A stretch of DNA of 64,000 nt from Apostichopus japonicus. Taxonomy: Eukaryota > Echinodermata > Holothuroidea > Aspidochirotida > Stichopodidae. Below are positions 1 to 64,000 of the stretch, one piece after another (the first letter of the stretch is position 1; each line of letters opens with the position of its first letter). The DNA lies in contig NC_092569.1 of assembly GCF_037975245.1 (NCBI RefSeq), positions 35,624,668-35,688,667 of the forward strand, written 5' to 3'. Position numbers and translations under genes: made by a program. Below the pieces are notes generated by a model that made no database searches, was not told where the DNA came from, and saw nothing but the letters and a program-made list of their open reading frames with translations.

Positions 1-31
1 ATGTTAGATCTACTTTCCGTACTCTACTTAC

Positions 32-113
32 CAACGCTTCCCGCCATCGAAGAATAAATGCAAATACCAAGAAGGAAGCAATGAAAGATACACGAAAACT
101 GAATTGCACTCAT
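32..113 (-). CDS. Gene A, first exon only: signal peptide of a fibrinogen-related secreted protein
   Basis: The minus strand has an ATG at 113-111, then 27 codons and one extra base (phase 1), then a consensus donor GTAAGT at 31-26. The peptide starts MSAIQFSCIFHCFLLGIC and is a typical signal peptide. It is almost identical to exon 1 of gene D (30914-30995), including codon phase and donor, and the flanking 500 bp are also homologous but inverted. By analogy with D, the rest of gene A (Cys-rich, Thr-rich, TIL, EGF and FReD exons) should lie to the left, outside the window. Whether it is functional cannot be seen. It could be an orphan exon left by an inversion, because the plus-strand sequence just to its right (from about 560) is a pseudogene of the same family. 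Confidence 0.75.
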
Positions 114-530
114 CTTCTTTTATCAATGTTTAGTAGAAACTAAGATTTGTTCTGGATAATTCCTTGTCAAGCTCATCAATGTTCTCAGTTACTTTGAAAA
201 CCCTCGTGTCGCTACGCAGATACCGAAGTCTGGGGGAACACACAACCGATCACGTGATTCATGTTCAGCATTATTATTAATGTTAATATTCTACAAAAGC
301 AAAAAAGAAAACGGAAACAGCCGTGCTATTTATCGAAGGATATTGACGTCGTTTGGAATTCAATATGAAGCCTACTTCTACAGAATTATACGCAAAGACA
401 CAATATTAAAAATCTATGATATATAATCAATAAACAGACCTATTTCTTTATAATTGAATTCATTAATTTTTATCATGTCTTAAATTTGTGATTTTGGGGA
501 TCGTGATTTAAGAAAACGTGTTTTGTTTTA
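114..530 (-). promoter_or_regulatory. Upstream region of gene A, conserved as an inverted copy of the gene D promoter
   Basis: This stretch is the reverse complement of about 30500-30913, with clear similarity throughout. Both copies keep a CACGTG E-box (251-256 here, 30771-30776 in D) about 140 bp from the start codon, and a GACGTC CRE-like site (345-350 here, 30677-30682 in D). The sequence shows conservation at comparable distances in two inverted copies; promoter function is inferred from the position upstream of two signal-peptide exons. Confidence 0.5.
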
Positions 531-559
531 TTAATATTTTTTATATGAATTCTGAAGTA

Positions 560-3018
560 ACTGAATCATTGTGAAACACTTTGTTTGTTATGGAAAGTTA
601 TAATGACGATACATTTACTACCAGCTTCTCTAGATATGAACCCTATTTGGCAATAAGCTCTATAGGTCATGGCCCAAATGGAAGAGAAAGAAAAGGTATC
701 AAACAAATTTGTTTTAGAATACAATTTATATATGCATATTTTCGGTTCAAACGAACCACTTAATTTTTTAGTGGCATTCGATGTTCTGTTATCTGTTTCT
801 CTAAACAGACTTACTGACATATAAAGCTTACTTTTTATATTTTTATCGTGTAAACAAATTTTATTTACTTATGTTTAGTGTTTTTATATACGTTAACGAA
901 TGGTAATAAGTCACAAGAAATGCCCGATATGAGTTTTCCTTGCTGGGTTTTATATTAGGAGCATTACATGCGAGTACTAAATTTAGATAATATTTTAATT
1001 ATAACTAATTCTTTCTAGGCAGAGTCACTGACATAAAGTTAAGTTCACCTTTACGTCCTAGTTGAAAGGTTTGAAGATTAATTTGGAAAAGCACAATTCG
1101 TTAAAGAAATACTTGAATTAATTTTATTTGTTGTTAGGTTGCATATCATCGTTACATGGATCAAACTAATTTTAACAAATTCATTCATTATAATGACTAC
1201 ATTATTTTACAACTACCATTGATGAGTCCCAAATACTATAATAATACACTACCTCAATCATGACATATACCTTGGGGGAAATATCAACACAAGGTGAAGT
1301 AAAACCGCATCAAGCTGGTTAGTTTTAAGTCTATATGCAATTTGCTATCCAAACATTCATTCGAATATTTCTAATTCTATATCTCTGACAGTTAGACGAG
1401 GTAGGTTACATGTTTTCTTAGATATTAATGTATAGGATTTAAAAAGTTAACATGCATTAGAACAAAAGAACAACATCTGACACTGATCATTTCTGTTTAC
1501 AGATGAGAGAATAAAAAAGGAAGCAACACTGGGTGGATTCAAATCAACGTGAACGCCCTCTACTGATGAAATGCGATCATTTATGTCAACCGGTAAAACG
1601 TCAACACCAACAAAAGGAACGTTGGAAACGGATATCAGTGACCGATCAACAACTGCGGCGCACTCAACAGATGGAATGCGAATATTACCATCAACTGATG
1701 AAAGGACAACGCGAATCAAGAGTTTGTTGTCAACAACAAGGATGCCTAAAACAGGTGATTTAAAAAATGTATACCATTAAGTCTAGAATTACTCCAGTTC
1801 ACAATTGGAGATACGATTTTAAGAAATAGATAGACATACGTGAATGCCCTACCGCCTGGCCTTCTCACATATCTATATAATATAACGTTCAAATGGTAAG
1901 ACACTATTGTAACTTACTTTATTTGACTAAACAGTAACATGTTTACATATTTGATAGCTTAGTTTCATCTCTCAATCAGATTATGTTCTAATAGCCAACC
2001 GATAGCGTTACCGCTCACAACATACATTCTTCCAATATGCTGAATTACCCTAGGTTTAATTGAACTTACAAATGTTAGAAACTAACTGAAGTGGTGAAAC
2101 TACAAGTAACGATTCTCTGTTGTTACTCTCATAATGATGGTTGCAATTATTTCTACAGCATTATAGAGACTTCTTCTATTTCATTTCTCGAGACTTGGAA
2201 TAACTAAAGGGATGGATTTGGTGATCTCGATTCTAGTTTCAGGCTTGGAAATGAGATATTGCATGTCATATCATCTCAGACAGATCAACAACTAAGAATT
2301 GATATTTGGTTCAACAAAACCAACGATGGCAGTGCATATCCTCAATTCAATCGGTTTCGAATTAGTTCCAAGACAACGAAATACGAAATAACTATTGAAA
2401 GTTACACAGTGAGCTTCGGTACGTGTTGTTCCTCGAAAAGCCAAAACCACTGGACAAGTTCAATTTAGTCTGATTTTGTTGACTGAATGTAAGACGTATA
2501 GTTACTTGTTTTTTAAGTTGCAGTGTATGTATCAGGTCCGCTTAGGACTTGTGGAAGAGAGAGAAGGTGAATTACTTATCTGTAAATGCTTAAACAAAGC
2601 ATCGGCAGTTACACAATCATAGGTTTAGGCCAATAATTGTTACCTTCATTCTTGAAGAGGGTAACCGAAGCCTTAGACACAATGTCTGTACCTTGTGTTC
2701 ACTTAATATGTGGGATATTAACAATGGTATTTAAAAAAATAGTATTCAACATACTATGTACGTGTCTCACATTACCTAGCTAACTATATAAAGATAATTT
2801 GGTACGTTTGACAAAAGTATTGTCATGATTTTAAAACATGCTTATTATAGCTTTCTGTTATATCAAATAGAATATGACTACATGGATTACCATCGAGATA
2901 TATCAGGACAATGACATAGCTTTACAAAGTTGTGCTAGTAATGAAAGACATTCCCGGCGGCTGGTGGTTCAATGCTTGCTATGGTTTTATGTTGAATTGA
3001 ATCTACGGTGAACCTTAG
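560..3018 (+). pseudogene. Pseudogene A' of a gene-D-like fibrinogen-related protein
   Basis: Collinear homologue of 31500-36400 (gene D) including introns, with internal deletions and several lesions. Recognisable pieces: a Thr/Ser-rich exon (1503-1754) with an in-frame TGA at 1550-1552; the middle FReD exon (2159-2418) with TAA at 2205-2207 right after the WNN motif; and the terminal FReD exon (2871-3018), which lost bases after DYHRD and is out of frame, although GGWWFNAC is still readable in another frame. The TIL and EGF exons and one Thr-rich exon are deleted, and exons 1 and 2 are missing. 560-1490 and 1755-2150 are former introns. The middle FReD exon retains motifs such as FGDLDSSF and LRIDIWFN. 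It cannot encode a FReD protein; age is moderate judging by the retained intron similarity. Confidence 0.85.
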
Positions 3019-4244
3019 GATACAAGTATATGTTTTTCATCAAATGATTACACTCGATTACAACTGTTCTGTTGTAGCAGTATATGAAAATGAAAACACT
3101 GTGAGGCTCTACTAACAGTTAGTGAAGTCACAACACCCGCGGATCATTAAAACCTTGGCTTGCTGGATGTCTTATTGCTAGGAGCAAAGAAGAGGAGGGG
3201 AGAAGATTGTGACGATTAATCTTAAAGAACATTCAATAAACTTAATAATCAGGTTATATTACATAACATAAAACACTAGAAGCTAAGATTATGAAGAAGT
3301 GAAAAGATAGGCTTATTACTCAAGGTTCCTTTCCATAAGACCACATCATGACAGGAGAATGAGGGTTGGAACTTCATTTCTTCCCAAACCAGACATTTTA
3401 CAAGGAACTTCTTTCATCTCGTAATGTGGATTAAAACTTTTTGATAAAAGCTGGTTACCTTCACTGTTATGCGATAATCCCAAAATAAAACCAACAAGGT
3501 TTGGCATCACATTGCTTTGTATTCTCTGTTATTATGAATTTTTACTCGAAATATATAAGACTTTTATTAAAACATTTTGAATTATTTTTGAATTAGTGTA
3601 TCATCGTTAAGGAAACGACTAATTATGATTCGAAAATACTTGTTGAAGGAGAGATTATGTGTACATAGGTAAGGTGCCATAATAGGAAGCTAGATTATGC
3701 CATACTTTCAATACCACATGTTCGTTTAATGTGCTAGTTCGGTCACCAAACATATTTTCAAGGTATAAGCTGGAAGACAAAGGAGGCATTTATAGAGAAT
3801 TAAAATTAATGCCAAATTATGATGTGACAGAATGCAGAATCTTAATTTACTATATCTGTGCATAAAATACCTCTAAAAACCGTGAATGACAATGAACTTT
3901 AGTATTGAAATTGTTTTTGTTGAAGAAGAGGTTCAATAAAATTGTTCTCTTTGAAAGATGTTTACACATAACTCAATTGGTTCCCTTCTTTTTCGGATTT
4001 TCTGCTTTCATCATCTTAATTTGCTGCTGCTGGAAATGCTCCAATTTTTTTCAATCTGTTAAGCCTACTGAAAAGCACTAAACGAATGAAGTAGTTTTAT
4101 CCAGGTTAAAGTAGTAGAATTTCGCTCTAAGTTATAAAATATGATGTATTTGCACTATTAAAAACACAATGATACTGATAATTGTCTTGATAAACACGAC
4201 TGGAGCATAGTCTAACGGAGTGTCCCAATTACACAAAATGGCGC
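3019..4244. other. Non-coding, nothing recognised
   Basis: AT-rich sequence between pseudogene A' and the LINE. No open frame with recognisable motifs, no clear repeats and no RNA gene were seen. Confidence 0.5.
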
Positions 4245-7130
4245 CTGTTGTAATTCTAATAAGCTGAGTACGGATGAAACAGATTGCTGTGATGGGCTTC
4301 TGACGTCTGCCGAGTGTGTTGCAGCTCTGAATTCATTTTCTATTGGTAAATACCCTGGTAACGATGGACTATTAATCAATTTTCACGCTAATACTAAGTT
4401 TTAATTGTCTGCCGATCAGAAACGTGCAATTATTACCTTAATTCCAAAGCATGGCAAGGATAAGGACTTTATTTAGAACTATCGTCCAATCTCACTCCTT
4501 ACCAGATATTCGCTAAAGTATTATTAACAAGAATTAAACTTGTTCACCCCAAAGTGATTAGCAATAATCAGACAGGTATCCTTAAAAACCGCTTTATTGG
4601 GAAAAAACATCCGCTTCGTTTAAGATTTGATTGAGTATTGTAACACGAGTAACAAAATAGGTTTACTGTTCCTCGTGGACTCCGAAAAAGCATTTGACAG
4701 TGTGATATGGGAGTTTATTTTCACCTTTCTTAGATTCGTTGGTATTGGGGAAAGTTGTATTAACTGGGTAAAAACTTTGTATTCTAACAATTCCGCCAGA
4801 ATCATAAACAATGTATAGGCTACTCATTCCTTCTCACCCCGCGGGGTACGCCAAGGTTGTCCCTTAAGCCCTTATATATTTATAATATGTGCCGAGGTTC
4901 TCACACTGTGTGTTAATGATGATATTAATAATAATAATAGCGATATATAATGCGCACATATCCGCCCTGCGGGGTACTCAATGCTCAAAATAGAGAAAAC
5001 AAAAGATATGGTAAAAGAACAGAAAAACTTTAATTAAATCTAAATCACTGAAAGTTTTACGTATGAGATGAGTGTTAAGGAGTTCTTTGAAAGTCAAAAT
5101 GCTGATGAACGACTTCAGTTTAAGTGGTAGTGCATTTGAAAGACGAGGGGCAGCAACGTTAAAGACCTATCACACCATTATTGTCTGGATCTCTGTTCCC
5201 GAAGAAGAAACATGTTGCTGGAAAAAATGTTTCCGTGATGGTGAGTAAAGCTCTAGTAACTCAGAGATGTAGATTGGAACCACTTTGTTCAGTGATTTGA
5301 AAACAATGATCAGAACTTTGTAGATGATTATTAAGGAAATTAGTAGCCAATGAAGTTCTCGAAGTATAGGTGTTATATGAAAGGATTTTCTTCACAAAGT
5401 AACAATACGTGCAGCAGTACTTTGAAGGCGTTGAAGTCTGGAAAGCTGGCATTGAGGTAAACCATACACAACTGAAAAACAAACTTCCTGAATACACCTT
5501 TCCATGGTTTCAATTGATGAGTCAATGATAATATTGCTATCTATGGTATATCCCTATTTGACAACAACATTAACATTTTACAATATGCGGACGGTACGAC
5601 CATCTTTTTAGACGGTAGTTATAATACTTTAAAATAAACTGTTAGTACTTTTTAGTACTTTTGAGAAGTCGTTGAGTCTAAAAGTCAATATGGACAAATA
5701 TTCCCTTTTATTCAGTAGGTAGAAAGACTCAGAGGGGACCATGGTTCCGTAACATATTTGGGTTGCACTGGTCTAATGGTCCTGTTGCTTTATAAGGCCT
5801 CTCGTTTACCAATAACAGATCAGACCTTTTTAGTTTGAATTTCACTCCTAAGCTTTCGAGGTTCAAACGTTTACTGAGTGTCTGTTCGCAGAGGGACCTA
5901 ACTCCAATTGGAAAAGTTACCATTGTTAAAACACTCGGTCTTTCACAGTTGGTTTATCTCTTTCAAATTCTTTCAAATTCCCCACATGAGTTTATTAAAG
6001 AACTAAATGCCATTATTTTTCCGTTTCATTTGGAGTTGGAAACCCGAAAAAAATCGCCGTTCCTCTATGATTGGTACTATAAAGTTTAGGTGGACTAAAA
6101 GTCTACACATACTCATTATGTTATATATAGTCTTAAGTGCACGTGGGTGAACAGATATAACGACAGTAGCGATAACATCTGGAAACTGTTTTTCGATTTT
6201 CATTTGAAAAAGTATGGCAAATCTTTTCTTGAACTGTAGTTATAAAATAGACGACATTCATATTTATGACGTCTGTCATGCATGGTCATTGCACTCTTTC
6301 ATTAGGCCTTATTCCAATTATGGTGTATAGATAACTTGGAGCAACTCGTTGATTAAAATTAACAATAAGATGGTATTTTACAACTCAATGTTCCAAAAAA
6401 GGATCAGGCAGGTGAAGAATCTGTTTGACAATGACAATCGCCCATTGTCAATACTGCGTTTCAAAGAGAAGTATAGATTAGATTATTGTCCATTTACTGT
6501 TTACTATGGAATTATTTCCTCTATCTCTAGAGCATGGAAGGATGGACTTGTGGAGGTTAACGAGGATATTGTTGATAGCTCTAGTGATTATCCCCAGTTT
6601 ATTCCCTCTGTGTCTAGACACATTTATATTAACCTTATTTATCGTGTTAATGGTCCTCCTGCGGCTGTAGCCAAATGGAATCTTTATTTCAGTAGCACAG
6701 CCACCCAATGGGAGAATACTTTTCAAGCCCCGTTTCACTCTGTCAAAGATTCCAAGATGCAATATTTCCAATTTCGCTTCCTCCATCGCATTATTGGAAC
6801 AAACCACTACCGCCCTAAAATAGGGCAAATCGATAACCCGCGATGTCACTTTTGTGGTCGCTATGATGAGACCCTGTTACATTTGTTTTGGGATTGCCCT
6901 ATTAAATCGAAATTCACTTTACATGTGGAGAAAGCTATTTTTGGCAGTCAGTTTATATTTTCGAAGAATGACGTATGCTTCGGGCATCATTTTTCTGTGA
7001 ATCACCCACATCATTTTTTCATATTTCATCTCAAGTACTTCATCTTCAGTTAAATATTACAAACACGGAAATGAGATGGAGGAAAAGCTTTTATTTTTTA
7101 CGAGCAGTTAAAAGACTCATTTAGTAATTG
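4245..7130 (+). mobile_element. Degenerate 5'-truncated LINE, L1/Tx1-like ORF2 remains
   Basis: The broken plus-strand frames follow LINE reverse transcriptase order. Near 4340-4380 there is KYPGNDGL; near 4430-4500, IITLIPKHGKD and NYRPISLLT; at 4627-4818 the block with LVDSEKAFDSVIW; near 4840-4875, RGVRQGCPLSPYIF; near 5575-5600 the catalytic box reads YADG instead of YADD. A thumb-like region follows (5835-6089, with RDLTPIGKVTIVKTL), then a C-terminal segment with a zinc-knuckle-like CHFCGRYDETLLHLFWDCP (6349-7053). Stops and frameshifts occur throughout, the 5' part with the endonuclease is missing, and a second repeat is nested inside. This is an inactive fossil. The clade assignment is from motif similarity only and could be another L1-like group. 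Confidence 0.85.
4912..5527 (-). repeat. Interspersed repeat nested inside the LINE
   Basis: Reverse transcriptase homology breaks after ICAEVL (about 4900) and resumes near 5527 with the segment before YADG. The inserted 0.6 kb starts with an (AAT)n-like tract and GCGCACATATCCGCC, which suggests the tail of an element inserted in minus orientation. It resembles a common class of marine-invertebrate repeats ending in AT-rich triplets after a GCGC motif; I cannot name the family. The sequence at 50000-50230 has a similar ending (GCGCTACA followed by ATT triplets). Confidence 0.55.
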
Positions 7131-8060
7131 CATTATAGTGGCCTAGCCTAGGCCTTAATCCATTCGATTTCAACTAATCAAGGTTAGATTTGGCAGTTAT
7201 GAATCCATTCTGTCAAGGTAGTAATATGCGAATTTGCAGTTTTTCAAACTTGGCGAGCCTAGGCTAGGCCTGAATCGATTCAACTTTGGCCTAGCAATTT
7301 TGTATACAGGCTACTTGGGTTAAAGCTCTGACTTGTTTCCCATCATGAATCCATTAAACTTTCAAGGTCTCAAGCAACCCGCCATAAATACATTAGAAGA
7401 GACTCATAGGACTAGAAAAGGCTGGCAGCCTTCTTGATTTTCCCAGCTTATATAACAATATGCTTTATCGATTGCTCATTTCTAGCTCTAGGAAAAAACA
7501 CGCATGTTGTTTATGCTTTCATTTATAATGATCTTTTTCAATACATTCATTGTCGTTCAACATCAAGACGATCTCGTGACAATTTTAGAAATTTTAAAAG
7601 ATATACACAGCAGGCCACACTATAATCGATCGCAAAAAGTGTTCCATGTAAAAGTAACGACTTTATTATTACTTGTTATCATTGCCTATCATATAAAACC
7701 CCATTTTATAGTTCTAATTAGGATAAGTTAATATCTGAGGCACCTATCATAACATGTTTTCATTGAAAACAAAACCATTCGCACGAACTTGCAAAGGCAT
7801 TGATTCTAACAGAAGTCTCTGATCTAGCGAAGTTATATAGATGTTACCATAGGAAAGGAAAGTTTGGCCTTTCTTAACTGAGACGGTAAATGCTTTATTT
7901 CAAGTTTACTGATTTAAAATGATTAACGTTTATAGTTCTTGCTTTCGTCTTGACATTTTCTTAAATCCTACGCTAGTGGTTGGCTTTTGTAAGATAACAC
8001 AAATATAATATATTAAACTTTATCATTTAACCACTTATCATGTTTTCAAGCGAAAAAAGA
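7131..8060. other. Non-coding spacer with repeated GCCTAGGC motifs
   Basis: The palindrome-like motif GCCTAGGCTAGGCC or its variants occurs near 7141-7160 and 7256-7272, with related surrounding words, suggesting a small local duplication. No gene was recognised. Confidence 0.35.
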
Positions 8061-8074
8061 AATACATTTTTGAC

Positions 8075-8155
8075 TACGGCATGATTCGAACATGTGACCA
8101 GGGATCAAGCCCCACTTATTTACGACGGATAAGTCACCTATATCACTGGTCCAAC
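8075..8155 (-). repeat. Possible tRNA-derived SINE fragment
   Basis: Read on the minus strand, this has an A-box-like GGACCAGTGATATAGGTG and a B-box-like GTTCGAATC about 55 bases later, the spacing of an internal RNA polymerase III promoter. The expected cloverleaf is not clean, so it is not called as a tRNA gene. It could be a decayed SINE head. Confidence 0.35.
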
Positions 8156-10182
8156 CTGTTAGAGACATCTGTGTAATTGCTCCTTTTCAGCCTGTCTACT
8201 GTAAGTTCCAGCATTCAGTTTTCTTACCTTCATTCTGACATAAATGGGTAACATATATTAAACTTAAGCAACAATAGTGAGAATATATGTAAGGCAGTTT
8301 TACACCATAATTTTTCTATCCAACAGTTAAGTCTTCACAGAAACTAAACGTGTTAGAAGTTTGTTTTGCATTTAAATGATTTAAAATATGTTATATTCTA
8401 ACAAGTAACAACTGTTCTTAGTCTGTTACTACAGTGATTCATTTTGCAGTTAATGAACTTCACACCATTTGATTTGTAATAGTAAAGCTTTCAAATGCAC
8501 CATCTATCTCTAGGTTTGCATATCACAAGGAAGTTTAATTTAAAACTAATGAATCTTTACATTTTAAACAGCTGTGATTTACGTCGACCCTCGTAATGGC
8601 AATAAAAGTATTTTAAAGAACCCTGCCGTCTACCAATAGAATGCAACCTACGAGTTGGAACATAGAAATGTATAAGATCTTGTAGTCTGGTGCAATAGTA
8701 TTGATTGTCATCCAAGTAAAGGTCATATTTCTGTACTACATTATTCGTGGACGAAGCGGCAAACAGCTAGGTCGCAAAACTGCGTGTTGGTACTAGGGGA
8801 GAGGAAGGATCGAGGGGAGTAGTGGCCCCTGCTCTTTGAGAAAGTTCGGTTACCCGAAGGGTGCTTTGATGCAAAAAGGGGTTAGAGTAAGAGGGTTGGC
8901 AACCATTGGAGCTTGTGCCTTAGTTCTGATCAGAAATGGCCCTTGCCATTATTTATTCAAACTGACTATCAGTTCATTGCATTACAATCTCAACAATAAT
9001 TATTTTTCGAGTAGCCCTTTGAATGAGTAGTAACTGTATTTTCTCTACTAAAAATATATAAATGGTCTCAAGTATGGTAAATGGTATCAGGGTATAACCC
9101 TCAATCATAGCAATTCACGTCACAGCGGGGAAAATAATTTTTTATCACATGAAATAACCGTATTTTAAATAGAATACGTGGAATAACGAGTTTTCCTTTG
9201 ACCTTCGACGAACGTACCTTCGACTGCCGACCGGCATTTTGTCGGTATAATTGTCGCAATCATCGCCTCCGACTCGACGATTGACATGTAGCAATTAGCT
9301 TTGTAGTAGAACATATAGACGTATTTATCAGACAGCCAATGCATGCTTCTGTATAGGTTTTGGCAACAAAGGCGGTCGTTCCATATACATAAATTAAGAA
9401 AAGTTGGCGAAGACAGAGTTAGTAAGTATTGTATTTGCAGTTGCCTGGCAACAACTAGTACATAAACGACACTGGTAATGAAGATCAAAATACTTAAGAA
9501 GCTCTTGAATAATTTATTTGAGAAATATAGCATGAAAACAACAATTGACAATAAAAACCCACACAAATGGCGTTCCTACAATTCTCTCTTCAACAGTTTG
9601 ATCTGACATAAACTCCTATGAAACGTGTGGACCATTGTTTTCTTACCACAAGATAACGCTTACTGAAACTAAGAATATGCATTATTGTGTGGCTAAAGTA
9701 CATACTATTATACAAAATGTTGTCGTTATCCATGCAAGTAGCTATATTACAAGAAGATGGAAGAAATAAATTGAAGCAGTCGTCCTTTCTGCAGATTAAG
9801 TTACCAGGGACCAACCAAAAAAAAACATCATTGAACAAATCACACTGAGTAATTCATGACTCGTAATAATCTCGTAAAAAATAATTATAATCTCGTAATA
9901 AAACTCGTATCTTTTATCCATTACACTGCATAAACCGTTAGGTGATATTAATACCATGTATGACATCCTTAGTAAATCCTCTGGTTAAACTGTTCCGTTC
10001 GTTTTTATTCTTGCCCATAGACTAAATGACTCGACGTTGAGTAGTGTATACATAATGGATATTTAGTGTCAAAGCTAACTTATACAGACATAAAGACCTA
10101 GACGATGATTATAATAATACAGAAGTATTAAGCACGAAGTGTATTGTTGAGAGCAGATATATAATATCATATTTTTGTCACA
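8156..10182. other. Non-coding region downstream of gene B
   Basis: No coding homology was recognised on either strand. The longest frames (for example 9165-9566 minus) have no motif, no splice context and the composition of random AT-rich sequence. Confidence 0.45.
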
Positions 10183-10188
10183 TTTATT
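10183..10188 (-). promoter_or_regulatory. Candidate polyadenylation signal of gene B
   Basis: AATAAA on the minus strand, about 165 bp after the gene B stop codon. Position and sequence fit, but such hexamers are common in AT-rich DNA. Confidence 0.4.
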
Positions 10189-10351
10189 ACTACATTTAAT
10201 TTGACTTGCAAAGTCCTGCAAAAGTATTTTTATAGATTCGGGCAGTGACTTTTAATGCTGGTTGGTTTTAATGTTTCGTGACCTATTTGTCACCTTTTGC
10301 AACGAAAATTTGCCTCAATCAACAAATCACACGTATTGATGGACGTATAAT

Positions 10352-13300
10352 TCAGAGAGGTTTGATTTTCATTTCAGTTGTAGCAATATCGCAGTCAGCA
10401 ATCATTCGTTCCCTGTCGTAAATGCACAGTCCAGCTTTCCACGGTTCGCCATACCTTCCATTGAAATTCGCCGTAGTACATGTAAAATTATCATACCCAT
10501 TGTACCACCAGCCAGCAATATGTGGTACCGTGCATTTTCGTGATGTACTGTTATCATTGTCACTGTCATATGTTGAAAACCCAACACCACGATGATATCT
10601 CATGTAGTCATATTCTGAGTACAATGAGAAGGAAAAGGTAACCAGCAAACAAAAAACATACATATTTCTTGTAATTTTTTTTTTCCAGGAAAAATCGAAA
10701 CTAAAAGAGCTCTCATCATCGTCTATTGTGACGATGGGGATGACAATGACAATGAAAATGACAATTGAAGACGAAGATGAAAACAAAGATGACGAAGATG
10801 ACGATGGCGACAATGATGACGATGTTGAGAAATTTTGATTTGATTTTTGACGTTTTTTTCTTATACGATGCTAATGCTCCTTAAATATCGAAAGTGCCAT
10901 TCGATCGTTGATCACAACAAACCAGGTTCCACACTCTATCATGAAGGTTTACAAATTTCGTTCATGGCAAATATCGTGCATTGCATTATAGGCTACGATA
11001 AAAATGTTTTACTCACCCAAGCTGCCTGTATAACTGCCGAGCTCTTCTAGTGCATAGTTGTTGACTTCTGAACCAATTCGAAAGAGATCATACTGAAGAA
11101 AGTGGGTAATGTTACTACTGCTGTTCTTAAATTCCATTCTCAGGGTGTAGTCCCGTTGGGCAGTTATGTTGGCTAATTTTTCGTTTCCTAGCCAATGTGA
11201 ATTAGAATCGCTTCTACGGATGCCATTTCTGTAATAATCCCAGTCATAAAAGAGACCATGGTGATCGACGCGGAGCTGAAAAAACTAAACAACAACAGCC
11301 AAAAAATAGGTTGATATCAGTCTGCTACTTAGTTGTGGCTCATTAAGGAAGTATTCAAGGTCCACTTGAAGCCAGATTAATCAAGAAAAGTACTTCTGTG
11401 ATGTTTGTATGGAATATATGAATGATCTATATATCAACAGGAAAAGACACTCTCCCCTCACATATCTAAGTGGATATTTGCAGCCCAGCCATATTATCAA
11501 AGTTTTTTTGCTCCTTGGAAATATATAGTTTCACTTTGTTTACATTATGTTTAACACAAAAGCACCAAATAATACTTGTTCTTCAACAATCTGTTCTTTA
11601 ACGTTGAAGTACGTAGGTAACGTAGTCCCACGTATTAAATTTCAGGGGCGGAGTATAGAAGTACAATGTGTAGTATGGTACATGTTATTTCTCTTATATA
11701 AAACGACAGCTATCATAGACATAAACTCAAAAGAAAGTCTTCTTACAGTCCATCCGTCTTTGCAATAAGCTTCGAAAGGTTCCCCTGACCATGTAAGCGG
11801 GTATATCAAGTGAAAACCTTCACTGATTACGCCATTGTCGTAAAGATCTTGGCAATCCTGTACACGTTTACATACGGTCCCATTCCCCATATAGTTCACG
11901 TTGCAATCGCACGACATAGTGCCATTATGGTTTTGGCACATCGCATGTTCACTGCATGTATAGTTTATGCATACAAGAACGTTATTCTCACATGAGCATG
12001 TTTCCGTGCAGTCCATCGTCACGATCCGCGATCGGCCATTCTTAATACAGAGAAAAGGTGAATAAATATGAATATAGTGATGCCACTTTGATGATATTAC
12101 GTAGATTACATCTCTGGAATAGTGTTCTAGTGTGTTCTCAAGGTAAAACATTACAACTTTAAGGAACTGTTTTTCATATGAGCTTCATTTAGTCCGTCCA
12201 GATATATTTGAGGGCACAGGTGTTCGATTAAGTCAGGCCGGGCGTGGACGGAGTATTACTTGGAAAGTTCTTGGCTTCACTTCTGATTGGCTCTGTGGAG
12301 CAATATGCTTGTTAATAGTTCTTTTTTTTTGGAGGTGTGTTCCACAAAATAGTTAGCAAATATGATCCCATCATCGCATAGTCTCCCTCGCACACCCCTC
12401 GCACACACTTTCGACAAATTTGGATTGATTATTGAATACGAAGGGTCTCACCATGATTTTTTACTGTTTATTGAACATGAACAGCCATTAATAATATCGT
12501 TTGATTAATCTTACATTTTTATGTTTTTAATTCAATTTCATGATTTAAGAACAGAAGGAGAGAATGAATTATCATAAGATCAACAGGTATTTTGTGTCGT
12601 CCATTGTAGATTAATTACTTTGTAAATTAATAAGATTCGTAGCTTGATCACTATCGAATCTCAAATCTGTTCAGTACATTTACCAGAACAGTAAAAGCTA
12701 CTTGTAGCATGACAATTGCAAAGAAATAGCAAAGGTGACATCATTTGTTTAATATCACCTACTATAAAGACATGTCCACTGTATCCGTCAATGAAATTCA
12801 AATATGTGACATTGGCAAGTAGAGAAACTTCCCTTTTATCTTTGTTTTGTAAAACCCTACAACTGATATTTGTTAGGATAGAGAAGACTGGTTTTGGCGG
12901 ATACGATTGTTAAGGAACGCACATGATAAATATACTAATAACAGTTTAAGAATACCGGTATGACTCCTCCCGTTTCGTGATAACACCCACAATCACTCTC
13001 CGGTATGCAATTCTGTCCGAGTAATAAAAAGCCGTCTGGACAAACACATGTTCTTCCTCCAGTACAGTTTATATGGCAGCCAAACCACCCATAAGGGTCT
13101 TCACATGTACCCTGGCATACACAGTCAGCAAAGACTTGATTCAAAGGACATTGTGGCGTGGTGGTCGCACCTGAAAATAGAATATGGAATATGTCATATT
13201 TCATCATGGTTTTGTTAAGGCAAGTTTCCCTTCGGTGTCAGCTGCTTCGATCATTCACATATTGTGGTAGTGCGATGTTGTACACGTATACTAGTAGTAA

Positions 13301-15504
13301 CAGTGAAAATGGATTTAAGTCTCACCTACTGAGTTTATACAGGAGGATAAGAAATGAGCTTAAAGTAAACACAGACCCTGGCCCTCCCGTCAACCGAACA
13401 TCATACCCAACTCGAGAAAAATGGTACCATATACTTAGTCTCACGACAATAGAGTTAAGTTCTGCAGTTCTGAATTTAAGGAAATATTCACCAAAATTCA
13501 GTCCACATATGCTTATCAATTAAACTTACTTGTCTTTTGTATGTGCTATAGTTTACAAGAAAGACAAAACTAACACTATTCAAAACGCTAGTGAGATCAG
13601 TGCTGTCATATCTAAGTGAAGCATGGAAAGTGACAAAGATAGAGGAGCAAAAGTTGGATGCTTTTCAGTTCAAGTGCATTCGAAGAATACTGAAGATACC
13701 ATGGACCGAAGTAGTTAGCAATGACAGAATTATGCAGCAAACAGGCATAAATAGAATAAGTGTAGAGATACGGAGACGCAGATGGAATTGGATTGGTCAT
13801 ATTATGTGGAAGGAGACAGGAAATCATGCAAGAGTAGCAATGGAATGGGCACCAGAAGGAAGGCGGAAGGTTGGCAGACCCAAGACTACTTGGAGAAGGA
13901 CAGTAACTAAAGAGAGAGACATGAGTGGCTGGAGAAGCTGGTCCGATGTGAGAAGATCTGCAGAAGATGACAGGGATGGAAAGAGAGCATCTTGACCTTA
14001 TGTAACAGACGTTACGGAGAAGATTAAGAGATTAAGAGTACAAACACGACTGGGACAAGCCTATAGATATGTATCATCTAACTACGGGTTGAACTGTCAA
14101 AATATATCCTTTATTAACTTGTAGTTATTAACAATTTTATCCATGTTATATGGATAGGTTATGAAAAAAAAAATTAGGAATTTAAAACATTGAAGTTATT
14201 AATAAGAGTTCACGAGGTTATTGGTTTCATTGTCAAGATGTGATGTCACACTTTACATTGAAACCTTGAAAAAAAGGAAACATAGAAGTGCAATGAATTC
14301 ACAAATGACAAAATGACAATGCCCTATTGTAACTTTTGAACAACAGTATCTCTCACACGGAAGAGGATTTTCGTTAGATTGTTGTCTGAATTGTCTATCA
14401 CAGTGATTTCTTATTCACAAGTTACATTTGACAATTGTGTTGTTTTTGCTTCATAACGTATTTATCAAGAAAAAGAATGGATAACAGATAAGTCTCATAC
14501 CAAAAACCCAGCTAAACCAATTTGAATAAATAACAGCAAAGACTGTGTAAAAGAAATAAAGTTACCACTTAATTGAGGATTCCGATGGGAGAGACCTTTC
14601 ATGTAATTCTCGAACTCGCATATGCCTGTTATTTTAAAGAACAAATGCACGTAATAAGAGAATGAAAAAAATGAAAACAAAGACTATCTATACACTAATC
14701 TTCATCACCTCTCATCACCAAAACTGCCTAATAACTCAGAGACACCCATACACACAGAGAACACAGTATCTACTATAAATCTTCAAATTTTGTACCACAG
14801 TAAAAACCGGATCGTGCTATAAATCGGTAGCATATGCTATTAGGATTACAGTGGGATCTAAGGATATGTTTAATCCCAACAAATCCAGTTAATGCAGTTT
14901 TGTGGATTACATGTATCCTCAGTTCTTACTGTAATCCTAATAGCACATGCTACCGACTTATCAGCACGGTCCGATTTTTACTGTGGTAGAAAACTTCAAC
15001 ATTTACAGTAATTACTGTAATCTCTATGTTAATCGGTTGTCAGGGAAGCTCGTTACATTTCAATCACAACAGTACATCATGAGATTGGTCTAGAATAATT
15101 TTATATCAGATATATTAGCTGTTATCATCACTGTGGTTAGGCCAGTAGCCCGTGCTCGCTGGCAGCAACATATTGGGCGAGATGTAATTCCAGATAACAA
15201 GCAACGCAATATTCAAGTGAGTGTATTTATCTGCAAGTGTACTTATGTCTCACAACTTTCATAAGAAAGTTGTTTGAGAAAGATAAACTTAAAAATCATG
15301 GTACATTAATACAAGTTATATAAGCAGACAAGTTAGCTTTAAGTTAATGGAAGATTTAGTTGATATGCCTTTTACATTATAAACCAAATGTATAAAACAA
15401 AATAAAAATAATCAAACCTTACCCATAGCAAGCGATATGTGGACGATATTAGCATAAAGTAAGACAGCAGTTATTGCACGCTTCCGATTGGCAAAGTTCG
15501 CCAT
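10352..15504 (-). CDS. Gene B: secreted TIL-EGF-fibrinogen-domain protein, five exons, apparently intact
   Basis: Exons on the minus strand: 15504-15423 (signal peptide, MANFANRKRAITAVLLYAN...), 13170-12956 (TIL domain with CPLNQVFADCVCQGTCEDP and CVCPDGFLL), 12040-11747 (EGF-like module with CSEHAMCQNHNG, then the FReD start DCQDLYDNG and YCKDGWT), 11275-11017 (FReD centre with HWLGNEKLANITAQRDYTL), 10614-10352 (FReD end with YHRGVGFSTYDSDNDNS and AGWWYNGYDN, stop TGA). All junctions have GT/AG sites and compatible phases (1,0,0,1), giving 1113 bp and 370 aa without internal stops. The DSDND stretch fits the Ca2+ site of fibrinogen/ficolin domains. The Cys-His pair usual after the GGWW motif is not present in its normal form, so ligand preference may differ. 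Expected role is a secreted lectin, with the TIL module possibly inhibiting proteases; this is family inference. Intron 1 holds a LINE fragment and a MITE. Expression and 5' UTR are unknown. Confidence 0.85.
13555..14060 (+). mobile_element. LINE ORF2 C-terminal fragment in gene B intron 1
   Basis: The plus strand is open from 13591 to 13995 with motifs LDAFQFKCIRRILKIPW, RRRRWNWIGHIMWKE and EGRRKVGRPKTTWRR. These are typical of the extreme C-terminus of RTE/CR1-like non-LTR reverse transcriptases, here without the catalytic part, so the copy is 5'-truncated. It ends in a short repeated segment (AAGATTAAGAGATTAAGAG near 14022-14040). It lies antisense to gene B within its first intron. The clade is uncertain. 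Confidence 0.75.
14751..15040. mobile_element. Palindromic MITE, copy 1
   Basis: The two halves are near-perfect reverse complements: ACCACAGTAAAAACCGGATC on the left answers GATTTTTACTGTGGT on the right, and the outer parts (ACAGAGAACACAGTA versus TACTGTAATCTCTATGT) also pair. A second copy lies at 16746-17040. No coding capacity. It lies in intron 1 of gene B. Confidence 0.75.
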
Positions 15505-16300
15505 TTCCGTGAAGTTCTGGCAATGCTTTGTTATAGAAGGAAGGTCGCTGTGCTATAAGTAATACAGGAAGAGGTTTGTGTGTTTGCAATTTTCATTATG
15601 GCAGTGAATAATCTAGTCCCAAGCTCCAAAGTTTATCCGTACCTCTATAAAACTAGAGCACTAGAAATCAAATTATGTTATATGTCAGTTTAGGCCCATA
15701 TGTACTTTAACATTAGTGTCTTGTTTTTGTATTCATGAACATTGATCGAATTTGATCTGGTTTAATGAAGAAATTGTGTTACGAAAACAAGATTTAATGA
15801 TTTTGTGGCGAACATCGCTAACATCAGACACATCATCAAGTAACCAGAAGATAAAAAAAACTGTACTAATTCTTAATAAACAATCACATATCCAAGGCAA
15901 GTTTTAAGTTGATATTGTAAAGTAGTATTTTATAATATGGAAATTAGGTTAGATATTAGTTCATTCTGATCATACTTCTGTCGATTAGATGTGTAGCTAT
16001 TGATTATTTTAAGTTTGATCTACATAATCAAATATTCCGCTATTCACTTCATGGTTGGTTAAATATTAACTTGTGTTTGTTGACTTCCGAAGCAGGCTTC
16101 CTGGTCAATTTCACGTTCATTTTTTTAATCCCTTACTAAGTTAATATGAGTGTCATTTAAAGGACAGCATGCAGTAAATACACAATTGGTTTTAATTTAT
16201 AACTCATCCTCTATGATAGTGCAATCATAGCTAACAAGCCGCCATTAAAAAAAATGAAAACAACTATGGCTGTAAACTATACTTATATGTAAGACGGATG
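15505..16300. other. Upstream region of gene B
   Basis: Sequence 5' of the gene B start codon; no clear TATA box or conserved block was found. No other gene was recognised. Confidence 0.35.
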
Positions 16301-16317
16301 AAATTGAAATTGCCTTA

Positions 16318-16480
16318 AAATTGCTTATTTTTACTATTAAACTTGCCATGAAAGTGCTCACTTGTACTATAAAATGTGTCATGAAAGTGCTAATTTTTAC
16401 TATAAATATGCCATGAAAGTGCTAATTTGTATTATAAAATTTGCCATGAAAGTGTTAATTTGAACTATAAAATGTATAGA
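16318..16480. repeat. Tandem repeat, about 35-bp unit, four to five copies
   Basis: The unit GCCATGAAAGTGCTAATTTG followed by TACTATAAAAT recurs with small changes at about 16347, 16380, 16410 and 16442. It is a short degenerate minisatellite. Confidence 0.75.
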
Positions 16481-16745
16481 GGATCTAGATGTATTCAATA
16501 CAATAATACATCATACTTAGTGTTATACATTTTGTAATAATGGGTTTTGTTTCAATTAATCAGGTGGAGGATTTGTAAATTACAGTGTCTCGAAGGCACA
16601 TGCAGCCAAACATTCAATTGTTACATTAATTATCGATGTAATCATTTTGTTCTGTTTTTTTTTGTGTGAAGCCTCGTCAAAAAGAGGATCACTGCTCTGG
16701 TAAATACAAGTATAACGACGCGACGATGATTGTATTCACCCGATA

Positions 16746-17040
16746 CATACAGAGAACACAGTAACTATTATTAATCTTAAATATTTGTACCAAAATAAAA
16801 ACTGGATCGTGCTATAAACCAGTAGCGTGTGCAAAAAGGTTAACAGTAAGAACTAAGGATATGTGTGATCGCAACCAATCCAGTTTGATGCATTTGTTGG
16901 GATTACACATATCCTCAGTTCTTACTGTAATGCTAACAGCACATGCCACCGATTTATCAGATTGATCACCACGATCCAGTTTTAACTGTGGTTAATTACT
17001 TTAAAATATAACAGTAGTTACTCTAATCTCTGTGTTAATC
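16746..17040. mobile_element. Palindromic MITE, copy 2
   Basis: Same family as 14751-15040: shares AAAACTGGATCGTGCTATAAA on the left, CCTCAGTTCTTACTGTAAT in the middle and CACGATCCAGTTTTAACTGT on the right. The halves pair with each other. Divergence between the copies shows they are not recent. Confidence 0.75.
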
Positions 17041-18107
17041 GGCTGTTGTGTTGATAAGAGGCGGAAACATTTTAATGTGTCAATATATTAAATTTACTAT
17101 TGAAAGGCTTTGCTACCGTTACGAATTCCCATCTTTAGTCACCCTGAAGATACGAATTTGCATGTTAATGTCTCGTTAATGAATGAGTAATTTAGCTTCT
17201 AAATTATTTCATATATTTTAACTTTTGTCAATACTCTTCAGCATCATGGGCTCTCATTCGAACGATAACTGTACTATTATTGTGATTTGATCGTTGCCGC
17301 TACGCTCGTCTGAGAAATATATTATGCATTGCTTGCAACAGACTAGAAAGTTGAAACATAGCGATTTGGTAACAAGTACCTTTACACCAAAGCGCTAACG
17401 GTGGTTAGGGCATTATCAATTAAGTCAAACTGCGTTATCAAAGATATAAACAGTTTTGATAGTTGTTTAAGTATGCAAAACATGAATGAACATCTGCTAT
17501 GGATATTCCAAAGTTCGTTTACTCGCTTTCCCTGTTGATTGATGAAAGTAATATTACAGCTGAACAAAACATTACCAAAATCAGTACTTTTATTGTAATA
17601 TATGTAGATGGCAATTTCTTCCATTGCTACATAAAAATGTTGTAATTGCGAGAGACTCAAAAAATACCAATACAATGCAATGTAACACGGATTCTTCAAG
17701 TTATTACCTTATATCGCGTAAACGGAATGAGTGTCATCCGTGAGATGAAGTCATATAGGCCTATGCATCGATAAAGCTGGTATTTTAAATTTGGCATCCA
17801 GCCCTTCTCTCATATATCCTCCCTCACTCCGATCGTCGTTACGTCTCAACGTCTAATTCACAAAGGACACACACACATCATCTAACAATATTTCTATATA
17901 CGCGCTTAAACAAATTTAATCTTATCTATTACTGCTACATGATGTTCACATCAGAAAATATATGACAAGGCGTTTCTCCTTTGTTCTCATGTTACTACAT
18001 AGTTTTCCTTATATCTAGTTATGCTGAATATAAGAGTATCACAAACTGGATATTTAAATACTTTTAATGATCACCCAAGTTAAGGAAATCAAAAAGTTTA
18101 AACTCAT
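17041..18107. other. Non-coding, nothing recognised
   Basis: No recognised gene. A minus-strand frame at 17382-17699 has no family motif or splice context that I can support. Confidence 0.4.
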
Positions 18108-18320
18108 TTATGTTTTCTTAATGTCACAGAAGTGTTCATTGTTTGCTTTATCAAAAACGCATACTCCAGTTTGGTCAGATGGGTTGTAATCTCCATTCAG
18201 GTTAGTGTCGAAACAATATTTATACCACCAGCCACCAAGACAACAATTCACACATCACTGGAAGCAGCATCATTATCGTTGAGAACGGATAGCCTCTATG
18301 GTAGTCCATTGCATTGAATC
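18108..18320 (-). pseudogene. Decayed terminal FReD exon (fibrinogen-related)
   Basis: Minus strand: acceptor CAG at 18323-18321, then GFNAMDYHRGYPFST in one frame, NDNDAASSDV in a second, and NCCLGGWWYKYCF, NLNGDYNPSDQTGVC and a stop (18110-18108) in a third. This is the standard end of a ficolin-like domain with the Ca2+-site NDND and the GGWW motif, but at least two indels break the frame. No upstream exons were found to its right. It is probably a relic of another family member of gene B/C type. Confidence 0.75.
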
Positions 18321-18329
18321 CTGAATGAG

Positions 18330-19090
18330 CAAGTCCAAAAGGAAATCAAAATTGATATTTTAAAATGTTATGTCCTTGATGGGCAGCAGGGCCCGACAAC
18401 GTAGCCAGTGAGATGGCCAGGAAAGCACCACAATTTTACGAACAATGATTTTCCACTCGGCCTTGGAAGAAGCGGCGGCCTTTCCACACCACCGGTCTAA
18501 CTTCTGCCACACCCGGCATAACATCTCACAACTGTTTCATGCTCGTGCATAAAGTGATACCGTATGTAAGGGTCCCACCCATATATCCCTCATAACGACG
18601 AAGAACTCAATGAGTAAAAAGATTTTATTTAATATAACACTATTGGTTATATGATTTGGTTGGTACCATGACGGAAGTAAAATATTCCAAATTTAAATGT
18701 GAAATTCACCAAAGGAAATGGGCACTGTTTAGACTTGCCATGTATGAATTTACTCAACCTTGACACAGGGAAGCGTTCTTGGAATGGGTGGGTAACATTC
18801 CTTACCCCAGCCTAACCCCATTCCCCACCTCTTCCCGCATCCTACGTCTGGATCACTCTCTGATAAAAAGAAATACATGAAGACTATCGCAAAACGAATT
18901 CATTTTTATTCTTCTCTCATGTCATGAATTTTTAATAACCCTTTTTTGATCATAGCCCAAGCTTCGTGGATGCTATACAATGAAAACAAATGAATAATCA
19001 AGTAATCTATAGCAACTCGAAATTTCGAACTACTAGAGATGATCGGTAGACATCAGTAGATAAAAGGGTCAAAAGTTCCATATGATAGTC
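18330..19090. other. Non-coding, nothing recognised
   Basis: No gene or clear repeat. GC-richer patches (18390-18560) may be an unrecognised repeat fragment. Confidence 0.35.
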
Positions 19091-19094
19091 AGAA

Positions 19095-19395
19095 TCTTAT
19101 ATAATTATCTTAAATCATGAAAATGATAAAATGATAAAACGTCGAAATTGTGTAATAACATGCCGAAACTCTGAGATGAAATGTCAACAAATTCTACGGA
19201 GATAGAACATCCAATGTTTGACATAAACCATAAACATTTCGAGAAGAAGATAACATAGTTTCTTTCTAAAATATGTCGAAATTGTAAGATAAAGAGTAAA
19301 ATTCTTGAGATGAAACGCTACCATCTCCAGAAAAACGCGGAGATTTTGAGATGACACGTCCAACTTTCGATATGAATAATTCACTATCCGCAGGA
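19095..19395. repeat. Degenerate short-period repeat with GAGATGAAA-type words
   Basis: Words such as TCGAAATTGT, CTGAGATGAAATGTC, CTTGAGATGAAACGCT and TTTGAGATGACACGTCCAAC recur at roughly 24-bp multiples. It looks like an eroded tandem array, similar in style to the arrays at 22815, 38158 and 60764. Confidence 0.5.
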
Positions 19396-21960
19396 GTAGA
19401 ATTTTTTTTCCGTAAGGCAATTATCTACACGACAGACGAGGATCATCGCCATGAAGAGATTATAGAAGTTTTACACAAGTTTAGGACTTTAATTGGAAAA
19501 ATGTGATGATTTTCCTGACAAACCCCAGTTAATCCCGACTAACGTCGCTTTGGCATAACAGAAAATAATTTCTCTGTAATGTTGCAGCCCCCCCCCCCAA
19601 AAAAAAACGAGACTCCTCTGACCACCCTGATAAGATGACGACCGTCGGAAAATAATTTCTGAAGAGTGGTTTCCCCTGCCACAGAGACGCCCCTGGCTAG
19701 GGTCAACTTGCTTACGAGATCTTTGTAGTATATATAATTACCCAATTGTTTATAACTTATTAACAATCATCCAGTAACAACAAAAAGCAAAGCTTATTTG
19801 CCAGTGCAATGTAAGCCAAACATGTAGGTACGTACCGTATGTATAGCAGTTACCACGCGCATTGTATTCTGGGGGTTGAGGGATTTGATTTCGAGATCTG
19901 ATTGCAAGTGCGTCGATGTAACGTCGTTAACACACAATGTTATGTGTAAATAAAATGCTCAGGAATGTATATATTATACGGGCAAACTATAGTGGTTATT
20001 TAAAAAAACCAGCCTTGTACATGTCTTTGTAAAAAGATATACCGTACTCACTGGTACTACGCCTGTCTGGTAGCCGTAACATCCGCAACCCTATGAGGGT
20101 GCGCAGTCGATATAACCGTATAAACAAATCCATATGGGCAAATACATTGTGCACCATTTGTGAAGTTACTACAGCATAAGCTGACGCCTTATACACCAAC
20201 TTTCTCATCAATACCTTAAACAAACTTTAATCAATTCCCTCTAATCAGCACAGTATTATGTCCAAAGAAGTCTGAGAATTGTATTTAAACTTTAAGTTAA
20301 CGCAAATTGCATGCACAACCTTGTTTTATTTAGAAAGCTTGATTCCAAATGTAAATTGACATGGCATCTGTGTCATTCTTTGTAATAAAAAGTATACATT
20401 AAGAAATATCCACACTCTTTGCATCGTATCAACGAATGTGCATCCGCCATTTCTCATTAGAAAACACATACATTTGCAAGGTGTCTAAAATAGGTGTTAA
20501 AATAGAAAAAGATTAATAATTATTGCAAGTTCATTTCACTAGCCTATAATCTTCACTTTAACTGTAGTCACGGCTGAAAAAGTTTACAAACTTAGTTACA
20601 CATTTTTCATGAACACGAGAACGATTGAATTAAAAGTACGTCCGCAATATGCAGCAACAATATCTTGTAACGCAATGTTATCCTCACTACATCCTTTCAT
20701 AATAACTGCAAGTTGTCAATAATAACTTAAATGATGATGTTTGTATCGGTCCTGAAACAAATTATGGAACCTTTCCTTCTTTTGATTAGCAATCAGTCAA
20801 CCAAATTTCGAATAAGAAACACGATATTGAAACGGGGATCTTGACCGATAGTTTTACATATTTTTCTCTTACGGTTGGTGTAACAGTTTTAATGCCACTG
20901 GAATACTCCTTTAATGGTTCGACTCCCGCGGTATCCAAAAACATCCTTATTTATATTTTCTCAATCAGTATTCTGAGCTCTGCTTGTCGAAAATATAACA
21001 GTCCGACGGGTATTTGCAATGAAAACGACCAGCGTCCTCAACTCTTTACCGGAACTGCCCGATACACTTCACCGATCTATGGTGTGCACGACTTATGCAG
21101 TACAGTGATTGTGTCAACAAAAAAGTTTTCATGTATTACCGGAACTTTTTGGTGTAGCCTCGCGTTAAAAACAGTGCTTACCGTACATGTGGGTTCTTGT
21201 TCTTAGTCAACGGAGAAGTTGGGTATCATTTTAGAATGAAATACCCACATGTGTCAGTCCAAGGATACTTCGCTAAGACAGTTTATGTGCATTATTGCAG
21301 GAATTCGACATGAATTTGATGAGAATTTATAATTAAGTCATAATACGACTTCAGAAAAAAAATAGTTGATTCAACCAGAGCATTTTGGTGGGTGATACGA
21401 AAGTGTAGTTCAGGATATGGCTAGGCATACATTAGCCTAAGGTAGAATATCCTTAGCTAACGTTAGGAATAACAACCTACCGCAGTTAGGGTCCTTTGTC
21501 AATTCCACCTAACATACACTAGGCCTAGACGTACTGTCACTGGAAATGCCAATTGCAACATGGTACAGGCCCAATGCCTAACAGTAGAGCACAAATTTGA
21601 CTGCTACAAGTATGCCTAACCTATGACGTGTACTTTGTGATGCTGTTTTAGGGTGCTATGAACTTTTTTGTCCTGTACATAATTTAAGATATAGACTGGA
21701 TTACTTAGTTTCAGTAGTTGAATGGTCAGAACATCACAGTTCATTAAGAAACGTACCACTAGTTTACACGACATTTTTTGCTAGGGAACATATTACTGAA
21801 TGTTTCCTATAACAAAATAATCAGCATTCATACTTTAGAATCGAAGTGAATGAGTTTGTATGATTGATATGTTTAACATTGTAGACTCTAGCTAGGCAAG
21901 CTCTACGAGATAACTAGCTCGGTATTCTACTATAGATATCACTGTTTAACAATCAGAAAT
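19396..21960. other. Non-coding, nothing firmly recognised
   Basis: Includes a C-run followed by an A-run near 19587-19607. A plus-strand frame at 20841-21206 has no family motif and is not called. No RNA gene was recognised. Confidence 0.4.
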
Positions 21961-21988
21961 GGCTACTGTGTGTGTGCGGTGCTGCGGC

Positions 21989-22131
<143 letters not shown>

Positions 22132-22732
22132 TATACTTATATATAGGCAAATATGTCACCAAAACAGAAATACACCAACATCGACCCATGTGACGGCGGT
22201 GCTGGTCCCTGGCCTGCCGACAGAAATAGGAGTTCCGACGGATCGAAAAATGTAATATTTTGTTTTCCTCGTGCATAGTATACCCAAGTACGTTCAGGCT
22301 GGTCTCGGTATGGCTTTGAAAGGCCCAGCTTTCCCAATCTCAAACATGTGTACGTCAGATACAGTTAACATATCTAGGCTAGTATAAGTTAATCTAACAC
22401 ACTCAAACCTGTTTCGAATGATATGATAAAAAGGAGTAAGTTTGATAAAAGGTCAGTAATATCACTGCTAATGGTCGCGTTGACGGTTGATGGTTGATCC
22501 GTTGTCATTTTCTTTTAGCCTCAGGAAGATGTTTTGCCTTGGAGGCGTTGCTATTTTTTATTCTCTATACCGCTCAAAGAAACCAGTGAAATCCGGGCAA
22601 GAACGGTCCGTACTTCTTTCTCTAGAGTCATTGGATTTCACCATATGACGTAAGTTGATATACATTGCACTGAACTAGCGAAATTAACTTGTAAAGGCCC
22701 ACTTGTACAGTACTTCCGAATTCGCGGCGTTG

Positions 22733-22758
22733 TTGTGGTGGTGGTGGTGGTGGTGGTA
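22733..22758. repeat. (GGT)n microsatellite
   Basis: Eight or so GGT/GTG triplets in a row. Confidence 0.85.
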
Positions 22759-22814
22759 GTGGCGCTTTTCTTCAATAGTAACAAGAACGTTCGGTCGTTA
22801 CACTTGAATCGCTG

Positions 22815-23035
22815 ATATCAACAATTGAATTGTCAACATCAACAACAATATGTACTAGTGATATGTGCAGTTCATTTGTTAATATCATTAAATAAATTAC
22901 TGTTTTCATCAATGGATTTGTTGATATCAGCAAATAATTTGTTGAATGAGAAATTTACTTTCTTTTATCAGCAATTATTTGTTGATATCAGCAGTTACTT
23001 GCAGATGTCAACAAGTAATTGGTTATAACAAATAT
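22815..23035. repeat. Degenerate palindromic repeat around TTGTTGATATCAGCAA
   Basis: TTGTTGATATCAGCAA or its relatives recur near 22815, 22880, 22918, 22980 and 23005, alternating with AATTTGTTG and AATAATTTG spacers. The core TGATATCA is self-complementary. No coding potential. Confidence 0.65.
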
Positions 23036-23463
23036 TAAATAAACCATACAACCTACATTTTCTACAGTCTTTGCATCGTGTATCCCGTTTTCGTCAATTA
23101 TTTTCGGGAAGTTCTAATACTGTTTCTGCTACATTACTGGACGAACATTTCTATCAATTTTCAACCTATTAAACGTGATGCCTACTTTGACCGGAATTGG
23201 ACACTCCATTTTCAACCTTTAAGGCTTCTTCTGTAAAGAGAATTTATCAACTTTACAGTAATCGACACCCCTTCTGGAAAGCAATCTCGCCAACTTCCCA
23301 CTTGCAAAATAGCAAAAATAGCACGAGTAGCCATTGATTAGCGATCATGCTACCTCCTTTTATCACTCACTTTTACTATGTATTGATATTACAGCTAGGA
23401 GTTATTTTAATTAATATTTCAAGTATATTTCTCATCTATATTGATTCTCTTTCTCTTTCTCTT

Positions 23464-23466
<3 letters not shown>

Positions 23467-23526
<60 letters not shown>
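23467..23526. repeat. (TA)n microsatellite abutting the left Penelope copy
   Basis: Sixty bases of TA directly adjoining the 3' end of the minus-strand Penelope-like copy. Contact of a PLE end with a TA tract is consistent with the known preference of some PLEs for AT-rich targets. Confidence 0.9.
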
Positions 23527-23529
<3 letters not shown>

Positions 23530-24886
23530 TAAGTGATTGGAAGTAAAACAGCCAATGTTTGGTTTTTGCAGAGCTTTCGAGCAAAACTAGCTCTTCTTCA
23601 GTGCATGATCACCGAAAGTGACAAGGAGTAGCAGGAATTGAAACTGTTTTATAGAGAAGATGTCGGCATGGTTGTAAAGGCAAAGCGACTTACTGGTTTC
23701 TGCTGAATAGAGCAGAAGTTTTAGAAATTCCGATTATTTTAATCCGCGTCGGATTATTTTAATCCGATTCCGTCGTAATTGTAAAGGAATTGTTTTGGTT
23801 TATCTGGGACGGCAAATCGTTTCTGATGTTTAAACCGAATGGTGCCGTGGTCTTTAGGTTTAGTTCCCAGAAATTTTCTTTCGCTTTCCTAGATTTATCT
23901 GTCCAAGAATCGTTCTGGTCAATGGCAATAACACGCAAATTCTCAATTGAATGATTTTGGAGATTGAAGTGATTTGCAACAGGTTGGTAGATCTTTTTTG
24001 TTTTGATCGCCGATCTATGTTGTGTCATTCTCATTCTAAGAGTGTTTTTTGACTCTCCAATGTATTGTAAGTTACAAATATTGCAGTAGATGAGGTAAAT
24101 GACATTTTTGGATAGGCAGTTAATTTTGTGCCGAATTTGGAACGTGCGTTTGGTTTGGTTGCTCTGAAAGGCCCCGGTCGAATCGACAAGTAAGCACGTT
24201 TTGCAATTTTGTGTACAGGGCGATGATCCTGTAGTTTCTGTTTTGCTTTCCCCTAATGGGGTGTCATCCCGAAAGGATGCCCGAACTAAGATATCCCGTA
24301 GGTTGCTGGGTCTTTTAAAAGCGATGACAGGTAATTCTGGGAATACTGATTTCAGGCGTTCGGTGCCTTGAAGTAGGTGAAAATTCTTCTGAATGATATT
24401 AGCCAGTGGTGGGAGACCAGGGTGGAATTCAGTAACCAATGGTACCCTTTTGGAACTGGTTTGACGAGTTTTGTACGTCAATGTTTCGGTACGGGGTTTG
24501 CTTTTAGCCTTTTTGATGGCATTTTCAATAGTACCCCCGAAAATACTGTCTGTTTAGGAGGTGTTGTGACAGTTCTTTAGTGCGTGAATCAAAATCGACT
24601 TCAGAGGAGCAAATGCGTCGAATGCGCAACGCTTGACTGTACGGAATATTTCTGGTACAGTGACGTGGATGGCAACTGCTTGGTAAGAGGTAGTTGTGCT
24701 TGTTCGTGGGTTTATTGAACAAGTCTGTTTTGAGTGAACCATTTTGTAGGGTCACGGTGGTGTCCAGAAAGTGAACGCCATGTCCAGAAAAATCAGCAGT
24801 GAATTTGATAGTGTGATGAAACGAGTTTATGTCATCAATGAAGAGTTTTAGATTAGCCTCACCATGGGTCCATATCATAAAGATAT
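23527..24886 (-). mobile_element. Penelope-like element, left copy (truncated in the reverse transcriptase)
   Basis: Reverse complement of 25548-26907, the same length (1360 bp) and nearly identical: the 240-aa GIY-YIG protein (24481-23759) differs at one residue (N versus I in the NIC-LQYIGE motif). The reverse transcriptase remnant (24878-24525) starts just after the YIDD box, so the catalytic aspartates are missing. The GIY-YIG part has CTQNCKTC, LIYCNICNLQYIGESKNTLR and NFWELNLKTTAPFGLNIR, as in PLE endonucleases. The 3' end abuts (TA)n. It cannot act alone. Confidence 0.9.
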
Positions 24887-24894
24887 AAAGATCA

Positions 24895-26907
24895 TAAAGA
24901 ATCCAGGATTCTGATCCAACTCAAGAAATCACACAAAACGTGAAAAGAGTCATCCAAAAGATAGTCTCTAACGGTTCCATTGACCGCAAGTTAGGCCAAA
25001 ACCTCCTGGAAAACGACCCCAAACCTGGTCGCTTTTATTTTCTGCCTAAAATTCACAAAGAAGGCAATCCCGGGAGGCCCATAATATCGGGTAATGGCAC
25101 AGCGACTGAAAAAAATTTCCAAATTCGTGGATCTCCTCATCCAACCTCTCGTTTCGGCCCTACCGTCCTATGTGCAGGACACTACGGATTTTATCCGGAA
25201 AATTGGGGAAATAAAAAATCTTCCCTTATCTTCTCTGTTAGTTACTTTGGATGTGTCTTCGTTATACACAAATATCCCTAACGAAGAGGGCATTTCGGCC
25301 TGCACAAAAGCATTCAAACCGATACGTGGCAAAACCCCCACGAAGAAAGAATTGGCCGAATTAATGCAACTTATCTTGACCAACAATAATCTGGTATTTG
25401 GCAACAAACACTACCTTCAAATTCATGGCACCGCAATGGGTACCAAAATGGCACCGTCTTTTGCCAACATCTTTATGGGAAACCTCGAGAAAGAATTTTT
25501 ATCTCGACAAAACTTGAAACCACACACGTGGTTACGTTACATTGACGATATCTTTATGATATGGACCCATGGTGAGGCTAATCTAAAACTCTTCATTGAT
25601 GACATAAACTCGTTTCATCACACTATCAAATTCACTGCTGATTTTTCTGGACATGGCGTTCACTTTCTGGACACCACCGTGACCCTACAAAATGGTTCAC
25701 TCAAAACAGACTTGTTCAATAAACCCACGAACAAGCACAACTACCTCTTACCAAGCAGTTGCCATCCACGTCACTGTACCAGAAATATTCCGTACAGTCA
25801 AGCGTTGCGCATTCGACGCATTTGCTCCTCTGAAGTCGATTTTGATTCACGCACTAAAGAACCGTCACAACACCTCCTAAACAGACAGTATTTTCGGGGG
25901 TACTATTGAAAATGCCATCAAAAAGGCTAAAAGCAAACCCCGTACCGAAACATTGACGTACAAAACTCGTCAAACCAGCTCCAAAAGGGTACCATTGGTT
26001 ACTGAATTCCACCCTGGTCTCCCACCACTGGCTAATATCATTCAGAAGAATTTTCACCTACTTCAAGGCACCGAACGCCTGAAATCAGTATTCCCAGAAT
26101 TACCTGTCATCGCTTTTAAAAGACCCAGCAACCTACGGGATATCTTAGTTCGGGCATCCTTTCGGGATGACACCCCATTAGGGGAAAGCAAAACAGAAAC
26201 TACAGGATCATCGCCCTGTACACAAAATTGCAAAACGTGCTTACTTGTCGATTCGACCGGGGCCTTTCAGAGCAACCAAACCAAACGCACGTTCCAAATT
26301 CGGCACAAAATTAACTGCCTATCCAAAAATGTCATTTACCTCATCTACTGCAATATTTGTATCTTACAATACATTGGAGAGTCAAAAAACACTCTTAGAA
26401 TGAGAATGACACAACATAGATCGGCGATCAAAACAAAAAAGATCTACCAACCTGTTGCAAATCACTTCAATCTCCAAAATCATTCAATTGAGAATTTGCG
26501 TGTTATTGCCATTGACCAGAACGATTCTTGGACAGATAAATCTAGGAAAGCGAAAGAAAATTTCTGGGAACTAAACCTAAAGACCACGGCACCATTCGGT
26601 TTAAACATCAGAAACGATTTGCCGTCCCAGATAAACCAAAACAATTCCTTTACAATTACGACGGAATCGGATTAAAATAATCCTACGCGGATTAAAATAA
26701 TCCGAATTTCTAAAACTTCTGCTCTATTCAGCAGAAATCAGTAAGTCGCTTTGCCTTTACAACCATGCCGACATCTTCTCTATAAAACAGTTTCAATTCC
26801 TGCTACTCCTTGTCACTTTCGGTGATCATGCACTGAAGAAGAGCTAGTTTTGCTCGAAAGCTCTGCAAAAACCAAACATTGGCTGTTTTACTTCCAATCA
26901 CTTACCT
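24895..26907 (+). mobile_element. Penelope-like element, right copy (5'-incomplete, frameshifted)
   Basis: The plus strand encodes, in several frames, the PLE reverse transcriptase: first segment up to GRPIISGNGTATEK (24940-25110 region), then 25094-25909 with LVTLDVSSLYTNIP, GTAMGTKMAPSFANIF and YIDDIFMIW. A 240-aa GIY-YIG segment follows (25953-26675). An extra A in the seven-A run at 25109-25115 shifts the frame, and a second frame change lies before 25909 between the RT and endonuclease segments. The N-terminal part upstream of about 24905 is missing and joins filler at the inversion junction. The 3' part has a GGATTAAAATAATCC palindrome twice near 26671-26702. Very young judging by arm identity. 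Confidence 0.9.
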
Positions 26908-26985
26908 AATTCAATTATTGTATCTCACTCGAGATCCAGCCTTTCTCTAAATGCAGCATAGTTGTTTAACAGTTTTTCCGTTATT

Positions 26986-27070
<85 letters not shown>

Positions 27071-27833
27071 AAATTTTAATTTTGGATGATAATAAGTAAT
27101 TTCCTTAACAATGGTACACCAATCCAAAAGTCCCTTTTCATAAAAGTATTACATATTTTGAGGTCAAATAAAATAAAAGAGAATAAAAAAGCTCTGTGAA
27201 TACAAAACAATTTCGTTTGATTTAGGGATATCCTATAACCGTGAAGATAATTAGCCCTATTTAAAGCGTTTTAATCCGCGAAAGTGGTTCTTTTTTATTT
27301 CATTTTACTACTGATACCAACACGTGTCCGTGCAACACAATTGATAATTCAAATTCATTATTTACATTCTCATCATCTTGTGAATAGCAGGGTTTAGTAG
27401 CTTCATCAACTACTATTTTATATTTATATAATTATTATTTGCTGGTTTCGGGTAAATTGAAGATCCAACCTTCATTCCTCTGTCACGATGTGGTCTTATA
27501 TAAACGAACCTTTAATAATAAGACTCACACTTCAGTTCTTCACAATCTAAGCTACTAGTGTTTTATTAATATGACCTGATGATCAAGTTCATTGAATGTT
27601 CGTTTAACCAAATCGTCACAATCCTGCCCCCCCCCCCTTTCTCGATCCAACCAATTAACATTAGACATCCAGCAAGCAATATTTTTAAAGTCCATGAGTT
27701 CATGACTTCATAGAAGAAATGGTTGTGAACCTCTCTAAGTACAGTCTAACAAAGGCCTAATTTTCATATCCACTGCCACAACAGAACAGTTTTTATCGCG
27801 TATAATCCTTTGAAACAAACAAATACCTGTATC
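26907..27833. other. Non-coding spacer with (TA)n at 26989-27066 and a C-run near 27617
   Basis: About 78 bp of TA repeat, otherwise AT-rich unique-looking sequence; no gene recognised. Confidence 0.5.
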
Positions 27834-28735
27834 TCAAGGAGCACCGTAGATTCCATTCAACATAATATCATGACAAGCATTGAACCACCAGCCGCCGGGA
27901 TGATAAGAAGTATGAGCACAATTTTGGTTGGCTAAGACATTGTCCTGATCGTAAGTTGAAAATTTCATATCTCGATGGTAATCCATTAGTCATATTCTGT
28001 TGAAAGCATAAACGAGAGAGTTTTTTTAAAAGAAGCTTCGTTTAAATTTGAAGGGAACACTGTCGTCATTCTTACCAAATATTTCCTTTTACAATATTTA
28101 GCTAAGTAATGTAAAGCACGTAAACGAAGACTAAAGGTTCCTATAACCTAAACAAGAATGAAAGTTAACAACATTGGCCTCAACTTTGGATTGTGTACTT
28201 CTCTGAGATTTTTTTAAATGTATTCTAAGAACTTCATTGACATTATCAGATTAACAAATCCCCTTCTCTCTTGCACTCGTCCTAAGCGGTCGATACATAA
28301 AGTACTTCATTAACAAAATCAATATACGTCAAAGTTCAGTCAACTGAATCACACTACTGTTCAGAGGTAGTTGCCATTCGCGGCACAATACGTACCGAAG
28401 CTCCCTGTATAGCTTCCAAGCGTTATCACGTATTGTATTGCCTCGGATCTAACTCGAAACAGGTTTTAATGAAGATATGCACTGTCATCATTGGTATTGT
28501 TGAACCAAATATCACTTCTTAGTTGATGATCTCTCTGAGCTGATATGACGTGTCATTTCTCATTTCCGAGGCAGAAACTATAACTAAGATCACCAAATCC
28601 ATCTCTGTAGTTATTCCAAGTCTCATAAAATGAAACAGATCCACCACATGCCGCTCCTGAAACAGCTGTATAATAAGTAACCGCTAATTTCATAGAACTA
28701 TACTTAGTGTATAAGTCGAAGATTTTGTTGAACCA
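27834..28735 (-). pseudogene. Pseudogene E: last two FReD exons of a gene-D-like gene
   Basis: Inverted homologue of the 3' part of gene D and of A'. The middle FReD exon (28665-28396) has a two-base insertion near its start plus in-frame stops (for example after LGNEK and after SAYLH). The terminal exon (27996-27834) has GGWWFNACHDIMLNGIYG but lost one base after EYD compared with A', shifting the frame. The 399-bp intron between them is preserved. Upstream homology with gene D ends near 28735, so the TIL, EGF and earlier exons are absent. It shows what gene D's missing last exon should look like. Confidence 0.85.
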
Positions 28736-30499
28736 TGGTTGGGATTGGGGAGGATCCTAACTCCCAAGGATTTACATTTTCGTTTCACATCATCGGATAG
28801 AATGCATATAGTTAGTTTCTTACGACGGCAAAAAGGCAACACTGTCCCGGACTTGTGATTGACAGTGAGATGTAATTTCGTAACTCTCATGATAGTAACC
28901 ATGGATAGGACATTATTTTAGAAATATCGGTTGTTTAAATTCTTTTTGTACCTACTTTTTACCCAAAATGGTGCCCTACTTTAAAAAAATGGCGCCAGAA
29001 TTTGTTTTGTAGCTCGGATCGACTTGACGCACTAAGGTTATGTCGTTTCAAGTTCCAGTTCTAACTTAACGTTATGTTTGCTATAACTTTATTAACACTG
29101 GCGGGATGGGTCAAAGGGGAGGGGTGATCGAGGAGAACTTGTGGTAAAATATGGAGGGTGCTTATATGAAAAACTTATGAACAATATTGTTCACCAGGTC
29201 TGCTTTAGATGTTGCTACGGATTACGTATGGAAATCTGATGGCGTTGTAAATTATGAGGGGATTGAAACAAGTGATCAGATTTTAATTTGTTCGGGCGAT
29301 ATGATTTGCCTTTAGAGTGTAGTTTGAGCTTTGTTTTGGAATTACAATGTCTCAATGATTTGGTCACGAATGTGTAATCATATATATTGCCCTCCAATAT
29401 ATAGGACTAGTAATATTAATCAGTTCAACATAATTGTTAAAATAGCTGTTTAAACAATTACGGTATGTTGTATATATTTATTTAATTTGGCTGCATACGT
29501 ACGTACGTGTATCATTACAATTTTAGTGATATATGTGGCATGAATTAAAAGGGAACATATATTGGTTTATGGTGGTCGCAGTGACTAATGACCTGTTTTC
29601 TTCACGGTCCACTTGATTAGGTCTCTCATCATAATTTGTCGTTGGGATTTATCTTTGTTCCTTCATTCAGCCAGTTGTTTAGTTTATACAGTAATTTTGT
29701 GCAGGGTGGTACCGTTTCTTTTCAAACGTTTACTCGGTATGCTGGGTAATCATGACTTGCTATTGCAGTTAAATGATTATTCCCCTATGTTGAATGTGAA
29801 GAATGCATAATTACTTTGCTTTTGGATACGTCCTACACAAAAGTCAATAAAAATGAATAAAATTCATACTAAAATGAAGATCATACTACTCGTTCAATAA
29901 CGGTTCGAAGTAATTTCTAGCTATATATAACCATAAGAACATTAGTGGTATCCCGTGTTTACAAACGTTTTCCAACAGTTATAAAGTATTGAATAATAGA
30001 AAAGCTGCCGTAAAGTTGTTGTTCAAACGTAATATTGTTGCTGGTTATATTGTAAACATTACATCTTGGCTAATGTGATACGTAATGACTTTGTCGGTTA
30101 AAAATTAACGTTTCAACCTCACCCGTTCACAAAAGAAGAATATTTTCCTCCTCATGTATATGTCAATTTACTGTCATTTGTAAATGCAAGTTCAGATCCT
30201 AAAGAAATGTTGTCTAATATAATCATTCATTCTGCTCATTTATTTCTTACTCTTTGTTTGCGGAAGATTTTTCTTCGTTTGCGGAAGTTCCACTAACCTA
30301 TTTTGCCAGAAATCCAAACCGTTGGTAATTTTACAAATTTGTTCATGATATATTTTAAGGTCATAAACATTAGTGATTTCGTACACAAGCAGTTACTTCT
30401 TAATCAACGCGGCGAATCTTTCCATTCAATCTAGGTCGGCTGTGAAAACAAGAGCCCTCGTTGATATTACAAACAGTGAGTTACAATATAAACAATATA
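28736..30499. other. Non-coding, nothing recognised
   Basis: Lies between pseudogene E and the gene D upstream region. No supported ORF; a short (ACGT)n-like stretch near 29497-29509. Confidence 0.4.
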
Positions 30500-30913
30500 A
30501 AAAAAAATACGTTTTCTCAAATAACGACCCCAAAATCACAAATATAAGACATAATAAAAATTCATTAATTCAATTATAAAGAATTAGGTCTGTTTATTGA
30601 TTATATATCATAGATTTTTAATATTGTGTCTCTGCGTATTATTCTGAACAAGTAGACTTTATATTGTATTCCTAACGACGTCAATATCTTTGGATCATAG
30701 TGTGGCTGTTTTCATTTTCTTTTGTCGCTTTTGGCGAATATTAACATTAACAATAATGCCGAACTTAAATCACGTGATCGGTTGTGTGTTCCCACAAACT
30801 TCGGTATCTGCGTAGCAACACGAGGGTTTTCAAAGTAACTTAGAACATTGATGAGCTTGACCAGGAATTATCCAGAAAAACTCTTAGTTTCTACTAAACA
30901 TTGAGAAAGGAAG
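30500..30913 (+). promoter_or_regulatory. Gene D upstream region
   Basis: Homologous, in inverted orientation, to 114-530 upstream of gene A. Conserved CACGTG at 30771-30776 and GACGTC at 30677-30682. A TATA-like stretch (CTTTATATTG) is near 30658. Promoter role is inferred. Confidence 0.45.
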
Positions 30914-33900
30914 ATGAGTGGAATTCAGTTTTCGTGTATCTTTCATTGCTTCCTTCTTGGTATTTGCATTTATTCTTCGATGGCGGGAAGCGTTGGTAAG
31001 TAGAATAACGGAAATTAGATTTAACATTTCATATCATTACTTTGACGTTTTGAATTTAAATACAAAACATTAATCAGCGGATCAGTTATTATAATTGTAG
31101 CAAATATTCGTTATGTAACTGCTCGATGATGATCTTTAAACTAACGATTCTTATGATTTCAGTTTTTTTCAAGTGCACAAAACCACACTCATATAAAGAT
31201 GCCGTTATGCCTTGTGATGGTAACTGTAACAATCAAATAGAGGTAATACCGAGTACCGGTAAGTAACAGTTGCTATTTAAGTAATCTAAGAAGTTATGAT
31301 GTAGATAAATGTAGACAAGTAATAAATGTATCAGAGTAAAATCTGACTTTTCTTTCATTGCCAAAGGAACAGTGATTTCATTTAAGGCTTCATTTACATA
31401 TTATATTCAAACGTATATGTCATATGCATAATAGTAATTCCAATGAACTGTTCGGTGAATATATAGAGAATCCCGAAATGAGCCCGAATCTTAGTTAAAC
31501 GCTTTGCTTATTCATGGAAAGTTGTAGTGATGATATATTAACAACCATCCTCTCTAAATATAAACTCTTTTTGGCATTCAGCCCTCTGAGTACTGACCCA
31601 AAGAGAAAGAAAGGAAAAGCACCAAGACATCAAATAAATCTGTTTTAGAAGGAAATATATATGCATATTTTCGGTTTAAACGCACCACTCAATGTTTTGA
31701 TGGCAGCGGATGTTCAGTTATCTGTTTCTTTAAACAGACTCACTATTATAAAATTCACTTTTTATATATAATTTCGTAAACAAGCTTGATTTACTTCCGT
31801 ATGGTGTTGCAATATATGTAAACGAATGGTAATAAGTCAAACGCAATGCCCGCTATGAGTTCCCGTTGCCGGGTTTTATATCAGGAGTATTGTATGAGAA
31901 TACTTAATTTAAGTTGTATATTACGTTTAATTCTTGTAGGCAGAGTCACCGACATAAAATTGAGTTAATCTTTAAGTCCTAGTTGAAATGTTTGAATACT
32001 AATATAGACAACATTATTTGCTTTCGTATATCGTTATGTTAACCAAATGGTAATGAGTCAAAAGATATGCTCGAAATAATTGTATATGTTTGTAGGTTGC
32101 ATATCATGATTTCATGTATCGAAGACTGATTTTAACAGAGTCATTAGTTATAATGGCTATAGTATTTTACAACTACAAAGAATGAATCCAAAATACCAGT
32201 TTAATACACCATCACACATATCATATACCGTGGGGATAATATCAACACAACGCAAAGTAAGAACGCAACAAGCTGATAAGTATTAAGAATAATTACTTTG
32301 CTATCGAAACATTCTTTCGAATATTTCTCGGCAAACATCTCTAATTCTTTATATCTGACAGTTTGACGAGGTATGTTACATTTTTTCTTAGATGGTTAGA
32401 TATTAATTTAAAGGTTATAAAGAGTTAGCCTAGCTTACATTGGAAACGATAGTAAAACATCTGACACTAATCATTTTCGTTTACAGATGAGAGAATAAAA
32501 ACGGAAACAGCACTGAGTGGAATCAAATCAACATGGATGCACTCTACTGATGAAATGCGATCATTAATGTCAACCGGTGAAACGCTAACACCATCAATAA
32601 GTTCGCTGGGAACGAAATTGAGTGACCGAACAACAACTTCGGTCCACACAACAGATGGAATGCGAATATTACCGTCAACTGATGAAATGACAACACGATC
32701 GAAAAAATTGTTGTCAACAACAGTGATGCCTACAACAGGTAACGATGTAGCATGTGGTGTACTTTTTTAAGTATTTGACTCAGTCATAACACAGATTGGT
32801 ATTCATCATTATTATGTTGACAATGTGAACGTCAAGAAGAATTTGGTTTAACACGGCTTGGACTAATTGAACATTAAGAATGTTGTGTATTAAGGTAAAT
32901 ATTTTATAATCGTATGCTAACGTCCTATCATGTGTCTATGTTTTTAATTATTACGAGACCATTGAAATAAATAGTTTTATTATTTATAGTAAATATCAAC
33001 AAATATGGTATTGAATTAATCAATCATGAGATTCAATCAATAAACTAGCAACAACACCGAGTAAATGACTAATTACAACCATGCACTCCACAGATGAAAC
33101 AACATTACTTCGGTCAACCGATAAAATGACAACCATCAACAAAAATGAATTTTCAACAACATCGATGGTCTCAACAGGTAACGTAATTGCTTTTAGTTTT
33201 GTTAAGAGCTTACATGTTTAAGTATAAAATCAACATCATATTTATCTACAACTACAGTTTTTGTCGTCTGAAACTTTGCTCTCAGGTATCTTTATCAGCT
33301 GATACATTATGAATGTTCGTTTGAGCAACTAACGGACGGCAGTATTAGTTCTTTAGTATGTATACACTTGTTCAAAGTTATTAAAGTTGATATATATTTA
33401 TCTTATTTTGAATGGGTCTAAAGAATTAACATGTATTGAAAACGATTGGACAGCAACTAACACTGATCATTTCCCTTTTCAGGTGCGAGAATTAAACAAG
33501 AAACAACAGTGGGTGAAATCAAGTCAACGTCGATGCTATCTACGGAAGAAATACGTTTATTAACGTCAACCGTTGAAACGCCATCGACAACTACAGATAC
33601 AAGTACAACTGTGCTATCAACAACACGGATGCCTACAACAGGTGATTTAAAAATGTGTACCATTATGTCTACAATTACTTCAGTTCACAATTGGAGAAAC
33701 AATTGTAAGAATTAGATAGGCATACTTGTATTCCCTACCGCCTGGCCTTCTCAAATATCTATATTATATAATACTTAGACGGTAAGACACTATTGTAACT
33801 TACTTTATTTGATTCAACAGTAACATGTTTACATATTTGATTGCTTAGTTTCGTCTCTCAATCAAAATATGTTCTAACAGCCAACCAATAACATTACCAC

Positions 33901-36367
33901 TCACAACATACATTATTCGCAATGTGCTGAATTAACCTCGGTTTAATTGACCTTTTACATGTCAGAAACAAACTGAAGTGGTAAAGCTACAAGTAACGAT
34001 ATTCTGATTGTTACTCTCATTATGATAGTTAAAATAATTCTTATAGTATTATACTTAAGGAGACCTCTTCTGGGATATAATATCTCCGTTCGGAATTTCT
34101 GTTTTTTGTAAACATTTGGCCAGGTGAGCACTTGAAATAACCGTCATGTTGTTGAATGCATAGTAAAGGGCAATTGTAACGACCGCCGACTTGAACATGT
34201 CATTTTATTTCAGAATCCTGCCCAGCAAACATGATATGGATGAACTGTTCATGCCAAACTACGTGCGATGATCCCGACGGACTCAACGGATGTTTTAAAA
34301 GCTGTGACGATGAACCAGGTTACACGTGTGTCTGTCCAGATGGATTCCTAATCAGAGATGGTGCATGCATACCGTTGTATGAATGCGGATGCTACCACTC
34401 GTCCATGGGAGTCATTTCGGTATTTCCACATAACTCGACATTTGTCATTTTTCGCATGTGTCACGTTTTTCGAAGATCTCTTTTAGAGAGTGTAAATAAC
34501 ATCAATATCAATAACTAAACGAGCGCATACATTTCTGTGTCCATACTTATTCCTATTATCAGGTTATTACTTATTCCGTTGAAAAATTTGCTTTCTTTAA
34601 CCTTTTACGAAATAGCAATAGTAAAGTATATAAGTATATATAGTATATAAGTTTTTCGAAACGTAATTGGAAGGTTATAGGTTAATCTTAGTCAGATTCG
34701 GATATCACTTATGACATCTTTAGGTTGGGCAGAAAAATTGATTCGAATATTCGTTTGAAGTTTATATATACCATTCAGAAAATGCAGTAGTCACAACATG
34801 CCGATATCCCAATTTTTTTTTTTTTTTTTTGGGGGGGGGGGCAATAACGTTCAGATTATAAAATCAAGACAACGAATATAACGTTAACGTTTCCACTAAT
34901 GTATTATATATTATTAACCGTTGAATGAAGTCTCATTTGAGCAGAGTTAACATTTTCTCTCGACTTGCTCGTATTCTTGAACATTTCTGCACAGAACGGA
35001 TCATCGCATCTTAACTTGGACTGCACAAGACATTGCACATGTGAAAATGATGTTCTCCACTGTGAAGAATACTCTTGCAGTCATCATGCAACCTGTAAGA
35101 ACCAAGGTCAAAATTCATATTGCGAGTGTAAAGAGAGCTACTGGGGAAATGGTACGACTTGTCAAGTAATCACAAACTGTCAGGATGTTTATAATGGTTT
35201 GTCCACCGAAGAAGGCATTTATTGGATAAGTCCACCTTCTTGGCCACATGAATCATTCCAAGTTTACTGCAAAGATGGTTGGATGGTAAGTTTTCTTTTG
35301 GAAACCAGCACACTTTTCATTTCACTTTTTCGCAGAACTGCAAATACGAAATTAAACTACACCTATTTAAAATGAAATATTCAAATGAGTAAATGTTTTG
35401 CGCAAATGCCTAAAATGAAAGGAATCTATAAGTTCTTTTACTTAAACTTTCATTATAAATATAAGTAAGTTCAATACTCTATCAAAATATTGATCGAACA
35501 CAATGTTAGTATTTGTGGCTGCACGCTGTAATGTCCCTGTCCTTCTCCTAAGCAAACCGTGGAGCTGCTTTTCCCCTGTGATCAGGCAACCAATGCGTTA
35601 TGAGCCATCTCTGACATTTGGAGCTTTAATTACTATCCGAAGTTGTTTCCAAAGATTACTAACAGCCATGCACTCACTTTATCAAATCTTGGCTTCCCTA
35701 ACTAACGTCAGAAGTTCATGATATCAGGCTCTGGATCATATTTTCACCAGTGTTACCTTACGATTCGTAACTTGAGTAATGATTTTAATCCTTGTTGGGC
35801 TACATGAGATATACCATCTAATTTAACGATCATGTAGGAATTGGATTGAGAAACAACGTTGTTCGAAGAAGATAAATACCATCATAGTAACATCATCGGT
35901 CTTTCCTAATTATCATTTTTGAAGTTTTCTCAAAGAAGGTATTTATCGTGGGACAAATTCATATTAAGTTGAGAAATTACATGATCTCTTCCAGACGCAA
36001 TTCTTGTTATCCGAATGAAAACTGTAGATCTTGTCAACAAAATATTCGGCTTATACACTATGTATAGTTCTATGATTATAGCGGTTACTTTTTATACAGC
36101 TGTTTCAGAAGCGGGTTGGTGGATCTGTTTCATTTTATGAGACTTGGAATAACTACAGAGATGGATTTGGTGATCTTAACTCTAGTTTCTGGCTTGGAAA
36201 TGAGAAATTACACGTCATATCAGCTCAGAGTGATCATCAACTAAGAATTGATATTTGGTTCAACAATACCAATGATGACAGTGCATATCTTCATTACAAC
36301 CTGTTTCGAGTTAGCTCCGAGGCAACACAATACCAGATAACGCTTGGAAGCTACACAGGGAGCTACG
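30914..36367 (+). CDS. Gene D: mucin-like TIL-EGF-FReD secreted protein, terminal exon missing
   Basis: Exons: 30914-30995 signal peptide (MSGIQFSCIFHCFLLG...); 31163-31258 short Cys-rich (FFKCTKPHSYKDAVMPCDGN); 32487-32738 Thr/Ser-rich; 33094-33177 a small Thr/Ser-rich candidate with a weak acceptor; 33483-33641 Thr/Ser-rich (TPSTTTDTSTTVLSTTRMPT); 34214-34419 TIL domain (CSCQTTCDDPDG, CVCPDGFLI); 34995-35285 EGF-like (CSHHATCKNQGQ) plus FReD start (NCQDVYNGLS, YCKDGW); 36100-36367 FReD centre (KRVGGSVSFYETWNNYRDGF, WLGNEKLHVISAQ). Every junction is GT/AG and phase-compatible and no stop occurs over about 1.44 kb of coding sequence. The expected last exon (with the Ca2+ site and GGWW motif) is not found; homology to E and A' stops near 36520 at a TA tract and a large repeat follows. 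It is probably a disabled or truncated gene, though the missing exon could have been moved. The Thr-rich part is likely an O-glycosylated stalk. Confidence 0.8.
34815..34842. repeat. T-run followed by G-run in a gene D intron
   Basis: About 17 T followed by about 10 G. Similar T/G junctions lie near 46276-46305 and, inverted, near 19587-19607. Confidence 0.8.
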
Positions 36368-36519
36368 GTACGTATTGCTCCGCGAATAGCAAATACCTCT
36401 GAACAGTAGTGTGGTTCAGTTGACTGAACGTTGAAGTATATTCATTTGTTAAGTGAAAGAGTCCAAGAGAGAGATGGGGAGTTTAATCTGATAATGCCAA
36501 TGAAGTTCTTAGAATACAT

Positions 36520-36522
<3 letters not shown>

Positions 36523-36568
<46 letters not shown>

Positions 36569-36600
36569 ATATATATAGATATATATATATATATATATAC
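36523..36600. repeat. (TA)n microsatellite at the gene D breakpoint
   Basis: TA repeat with a few interruptions; homology of the gene D intron to pseudogenes E and A' ends at its left edge. Confidence 0.9.
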
Positions 36601-36641
36601 ACATTGGTATATTTGTTTACTTCAACGCATGATAGCTGGGA

Positions 36642-36690
36642 CTTAGGTTTACCTCGGGGACAGGTTTACCTGACACCAGGTAAACCTAAG
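36642..36690. repeat. Inverted repeat (13-bp perfect arms)
   Basis: CTTAGGTTTACCT at 36642-36654 pairs exactly with AGGTAAACCTAAG at 36678-36690; an extra AGGTTTACCTG lies in the loop. Confidence 0.8.
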
Positions 36691-37929
36691 TTTAACCTAA
36701 TGTTTTATGTATTCAATATATACAAGGCCTTAGCCACAGGGACCATAGGAATACGAACTTGGCCAACCCCCCCCCCCCTCCCATCTTCCCCTCGAAAGTT
36801 TCTATCAAATGGTTAACAAATGTTATAACACCCGAAAGCAAATGTATTTAATATATAATGAAAATGATAGCATCTTTGCTTCTAAACACCCTTACCGAGA
36901 CAAAATTCTCTCAAAGGTGAGGGGACGCTCCTCCCCTTAAGCCCCACCCCTCTCTTAAGATCTCTCCCTAGTACGGACGTCCACCTAAAATTTGAATTAA
37001 ATTTCTACAGAATTTCTACATGGCATACTGCCATTACAATGCAATTCAAGTACTCCACATTTACATTTCAATCTGTGTTTTATTGACCTTTGACTTGGAG
37101 TATATTATTTTGGTAATAACATATTGTTATAACTAACTAAACAAATCTCCTCCCTAAGTTCCCCATCTCCAAACTCCTGCAAATGCTTTGAGTAAATGTT
37201 GCATCATTTTATTCAAGAAGTTAGTGAACTAGAAGCTACAGTGATTATAATTTATGAATGGGGGTGGCTGAAAGCTTTATGCCAGAAAGAAGATGCTTAA
37301 TTAATCTACTGTACTTACCCAATGTACTGACAGGTCAAACAACTGTTTGCAGTTTGATAGTCTTAAAGGTTACAAAGTTCACATCATAATACATCTTAAT
37401 GTTAGTCATCTTTCAGATCGTTATCATAGATCGTATCATAAATATTTCCTTTTTATCATAAACCAGTTGTAAGCAACGGAAGAAGATGTTTTGGAGCGTG
37501 AGAAGCAAAGGGTAGAAGGAATCACTCCAACTGAGTGAGAAGGAGGACATAAATCAATTAAAACAGGATCTCTGACCGTTTCCATCTGAGTGAAAGAAGG
37601 TATTTCTTTCTATCTTAAAAGATCACAGAAAGCCACCAAACACACCGAGTGAATTTGTTTGAAAACGGAGCTGGATAAGTGATTGAATTCAACGTTTCAA
37701 CTTGGCCCGTTTCGCAGAATGAAAAACCATGAATAAGGGGAAAAAGTTTACTTGTTGAATTAAAAAAAAATAATAATAGGAAAATATCGACAAACGTTTC
37801 AAACGTTGGTCAAGGCTATTTATAGTACTGGTAGGTATAGTGACAATAATTGGTCCTGGCTTGTGGGCAGGTCAGCACTTTGCTTAGGCTGCGGCTATGT
37901 CGGTAGTTGCTATGGAAGCAATAGTGAAG

Positions 37930-38105
37930 TATATAGTGCTAGTACACGAAGAGCATACGTTATTCCCAGCTTACAAACTGGATTAAAAATGGTCAACTAT
38001 CTATCGTGATATTTTGCCGTGACATAGATAACCATTTTTAATCCAATTTGCAAGTTAAGGAATAATAGATGCCCTTCCTGTACTAATATTATTCTTTAAT
38101 ATTCC
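37930..38105. repeat. Long imperfect hairpin inside the large repeat
   Basis: GGATTAAAAATGGTCAACTA on the left pairs with ATAACCATTTTTAATCC on the right, and the outer parts (CTAGTACACGAAGAGCATACG versus GATGCCCTTCCTGTACTAAT) pair too, giving arms of about 75 bp with a short loop. The second copy lies near 60575-60750. Confidence 0.7.
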
Positions 38106-38157
38106 TTAGGGAAGACCGTGTCAAAGGCCATTTTAACAGTTATACAATAATTCGAGA

Positions 38158-38520
38158 TATCTATCTACAATTTAAATCGAGATATTCGAAATTTAATTCG
38201 AGATATCTGCAATTAATTTCAAATATCTCAAATTAAGTTGAAAAAATCTCTAATCATTTCAGATATCTCCAATTCAACTTGAGATATCAGAAATTGCATT
38301 TTCGATATCTTGAATTTTATTTAAGATATCTCAAATTGATTTTAAGATATCAAGACTAATGAAAGATATCAAAATGGAACATTATTTAAAATCCTCGAAT
38401 TGAATTCGAGAAATCAGAATTGAATTCAAGATATCAAAAATTGAATTAGAGATATAAAAGAATTCGAATTTGAGATATTCAAAATAGAATTCAAGATATC
38501 AAGAGTTGAATTAGAGATAT
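38158..38520. repeat. Degenerate GATATC/GAATTC palindromic array, copy 1
   Basis: About fifteen GAGATATC, AGATATCT or GATATCA words alternate with AATT-containing spacers at roughly 20-26-bp intervals. The strand sense of the words flips midway, making the array weakly palindromic overall. Confidence 0.7.
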
Positions 38521-39509
38521 TGTTAATGAAGTCTGCAAGTAAGGAGAAGAAAGCTAATTATAATGTCCTGGATAGCTTAAGGGGATTACAAAGCTGGGAT
38601 TACTTAGGAGTGTAAAGACTTGCTAATAGGATTAAAGGATAAAGCTAGAGATGAGGAGAGGGGTTTAGGGCAGTTGGGCTGTGGCTTTTGTGAGGTGAAG
38701 AGTTAAGGTAATAACAAGAGACAAGGAAAGGGAGAAGCCTAGGTTGTGTGAGACGATAGCGGTGATAGTGTTGGAAGGTAGCAGAGTTTGTTGATGAAGG
38801 CTGGATGTTTTGTGATTGTGAAAGGAAGCAGTGGCATTTTGTGGAGTCCGATAATAAAAGAAGAAAAGCATCGAATAACATTGTCCTTAACTTATTAAAC
38901 CAAACTACGTAATTACATGGTGGTGACGGTTTAAAAGAAGAAATGCCTCGGTGTTTGCCGACTACCATTGTGATAAATCCGCTACCAGCTAAAAGTCAAT
39001 GAGATTCAAAAAGATATAACTTTAGCCAATGTGTTAGTCATTCAGACAATTTGTTAATTTAACAGAAAATAGGAAAAAAACACAGGAAACTTGGGCGAAA
39101 CGGATGGATGGTAATCTTTTCAGAAAACATCTGAAGAAGCAAGATCCCGAAGGTATGTAACGACATCATACACCCGCATAGTGGTGGAGCTGACTGTACG
39201 GTGGAGATCATTCAACGCCCAATTATGGAGGCAGAGTTGTCCGTTTAAAAACAAGCTGTTACATAAAAATGCATATGCGTTAATCAAGGTGGAAGAAGTC
39301 ATTGTTTTTGGTGGCAAGAAGAAAGACAAATATAGAATACAGACAGCAACCAACTATGACAGCTGAGGCACTTTTATAGATTTCTTTGAGGAGTTCTTCT
39401 TGGACACTTTCTCGCTGAAACTGTGGTGGAGATCGCACATACATTAAGGTTGTAAACCGTTATTTATTGATAATTGCTATTTCATATTCTCCATTTAAGG
39501 GTGCATCAT

Positions 39510-39990
39510 GTATAATTTAAGATCAGAGAAAAGGGAATTGAAAATGAACACGACAGATAAAAGGGAGGACCAAACTTGTTCACCAGGGGTACCTGAAGGT
39601 CTTCCAAAAGAAATGCGGATAAACTACCTACTAGAGATACGTAAGATAGAAGCACACATTGAAATAGAAAAGTAAAAACCAAATCATGAAAAACAAAAAC
39701 AAAAAGTCCAAACAAGATCATGAACTGAACAAAGCTAAAGTAGAGGCAGATACAGAAGTAAAACTAAAGCAACTTCAGATAGAGAACGAAACTGCCAAAG
39801 TTCAAGTGAACCCAACGTATAAGTGGCAAGTGGTGAAAGTGTAAATTTGATGAAGGTGCCTCGTCTGCATGAGAATGAAGATGCTGATGTATATATCTAA
39901 GAGGTTTTGAAATGTTAGCAGAAACAAACAAGTGGGATAAATCACAGTGGGCAATATTTTTGGTTATTTGGTTTAATGTTAAAGAAATTT
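39510..39990 (+). pseudogene. Gag-like (SCAN-like) retrotransposon remnant, copy 1
   Basis: Broken frames read MYNLRSEKRELKMNTTDK near 39509, a Lys/Glu-rich coiled-coil-like part, KVPRLHENEDADVYI near 39850, then EMLAETNKWDKSQWAIFL near 39910-39965. The last block resembles the start of the SCAN-like Gag domain of Ty3/gypsy-type elements. Stops and frameshifts make it non-functional. Family assignment is from motif memory only. Confidence 0.6.
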
Positions 39991-42058
39991 AAAGCAACAT
40001 GATATGCTAATTTTTCAAATATCTTGGAAAAGACTTGCAATACAGGAATTGGCCTATAGTGATCTTTCATCTTTTTCTGTTAATTTATTTGTAGTCAGGA
40101 AAAGTACTTGTAATTTTAAGATCATTAGGCACATTATACTACTATTAAAACACCTGTTTACAAAATAGCTGAATGGACGAACAATAATGTAATTAAACGC
40201 TTTAACAACTTTACAATGAATATTATGATTGTCCTTGACCACCATTTTGAAGATCTTTGATATATTCCATGATAACTTCGTCATCATCGGTGGAATACAA
40301 AAACACACAATGATCATGTATACACCAGCTCTTCTTAATTTTGGAGCAACTAATACACCCTTGAAGAGGGAAATAACGGTCATATAAGAAGATACAAAAG
40401 AATAAGTTATAAGTAGAATTAGAATCATTTAATATTAGAACATCAGTCCAAACCACATGTGAAAGATCCCAATGAAATGAAGTTAAAGCACTTTGCGTCA
40501 ATTTACGGTGTAACTTTGTAGACCTTTTCCTCCTAGATATATATGCCAATCATAAGGGGTAGGGAGGGGGCAGGAGACACGTCCCCACTTCTAGAGGGTG
40601 GGGACAGGTTTGGTAACTGATTCGCGTATGCGCTGGAGTATCACCCAGACTCATCATGACTCGTGTATCCCATAGAGGGAGCTGAAACATTGTGCTACAT
40701 GAGATTAGTATGTTAATAACTTTAAATTCTCATCTGCTCGACCACCAGATGAAAAATAGAACTTTGCAACTGGGTTGAAATAAGAATTATGGTTTTCATT
40801 GTTAGCGTAAATTAAATGAGGAACCGCGCTCATATATCTCTGAGGCTATCTGCACAGGCCACTATAGATAATGAAAGCCCGAAGCATTCGCTAATCTTCT
40901 TGCAGTATATTATTAATTTTTTATAATAGTATATCGAATTTCACGTACAAGCATAACACTATATGTGTAAATAATATTGTGGGATCAGTTTAGTTAGCAA
41001 AGTCACCCAGGATAGTTTTGAAGTGTTTTTGAGCAAATTACATATATCAAACGAGATTTGAGACACATACATATATGGTGCTAAGCCTGGGTGCAAAGCT
41101 GCTAGTCATGTTGTTGTTATAACCATGTTAATCATTATACCTCAAGTTATACTTTAGAAGTTATGTACATATGTTCACAAAATATTTTGTTTGTGTTTTA
41201 GTTCACTGGTGCCAACTACAGGGCCGTAGCCTGCGGGGGTAGGGGTGGGGCAGCTGCCCCTTGAAATTTTCACTTCCTAAATGAAAGTAAGCCTACGATA
41301 ATATGAACGTCTGGACATTTTGCGAAATGTTCATATCATTTCTTTTGATTTCATTAGTCAGTAGTGTGCAACCTCAAGATTCTAGGCACGTGTTGTATGA
41401 ATGGCGTTCAAAGAGAACACAAGGTTTAGTTTAACCGTTTATCACGTATATGCACAATAAATGTAGAGAGCTTCTAAGATTTAACCTGCATGAACATTGT
41501 AGTAGTCTGATGTCAAACTACGGTTCATAATTATATTTATTACGTCTATGTGTCCGTCTATATCCGTCTATGTGTAGGCCTATGAGTTTTATTTTAAGCC
41601 CCTATATCAGTGCCCCAATGTTTTAACTATGAATATGGAGGCACTCAGTCACCACACACTGAGCTCAAACTCAAATATCCCCCCCCCCCCTCCCTAATAA
41701 GTCCCTTTTGGCATGTAAAACAGATAATTATAACACACATCTAACAGTTAATTTACACCTAAATTCCCCAATTGATTCCCCTTAGCATATATAGACTACG
41801 GCTACCATCAGAATGCCATATAGCGTGCTTTTATCTCTTCACTTACCTGTGTAGAAACAATGGATAACGCAGAGTTTACAAAGTAACGTAAAGATTTAAT
41901 TCTTCTTCTACAAAGTGGTTTACCGAATAAAATTTTTCCCATTAACCTTATCTGAGTGGTAAATTTTCAAAACATGAGATCTCAAAGTGTTTCGATGAAA
42001 CTGACATGGCCTGGGAAGTGCCATTTCCGGCAACCTGGAAGGCATATTTTTAAAAACA

Positions 42059-42880
42059 TTATGGAACACGAAAAGGGAAACTTATTTCGTTGTGTAGTCT
42101 AAATTTGTTGTTGTTGAAACTAAAGTTGTTGCTGCTATTTTAATATGCTGTTGCTTAAACTGACGTTGATGTATAAACTTCCGTTGTCTAAACTTACGTC
42201 GTTGTCATCTGCGCTGTTCAACATTATTGCTCAACCACGGAAATGTTAATAATAGGTGTTTAGCACGAAATTAAACATACATCACCAGCGCAGGAGAATG
42301 CATGATACGTAGGCTGCTACCACTACAACTACTAGGCCTACTACTGTTACACCAGGGAGTTCCATAAAACGCCCTGGTTACACCTAGAGCCATATTGGAA
42401 CTCTTACTACTGCTACTAATAGACTCAACAATGAAAATAATTCTAAACAGTCTGCACTACCCACATATCCTAATTAACGACGTGCGTATTGTAAGCATAT
42501 GCAGCGCAAATTGAATTTAGTTTGAGAAGAGCTTTTATTTTTTACATCACGTGGTTGAGCAATTGTTGAACAGCGCCGATGGCAACAACTTAAGTTTAGA
42601 CAACGAATTAAGTTTGCCCTTTTCGCGTTCCATAAAACATTCTTGCTACACTCTCGCCAACCGATGGTGGCGCTCAGATAGTGTCATGATGATCCCTTTT
42701 AGGAATGGCCCACCCACTAAAAATTTCTTTAAAAGGCCCTGGTTTAACGCACCTCAAAGCATCACTGTGCAACATTTGGACGATACATAATGTTTCTCGA
42801 TGTTCCTCAACTCTGTATGGAACGCGAAAAGTAAAAAGTTTAAGAATGTTTCCATTTGGGTTTAAGTTTCAATTAACCAT
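42059..42880. repeat. Foldback / inverted-repeat element
   Basis: TATGGAACACGAAAAGGGAA at 42060 pairs with TTGCCCTTTTCGCGTTCCAT near 42612-42633, and GTTCAACATTATTGCTCAAC near 42217-42236 pairs with GTTGAGCAATTGTTGAAC near 42552. A third direct arm-like segment, TATGGAACGCGAAAAGTAAA, lies near 42817. The arms flank a 300-bp centre holding a smaller CCAGGG/CCCTGG inverted pair (about 42351-42385). No coding potential supported. Confidence 0.65.
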
Positions 42881-43313
42881 GATACGGCTCTAAGTCACAT
42901 CCGGATGTTAAATAGCCAAGTCTTCCTTAATTTAAGTCCAATCACTTGTCAGATGTTGACTTTTGTTAAAATTTATCTATGACTGACATATCAATCCAGG
43001 GACCAAACAGAAGCAACTTGAAGATTTATAGATGTGAGTGCCACCCCCCCCCCCCTACTTCGCGCCCGCCGAAGCTTCATACTATACCCATTTAACTATG
43101 ACTATCTAACTCGAAATCATTTGTGATTCCTAATTATTAATTTTCCACAAAAAAATTAAACATCTCCCAAATTTAGCGATAGTACCTCTGTTTTCAACAT
43201 TGCGTTATTTTAAGTTGTCTATGTACATGAGATTAACAACACCATGTGCAATCACAGAATACTTTGTCATCAGTTGACATGGCCGGTATTAGATGATTTA
43301 TTTACGGATGCTG

Positions 43314-43316
<3 letters not shown>

Positions 43317-43352
<36 letters not shown>
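43317..43352. repeat. (TA)n tail of the SINE
   Basis: TA repeat immediately following the SINE body in its minus-strand direction. Confidence 0.8.
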
Positions 43353-43355
<3 letters not shown>

Positions 43356-43476
43356 GAAAATCGTAATGAGTTGGAAAATCAAGAACAGTGAAAAAACTTT
43401 CAGCCTCCACCGGGATTCGAACCACGGGCCTCCCGCTCTGTACGCGGACACCCTAACCACTAGGCTATGGACGCTG
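43353..43476 (-). mobile_element. tRNA-derived SINE
   Basis: Minus strand: A-box TAGCCTAGTGGTTAGGGTG, anticodon-arm-like CCGCGTACAGAGCGG, B-box GGTTCGAATCC, then a body with GAAAGTTTTTTCACTGTTC and a TA-rich tail. The internal Pol III promoter and lack of coding capacity define a tRNA-derived SINE. The anticodon loop lacks the usual C/U before the anticodon, so a functional tRNA is unlikely. Confidence 0.8.
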
Positions 43477-43692
43477 ATTGTATGTCCAGAGGTTCGAAAC
43501 CGGTAAGGAAGATCGTAATTCCACTGTAGGCGTTTGTCACCTGTATCGAACAATACTAGTTCTGTTTTTGGTGACATATTTTGCCTTACTCTAGAGATCA
43601 AACATGATGCTAACCAACTCGAAAATCATTTGTGATTCCTAAAGCCGGATCTCGAAAGAGATACTTTGAACAGACTTTATGTTAATGCAATG

Positions 43693-43693
<1 letters not shown>

Positions 43694-43777
<84 letters not shown>
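43694..43777. repeat. (TA)n microsatellite
   Basis: About 84 bp of TA. Confidence 0.95.
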
Positions 43778-43780
<3 letters not shown>

Positions 43781-44020
43781 GTTACCCTATGTTTTGTGAT
43801 TAGTTCGACGGCAAGCCTGATAATGACTTCATATAAATATGTAAGTATTTGAAATATGTGTGCATATGTCCTAGAAACCAAGAATCGTTAAGAATCCACT
43901 GGCAATTGTCCATTTCCAACCAACTATTAATACTTGGGGGGGGGGGGGGCGGTTGGGAGGGTGAGGGCTGATCTACGATGGATGCCACAAATTAAGGAAA
44001 ACTGCACAAGTTTACTTTGT

Positions 44021-44034
44021 TTTATTCCTTTATT
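44021..44034 (-). promoter_or_regulatory. Candidate polyadenylation signals of gene C
   Basis: Two AATAAA hexamers on the minus strand (44026-44021 and 44034-44029), about 280 bp after the distal gene C stop codon. Plausible by position only. Confidence 0.4.
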
Positions 44035-44315
44035 CTTTTGTGAGACTCATGCAATAATCAATTTTCAAACTATCAAACAACAGTACGCTGGTTAATATTA
44101 ATAATTTGACATCAATTTCAATTAATATCTCCTCACTCCCTTAGAAATTAACTATTTAGTCGAATCGTCCCGTTTGTAATTTTTGTTGCTTTTCTTCTTC
44201 TTTCTTGCCTATGGCACGTCCAGCTATCCGATTCTCGAAGATCTGTATGGATATTTTCTTATTTCTAAGTAAAAACTTTTTTTTTGGACAGTGTGTTATT
44301 TATACAGTGTTTTGT

Positions 44316-47300
44316 CTACACAGGCCGTATTTTCATATCTGTGTATTGCAGGCTGCATCCGTAACCATTCAAACTATAACTTTCCCAGTACATGTGCGTT
44401 CCTCGAGTAGAGCCGTCGTAGTCTCCGTTCAGGTGAGAATAAGCGCAACTAGCGCAGCTGTCGCTGCCAACGGGAAAATAATAACAATATTAACTATAGT
44501 TGGGACAGTCAGACCGACAATAAGAAGCAGAATAATAACGTCTACAGTCCCATTGATCATAGAACCACCAGGCTCCTCGGTGTCTCTCAGCGCAGCGGTA
44601 GCTGCTCCATCCATCGTTGTCCCGGTCTTTTGTACTGAACGGTTTATTGTTGCTACCAGACATACTATCATAACCTGCAACAAACAAGAAAGAGTAAATA
44701 AACCGGTCATTTTATATACTTTGAACGAATCCAATGTCGGATGCTAGATAGAGGGCAGTGCGTTTTTGTCCTACCAACATGAAAACGTCAGTTCCGGGAA
44801 TGTTTTGTTTTTTGTGTTCAATATTCACGATACATAAGGTGGTATTTTGTCTTTGTAATGGCGTTTTTATATATTTTTGTTGTTGTTCCGTTTGAAATAC
44901 AGCACCACAACAGGAGTAGAATACAGATGGGGAAACCACTTTAACCAAATACTAGGTTTGGGTTACTAGAGTCGCTAATATCGCTCTTTATTAATATTTA
45001 TTCTTCCGCAAGTATTTACAATACTATTCATTCATTTCATTATTTGATTGTTATTTCTAAGTTCACAACTGATTAGTTTCCTACTCTGTCAAAACTGTTG
45101 TAAATTTCTTGTTTGTTGAATAATATCACCCTGTTCTACTGTTTACAGGGTATGCAGGGTGTTATAGTCATCGATTGGTCAATTCTTTAACCTATATCTA
45201 TAACACTGTGTAAGTTTTGTATCTTTCAACCTGAGCTCATACGTCGGACTATAAACGTAGATTGAAATTAAACTATACACAAATCATGAAATCAATACTT
45301 TTAAATGAAGAATAGAACCGACATTGTATGAACGGAATTTACTATTAATGTAGTAGCTAATATTCTAGGTTTCGACAAAGTAACCAAAATTCGATGTATT
45401 TACACTTATGAAAATCTTGAATGATATTGATTATCGTCTTTTTATTATTTAGTTCTTATCGACATGTACTTCTAGTCTCGTACGTATAACTTCTTTGAAC
45501 AGACTGATTGATCGATTAAAATTTATCGAATCTATACAGACGAATATTTCAAATAAATAATTTCTGATTCATCTATTTCAATGTTCTATGCATGATAAAC
45601 CCTAGATGACTTTTCACATAACATGATTAAATTTAAATAGCGCCTCAAAGTTTTCACATATGAGAATCATCGAATATACTTACCACTTAAAGTCACACTA
45701 TACAGTAACGAGAAGGCACACGTGGCATGCTTCCAGGTACTACTAATATGATATTAACCCCTTTGTAAGTTTGAAGTGATGCGAGTTTGGTAGACAACAG
45801 CGAGCGGCAAGGCAACAGACATTTACGATAATTTTCAGAATACTCGTTTAGGTTGGGATGATAGTGATGTTGAGATTTACTTTCTCTGTGTCAGAAATAC
45901 ATGGACACTGGCTAGTATTATAATATCTACTGCCATAGTTTTATATATTGTTAGGTGCTTGTTACGTGCAAACACGGCCAAGAGACTTGTGTTGCCAATG
46001 GAAAGCCGATCTTATCGTCTGCTTCTTATGTCTGTACACATTGTATACAGTCCTGAAACCTACGTGCGTTCCAGCTGTAGTTCAAACGCGTGAAAGAAAA
46101 TAGCAATGTTTGGAATTGAAAATTGCTGTGAACCTTGAAATTATATATCATTTAGCCAGGAATGCGGTAGCTATGAGATCAGGACATTAGTTGTTGCAGA
46201 ATAAACATTGAAGGAGTACTACAATAATTCATTCTATACGGGAGCACGTCACATGATCCTCCTTGGTTGACATGTTTTTTTTTTTTTTTTTTTTTTGGGG
46301 GGGGGTCTTCGCGCGTCTCCTAACTGACGTGATCGGCCCAGATTTAAGTATGCGTCAATGATTAGAACCATCAATTACTCACCTGTATTTCCCCTGTGTG
46401 ATCCAACTGATAGTCGATACTTGTCTGCTTCGTGATTAATGCTAAAAGTCGAATAGACGGCGTATTTTGATGATGAGCCGGAGTCCCTTAGATCAATTCG
46501 AAGCTGGTAAGTTTTCTGGTTGGTCATAGAGTGGATATATTTATTACCTAGCCAGTGGTCATGATTTTTATTACCGAAACCGTTCTTGTAGTCCGACCAA
46601 CCACTATAAAAGTCAACGTAGGCACTCGATCGTCGCTGGAAAACCTATGAAAAAAAAGAAAAAAAAGTGAATCCAGCTATGTAATCTAGTTATCCGTAAG
46701 AGCATAACATCCAACGCCGTTAGATAGTTAACAAAGATATGGATACTGTGAGAGGGAGATTATTTGCAAAAGTGTTTTGTTTCTTGATTTTGGTTCTTCC
46801 TTAAATGGTCAAGTTCATCTCCACGAGATCTGCAGTGCATCATTTTGAGTAAAGTAAAGTATAATGTTAGGAAGTTAAGAATTTAAATCCTAAAATGTTT
46901 GTGTAACTCACCGTCCATCCTCCTCCGTTACTTCCCATCTCACAGTAAACCTGAATGCCGCTTGGCCAACCATCAGGGTAAATGGTGTAAACACCATCAC
47001 TGCGTGTACCGGAAACATAAAGCTCGTGGCAATCTTTTGGGAGGCTTGTGCACGTCACTCCGTCCCCTTGGTAGTTTGTATTGCAGTAACATTTACGGAC
47101 ACCACTCTTCGTAGCACAGGTTGCGTGACTACTACACTGGTAACTCTCATCTACAAGCCGGTTGTTCCTACAAGTTGATTTCCGTGTACATCTTGAATTG
47201 ATGTAAAAGTGGCCCTCCTAATTTAAGATATAAAGCAAAAAGAAAATTTACAACTAAAATGAATAATGAATTTGCGGTTGTCACAGTGAAATGTACAGGA

Positions 47301-50300
47301 TTTCAACGGTAGGTGGCCAATGATAAATCCCCTCGAATGATCTAGGAATAGGTATGACCTTTATGAAAGTTTTATAAAGTGTTTGAAGCCAACTCCGATG
47401 TAGGGAGCGAAGAGATCCGCCTTTATAAAAAGTGGCTGCAAATATTGCATTCAACGGCTTATTGCGACTATATATCAGGCCTACAAATAATTCTAACCGC
47501 AAGACTGTGAAAAAAAAGTATCTATGGATGTTTGTGTCAGGCGTATGAGTGGATGCAGACTTGTAGGGAGTGGCCTCGTGATTCCCGACTAAACGTAATA
47601 GTTCCCTCGACTGACAGTTTTGACTGATCTGGAGACCCCCCAAAAAATGGGTAAACGGCCCCTCCCCAACCAGGATGCACGCCACTCGAGTATCTGTAAA
47701 TGTAATGTTTTTATCGACAAGTGGTCTTTGAAGCCAACTCCGATGTAGGGGTCCACGGGGTTTGACATGAAAAGGTAGCATGTTGCATTTTTTGTCAAAT
47801 GTTGCATTAAAACGGCCTATCGCGACTATACATTAGGCCAACAATTGGTTTTCACCATAAAACTATCGTTAGTAGTATCCAAGCATTTTTGTGTGTCAGG
47901 TTTATAAGGGAATGACATCTGTAGGAGTAGTCTTGTGCTTCCTGACTAAATGTAAGTAAAATATTTGCTTCTTATTATGTGAAAAAGTCATTAAGAGCAA
48001 AGCACTTAAAATGAAAGAACCGTACTGACCATTAGTACACCTCCTTTGTCAGCAACGAAGCAGTTGCATTGGTTGAGAGGGATGCATTGTTCTTGCTGTC
48101 TCAGATAATCACCGACACAAACACATTGCTCTGATTTTGTGCGAGAGGTAGCTGAGATGCAAGTCTCAGGGTCGTCACAAGTCCTCTCACAGGTCTCATC
48201 GCTAAATATCTCATTGGCTGGACACCATTCAGGGATTGTTTCTAGAGAACAGGAAAGAAAAAGAAATGAAAATAATAGTAACCTGGTACAGTCACGACAA
48301 ATATGACATGTGGCATAGAATAGTCTGTCTTCATTACTTAAATACGTAATTGTCAGAAGGTTAAAGGAAAGGAACATACACTCAGAAGCTGCTCGAATAA
48401 ATGTAGAACATTTTAAATAGGTAGTGGCCGTTCCCTAGTCACATTAATGTTTCTATTCATTCTGATAACGAGATAAAATACACCATCATTTGTTGTGCAG
48501 TTAGTCTGAAACCAGGTAGTCATGGCTTGTTTCTGTTTCCGAGTTCTCTCGGTGTAAGTATACTGCTTTCTGACAACAATGATAATTACTAACAACATTA
48601 AATTTCTTTTCGTTGGTTGTTCTGATCAAACTGGGAGATGAACCTCGTATAATTGTAAACGTTCTGTTGTACTAACGTTAGGAACGGTTCCTAGTTCAGA
48701 GCCACGGTTGGTTTGAGTACGAAGCAGTCTTGTAGTGAGTGCGTAATCACACCGTTTGGCTAATGAAGGCATTTTGGAATTCTAGTATGGACACTGATGC
48801 AAGATTAAGTGTTTAAACTCGCACTAAAAGCTTTTACTTGCACTCATATCATATCATATTGTAATTGCTACGATATGTCTTGTAGCGCCGTTGTACTAGC
48901 TGATATACTATATGTATACTCGTACTATAAATATTGTAGCAGTTTCTTCAAAACATATTTGACATGTCAAATTTACTTCCAAAAGATATCTTCGTTTTCA
49001 GATTAAACCTTTCATTTTCTGCACGTTAACGTTTGACATTAATGAATGGTCACGATTTTTTTTATTTTTCTCTGCTTTATATTTAATAATAATGTAAAAG
49101 ACACTTACCATCTGATCTTTCGAATGTTCCTAAACTAGATATATAATAATCCCCCGATTCATCTGAGATACGAAACTCGTCGTATGTTACATGGTAAGTT
49201 TCTCCAGCAACGTTCTCAAAGTCCATTCGCAGTTGGTATCGCTTTTGATTTGTTAAGACGGCAATTTTCTCATTTCCGATCCAAAACTCACTCCCTAGAA
49301 AGCCAAAGCCATTTCTAAAGTCTTTCCAACTTCTACTAAAATTTACAGAATCTGATCCTCGTCGCTGTAATACCTTCAAAGAATATCAAAGAAATTAAGC
49401 GCTAACTAGGACGTGATTGAATTATTATTATTTGTTCCCTACTGCAATGCGATTTGTTGCTAACAGCTATAACACACATATTTTAACTTATATTTCTAAC
49501 ATCAGTTTTTAGTTTGGGCTAGATGTTTGCAGTTTCCTTGGAAGAAGAACTACACTGTACATAAGTACAATCTGGTGCTTAAATTCCACAATATTAAAAT
49601 AATTGATTCAAACTTTCGTTTCGATAAAAAAGCTAGATTCTATTTGAAATAATGACTTTGTATTACATCGCTATATATTGCTGCAATCAGAATCTGAAGG
49701 AAATTTGTACAAAACTATTTAAAGTTGAAAAGAAAACATCAAGTAATCAGCCATACCGTCCATCCACCAGTATCAAGATCATTATTACAGTAAGCCTCAA
49801 ACGGTTCCGGATGGCCATCTGGTTTAATACGATACACTCCAGATGTATTGTGGGTAGAGTAACATGCATTCGATACTTCTTTGCAATCTCTCGGATACGC
49901 AGGTTGTTGAAAAACAAAGTATGAAGAACCTGGATGGAAAGTAAAACAAAGTTATCATTTATTGTGACTGTAAAATCATTTTAGCTAACAAAAAATCGCC
50001 TAAGATGCTTTATCTCAATTTCTTCTCTCCACCCAGGGGTTAAATAGGTACATGTGAGGTAACTTGTCATTAGGCGCAATATATAGCTGCAGCTGTCTGG
50101 TTGGATTGTCTCTGGGCCAGGATATCATTGAACAGGGGTAATATAACGTCTGTAAAGCTCTTTGAAACCTATCGCTATTTAAAAGCGCTACATTAACCGA
50201 ATGTTATTAATATTATTATTTTTACGATAAGACTTTTTAGTTAATTGTAAGAGAACTGGTTTTGTTACTAAGCGAATTAAGGCAATACATCAGTTTAAAT

Positions 50301-53300
50301 ATCAACTACTACTCAACTACCATATAGTCGAAGATATCACGACTAACATCTAATGAGGTAATCGTTATTGAATTATCGATGTAACTGTTTCGAAGCATTA
50401 TATGTGATTAGTTTTCAGCCTGCAATGGAAATTCAAAGACCAAGTAAATTGAATTTCTTTTTAACCAAGCTTCCGTAGTTATCAATCATACCCAAGTGAA
50501 ATTAAAAGACTTACGAAAACAGGCAAATCCCTTTTGTTTAAATGTACCTGAGAAAATATCGATGTGGGACGTAGGATAAAAAAGATCGAAAGTATACTAC
50601 TCAGTGGAAATCAACCTCGAAATAGATATTCGGAAATAGTTACACGATTGAAAACACAAAACGTCAAGAGCGACCATTACAAAGCTAACATTTCCAGCCA
50701 TTCAAGTTGTCAAACTGAGGTGTTAACGTTATAATACATAAGTGATATAACTTACAGAGGTTAACTCTTATTATAAGATAAATCATTAATATAAATATTA
50801 CACCTACCTGAAGATCTTCCCTCGGCACTGACGATTATCTGTGTAATAAAATATATTGACTGAATACATTACAAGACATACAGACTATTGCAGTCAACGG
50901 AAAGTAGGACAGATTCAATCTAATGTTAACCAAACCAGTTTGAGGGAAAGAACTTTTCGCAAACTGGTCCAAAATATGTTAGTTTAAGAGTAAAGTCGAT
51001 TTTTACTTTGGTCAATTCTCTGGATCACCACTTTCAATGATGTTTTTCTTTTGTCTATATTTCATATAGAATGCACAGGTCAATGATCACTTAGAGAGTA
51101 CAACTTTCTTCCATGAAACAGTATATTACTGACATTTTTCCGGTTTTACAGCCACACTGGCACATGATACGTACGTGAAGAACAAAGGCAGCTACCTGGC
51201 TGCTTCCCTAAACAGCTGTGTTGCAATTGCCTAATGCAGACATATGTTCTTTGTTCAAGTTATATTTTGACATTAAAACATTCTTTTGAAAAGTGTCATT
51301 TTACTTGTAAGGTAAGTTCATATCCAGTGTTGTATTTCTAGTGTTGTGCCGATATTGCCAATATCGGACCTGGCCGATATCCGATATTTCAATCTCAATA
51401 TCGGCCCTATACCGAAACCTACAATTTCTAAACAGACAGTTTGAATGTCAAATCGCACTATAAATCATACTTTAATACATAAAGTATCAGAAATATAGTC
51501 GCCTATCGTAAAATATTATATTGCACAACTCATAAACAGTAACCACTTGACAATTCCTTTGTGCCTATTCTATAACATTAGCCCTAACCTCTTTTTAACT
51601 GAATGATCATAGTCCCCATCAAGATGGCAACCGTTTGCTAGCATTTTGTTCTTGGAAAAACACAAGTCCATTCTTCCTCTTACTTCTGTTGAACGATTCG
51701 TTACTCTGTTTGACCCACTACGCTAACAATTTAAGCTGCAAGTCTTATACAAAATGTCGTCACATAGAGCCACGAATTTCTTAGCAAAATATGACATCGA
51801 GTTATGAATAAGACTGACTTCATGAAGAAAAGACATGAGCGTATCCTAGCTAAGAACTTTCACTACTCTTAGTGATTAACAGAACCAAAACCACAATAGT
51901 TTCTTTATTTTTTTTAACTTCCGTAAAAAGTATATTCTACCATTGGACGGCTATACTGACAACTAAGCTTAGCCAAAATTAGCATTAATCGTTAACCAAC
52001 CGAAAACAAATTGTGATACACAAACTTGATTCTCAAAATACAATCTTTTCAACAGTTATGTTCTAACAAAATGCATCTATGATACTCCTTGCAGCTTCTT
52101 AAAAGATACACAATTTTTCGAATGATCCAGTAGGGGGTGTCCAGGTGTTATAAATGTTATTCTCAGCTGAGGACTCAGATGCACTGTGCAAGTTAGTGTG
52201 ATAAGCTACTACTGTATTTATATACATAAAGTCACATAGACTTGTAAAATTTACTTTAAAGCGCTACAAAGACTGCTAAATACGTAGCGTTAGGTAGCCT
52301 GACTGGTATGCTTACAGATTATTATATCATATGAGCGGTAAATATTTTCAGAACTTGCGCCATGCTAGTTTGACCAGCTAGACAAGTTTCATAAATCACA
52401 GCAATAAACATGAAGTGGCTTTGTTGTGGGAAAGACGAAGCAAATGATCAATATCGGTTTGCCGTTATTGGCAATGAGGCTAAATTCTACCGATACAAAT
52501 ATGCAGCCGATATTGCAAATATCGGCTGATTCCGATATCAGAAACGATTATCGGCGCAACATTAGTTTTAATTGGCACTTAAGATCAGTTTATCCATTTT
52601 TTTGTTTGAAAGATATGTCATAGGCAGGATAACGATGTCAATTCCTTTCCTCCTATCCCTTATTTTTCTTGCCTTATGCTCCTTCTTATAGCATACATAG
52701 TTCTTTATAATGATGGAAAGTTGAATTTCTTCAAAGTGAAAACACTGTCACGAGCTTACTATGTACAATAGATCGTTGTACTTATTGCTAGGAATAAACT
52801 ATGCTCCATTGCAAGACAAAGAACCAACAGCATTGCACTTCGTAGTTTATGTTCATGCAGTGATAGAACGAAAACGTAAAAAAAATATATATTCCTCTGA
52901 TAAACCTGGTAAATGTTGTGGATATCACGTTTGAACTGTGCTGACCCAAAATTGCTCACGAAAATTGTTCACATACCATAATATAACGACCTTAAACTTC
53001 TTACAATCGACGAAGCACAGAAAAACGATTAAGAGCAGAAATCGGAATTGGCTCCAACAATATAGGTTATTTTCACACGTATTACACACACAAACGGTGA
53101 AAAAGGTCAAATTGGAAATCTAAAGTCCTTTTACAGAGAATAAGATCGAACTAGATTGAACTTGATCGAGTCTCCCACGGGTGGAAATTTAAGATGGAAA
53201 CTTAAGATGGAAGACATTTTGCTACTCACATTAAAACGCATGTTGTTCATGAATACTTAAATATTGGCAAAACAAATAACATGATCATTGCATATGATTG

Positions 53301-56300
53301 TGGCCCACATTTCATTATAACTGAAATCTTTACAGAAGCCCTCGAACCCTCACATGACGACAAAAATATTCTTCCTGTATATTTTTGGTTCACAGCCATT
53401 CAAACTTATATCTACGATGCAAAATGGTAGAAGTACGTTATTGCACAGCGAATGTAAGACACGCTTATTAACGCTACCTCGACAAATCTACGTAGTACAA
53501 TAAGAAGAATAGACGTTTAGCATTAAACTTGTATCTTTTATAATATGATGATCATGATAATGATGAAAATTGCAACAGAAAGGAAAGAGAAAAAGAGGAA
53601 GTTAAGGAAGAAACGAGGAATTTAATATTTCAGACCTAGTCATTCATGACCAAAATTCCATAATGTGATATTGCTCTGCCATAGGGGATAAAAATAAATA
53701 AATACTCGGCTTAAATGTGTAAAAGTATGAAGGATCGGAAGCAGCCAAAACAAATGCATTTCTGTCTTGTTTGTTAATTTCGAATAATTATGATATAAAC
53801 ATGTTAGAACAGCCGAGCATATGAATGTTCAAAGTTTATGAAATGACAATGTTTTCTGTCAAGACAAAAACACATTGTATAGCATTTCCAGTAGTGAAAT
53901 AGACAATTCTCTGAATAAACCAGGAAAAAAGCATAAGATCATTCCTGCAATTTTTGCAGTTCTCTGTTTTTTTTTTGTCTTCATCAAATTTGTGAAAATG
54001 TTTCAAAACATAGCTTGCACATGGGCGATATTATCAATAGTTTTAACACGTCTAACATGTCAAGAGTTACTTTTTGGCACGAGTTTTTATCCTTCTAGAA
54101 GAATATGGTCCTTGGGTACAGAAAATGGTATCACACTTACCTCAAGTCATAAGAAATTAAAATCTACATTTTATACTTTGCTGTTGCCAACAAAGTAAAG
54201 TACACAGTATAGTACTATCTCAACAAAGATATTGAAGCGGTCAAGGCGATTTGTTTGGGATATATCCAAGGTTTTTTGTTGTCGTCGATAAAGTTATCCA
54301 GGAAGCACAGACGTTGTGCGACGTTATTGTTGTATCTGTATGAACAATTGTGTTTATTTTAACCAAATGCTGAGTATCACATACCAATTGTTCCCTTGAA
54401 TATAATGCTCGTTCGAAAGCCACAAATTATATGATATGAAGGAATTTAATTAGATATTCTTCAACATATAAAGCGAATTATTACCATACATGGAGTAGTA
54501 ATAAATGTTATGATAATACTTTCTAGTTTTTGCAACGTGTTAGAAAAGAGACCTTTAAATAAAGTGTTATGTATTTTATGTTGTTTAATTTGTTAAAGTC
54601 TATAATCGATGTTGTTAAAGTAAAGGGAGAGTTTCCTTTGTATACTGAATTATATTACATATTACATGTAAACGATATAAGAAATGTTAAGTTATATACT
54701 ACACCAAATAGCCACATCACGAAGGGAGGGTGTGAGTCGGGTATAGGAGGGAGTCATTGAGGGCAGAGAAGAATTGTTGAATTCAAATTGAGACTATTAA
54801 ACGTTACAAGGAAGTTTACATGATCAACAACTGGTGTGGAAATCAAAGTAAACTACAATATTTGTGATTAGAGAATTAACAGATAACTTAAAGGATCATG
54901 AATGTCTTTCTTTCTCGTAGTAGTTTATTTCCAGGTTGAACAGTTGTTTTTGTATTACTTTGAGTACACAAATACTAATGAAACATCTTACTACTCTCTA
55001 TTTTTAGTATGATTTTATAACGTCTATTCTATTGGAAAGAGCCTTCCAATCCACTTAATCTTCTAGTTTATTAAATTAAGGATCGTGTAATAACATTATC
55101 ATTTGAGAACAAGCTCTTACAATACTATCAGTTGTAATTATTTCACTAAATTGCTAATGCTTTCTAGACGTAAACGTCATTGCACATTTTATTATAATAA
55201 AGCGACAGTTAAATTCGAAATACTCAGTTAAACATATCGCACACATTCGACAAACAATACGATTCTTTACAGGTGTTTCATTTTAACTCACAAGAATCAA
55301 AACAGAAGTTAAAACAGTGTGCAATGTTCATAAAAGTAACTTAAACGAAAAGTTATTTTATTGCTTCTTAAATTAATTAATTAAATGCCATATGAGCATA
55401 TTTAGGGATGTGCACATTTTTTGTTGCTGTTTTAGTTAGCTAACGATATATAAAAAATATCTCAATTTAGTTCCCCATTCACAATAAAAATCGTATTTCT
55501 TCCTTTCAATTAACGTATTATCTTGGCATTGTAAAACGACATTAAACTCTGAGTCGGTATCAAGGATTTACGTTTAGTCAAGTTATATTACTTCTCGAAA
55601 AAATAATTGGGGAAATCAATATTATTTAACTGTCGCTTTAAAAGGCTTGTGACTGAGATTTTTCTTTACAAACTTTATCATTTTAAATAAAATTAATGAA
55701 CATGTCTTACATTTATTCTGCTCTAATATCCATCATATTTAAACAACGGAGTGTTGGGATTAAATTCCCTAGGAATATCTAACAATATATAGCCTAACTG
55801 AAGGAAATGAAAACACGAAAAGAGAGCAAAAAATGGAAGCTAGCCACTAAAATCGCCGGAGAAATTTTCATGATCGCGTATATCATACCATTCTTTTCAG
55901 TGCCTGCAAAATAGCATTTGTTATTTTCTTCTAGTCCTTTATCTTTGATTATTCGTTCTGAAATAAATCCGTGTAACTTAATTTTTTTTATTTTCAGCAT
56001 TACTTTTGTACATTTCACTTTTTTTAGTTTCCATGGATTAGTTTTAAATTAGATTGACGTGTACACCAGTTGGATTTATTGTTATTCAACTTTGTGTCCT
56101 TGAATATGTACATGTACAAGAATCGTGATCTTAATATGATATTTTCAAAATACATTTCAAAGTACCTTTATTTTTTGTTGCAGACTGTTTGTTTAAACTT
56201 TGGCACACATATAACAATATATTTTAAAGATATCTCTATGAACATGTGAAGGAAGTAAATATTTAGGTGCTCTTTAGAAATTTAAATCTGAAAAGGTCAC

Positions 56301-57656
56301 GTTTTGATGATTGTTTGCAACAATATAATCAAACTTAAAAATGAGTATTTTTTTCATATTTGATTAAACCTGAACCACCCTTTCAAGTAATAGATATCTT
56401 ATTTAAAGGATGTACCTTGTCATGATAGTTTTGTTCAATGTATATATTTACCCAACTGTTCACTATTTGAAATGGAAGTTAATAAAGCATCTTTGTGACT
56501 GGATTATCATATAGAAATATTTTGGTTTTGATTCGTTAACGCAGATGTTGCTTTAATGTATATATAAGGATAACTTGAACAAAGACGAGAAATAAAATGT
56601 CTGTTCGGAAATCATATCAAAATAACAGAGCTGAAAAAGGAAGTTGCCTTTATGAAGGTGAAAAGTCAAATTATTCGTATGTAATTTATATCAAAAAATA
56701 AAAACAAGGCATTATAACAAATGAAAACAAATGATTGAAAACATTTAACGATACACAAAGTACCGAATATTGCTCTGTATAAAGAGGGAATCTCATGATT
56801 GGATTTTTAACAAGGAGAAAATTTAACTCATGAATCTAACAATAAAAAAAAAAAATTAAAGTTTAGTTTTCAGTATCGCTGAAATAAATGAATTTCTGTT
56901 TTTAGTTATCGTACTCGTAGCCCAAATTATGGAGTATAAACTTATGAACTAGAATTATCTACAAGTGTATTTTAGCTCACTAATTCATAATATGAATTGG
57001 GTGCTGTAACGTGTTGGTATGTATCTGTGAAAGGTGGGGTTAGCTATTGGAGGGAAACCTTGTAAACTGACGTGCTGTAAAATATATGTGGGGAGCGATA
57101 TGCTCATAAATTTGAAAAGAGATTACTTTTTCCTGGCCATATCACGAAACTTAATTGACTTTTAAAAATTGGTGTGTAACGAAAACACGTTTGAGATGTA
57201 TTAATTAGCTTTTCTTTTAAGGATTTTATATGTGGACAAATTTTTAAGAATACTGTATTTAATCAAAGAAGAACCGATTAGATGTAATCTTTTGTTTTTA
57301 TTCCAATATATGTGGTTAAATTAAAGACGTTTTGTTATTTTTCGAAACACTGCTGTCCTTTCTCGAAGTTAACATTTCTGAATATTTTAAATTGATAGTC
57401 TTCTAACTGAAATTTATCAGGATTTTTTATCGATACATTCCTCATTCTTCGAAGACACTTCACTTTGTCACATAATTCAATATCAACAGAGTTAGCTCAA
57501 TAACACATTGACGCAACTTATTTTAATTTCGAAACAGAAGATATTCAATAGAGTAATAAATAAAGTATATTGAATAAAAGAAACACTTACCATTTCTGTT
57601 GCAAACGAGCTCCAAATCGTCAAAACAGTCAAAAAAACGTTGAAACACTTCTCCAT
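44316..57656 (-). CDS. Gene C: FReD(partial)-TIL-EGF-FReD secreted protein, stop codon in last exon
   Basis: Minus-strand exons: 57656-57591 signal peptide ([19 protein letters not shown]); 50838-50808 a 31-bp micro-exon; 49929-49757 FReD-1 start ([16 protein letters not shown]); 49373-49109 FReD-1 centre ([37 protein letters not shown]); 48241-48030 TIL domain ([28 protein letters not shown]); 47217-46912 EGF-like ([12 protein letters not shown]) plus FReD-2 start ([19 protein letters not shown]); 46644-46383 FReD-2 centre ([30 protein letters not shown]); 44674-44316 FReD-2 end ([23 protein letters not shown]). Phases fit at each junction (0,1,0,1,0,0,1). FReD-1 has no C-terminal exon, so it lacks the Ca2+ site and ligand pocket. 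An in-frame TAA at 44492-44490 ends the product at 499 aa; without it the frame runs to TAG at 44318-44316 (557 codons). The 6.7-kb first intron makes the link to the signal exon the least certain part. Confidence 0.75.
46276..46306. repeat. T-run followed by G-run in a gene C intron
   Basis: About 21 T then about 9 G. Confidence 0.8.
47378..47960. repeat. Diverged tandem duplication in a gene C intron
   Basis: GAAGCCAACTCCGATGTAGG occurs at about 47387 and 47730, and both are followed in order by related blocks (CGGCTTATTGCGACTATA / CGGCCTATCGCGACTATA; GTGTCAGGCGTATGAG / GTGTCAGGTTTATAAG; CCCGACTAAACGTAA / CCTGACTAAATGTAA). The unit is about 340 bp. Frames here are not genes. Confidence 0.75.
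50000..50230. repeat. Interspersed repeat end with GCGC motif and ATT tail
   Basis: Contains GTAAAGCTCTTTGAAACC, AAAAGCGCTACATTAA and an ATT-rich tail, a pattern typical of dispersed repeats in marine invertebrates. Family not named. Confidence 0.4.
51339..52566. mobile_element. hAT-like non-autonomous DNA transposon
   Basis: The left end TAGTGTTGTGCCGATATTG and the right end (reverse complement CTAATGTTGCGCCGATAATC) form imperfect terminal inverted repeats. Both ends are followed inward by clusters of CCGATAT/ATATCGG words. About 1.2 kb with no transposase frame. The terminal sequence style is that of hAT elements; I could not establish an 8-bp target duplication by eye. Confidence 0.6.
53998..54198 (+). 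CDS. Possible small secreted protein, 66 aa (hypothetical)
   Basis: The plus-strand frame from the ATG at 53998 starts [20 protein letters not shown], which looks like a signal peptide ending in a small-residue/Cys region, then a basic stretch and a stop at 54196-54198. The frame is open further upstream to an ATG at 53875. It lies in intron 1 of gene C on the opposite strand. No family is recognised, no splice context is obvious, and chance is a real possibility in AT-rich DNA. Confidence 0.2.
   Translation: MFQNIACTWAILSIVLTRLTCQELLFGTSFYPSRRIWSLGTENGITLTSSHKKLKSTFYTLLLPTK
54199..55197. other. Non-coding part of gene C intron 1
   Basis: AT-rich, no supported gene or repeat. Confidence 0.4.
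55198..55640. mobile_element. MITE with 17-bp perfect terminal inverted repeats
   Basis: TAAAGCGACAGTTAAAT at 55198-55214 is the exact reverse complement of 55624-55640. The 443-bp interior is AT-rich and non-coding. TA at each outer end could be a TA target duplication as in Tc1/mariner-type MITEs; this is inference. Confidence 0.65.
55641..57590. other. Non-coding part of gene C intron 1
   Basis: AT-rich; no supported gene, RNA or repeat was recognised. Confidence 0.4.
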
Positions 57657-59339
57657 GATTTCGAGTTTGTATAAATGACATGCGAAAATATATTCGATGA
57701 AGTGCAAGATGGCAAATGACACAGGGTATCTATTCAGGGGGTGTCCAACACCTTATTGAAGTGACCGTAGTAGTATGGATGTCCATTAATGCCATCATTT
57801 TATTTAAAATATGATTTGGTGAACAGCTTTTACAAATGTGCTGCACATCTATAGTATTATTGGCTTGTGTGTAAAGAAGACTATTCGACATGCGCAATCC
57901 AACTTATTTTTCTTTGTACAGCTATTTATATCTTGAATTTCAGTCAATACTGCAGTAAGCTTCAGTTGCATAATGTTGAATTGTCCTTGTTCCGATCACT
58001 ACAGCATAAAACCAACTGTATACTTATTGACTATCGTGCTACTACTTCCAATGACAGCAACGGTATTGTAATTCAATACATGTAAATTTATGTGGTTTTT
58101 AAAACGAATATCAATTACGATGATCACTTTTAATCTATAATACATTTAGTGTGGTTCATGTTAAAGGTTCTGTAGTTGTGTGTCCAAAGACGTCAATGCT
58201 ACTAAGCTGATGAAATTAACAGGAATGTTGATTTACTTGTTCTGGTTAAGCTGCGATTATCGATATTTTTAAGAAACATTTATGAGTGATTATTTTTGCT
58301 AAGTTACTTCGCTTTTGGTTGGAAGGCAAAATTAAAGCACCATCGAAAGGACAGGAAGTGATACTTTTAATTAGCACTATATTACATGCATGAACTAGTA
58401 CAAAACATCTTATATACCGTGAAATGTACGGTATGATCTGTGCTACACTATTAATATGTATGTATTAATATCTTATGAATACAGTTTGGAACATTCGAAG
58501 TTTGTCAGTGGTATGCTATATGAACAATACTTCCTTGTTTATGATGTCTACGTCACAACCTGTTTGCGGAATCAAATATCCTCACATCTGATTGAATAAA
58601 CATGTCAGCTGTTTCACTGGACCTTGACTAATTTGTTTATTAACTGTAAGAATTACAACAATAATGACTGTAAATTATAAAGAAACTCTTTTTTATTTAA
58701 AGGAGCTTGTTTTGACCTATGAAAAGGTAAACATTTTAAATGAAATTTATATCTGTTAACCAGCAGAGACGTAGCTAGAGTTTATTTGGATGCGTAGAGC
58801 TATTTTATATAGGTGTAGGCATAAGTGCTTAATTTTACAGTGACACCCATTTCTCAGGGGCCCGGGGGTTGGCTACCAGCAGTTTCAGCCAACGGAGACA
58901 CTGCCAGTAATGATTTACATGAATAAATATATTAGTACCAGTATGCCTACGCCATTCTATTATTCAGCTGACAGTGGCATAGCAAGAGGTAGAGGAAAAG
59001 CTGTCCCTGCCACACACACAAAACATTTCATGGACGAAAACTGGGACGGCAAAGAAAATTAACCAAATAAATATAAATAGCTATCATATACGATACTGGA
59101 TAGGTTACTTTATGTTACAGCACGGTGTTAAGTGCTTCTAAGAAGGCTTCTCTCTTTAGCGATATGCCTTATAAGCATATAAAGAGGTTTCTCTTAACAG
59201 GTTAACTTTGAGTCAGTAATTGATACTTCTAGACAAAGTTCCGTGAGTCGAACTACAATGGATTTTCGTCTTTAATAAAAGGTCACTGAGAAAGGAGATA
59301 CATGCCAATCCCCGCCTTCATGTCCAATTATATGTTTTA
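57657..59339. other. Upstream region of gene C and spacer
   Basis: Contains the gene C upstream sequence; no conserved match to the gene A/D promoter was seen. The patch near 58764-58880 (GACGTAGCTAGAG, then a GC-rich stretch) may be a transposon end. Otherwise nothing recognised. Confidence 0.35.
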
Positions 59340-60763
59340 AATGTTTTATGTATTCAATATATTCAAGGCCTTAGCCACAGGGACCATAGGAATACGAACT
59401 TGGCCAACCCCCCCCCCCCCCATCTTCCCCTCGAAAGTTTCTAGCAAATGGTTAACAAATGTTATAACACCCGAAAGCAAATGTATTTAATATATAATGA
59501 AAATGATAGCATCTTTGCTTCTAAACACCCTTACCGAGACAAAATTCTCTCAAAGGTGAGGGGACGCTCCTCCCCTTAAGCCCCACCCCTCTCTTAAGAT
59601 CTCTCCCTAGTACGGACGTCCACCTAAAATTTGAATTAAATTTCTACAGAATATATACATGGCATACTGCCATTACAATGCAATTCAAGTACTCCACATT
59701 TACATTTCAATCTGTGTTTTATTGACCTTTGACTTGGAGTACATTATTTTGGTAATGACATATTGTTATAACTAACTAAACAAATCTCCTCCCTAAGTTC
59801 CCCAACTCCAAACTCCTGCAAATGTTTTGAGTAAATGTTGCATCATTTTATTCAAGAAGTTAGTGAACTAGAAGCTACAGTGATTATAATTTATGAATGG
59901 GGGTGGCTGAAAGCTTTATGCCAGAAAGAAGATGCTTAATTAATCTACTGTACTTACCCAATGTACTGGCAGGTAAAACAACTGTTTGCAGTTTGATAGT
60001 CTTATAGGTTACAAAGTTCACATCATTTATAATACATCTTAATGTTAGTCATCTTTCAGATCGTTATCATAGATCGTATCATAAATATTTCCTTTTTATC
60101 ATAAACCAGTTGTAAGCAACGGAAGAAGATGTTTTGGAGCGTGAGAAGCAAAGGGTAGAAGGAATCACTCCAACTGAGTGAGAAGGAAGGCATAAATCAA
60201 TTAAAACAGGATCTCTGACCGTTTCCATCTGAGTGAAAGAAGGTATTTCTTTCTATCTTAAAAGATCACAGAAAGCCAGCAAACACACCGAGTGAATTTG
60301 TTTGAAGACGGAGCTGGATAAGTGATTGAATTCAACGTTTCAACTTGGCCCGTTTCGCAGAATGAAAAACCATGAATAAGGGGAAAAAATTTACTTGTTG
60401 AATTAAAAAAAATAATAATAATAGGAAAATATCGACAAACGTTTCAAACGTTGGTCAAGGCTATTTATAGTACTGGTAGGTATAGTGACAATAATTGGTC
60501 CTGGCTTGTGGGCAGGTCAGCACTTTGCTTAGGCTGCGGCTATGTCGGTAGTTGCTATGGAAGCAATAGTGAAGTATATAGTGCTAGTACACGAAGAGCA
60601 TACGTTATTCCCAGCTTACAAACTGGATTGAAAATGGTCACCTATCTATCGTGATATCTTGCCGTGACATAGGTAACCATTTTTAATCCAATTTGCAAGT
60701 TAAGGAATAATAGATGCCCTTCGTGTACTAATATTATTCTTTAATATTCCTTGTATATCTATA

Positions 60764-61110
60764 TACAATTTAAATCGAGATATTCGAAATTTAACTCGAG
60801 ATATCTGCAATTAATTTCAAATATCTCAAATTAAGTTGAAGAAATCTCTAATCATTTCAGATATCTCCAATTCAACTTGAGATATCAGAAATTGCATTTT
60901 CGATATCTTGAATTTTATTTAAGATATCTCAAATTGATTTTAAGATATCAAGGCTAATGAAAGATATCAAAATGGAACATTATTTAAAATCCTCGAATTG
61001 AATTCGAGAAATCAGAATTGAATTCAAGATATCAAAAATTGAATTAGAGATATAAAAGAATTCGAATTTGAGATATCCAAAATACAATTCAAGATATCAA
61101 GAGTTGAATT
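60764..61110. repeat. Degenerate GATATC/GAATTC palindromic array, copy 2
   Basis: Same array as 38158-38520, with the same order of words and few substitutions. Confidence 0.7.
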
Positions 61111-62105
61111 AGAGATATTGTTAATGAAGTCTGCAAGTAAGGATAAGAAAGCTAAGTATAATGTCCTGGATAGCTTAAGGGGATTACAAAGCTGGGATTA
61201 CTTAGACGAGTAAAGACTTGCTAATAGGATTAAAGGATGAAGCTAGAGATGAGGAGAGGGGTTTAGGGCAGTTGGGCTGTGGCTTTTGTGAGGTGAAGAG
61301 CGAAGGTATTAACGAGAGACAAGGAAAGGGAGAAGCCGAGGTAGTGTGAGACGATAACGGTGATAAGGTTTGAAGGTAGCAGAGTTTGTTGATGAAGGCT
61401 GGATGTTTTGTGATTATGAAAGGAAGCAGTGGCATTTTGTGGAGTCCGATAAAAAAAGAAGAAAAGCATCGAATAACATTGTCCTTAACTTATTAAACCA
61501 AACTACGTAATTACATGGTGGTGCCGGTTTAAAAGAAGAAATGCCTCGGTGTTTGCCGACTGCCATTGTGATAAATCCGCTACCAGCTAAAAGTCAATGA
61601 CATTCAAAAAGATATAACTTTAGCTAATGTGTTAGTCATTCAGACAATTTGTTAATTTAACAGAAAATAGGTAAAAACACAGGAAACTTGGGCGAAACGG
61701 ATGGATGGTAATCTTTTCAGAAAACATCTGAAGAAGCAAGATCCCGAAGGTATGTAACGACATCATACAACCGCATAGTGGTGGAGCTGATTGTACGGTG
61801 GAGATCATTCAATGCCCAATTATGGAGGCAGAGTTGTCCGTTTAAAAACAAGCTGTTACATAAATATGCATATGCATATCAAGGTGGAAGAAGTCATTGT
61901 TTTTGGTGGCAAGAAGAAGAAAGAAAAATATAGAATACAGACAGCAACCAACTATGACAGCTGAGGCACTTTTATAGATTTCTTTGAGGAGTTCTTCTTG
62001 GACACTTTCTCGCTGAAACTGTGGTGGAGATCGCACATACATTAAGGTTGTAAACCGTTATTTATTGATAATTGCTATTTCATATTCTCCATTTAAGGGT
62101 GCATC

Positions 62106-62580
62106 ATGTATAATTTAAGATCAGAGAAAAGTGAATTGAAAATGAACACGACAGATAAAAGGGAGGACCAAACTTGTCCACCAGGGATACCTGAAGGTCT
62201 TCCAAAAGAAATGTGGATAAACTACTTACTAGAGATGCGTAAGGTAGAAGCACAAATTGAAATAGAAAAATGTAAACAAAATCATGAAATAGAAAACAAA
62301 AGTCCGAACAAGACCATGAACTGAACAAGGCTAAAGTAGAGGCAGATACAGAAGTAAAACTAAAGCAACTTCAGATAGAGAACGAAACTGCCAAAGTTCA
62401 AGTGAACCCAACGTATAAGTGGCAAGTGGTGAAAGTGTAAATTTGATGAAGGTGCCTCGTCTGCATGAGAATGAAGATGCTGATGTATATATCTTAGAGG
62501 TTTTGAAATGTTAGCAGAAACAAACAAGTGGGATAAATCACAGTGGGTAATATTTTTGGTTATTTGGTTTTCATACATTA
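62106..62580 (+). pseudogene. Gag-like (SCAN-like) retrotransposon remnant, copy 2
   Basis: Opens with MYNLRSEKSELKMNTTDKRE and runs 72 codons (GIPEGLPKEMWINYLLEMRK), then a frameshift leads into KAKVEADTEVKLKQLQIENE, and another frame holds EMLAETNKWDKSQWVIFL before the homology ends. Better preserved than copy 1 at the start, but still broken. Confidence 0.6.
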
Positions 62581-64000
62581 TGCTATGATGTGAAAGAAAT
62601 TTAAAGCAACATGATATGCTAATTTTTCAAATATTTCGGAAAAGACTTGCAATACAGGAATTAGCTTATAGTTATCTTTCACCTTTTTCTGTTACTTTAA
62701 TTTTGTAGTCAGGAACAGCAAGTGTAATCTTAAGATCATTAGGCACATTGTACTTCTATTAAAAAACTTGTTTACAAGATGGCTGAATGGACGAACAATA
62801 ATGTAATTAAATGCTTTAACAACTTTACAATGAATATAATAATTGTCCTTGACTACCATTGTGAAGATCTTTGATACATTCCATAATTTCGTCATCATCG
62901 GTGAAATACAAAAACATACAGTGATCATGTATACACCAGCTCTTCTTAATTTTGGAGCGACTACTTCACCCTTGAAGAGGGAAATAACGTTCGTACAAAT
63001 GAATACGTTTTAAGCAGAATTATAATCATTTACTATTAGAACAACAGTCCAAACCACCTGTGAAAGATCCTGATGAAATGAAGTTATAGCACTTTGCGTC
63101 AATTTACGGTGTAACTTTGTAGACCTATTCCTTAAAGATGTATAGGAAGAAGAGGCGTCAATCATAGGAGGGGGAGGGGGAACAGTGTGACACAGGGTGA
63201 CACAGGGTGACCTCTAAATGGTGGGGACAGGTTTGGTAACTGATTCTCGTAGGCGCTGGAGTATCATTCAGACTCACAATGACTCGTGTATCCCATATAG
63301 ATGGAGCTGAAACATTGTGCTACATGAGATTAGTATGTCATTATTTTTTAATTCTCGTCTGCTCGACACCAGATGAAAAATAGAACTTTGCAACTGAGTT
63401 GAAATAAGAATTATGGATTTCATTGATAGCGTAAATTAAATGAGGAACCGCGCCGATATACCTCTGAGGCTATCTGCACAGGCCACTAGATAACGAAAGC
63501 CCGAAGCACTCGCTAATCTCCTTGCAGTATATTATAATTATTTTTATATTATAGTATATGGTATTTCACGTAAAATCAATATAACACAAATGTGTAAATA
63601 ATATTGTGCAATCAGTTTAGTTAGCAAAGTCACCCAGGATAGTTTTGAAGTGTTTTTGAGCAAATTACATATATCAAATGAGATTTGAGACAGATACATA
63701 TATGGTGCTAAGCCTGGGTGCTAAGCTGCTAGTCATGTTGTTGTTATAACCATGTTAGTCATTATATCTCAAGTTCTTGTTTAGTAGTTCTGTATATATG
63801 TTCACAAAATATTTATTTCAAGTTCACTGGTGCTTCCTACAGGGCCGTAGCCAGCGGGGGTGGGGGGTGGGTGCGGTGTGGGGCAGCTGCCCCTTGAAAA
63901 TTCCACTTCCTAAATGAAAGTAGGCCTACGATAATATGAACGTCTGGACAGTTGCGAAATGTTTATATCATTTCTTCTGATATCATTAGTCAGTAGTGTG

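Follow-up and report, generated by a model that had tools for sequence, protein, structure and literature searches.

Background

The closest described kind of protein to the family analysed here is that of the EGF-FReD proteins, represented by the snail FReM. In the available parts of two papers on Biomphalaria, FReM have an N-terminal region, then an EGF-like unit and a C-terminal FReD, and no immunoglobulin domain. The same arrangement is seen in this family, with an EGF-like unit that exceeds the Pfam cut-off in D and stays below it in B and C; TIL, TILa and a Ser/Thr stalk are absent from these descriptions (PMC7588048, PMC10903818). The snail FREPs, which associate one or two immunoglobulin domains with an FBG domain, are clustered, 39 of 40 being located in a 5 Mb region according to the accessible part of the source (PMC10903818). 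The FReD genes of the present family are likewise clustered but display another neck and stalk, and no immunoglobulin match was found at E 0.01 in the four spliced chains (loci B, D and F, partial, and C, with its start known). Rotifer FReD proteins resemble it in that their FReD is preceded by an N-terminal region of low complexity, in which threonine-rich stretches occur now and then, but no conserved domain is reported in that region in the available part of the description (PMC8878817). C-type lectins of the ctenophore Mnemiopsis also combine a lectin domain with TIL and EGF units; this domain is not a FReD, however, and the order of the units is not visible in the accessible part of the source (PMC11797021).

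Ficolins, FIBCD1 and tachylectin 5A are related to the family by the sequence of their FReD, but no collagen part was detected here (no match at E 0.01 in the same four chains, B, D and F being partial), and locus C has a Ser/Thr stalk. FCGBP (IgG Fc binding protein) shares the succession of TIL and TILa and provides the best solved-structure match, whereas the family has a single TIL-TILa and a C-terminal FReD. The VWD-C8-TIL-TILa assembly of FCGBP and gel-forming mucins was not found, Pfam revealing neither VWD nor C8 in the four spliced chains and in 30 of the 266 open frames. No description of a TIL-TILa-EGF-FReD protein was found in the open-licence full-text literature among the matches listed, most of which were judged by their listing. 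Relatives were not found in viral contigs, and a single FReD was retrieved from prokaryote genomes, in a Myxococcota bin.

Results and discussion

General organization of the cluster

The window, i.e. the whole stretch of 64,000 nucleotides of Apostichopus japonicus DNA that was analysed, contains seven loci of one FReD family distributed over about 50 kb on both strands (A and C on the plus strand; B, G, E, D and F on the minus strand). At least seven such loci on both strands had been proposed in a preliminary description of this DNA, which is confirmed by the profile and Pfam matches of these seven. An eighth, H, is represented by its signal-peptide exon only (113-32, minus strand). The earlier loci were matched here to the present letters, the exon at 18108, which is the end exon of G, being the only one with a coordinate of its own. 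The copies are mostly broken or partial, and at none of the eight loci can a gene be followed all the way from its signal peptide to its stop within the window; the range "from intact to fossil" initially proposed thus holds for its broken and open copies but not for intact ones. TILa, the Ser/Thr-rich exons and the signal-peptide exon (30914-30995 on the plus strand, 113-32 on the minus strand) were absent from that description.

Loci B, C and D have the same exon order and intron phases, with a TIL exon joined in phase 0 to an exon carrying TILa, the EGF-like unit and the FReD start, itself joined in phase 0 to a FReD-middle exon ending in phase 1. Locus B (minus strand) is the most complete open chain inside the window. 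It is open across four exons with AG/GT borders: TIL (12956..13170; Pfam TIL 34.8 bits for the exon alone; phases 1/0), TILa, EGF-like and FReD start (11747..12040; phases 0/0), FReD middle (11017..11284; Pfam Fibrinogen_C 49.5 bits; phases 0/1) and FReD end with its stop codon (10352..10614; Fibrinogen_C 41.2 bits, the match ending at profile position 220 of 221). Locus C (plus strand) begins with a signal-peptide exon (30914..30995; donor GTAAGT, phase 1), followed by a tentative small exon (31163..31258; open, AG/GT, phases 1/1), which is without homologue in the window and whose intron from the signal peptide would span only 167 bases. It is then open with AG/GT borders across five exons: a first Ser/Thr-rich, mucin-like exon (32487..32738; 40% S+T, phases 1/1), a second, homologous one (33483..33641; 46% S+T, phases 1/1, tblastn E 9e-8), TIL (34214..34419; Pfam TIL 34.3 bits for the exon alone; phases 1/0), TILa, EGF-like and FReD start (34995..35285; phases 0/0) and FReD middle (36100..36367; Fibrinogen_C 88.2 bits), the last exon found. 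A decayed copy of the first Ser/Thr-rich exon, with one stop, lies between the two (33033..33182; tblastn E 4e-9).

Locus D (minus strand) comprises a TIL exon in which eight of the ten TIL cysteines are left (48030..48241; Pfam TIL 19.0 bits, below cut-off, and 113.8 bits with our own profile, of which D is a member), a TILa, EGF-like and FReD-start exon (46912..47217; Fibrinogen_C 41.2, EGF_3 33.7 and TILa 26.5 bits, the latter under its cut-off of 27), a FReD-middle exon (46383..46644; Fibrinogen_C 94.2 bits) and a FReD-end exon interrupted by an insertion with an in-frame TAA at about 44490 (44316..44674; Fibrinogen_C on both sides, at 24.5 bits and, under the cut-off, at 16.0 bits). A mini-intron across this stop was rejected, no donor of good consensus being seen by eye. 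Locus F (minus strand) was reduced to a FReD-start exon without TILa and EGF, with a phase-1 acceptor (49757..49929; 32.1 bits), and a FReD-middle exon (49109..49373; 79.6 bits).

Loci A, E and G bear lesions. Locus A (plus strand) includes a Ser/Thr-rich exon with one in-frame stop (1505..1753; 67% amino-acid identity to the first Ser/Thr-rich exon of C, tblastn E 1e-31), a FReD-middle exon that carries an in-frame stop and whose first residues are without match (2172..2420; 82 bits with our own HMM, starting at profile position 8), and a FReD-end exon with frame breaks and stops (2870..3048; own HMM 26.6 bits, and self-alignment with E). Locus E (minus strand) has a FReD-middle exon with two in-frame stops (28391..28645; own HMM 103 bits; 86% DNA identity to C over 520 columns) and a FReD-end exon with a frame break and a stop (27750..27989; own HMM 125.6 bits, E being a profile member). 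Locus G (minus strand) is a fossil, with a FReD-end exon containing frame breaks (18099..18318; own HMM 33.5 bits) and weak TIL pieces (20052..20209).

Domain content and profile evidence

With HMM profiles derived from exons of the window itself and the reversed window as control, 18 exons scored well above the control: TIL at 114-129 bits and TILa-EGF-FReD start at 148-163 bits in B, C and D, the FReD start of F without EGF at 42 bits, FReD middle at 82-142 bits in A, B, C, D, E and F, and FReD end at 27-154 bits in A, B, D, E and G. The TIL fossil of G (20.05-20.21 kb) is a nineteenth; its two pieces (7.4 and 7.0 bits) are no better than the best match of the reversed window (7.0 bits with another profile; 4.4 bits for TIL), and it was accepted on its tblastn match to the TIL of B (E 4.5e-5) and its position upstream of the clear end exon of G on the same strand. 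Matches to TIL inside the end exon of E (27786-27941; 5.1 bits) and to TILa-EGF at 1634-1759 (3.4 bits) were discarded as chance.

In the spliced chains, Pfam FReD scores (cut-off 22 bits) were 113.7 in B, 105.7 in C, 170.5 in D and 123.1 in F. The match of B covers the whole domain (profile positions 3-220 of 221), making it a FReD-containing protein (PF00147), and C, D and F match part of the domain, at scores that greatly exceed the cut-off. TIL (cut-off 24.5) reached 30.7, 30.0 and 16.9 bits, and TILa (cut-off 27), which adjoins it, 37.7, 31.6 and 25.3 bits in B, C and D respectively, both thus passing in B and C and failing in D. EGF_3 (cut-off 28.5) gave 26.8, 25.2 and 31.4 bits, only D passing, and the EGF-like match is regarded as borderline in the family. 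The order TIL, EGF-like, FReD with common intron phases, already put forward for B, C and D, is therefore upheld for exon order and phases; as for its domains, Pfam confirmed FReD in these loci and in F, TIL in B and C only, and the EGF-like unit in D only. Splicing lowered the TIL scores of B, C and D by 2 to 4 bits. It extended the TILa match to profile position 1 in B and C (from 16 and 11 for the exon alone), with a clear gain in B only (30.4 to 37.7 bits, against 30.9 to 31.6 in C and a drop from 26.5 to 25.3 in D). The chain of C used for this scoring starts at 31126, upstream of the domains, which are unaffected. The TILa-EGF exon alignment in AlphaFold had a mean pLDDT of 49.4 and the prediction was not used.

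First exons and missing exons

The signal-peptide exon of H (32..113, minus strand), which reads off the left window end, is identical to that of C at 81 of 82 bases and has, like it, the donor GTAAGT in phase 1. This single mismatch compares with 45 mismatches over 458 positions of the aligned flanks (one-sided Fisher p 0.0036, the exon having been chosen post hoc). Signal-peptide-like phase-1 candidates amounted to 4 on one strand and 5 on the other, when 10 random sequences gave 3.3 per strand on average, so only this conservation supports the exon at 30914; it replaced an earlier choice at 31126 once the copy at 113 was seen. For B, no first exon was supported, the candidate at 15504 (minus strand) being within chance.

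Family profiles found no end exon of C in 36370-44300, where a 4.7 kb repeat begins at 36699, and neither end of F, no end exon being detected before the TIL exon of D. The far end of the cluster had been placed at 57656, where a signal-peptide-like ORF was found here. Its phase-0 donor misfits the phase-1 acceptor of the first FReD exon of F, and no linking exon was seen in 49.9-57.7 kb with family profiles. A codon scan showed none either in its 23 top-ranked exons, though it recovered only 10 of its 14 training exons and could miss one; this start was consequently abandoned. Missing exons were also searched with unfiltered profiles in seven distinct stretches (upstream of B, D, E and F, downstream of C and F, that of F being the stretch of D, the gap of A and the interior of G), where the best score was 0.5 bits against 132 bits for the positive control. 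The Ser/Thr stalk was seen in A and C only; none of its exons was revealed upstream of B, D and F by a scan that also failed to show the stop-bearing exon of A and whose rows upstream of D overlap the TIL exon of D.

A probable lectin-like head on a mucin-like stalk

Assembled from these exons, the full protein would consist of a signal peptide, a mucin-like Ser/Thr stalk, TIL-TILa, an EGF-like unit and, at the C terminus, the FReD. The FReD of B is best matched by angiopoietin-1 (1.2e-23), then by ficolins, and that of D, taken as far as its last aligned stretch ahead of the insertion, by FIBCD1 (3.8e-46) and ficolin-1 (3.6e-43). The calcium-site motif DxDND reads DSDND in B and DRDND in D, and the Cys-His of the FIBCD1 alignment is Cys-Thr in B. 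FReD match and motif are the basis of the lectin reading; many FReD proteins are not lectins, and the best score of B, to angiopoietin-1, also speaks against it. The best solved match of TIL-TILa is FCGBP (8rde), with whole-chain E-values of 2.5e-15 (B) and 4.2e-17 (C), and 35.0 bits, E 1.3e-7 (B) and 32.7 bits, E 6.4e-7 (C) for the best single module, these scores including a large composition bias of about 25-30 bits per module.

The protein is probably a defence or mucus lectin. Most likely, the ligands of its head would be glycans or acetylated groups, carried by microbes or by the mucus of the animal itself. The stalk, built of repeatable phase-1 Ser/Thr exons and probably O-glycosylated, would with the cysteine-rich neck space and anchor the head in mucus or at a surface. 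The putative role in immune recognition first suggested is plausible. A structural function, with the family providing matrix proteins of mucus, cuticle or a bioadhesive whose FReD would cross-link rather than serve defence, appears unlikely. Dead copies and copy-number turnover are commoner in recognition families, and VWD and C8 were not detected in the frames and chains searched, both of which argue against it, whereas the proximity of TIL-TILa to FCGBP and the Ser/Thr stalk would fit it. So would examples found in the accessible parts of two papers: a flatworm adhesive protein in which C-type lectin units occur together with VWD-C8-TIL and EGF units, the sea-star Sfp1 with VWD, C8, lectin and EGF units (PMC6410801), and placozoan mucocytes, which express an intelectin along with a mucin-like protein composed of VWD-TIL-C8-PTS (PMC11452194).

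Age, selection and turnover

Segmental copies in the self-alignment and the stops and frame breaks of A, E and G indicate birth and death of copies. Recent duplication was seen among A, C, E and H only, with, over one exon, a dS of 0.062 between C and E and of 0.34 between C and A. Conversely, synonymous sites are saturated between B, C, D and F over the TIL, start and middle exons (pS 0.75-0.90 vs pN 0.34-0.48 in six of six pairs), which, together with the far lower pN, shows old copies that were under long purifying selection. The rapid turnover attributed to the cluster is therefore limited to one sub-group.

Death of every copy in the window, which would leave the cluster without a function today, is unlikely. 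It would agree with the lack of any complete locus, the lesions of A, D, E and G and the missing end exons of C and F, but the chains of B and C remain open across four and five exons with AG/GT borders. In a neutral simulation of 258 codons of B, covering substitutions and leaving out frameshifts, stop-free runs represented 15%, 3.5% and 0.4% at 0.05, 0.1 and 0.2 substitutions per site, which argues against an old death of B, though not against a recent one. As no full signal peptide-to-stop model lies in the window, working copies may be located elsewhere, and the best candidate may be H, beyond the left window end.

Variation of the neck and possible chimaeras

The trypsin-inhibitor-like module of the preliminary description is present as TIL, but its inhibitor reading is disfavoured by the TILa that follows and by the FCGBP match. 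In Ascaris-type inhibitors, the reactive site is in the loop between the fifth and sixth cysteine. A working serine-protease inhibitor coupling recognition to protease control is very unlikely, since D lacks the second and sixth cysteines and the nearest solved relatives are FCGBP modules rather than small inhibitors, even though all ten cysteines are intact in B and C, with a short, differing loop (HIN in B, FKS in C).

The phase-1 donor of the middle exon of F matches the phase-1 acceptor of the TIL exon of D. It is conceivable, but improbable, that the family represents a new class of modular recognition proteins, whose head (FReD), neck loop (TIL) and stalk length vary independently among the clustered copies, and that a copy truncated by loss of its end exon would be spliced in phase to the TIL exon of its neighbour, yielding two-headed chimaeras.

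Conclusions

We moderately favour the reading of this family as a birth-and-death cluster encoding secreted, mucin-stalked, lectin-like proteins. Within a short distance, the cluster illustrates birth and death of genes, since long-constrained old copies lie beside young broken ones. If expressed, the family would unite parts of mucus proteins, TIL-TILa and a Ser/Thr stalk, with a FReD head in one protein, which would be a sensible design for a lectin retained in mucus.

Family exons and their distribution

The window has a GC content of 35% and contains introns, microsatellites and retroelements, and is accordingly treated as animal DNA. It holds 266 stop-to-stop frames of at least 55 residues, of which 30 were run against Pfam, followed by four spliced chains. 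Exons of the family were sought by tblastn and by profiles made from exons of the window itself, the reversed window serving as control. Eighteen exons scored at least 26.6 bits, against 7.0 bits for the top match of the control; exons used as profile members score high by construction, but the exons of A and G and the middle exon of E were not among them. A nineteenth, the TIL exon of G, reached profile scores of 7.4 and 7.0 bits, no better than the control, and was called from its tblastn match (E 4.5e-5) and its position.

Six kinds of exon were counted (signal peptide, Ser/Thr, TIL, TILa-EGF-FReD start, FReD middle and FReD end), spread over eight loci named A to H, with A and C on the forward strand. 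Locus B has four exons, TIL through end (10352..10614), every one open, and C displays five open kinds, from signal peptide through middle, besides which it has a Ser/Thr copy that has decayed and a small exon called tentatively. D also runs from TIL through end in four exons, the end exon (44316..44674) carrying a stop, and F has two, a start without EGF and a middle. All three exons of A are broken (Ser/Thr, middle and end, 2870..3048), as are the two of E (middle and end, 27750..27989); G consists of two fossils (TIL and end, 18099..18318) and H of a signal-peptide exon, the remainder of which gene would fall outside the window. The preliminary description of a cluster ranging from intact to fossil is borne out for open chains, broken copies and fossils; its intact extreme is not, none of the eight loci being complete inside the window. 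A profile search downstream of the middle exon of C found no end exon, and the sole candidate for a first exon of B (15504, reverse strand) is no better than chance.

Gene structure and domain composition

AG and GT stand at every internal border of the gene models for B, C, D and F, whose introns measure 267 to 1708 bases. Ser/Thr exons enter and leave in phase 1, TIL exons enter in 1 and leave in 0, start exons are 0/0, middle exons 0/1, and end exons enter in phase 1. The intron phases previously said to be common to B, C and D agree at every exon present in them; the exception is F, whose start exon, lacking TILa and EGF, enters in phase 1. The donor of the F middle exon and the acceptor of the D TIL exon (49373-48030) are both in phase 1, so that an in-phase splice between them could give a chimaeric chain.

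Once the exons of B were joined, the FReD formed a single match (profile positions 3-220 of 221). The TILa match then started at profile position 1 in B (16 before) and C (11 before) and at 6 in D (13 before). A clear rise in its score was confined to B (30.4 to 37.7 bits); the score barely moved in C (30.9 to 31.6) and fell in D (26.5 to 25.3). Apart from the splice sites themselves, the TIL-TILa join is thus well supported in B and weakly elsewhere.

The best solved-structure match to TIL-TILa of B and C was FCGBP, with whole-chain E values of 2.5e-15 and 4.2e-17, respectively, summed across several modules; the best single module gave 1.3e-7 and 6.4e-7, with a large composition bias. D is without two TIL and two TILa cysteines that B and C have; the TIL pair presumably matches a single disulphide in inhibitors of the Ascaris type, and its loss would be coherent. 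The FReD of B is closest to angiopoietin-1, then to ficolins, and that of D to FIBCD1, described as binding chitin acetyl groups (PMC3908420).

Stalk and signal peptide

The two open Ser/Thr-rich exons of C (S+T 40% and 46%) and the decayed third are mutually homologous, and stalk length is therefore changeable by exon duplication. One strand has 4 phase-1 signal-peptide-like ORFs and the other 5, near the random-sequence mean of 3.3 per strand, so that such an ORF alone is unremarkable. The signal-peptide exon at 30914-30995 has an opposite-strand copy at 113-32, which reads leftwards and would therefore head the eighth gene, H, beyond the window. Between these copies 1 of 82 bases is mismatched, against 45 of 458 in the aligned flanks (p 0.0036 by a one-sided Fisher test, the exon having been chosen after the fact). 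Gene conversion could also produce such near-identity; we take the contrast with the flanks as indicating that coding selection has kept both copies.

Age of the copies and other elements

Synonymous sites are saturated in all six pairs among B, C, D and F (pS 0.75-0.90, pN 0.34-0.48; TIL, start and middle exons, F by start and middle only, end exons excluded), and these are old, constrained copies. A, C, E and H are parts of one duplicated, partly inverted block, as revealed by self-comparison of the window. Within it, C and E are young copies (dS 0.062, dN 0.053; one exon, 84 codons, two stop codons skipped) and C and A older ones (dS 0.34, dN 0.139; one exon, 82 codons, one stop codon skipped).

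A retroelement at 23526-26908, which we take to be Penelope-like, occurs as two copies in inverted orientation with arms 99.6% identical over 1361 bases, an identity indicating a very young pair; one arm has a GIY-YIG match, a reverse transcriptase adjoins the other, and (TA)n tracts lie close to both ends. Non-LTR retroelement remains occupy 5796-7050 (zf-RVT match at 6331-7050) and presumably 13552-13992, the latter giving no Pfam match that passed the cut-off. At 14743-15040 and 16737-17046 lie two palindromic elements, each about 300 bases long and related to one another. A tRNA-like gene (43401-43475, anticodon aca) is flanked by (AT)n tracts and is possibly a repeat of tRNA origin. A direct repeat of 4.7 kb (36699-41368 and 59340-64000, 92.7% identical) starts 332 bases past the final exon of C, its second copy running to the window end; six pieces of it gave no above-cut-off Pfam match.

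Described relatives and possible function

No description of TIL or TILa together with FReD was found in the literature examined. Among the nearest systems depicted there, snail FReM has an N-terminal region, then an EGF-like region, then FReD (PMC7588048), rotifer FReDs have threonine-rich N-terminal stretches (PMC8878817), and ctenophore C-type lectins are drawn with TIL and EGF units (PMC11797021). The family could prove to be FReM itself. A FReD piece with 41% identity to the family, on a contig of a Myxococcota metagenome bin (L001:3001-3255), is either host contamination or a bacterial FReD.

The title of a review cited in PMC6321704 names defence as the primary function of FReD proteins in invertebrates; snail FREPs are reported as clustered (PMC10903818), and those of sea anemones as located in mature stinging cells and possibly venom components (PMC12549020). 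The chief alternative to defence is a structural role in mucus or adhesion. The family most likely encodes a lectin-like protein that is secreted, carries a mucin-like stalk and works in mucus or at a surface; for such a protein a defence role is plausible.
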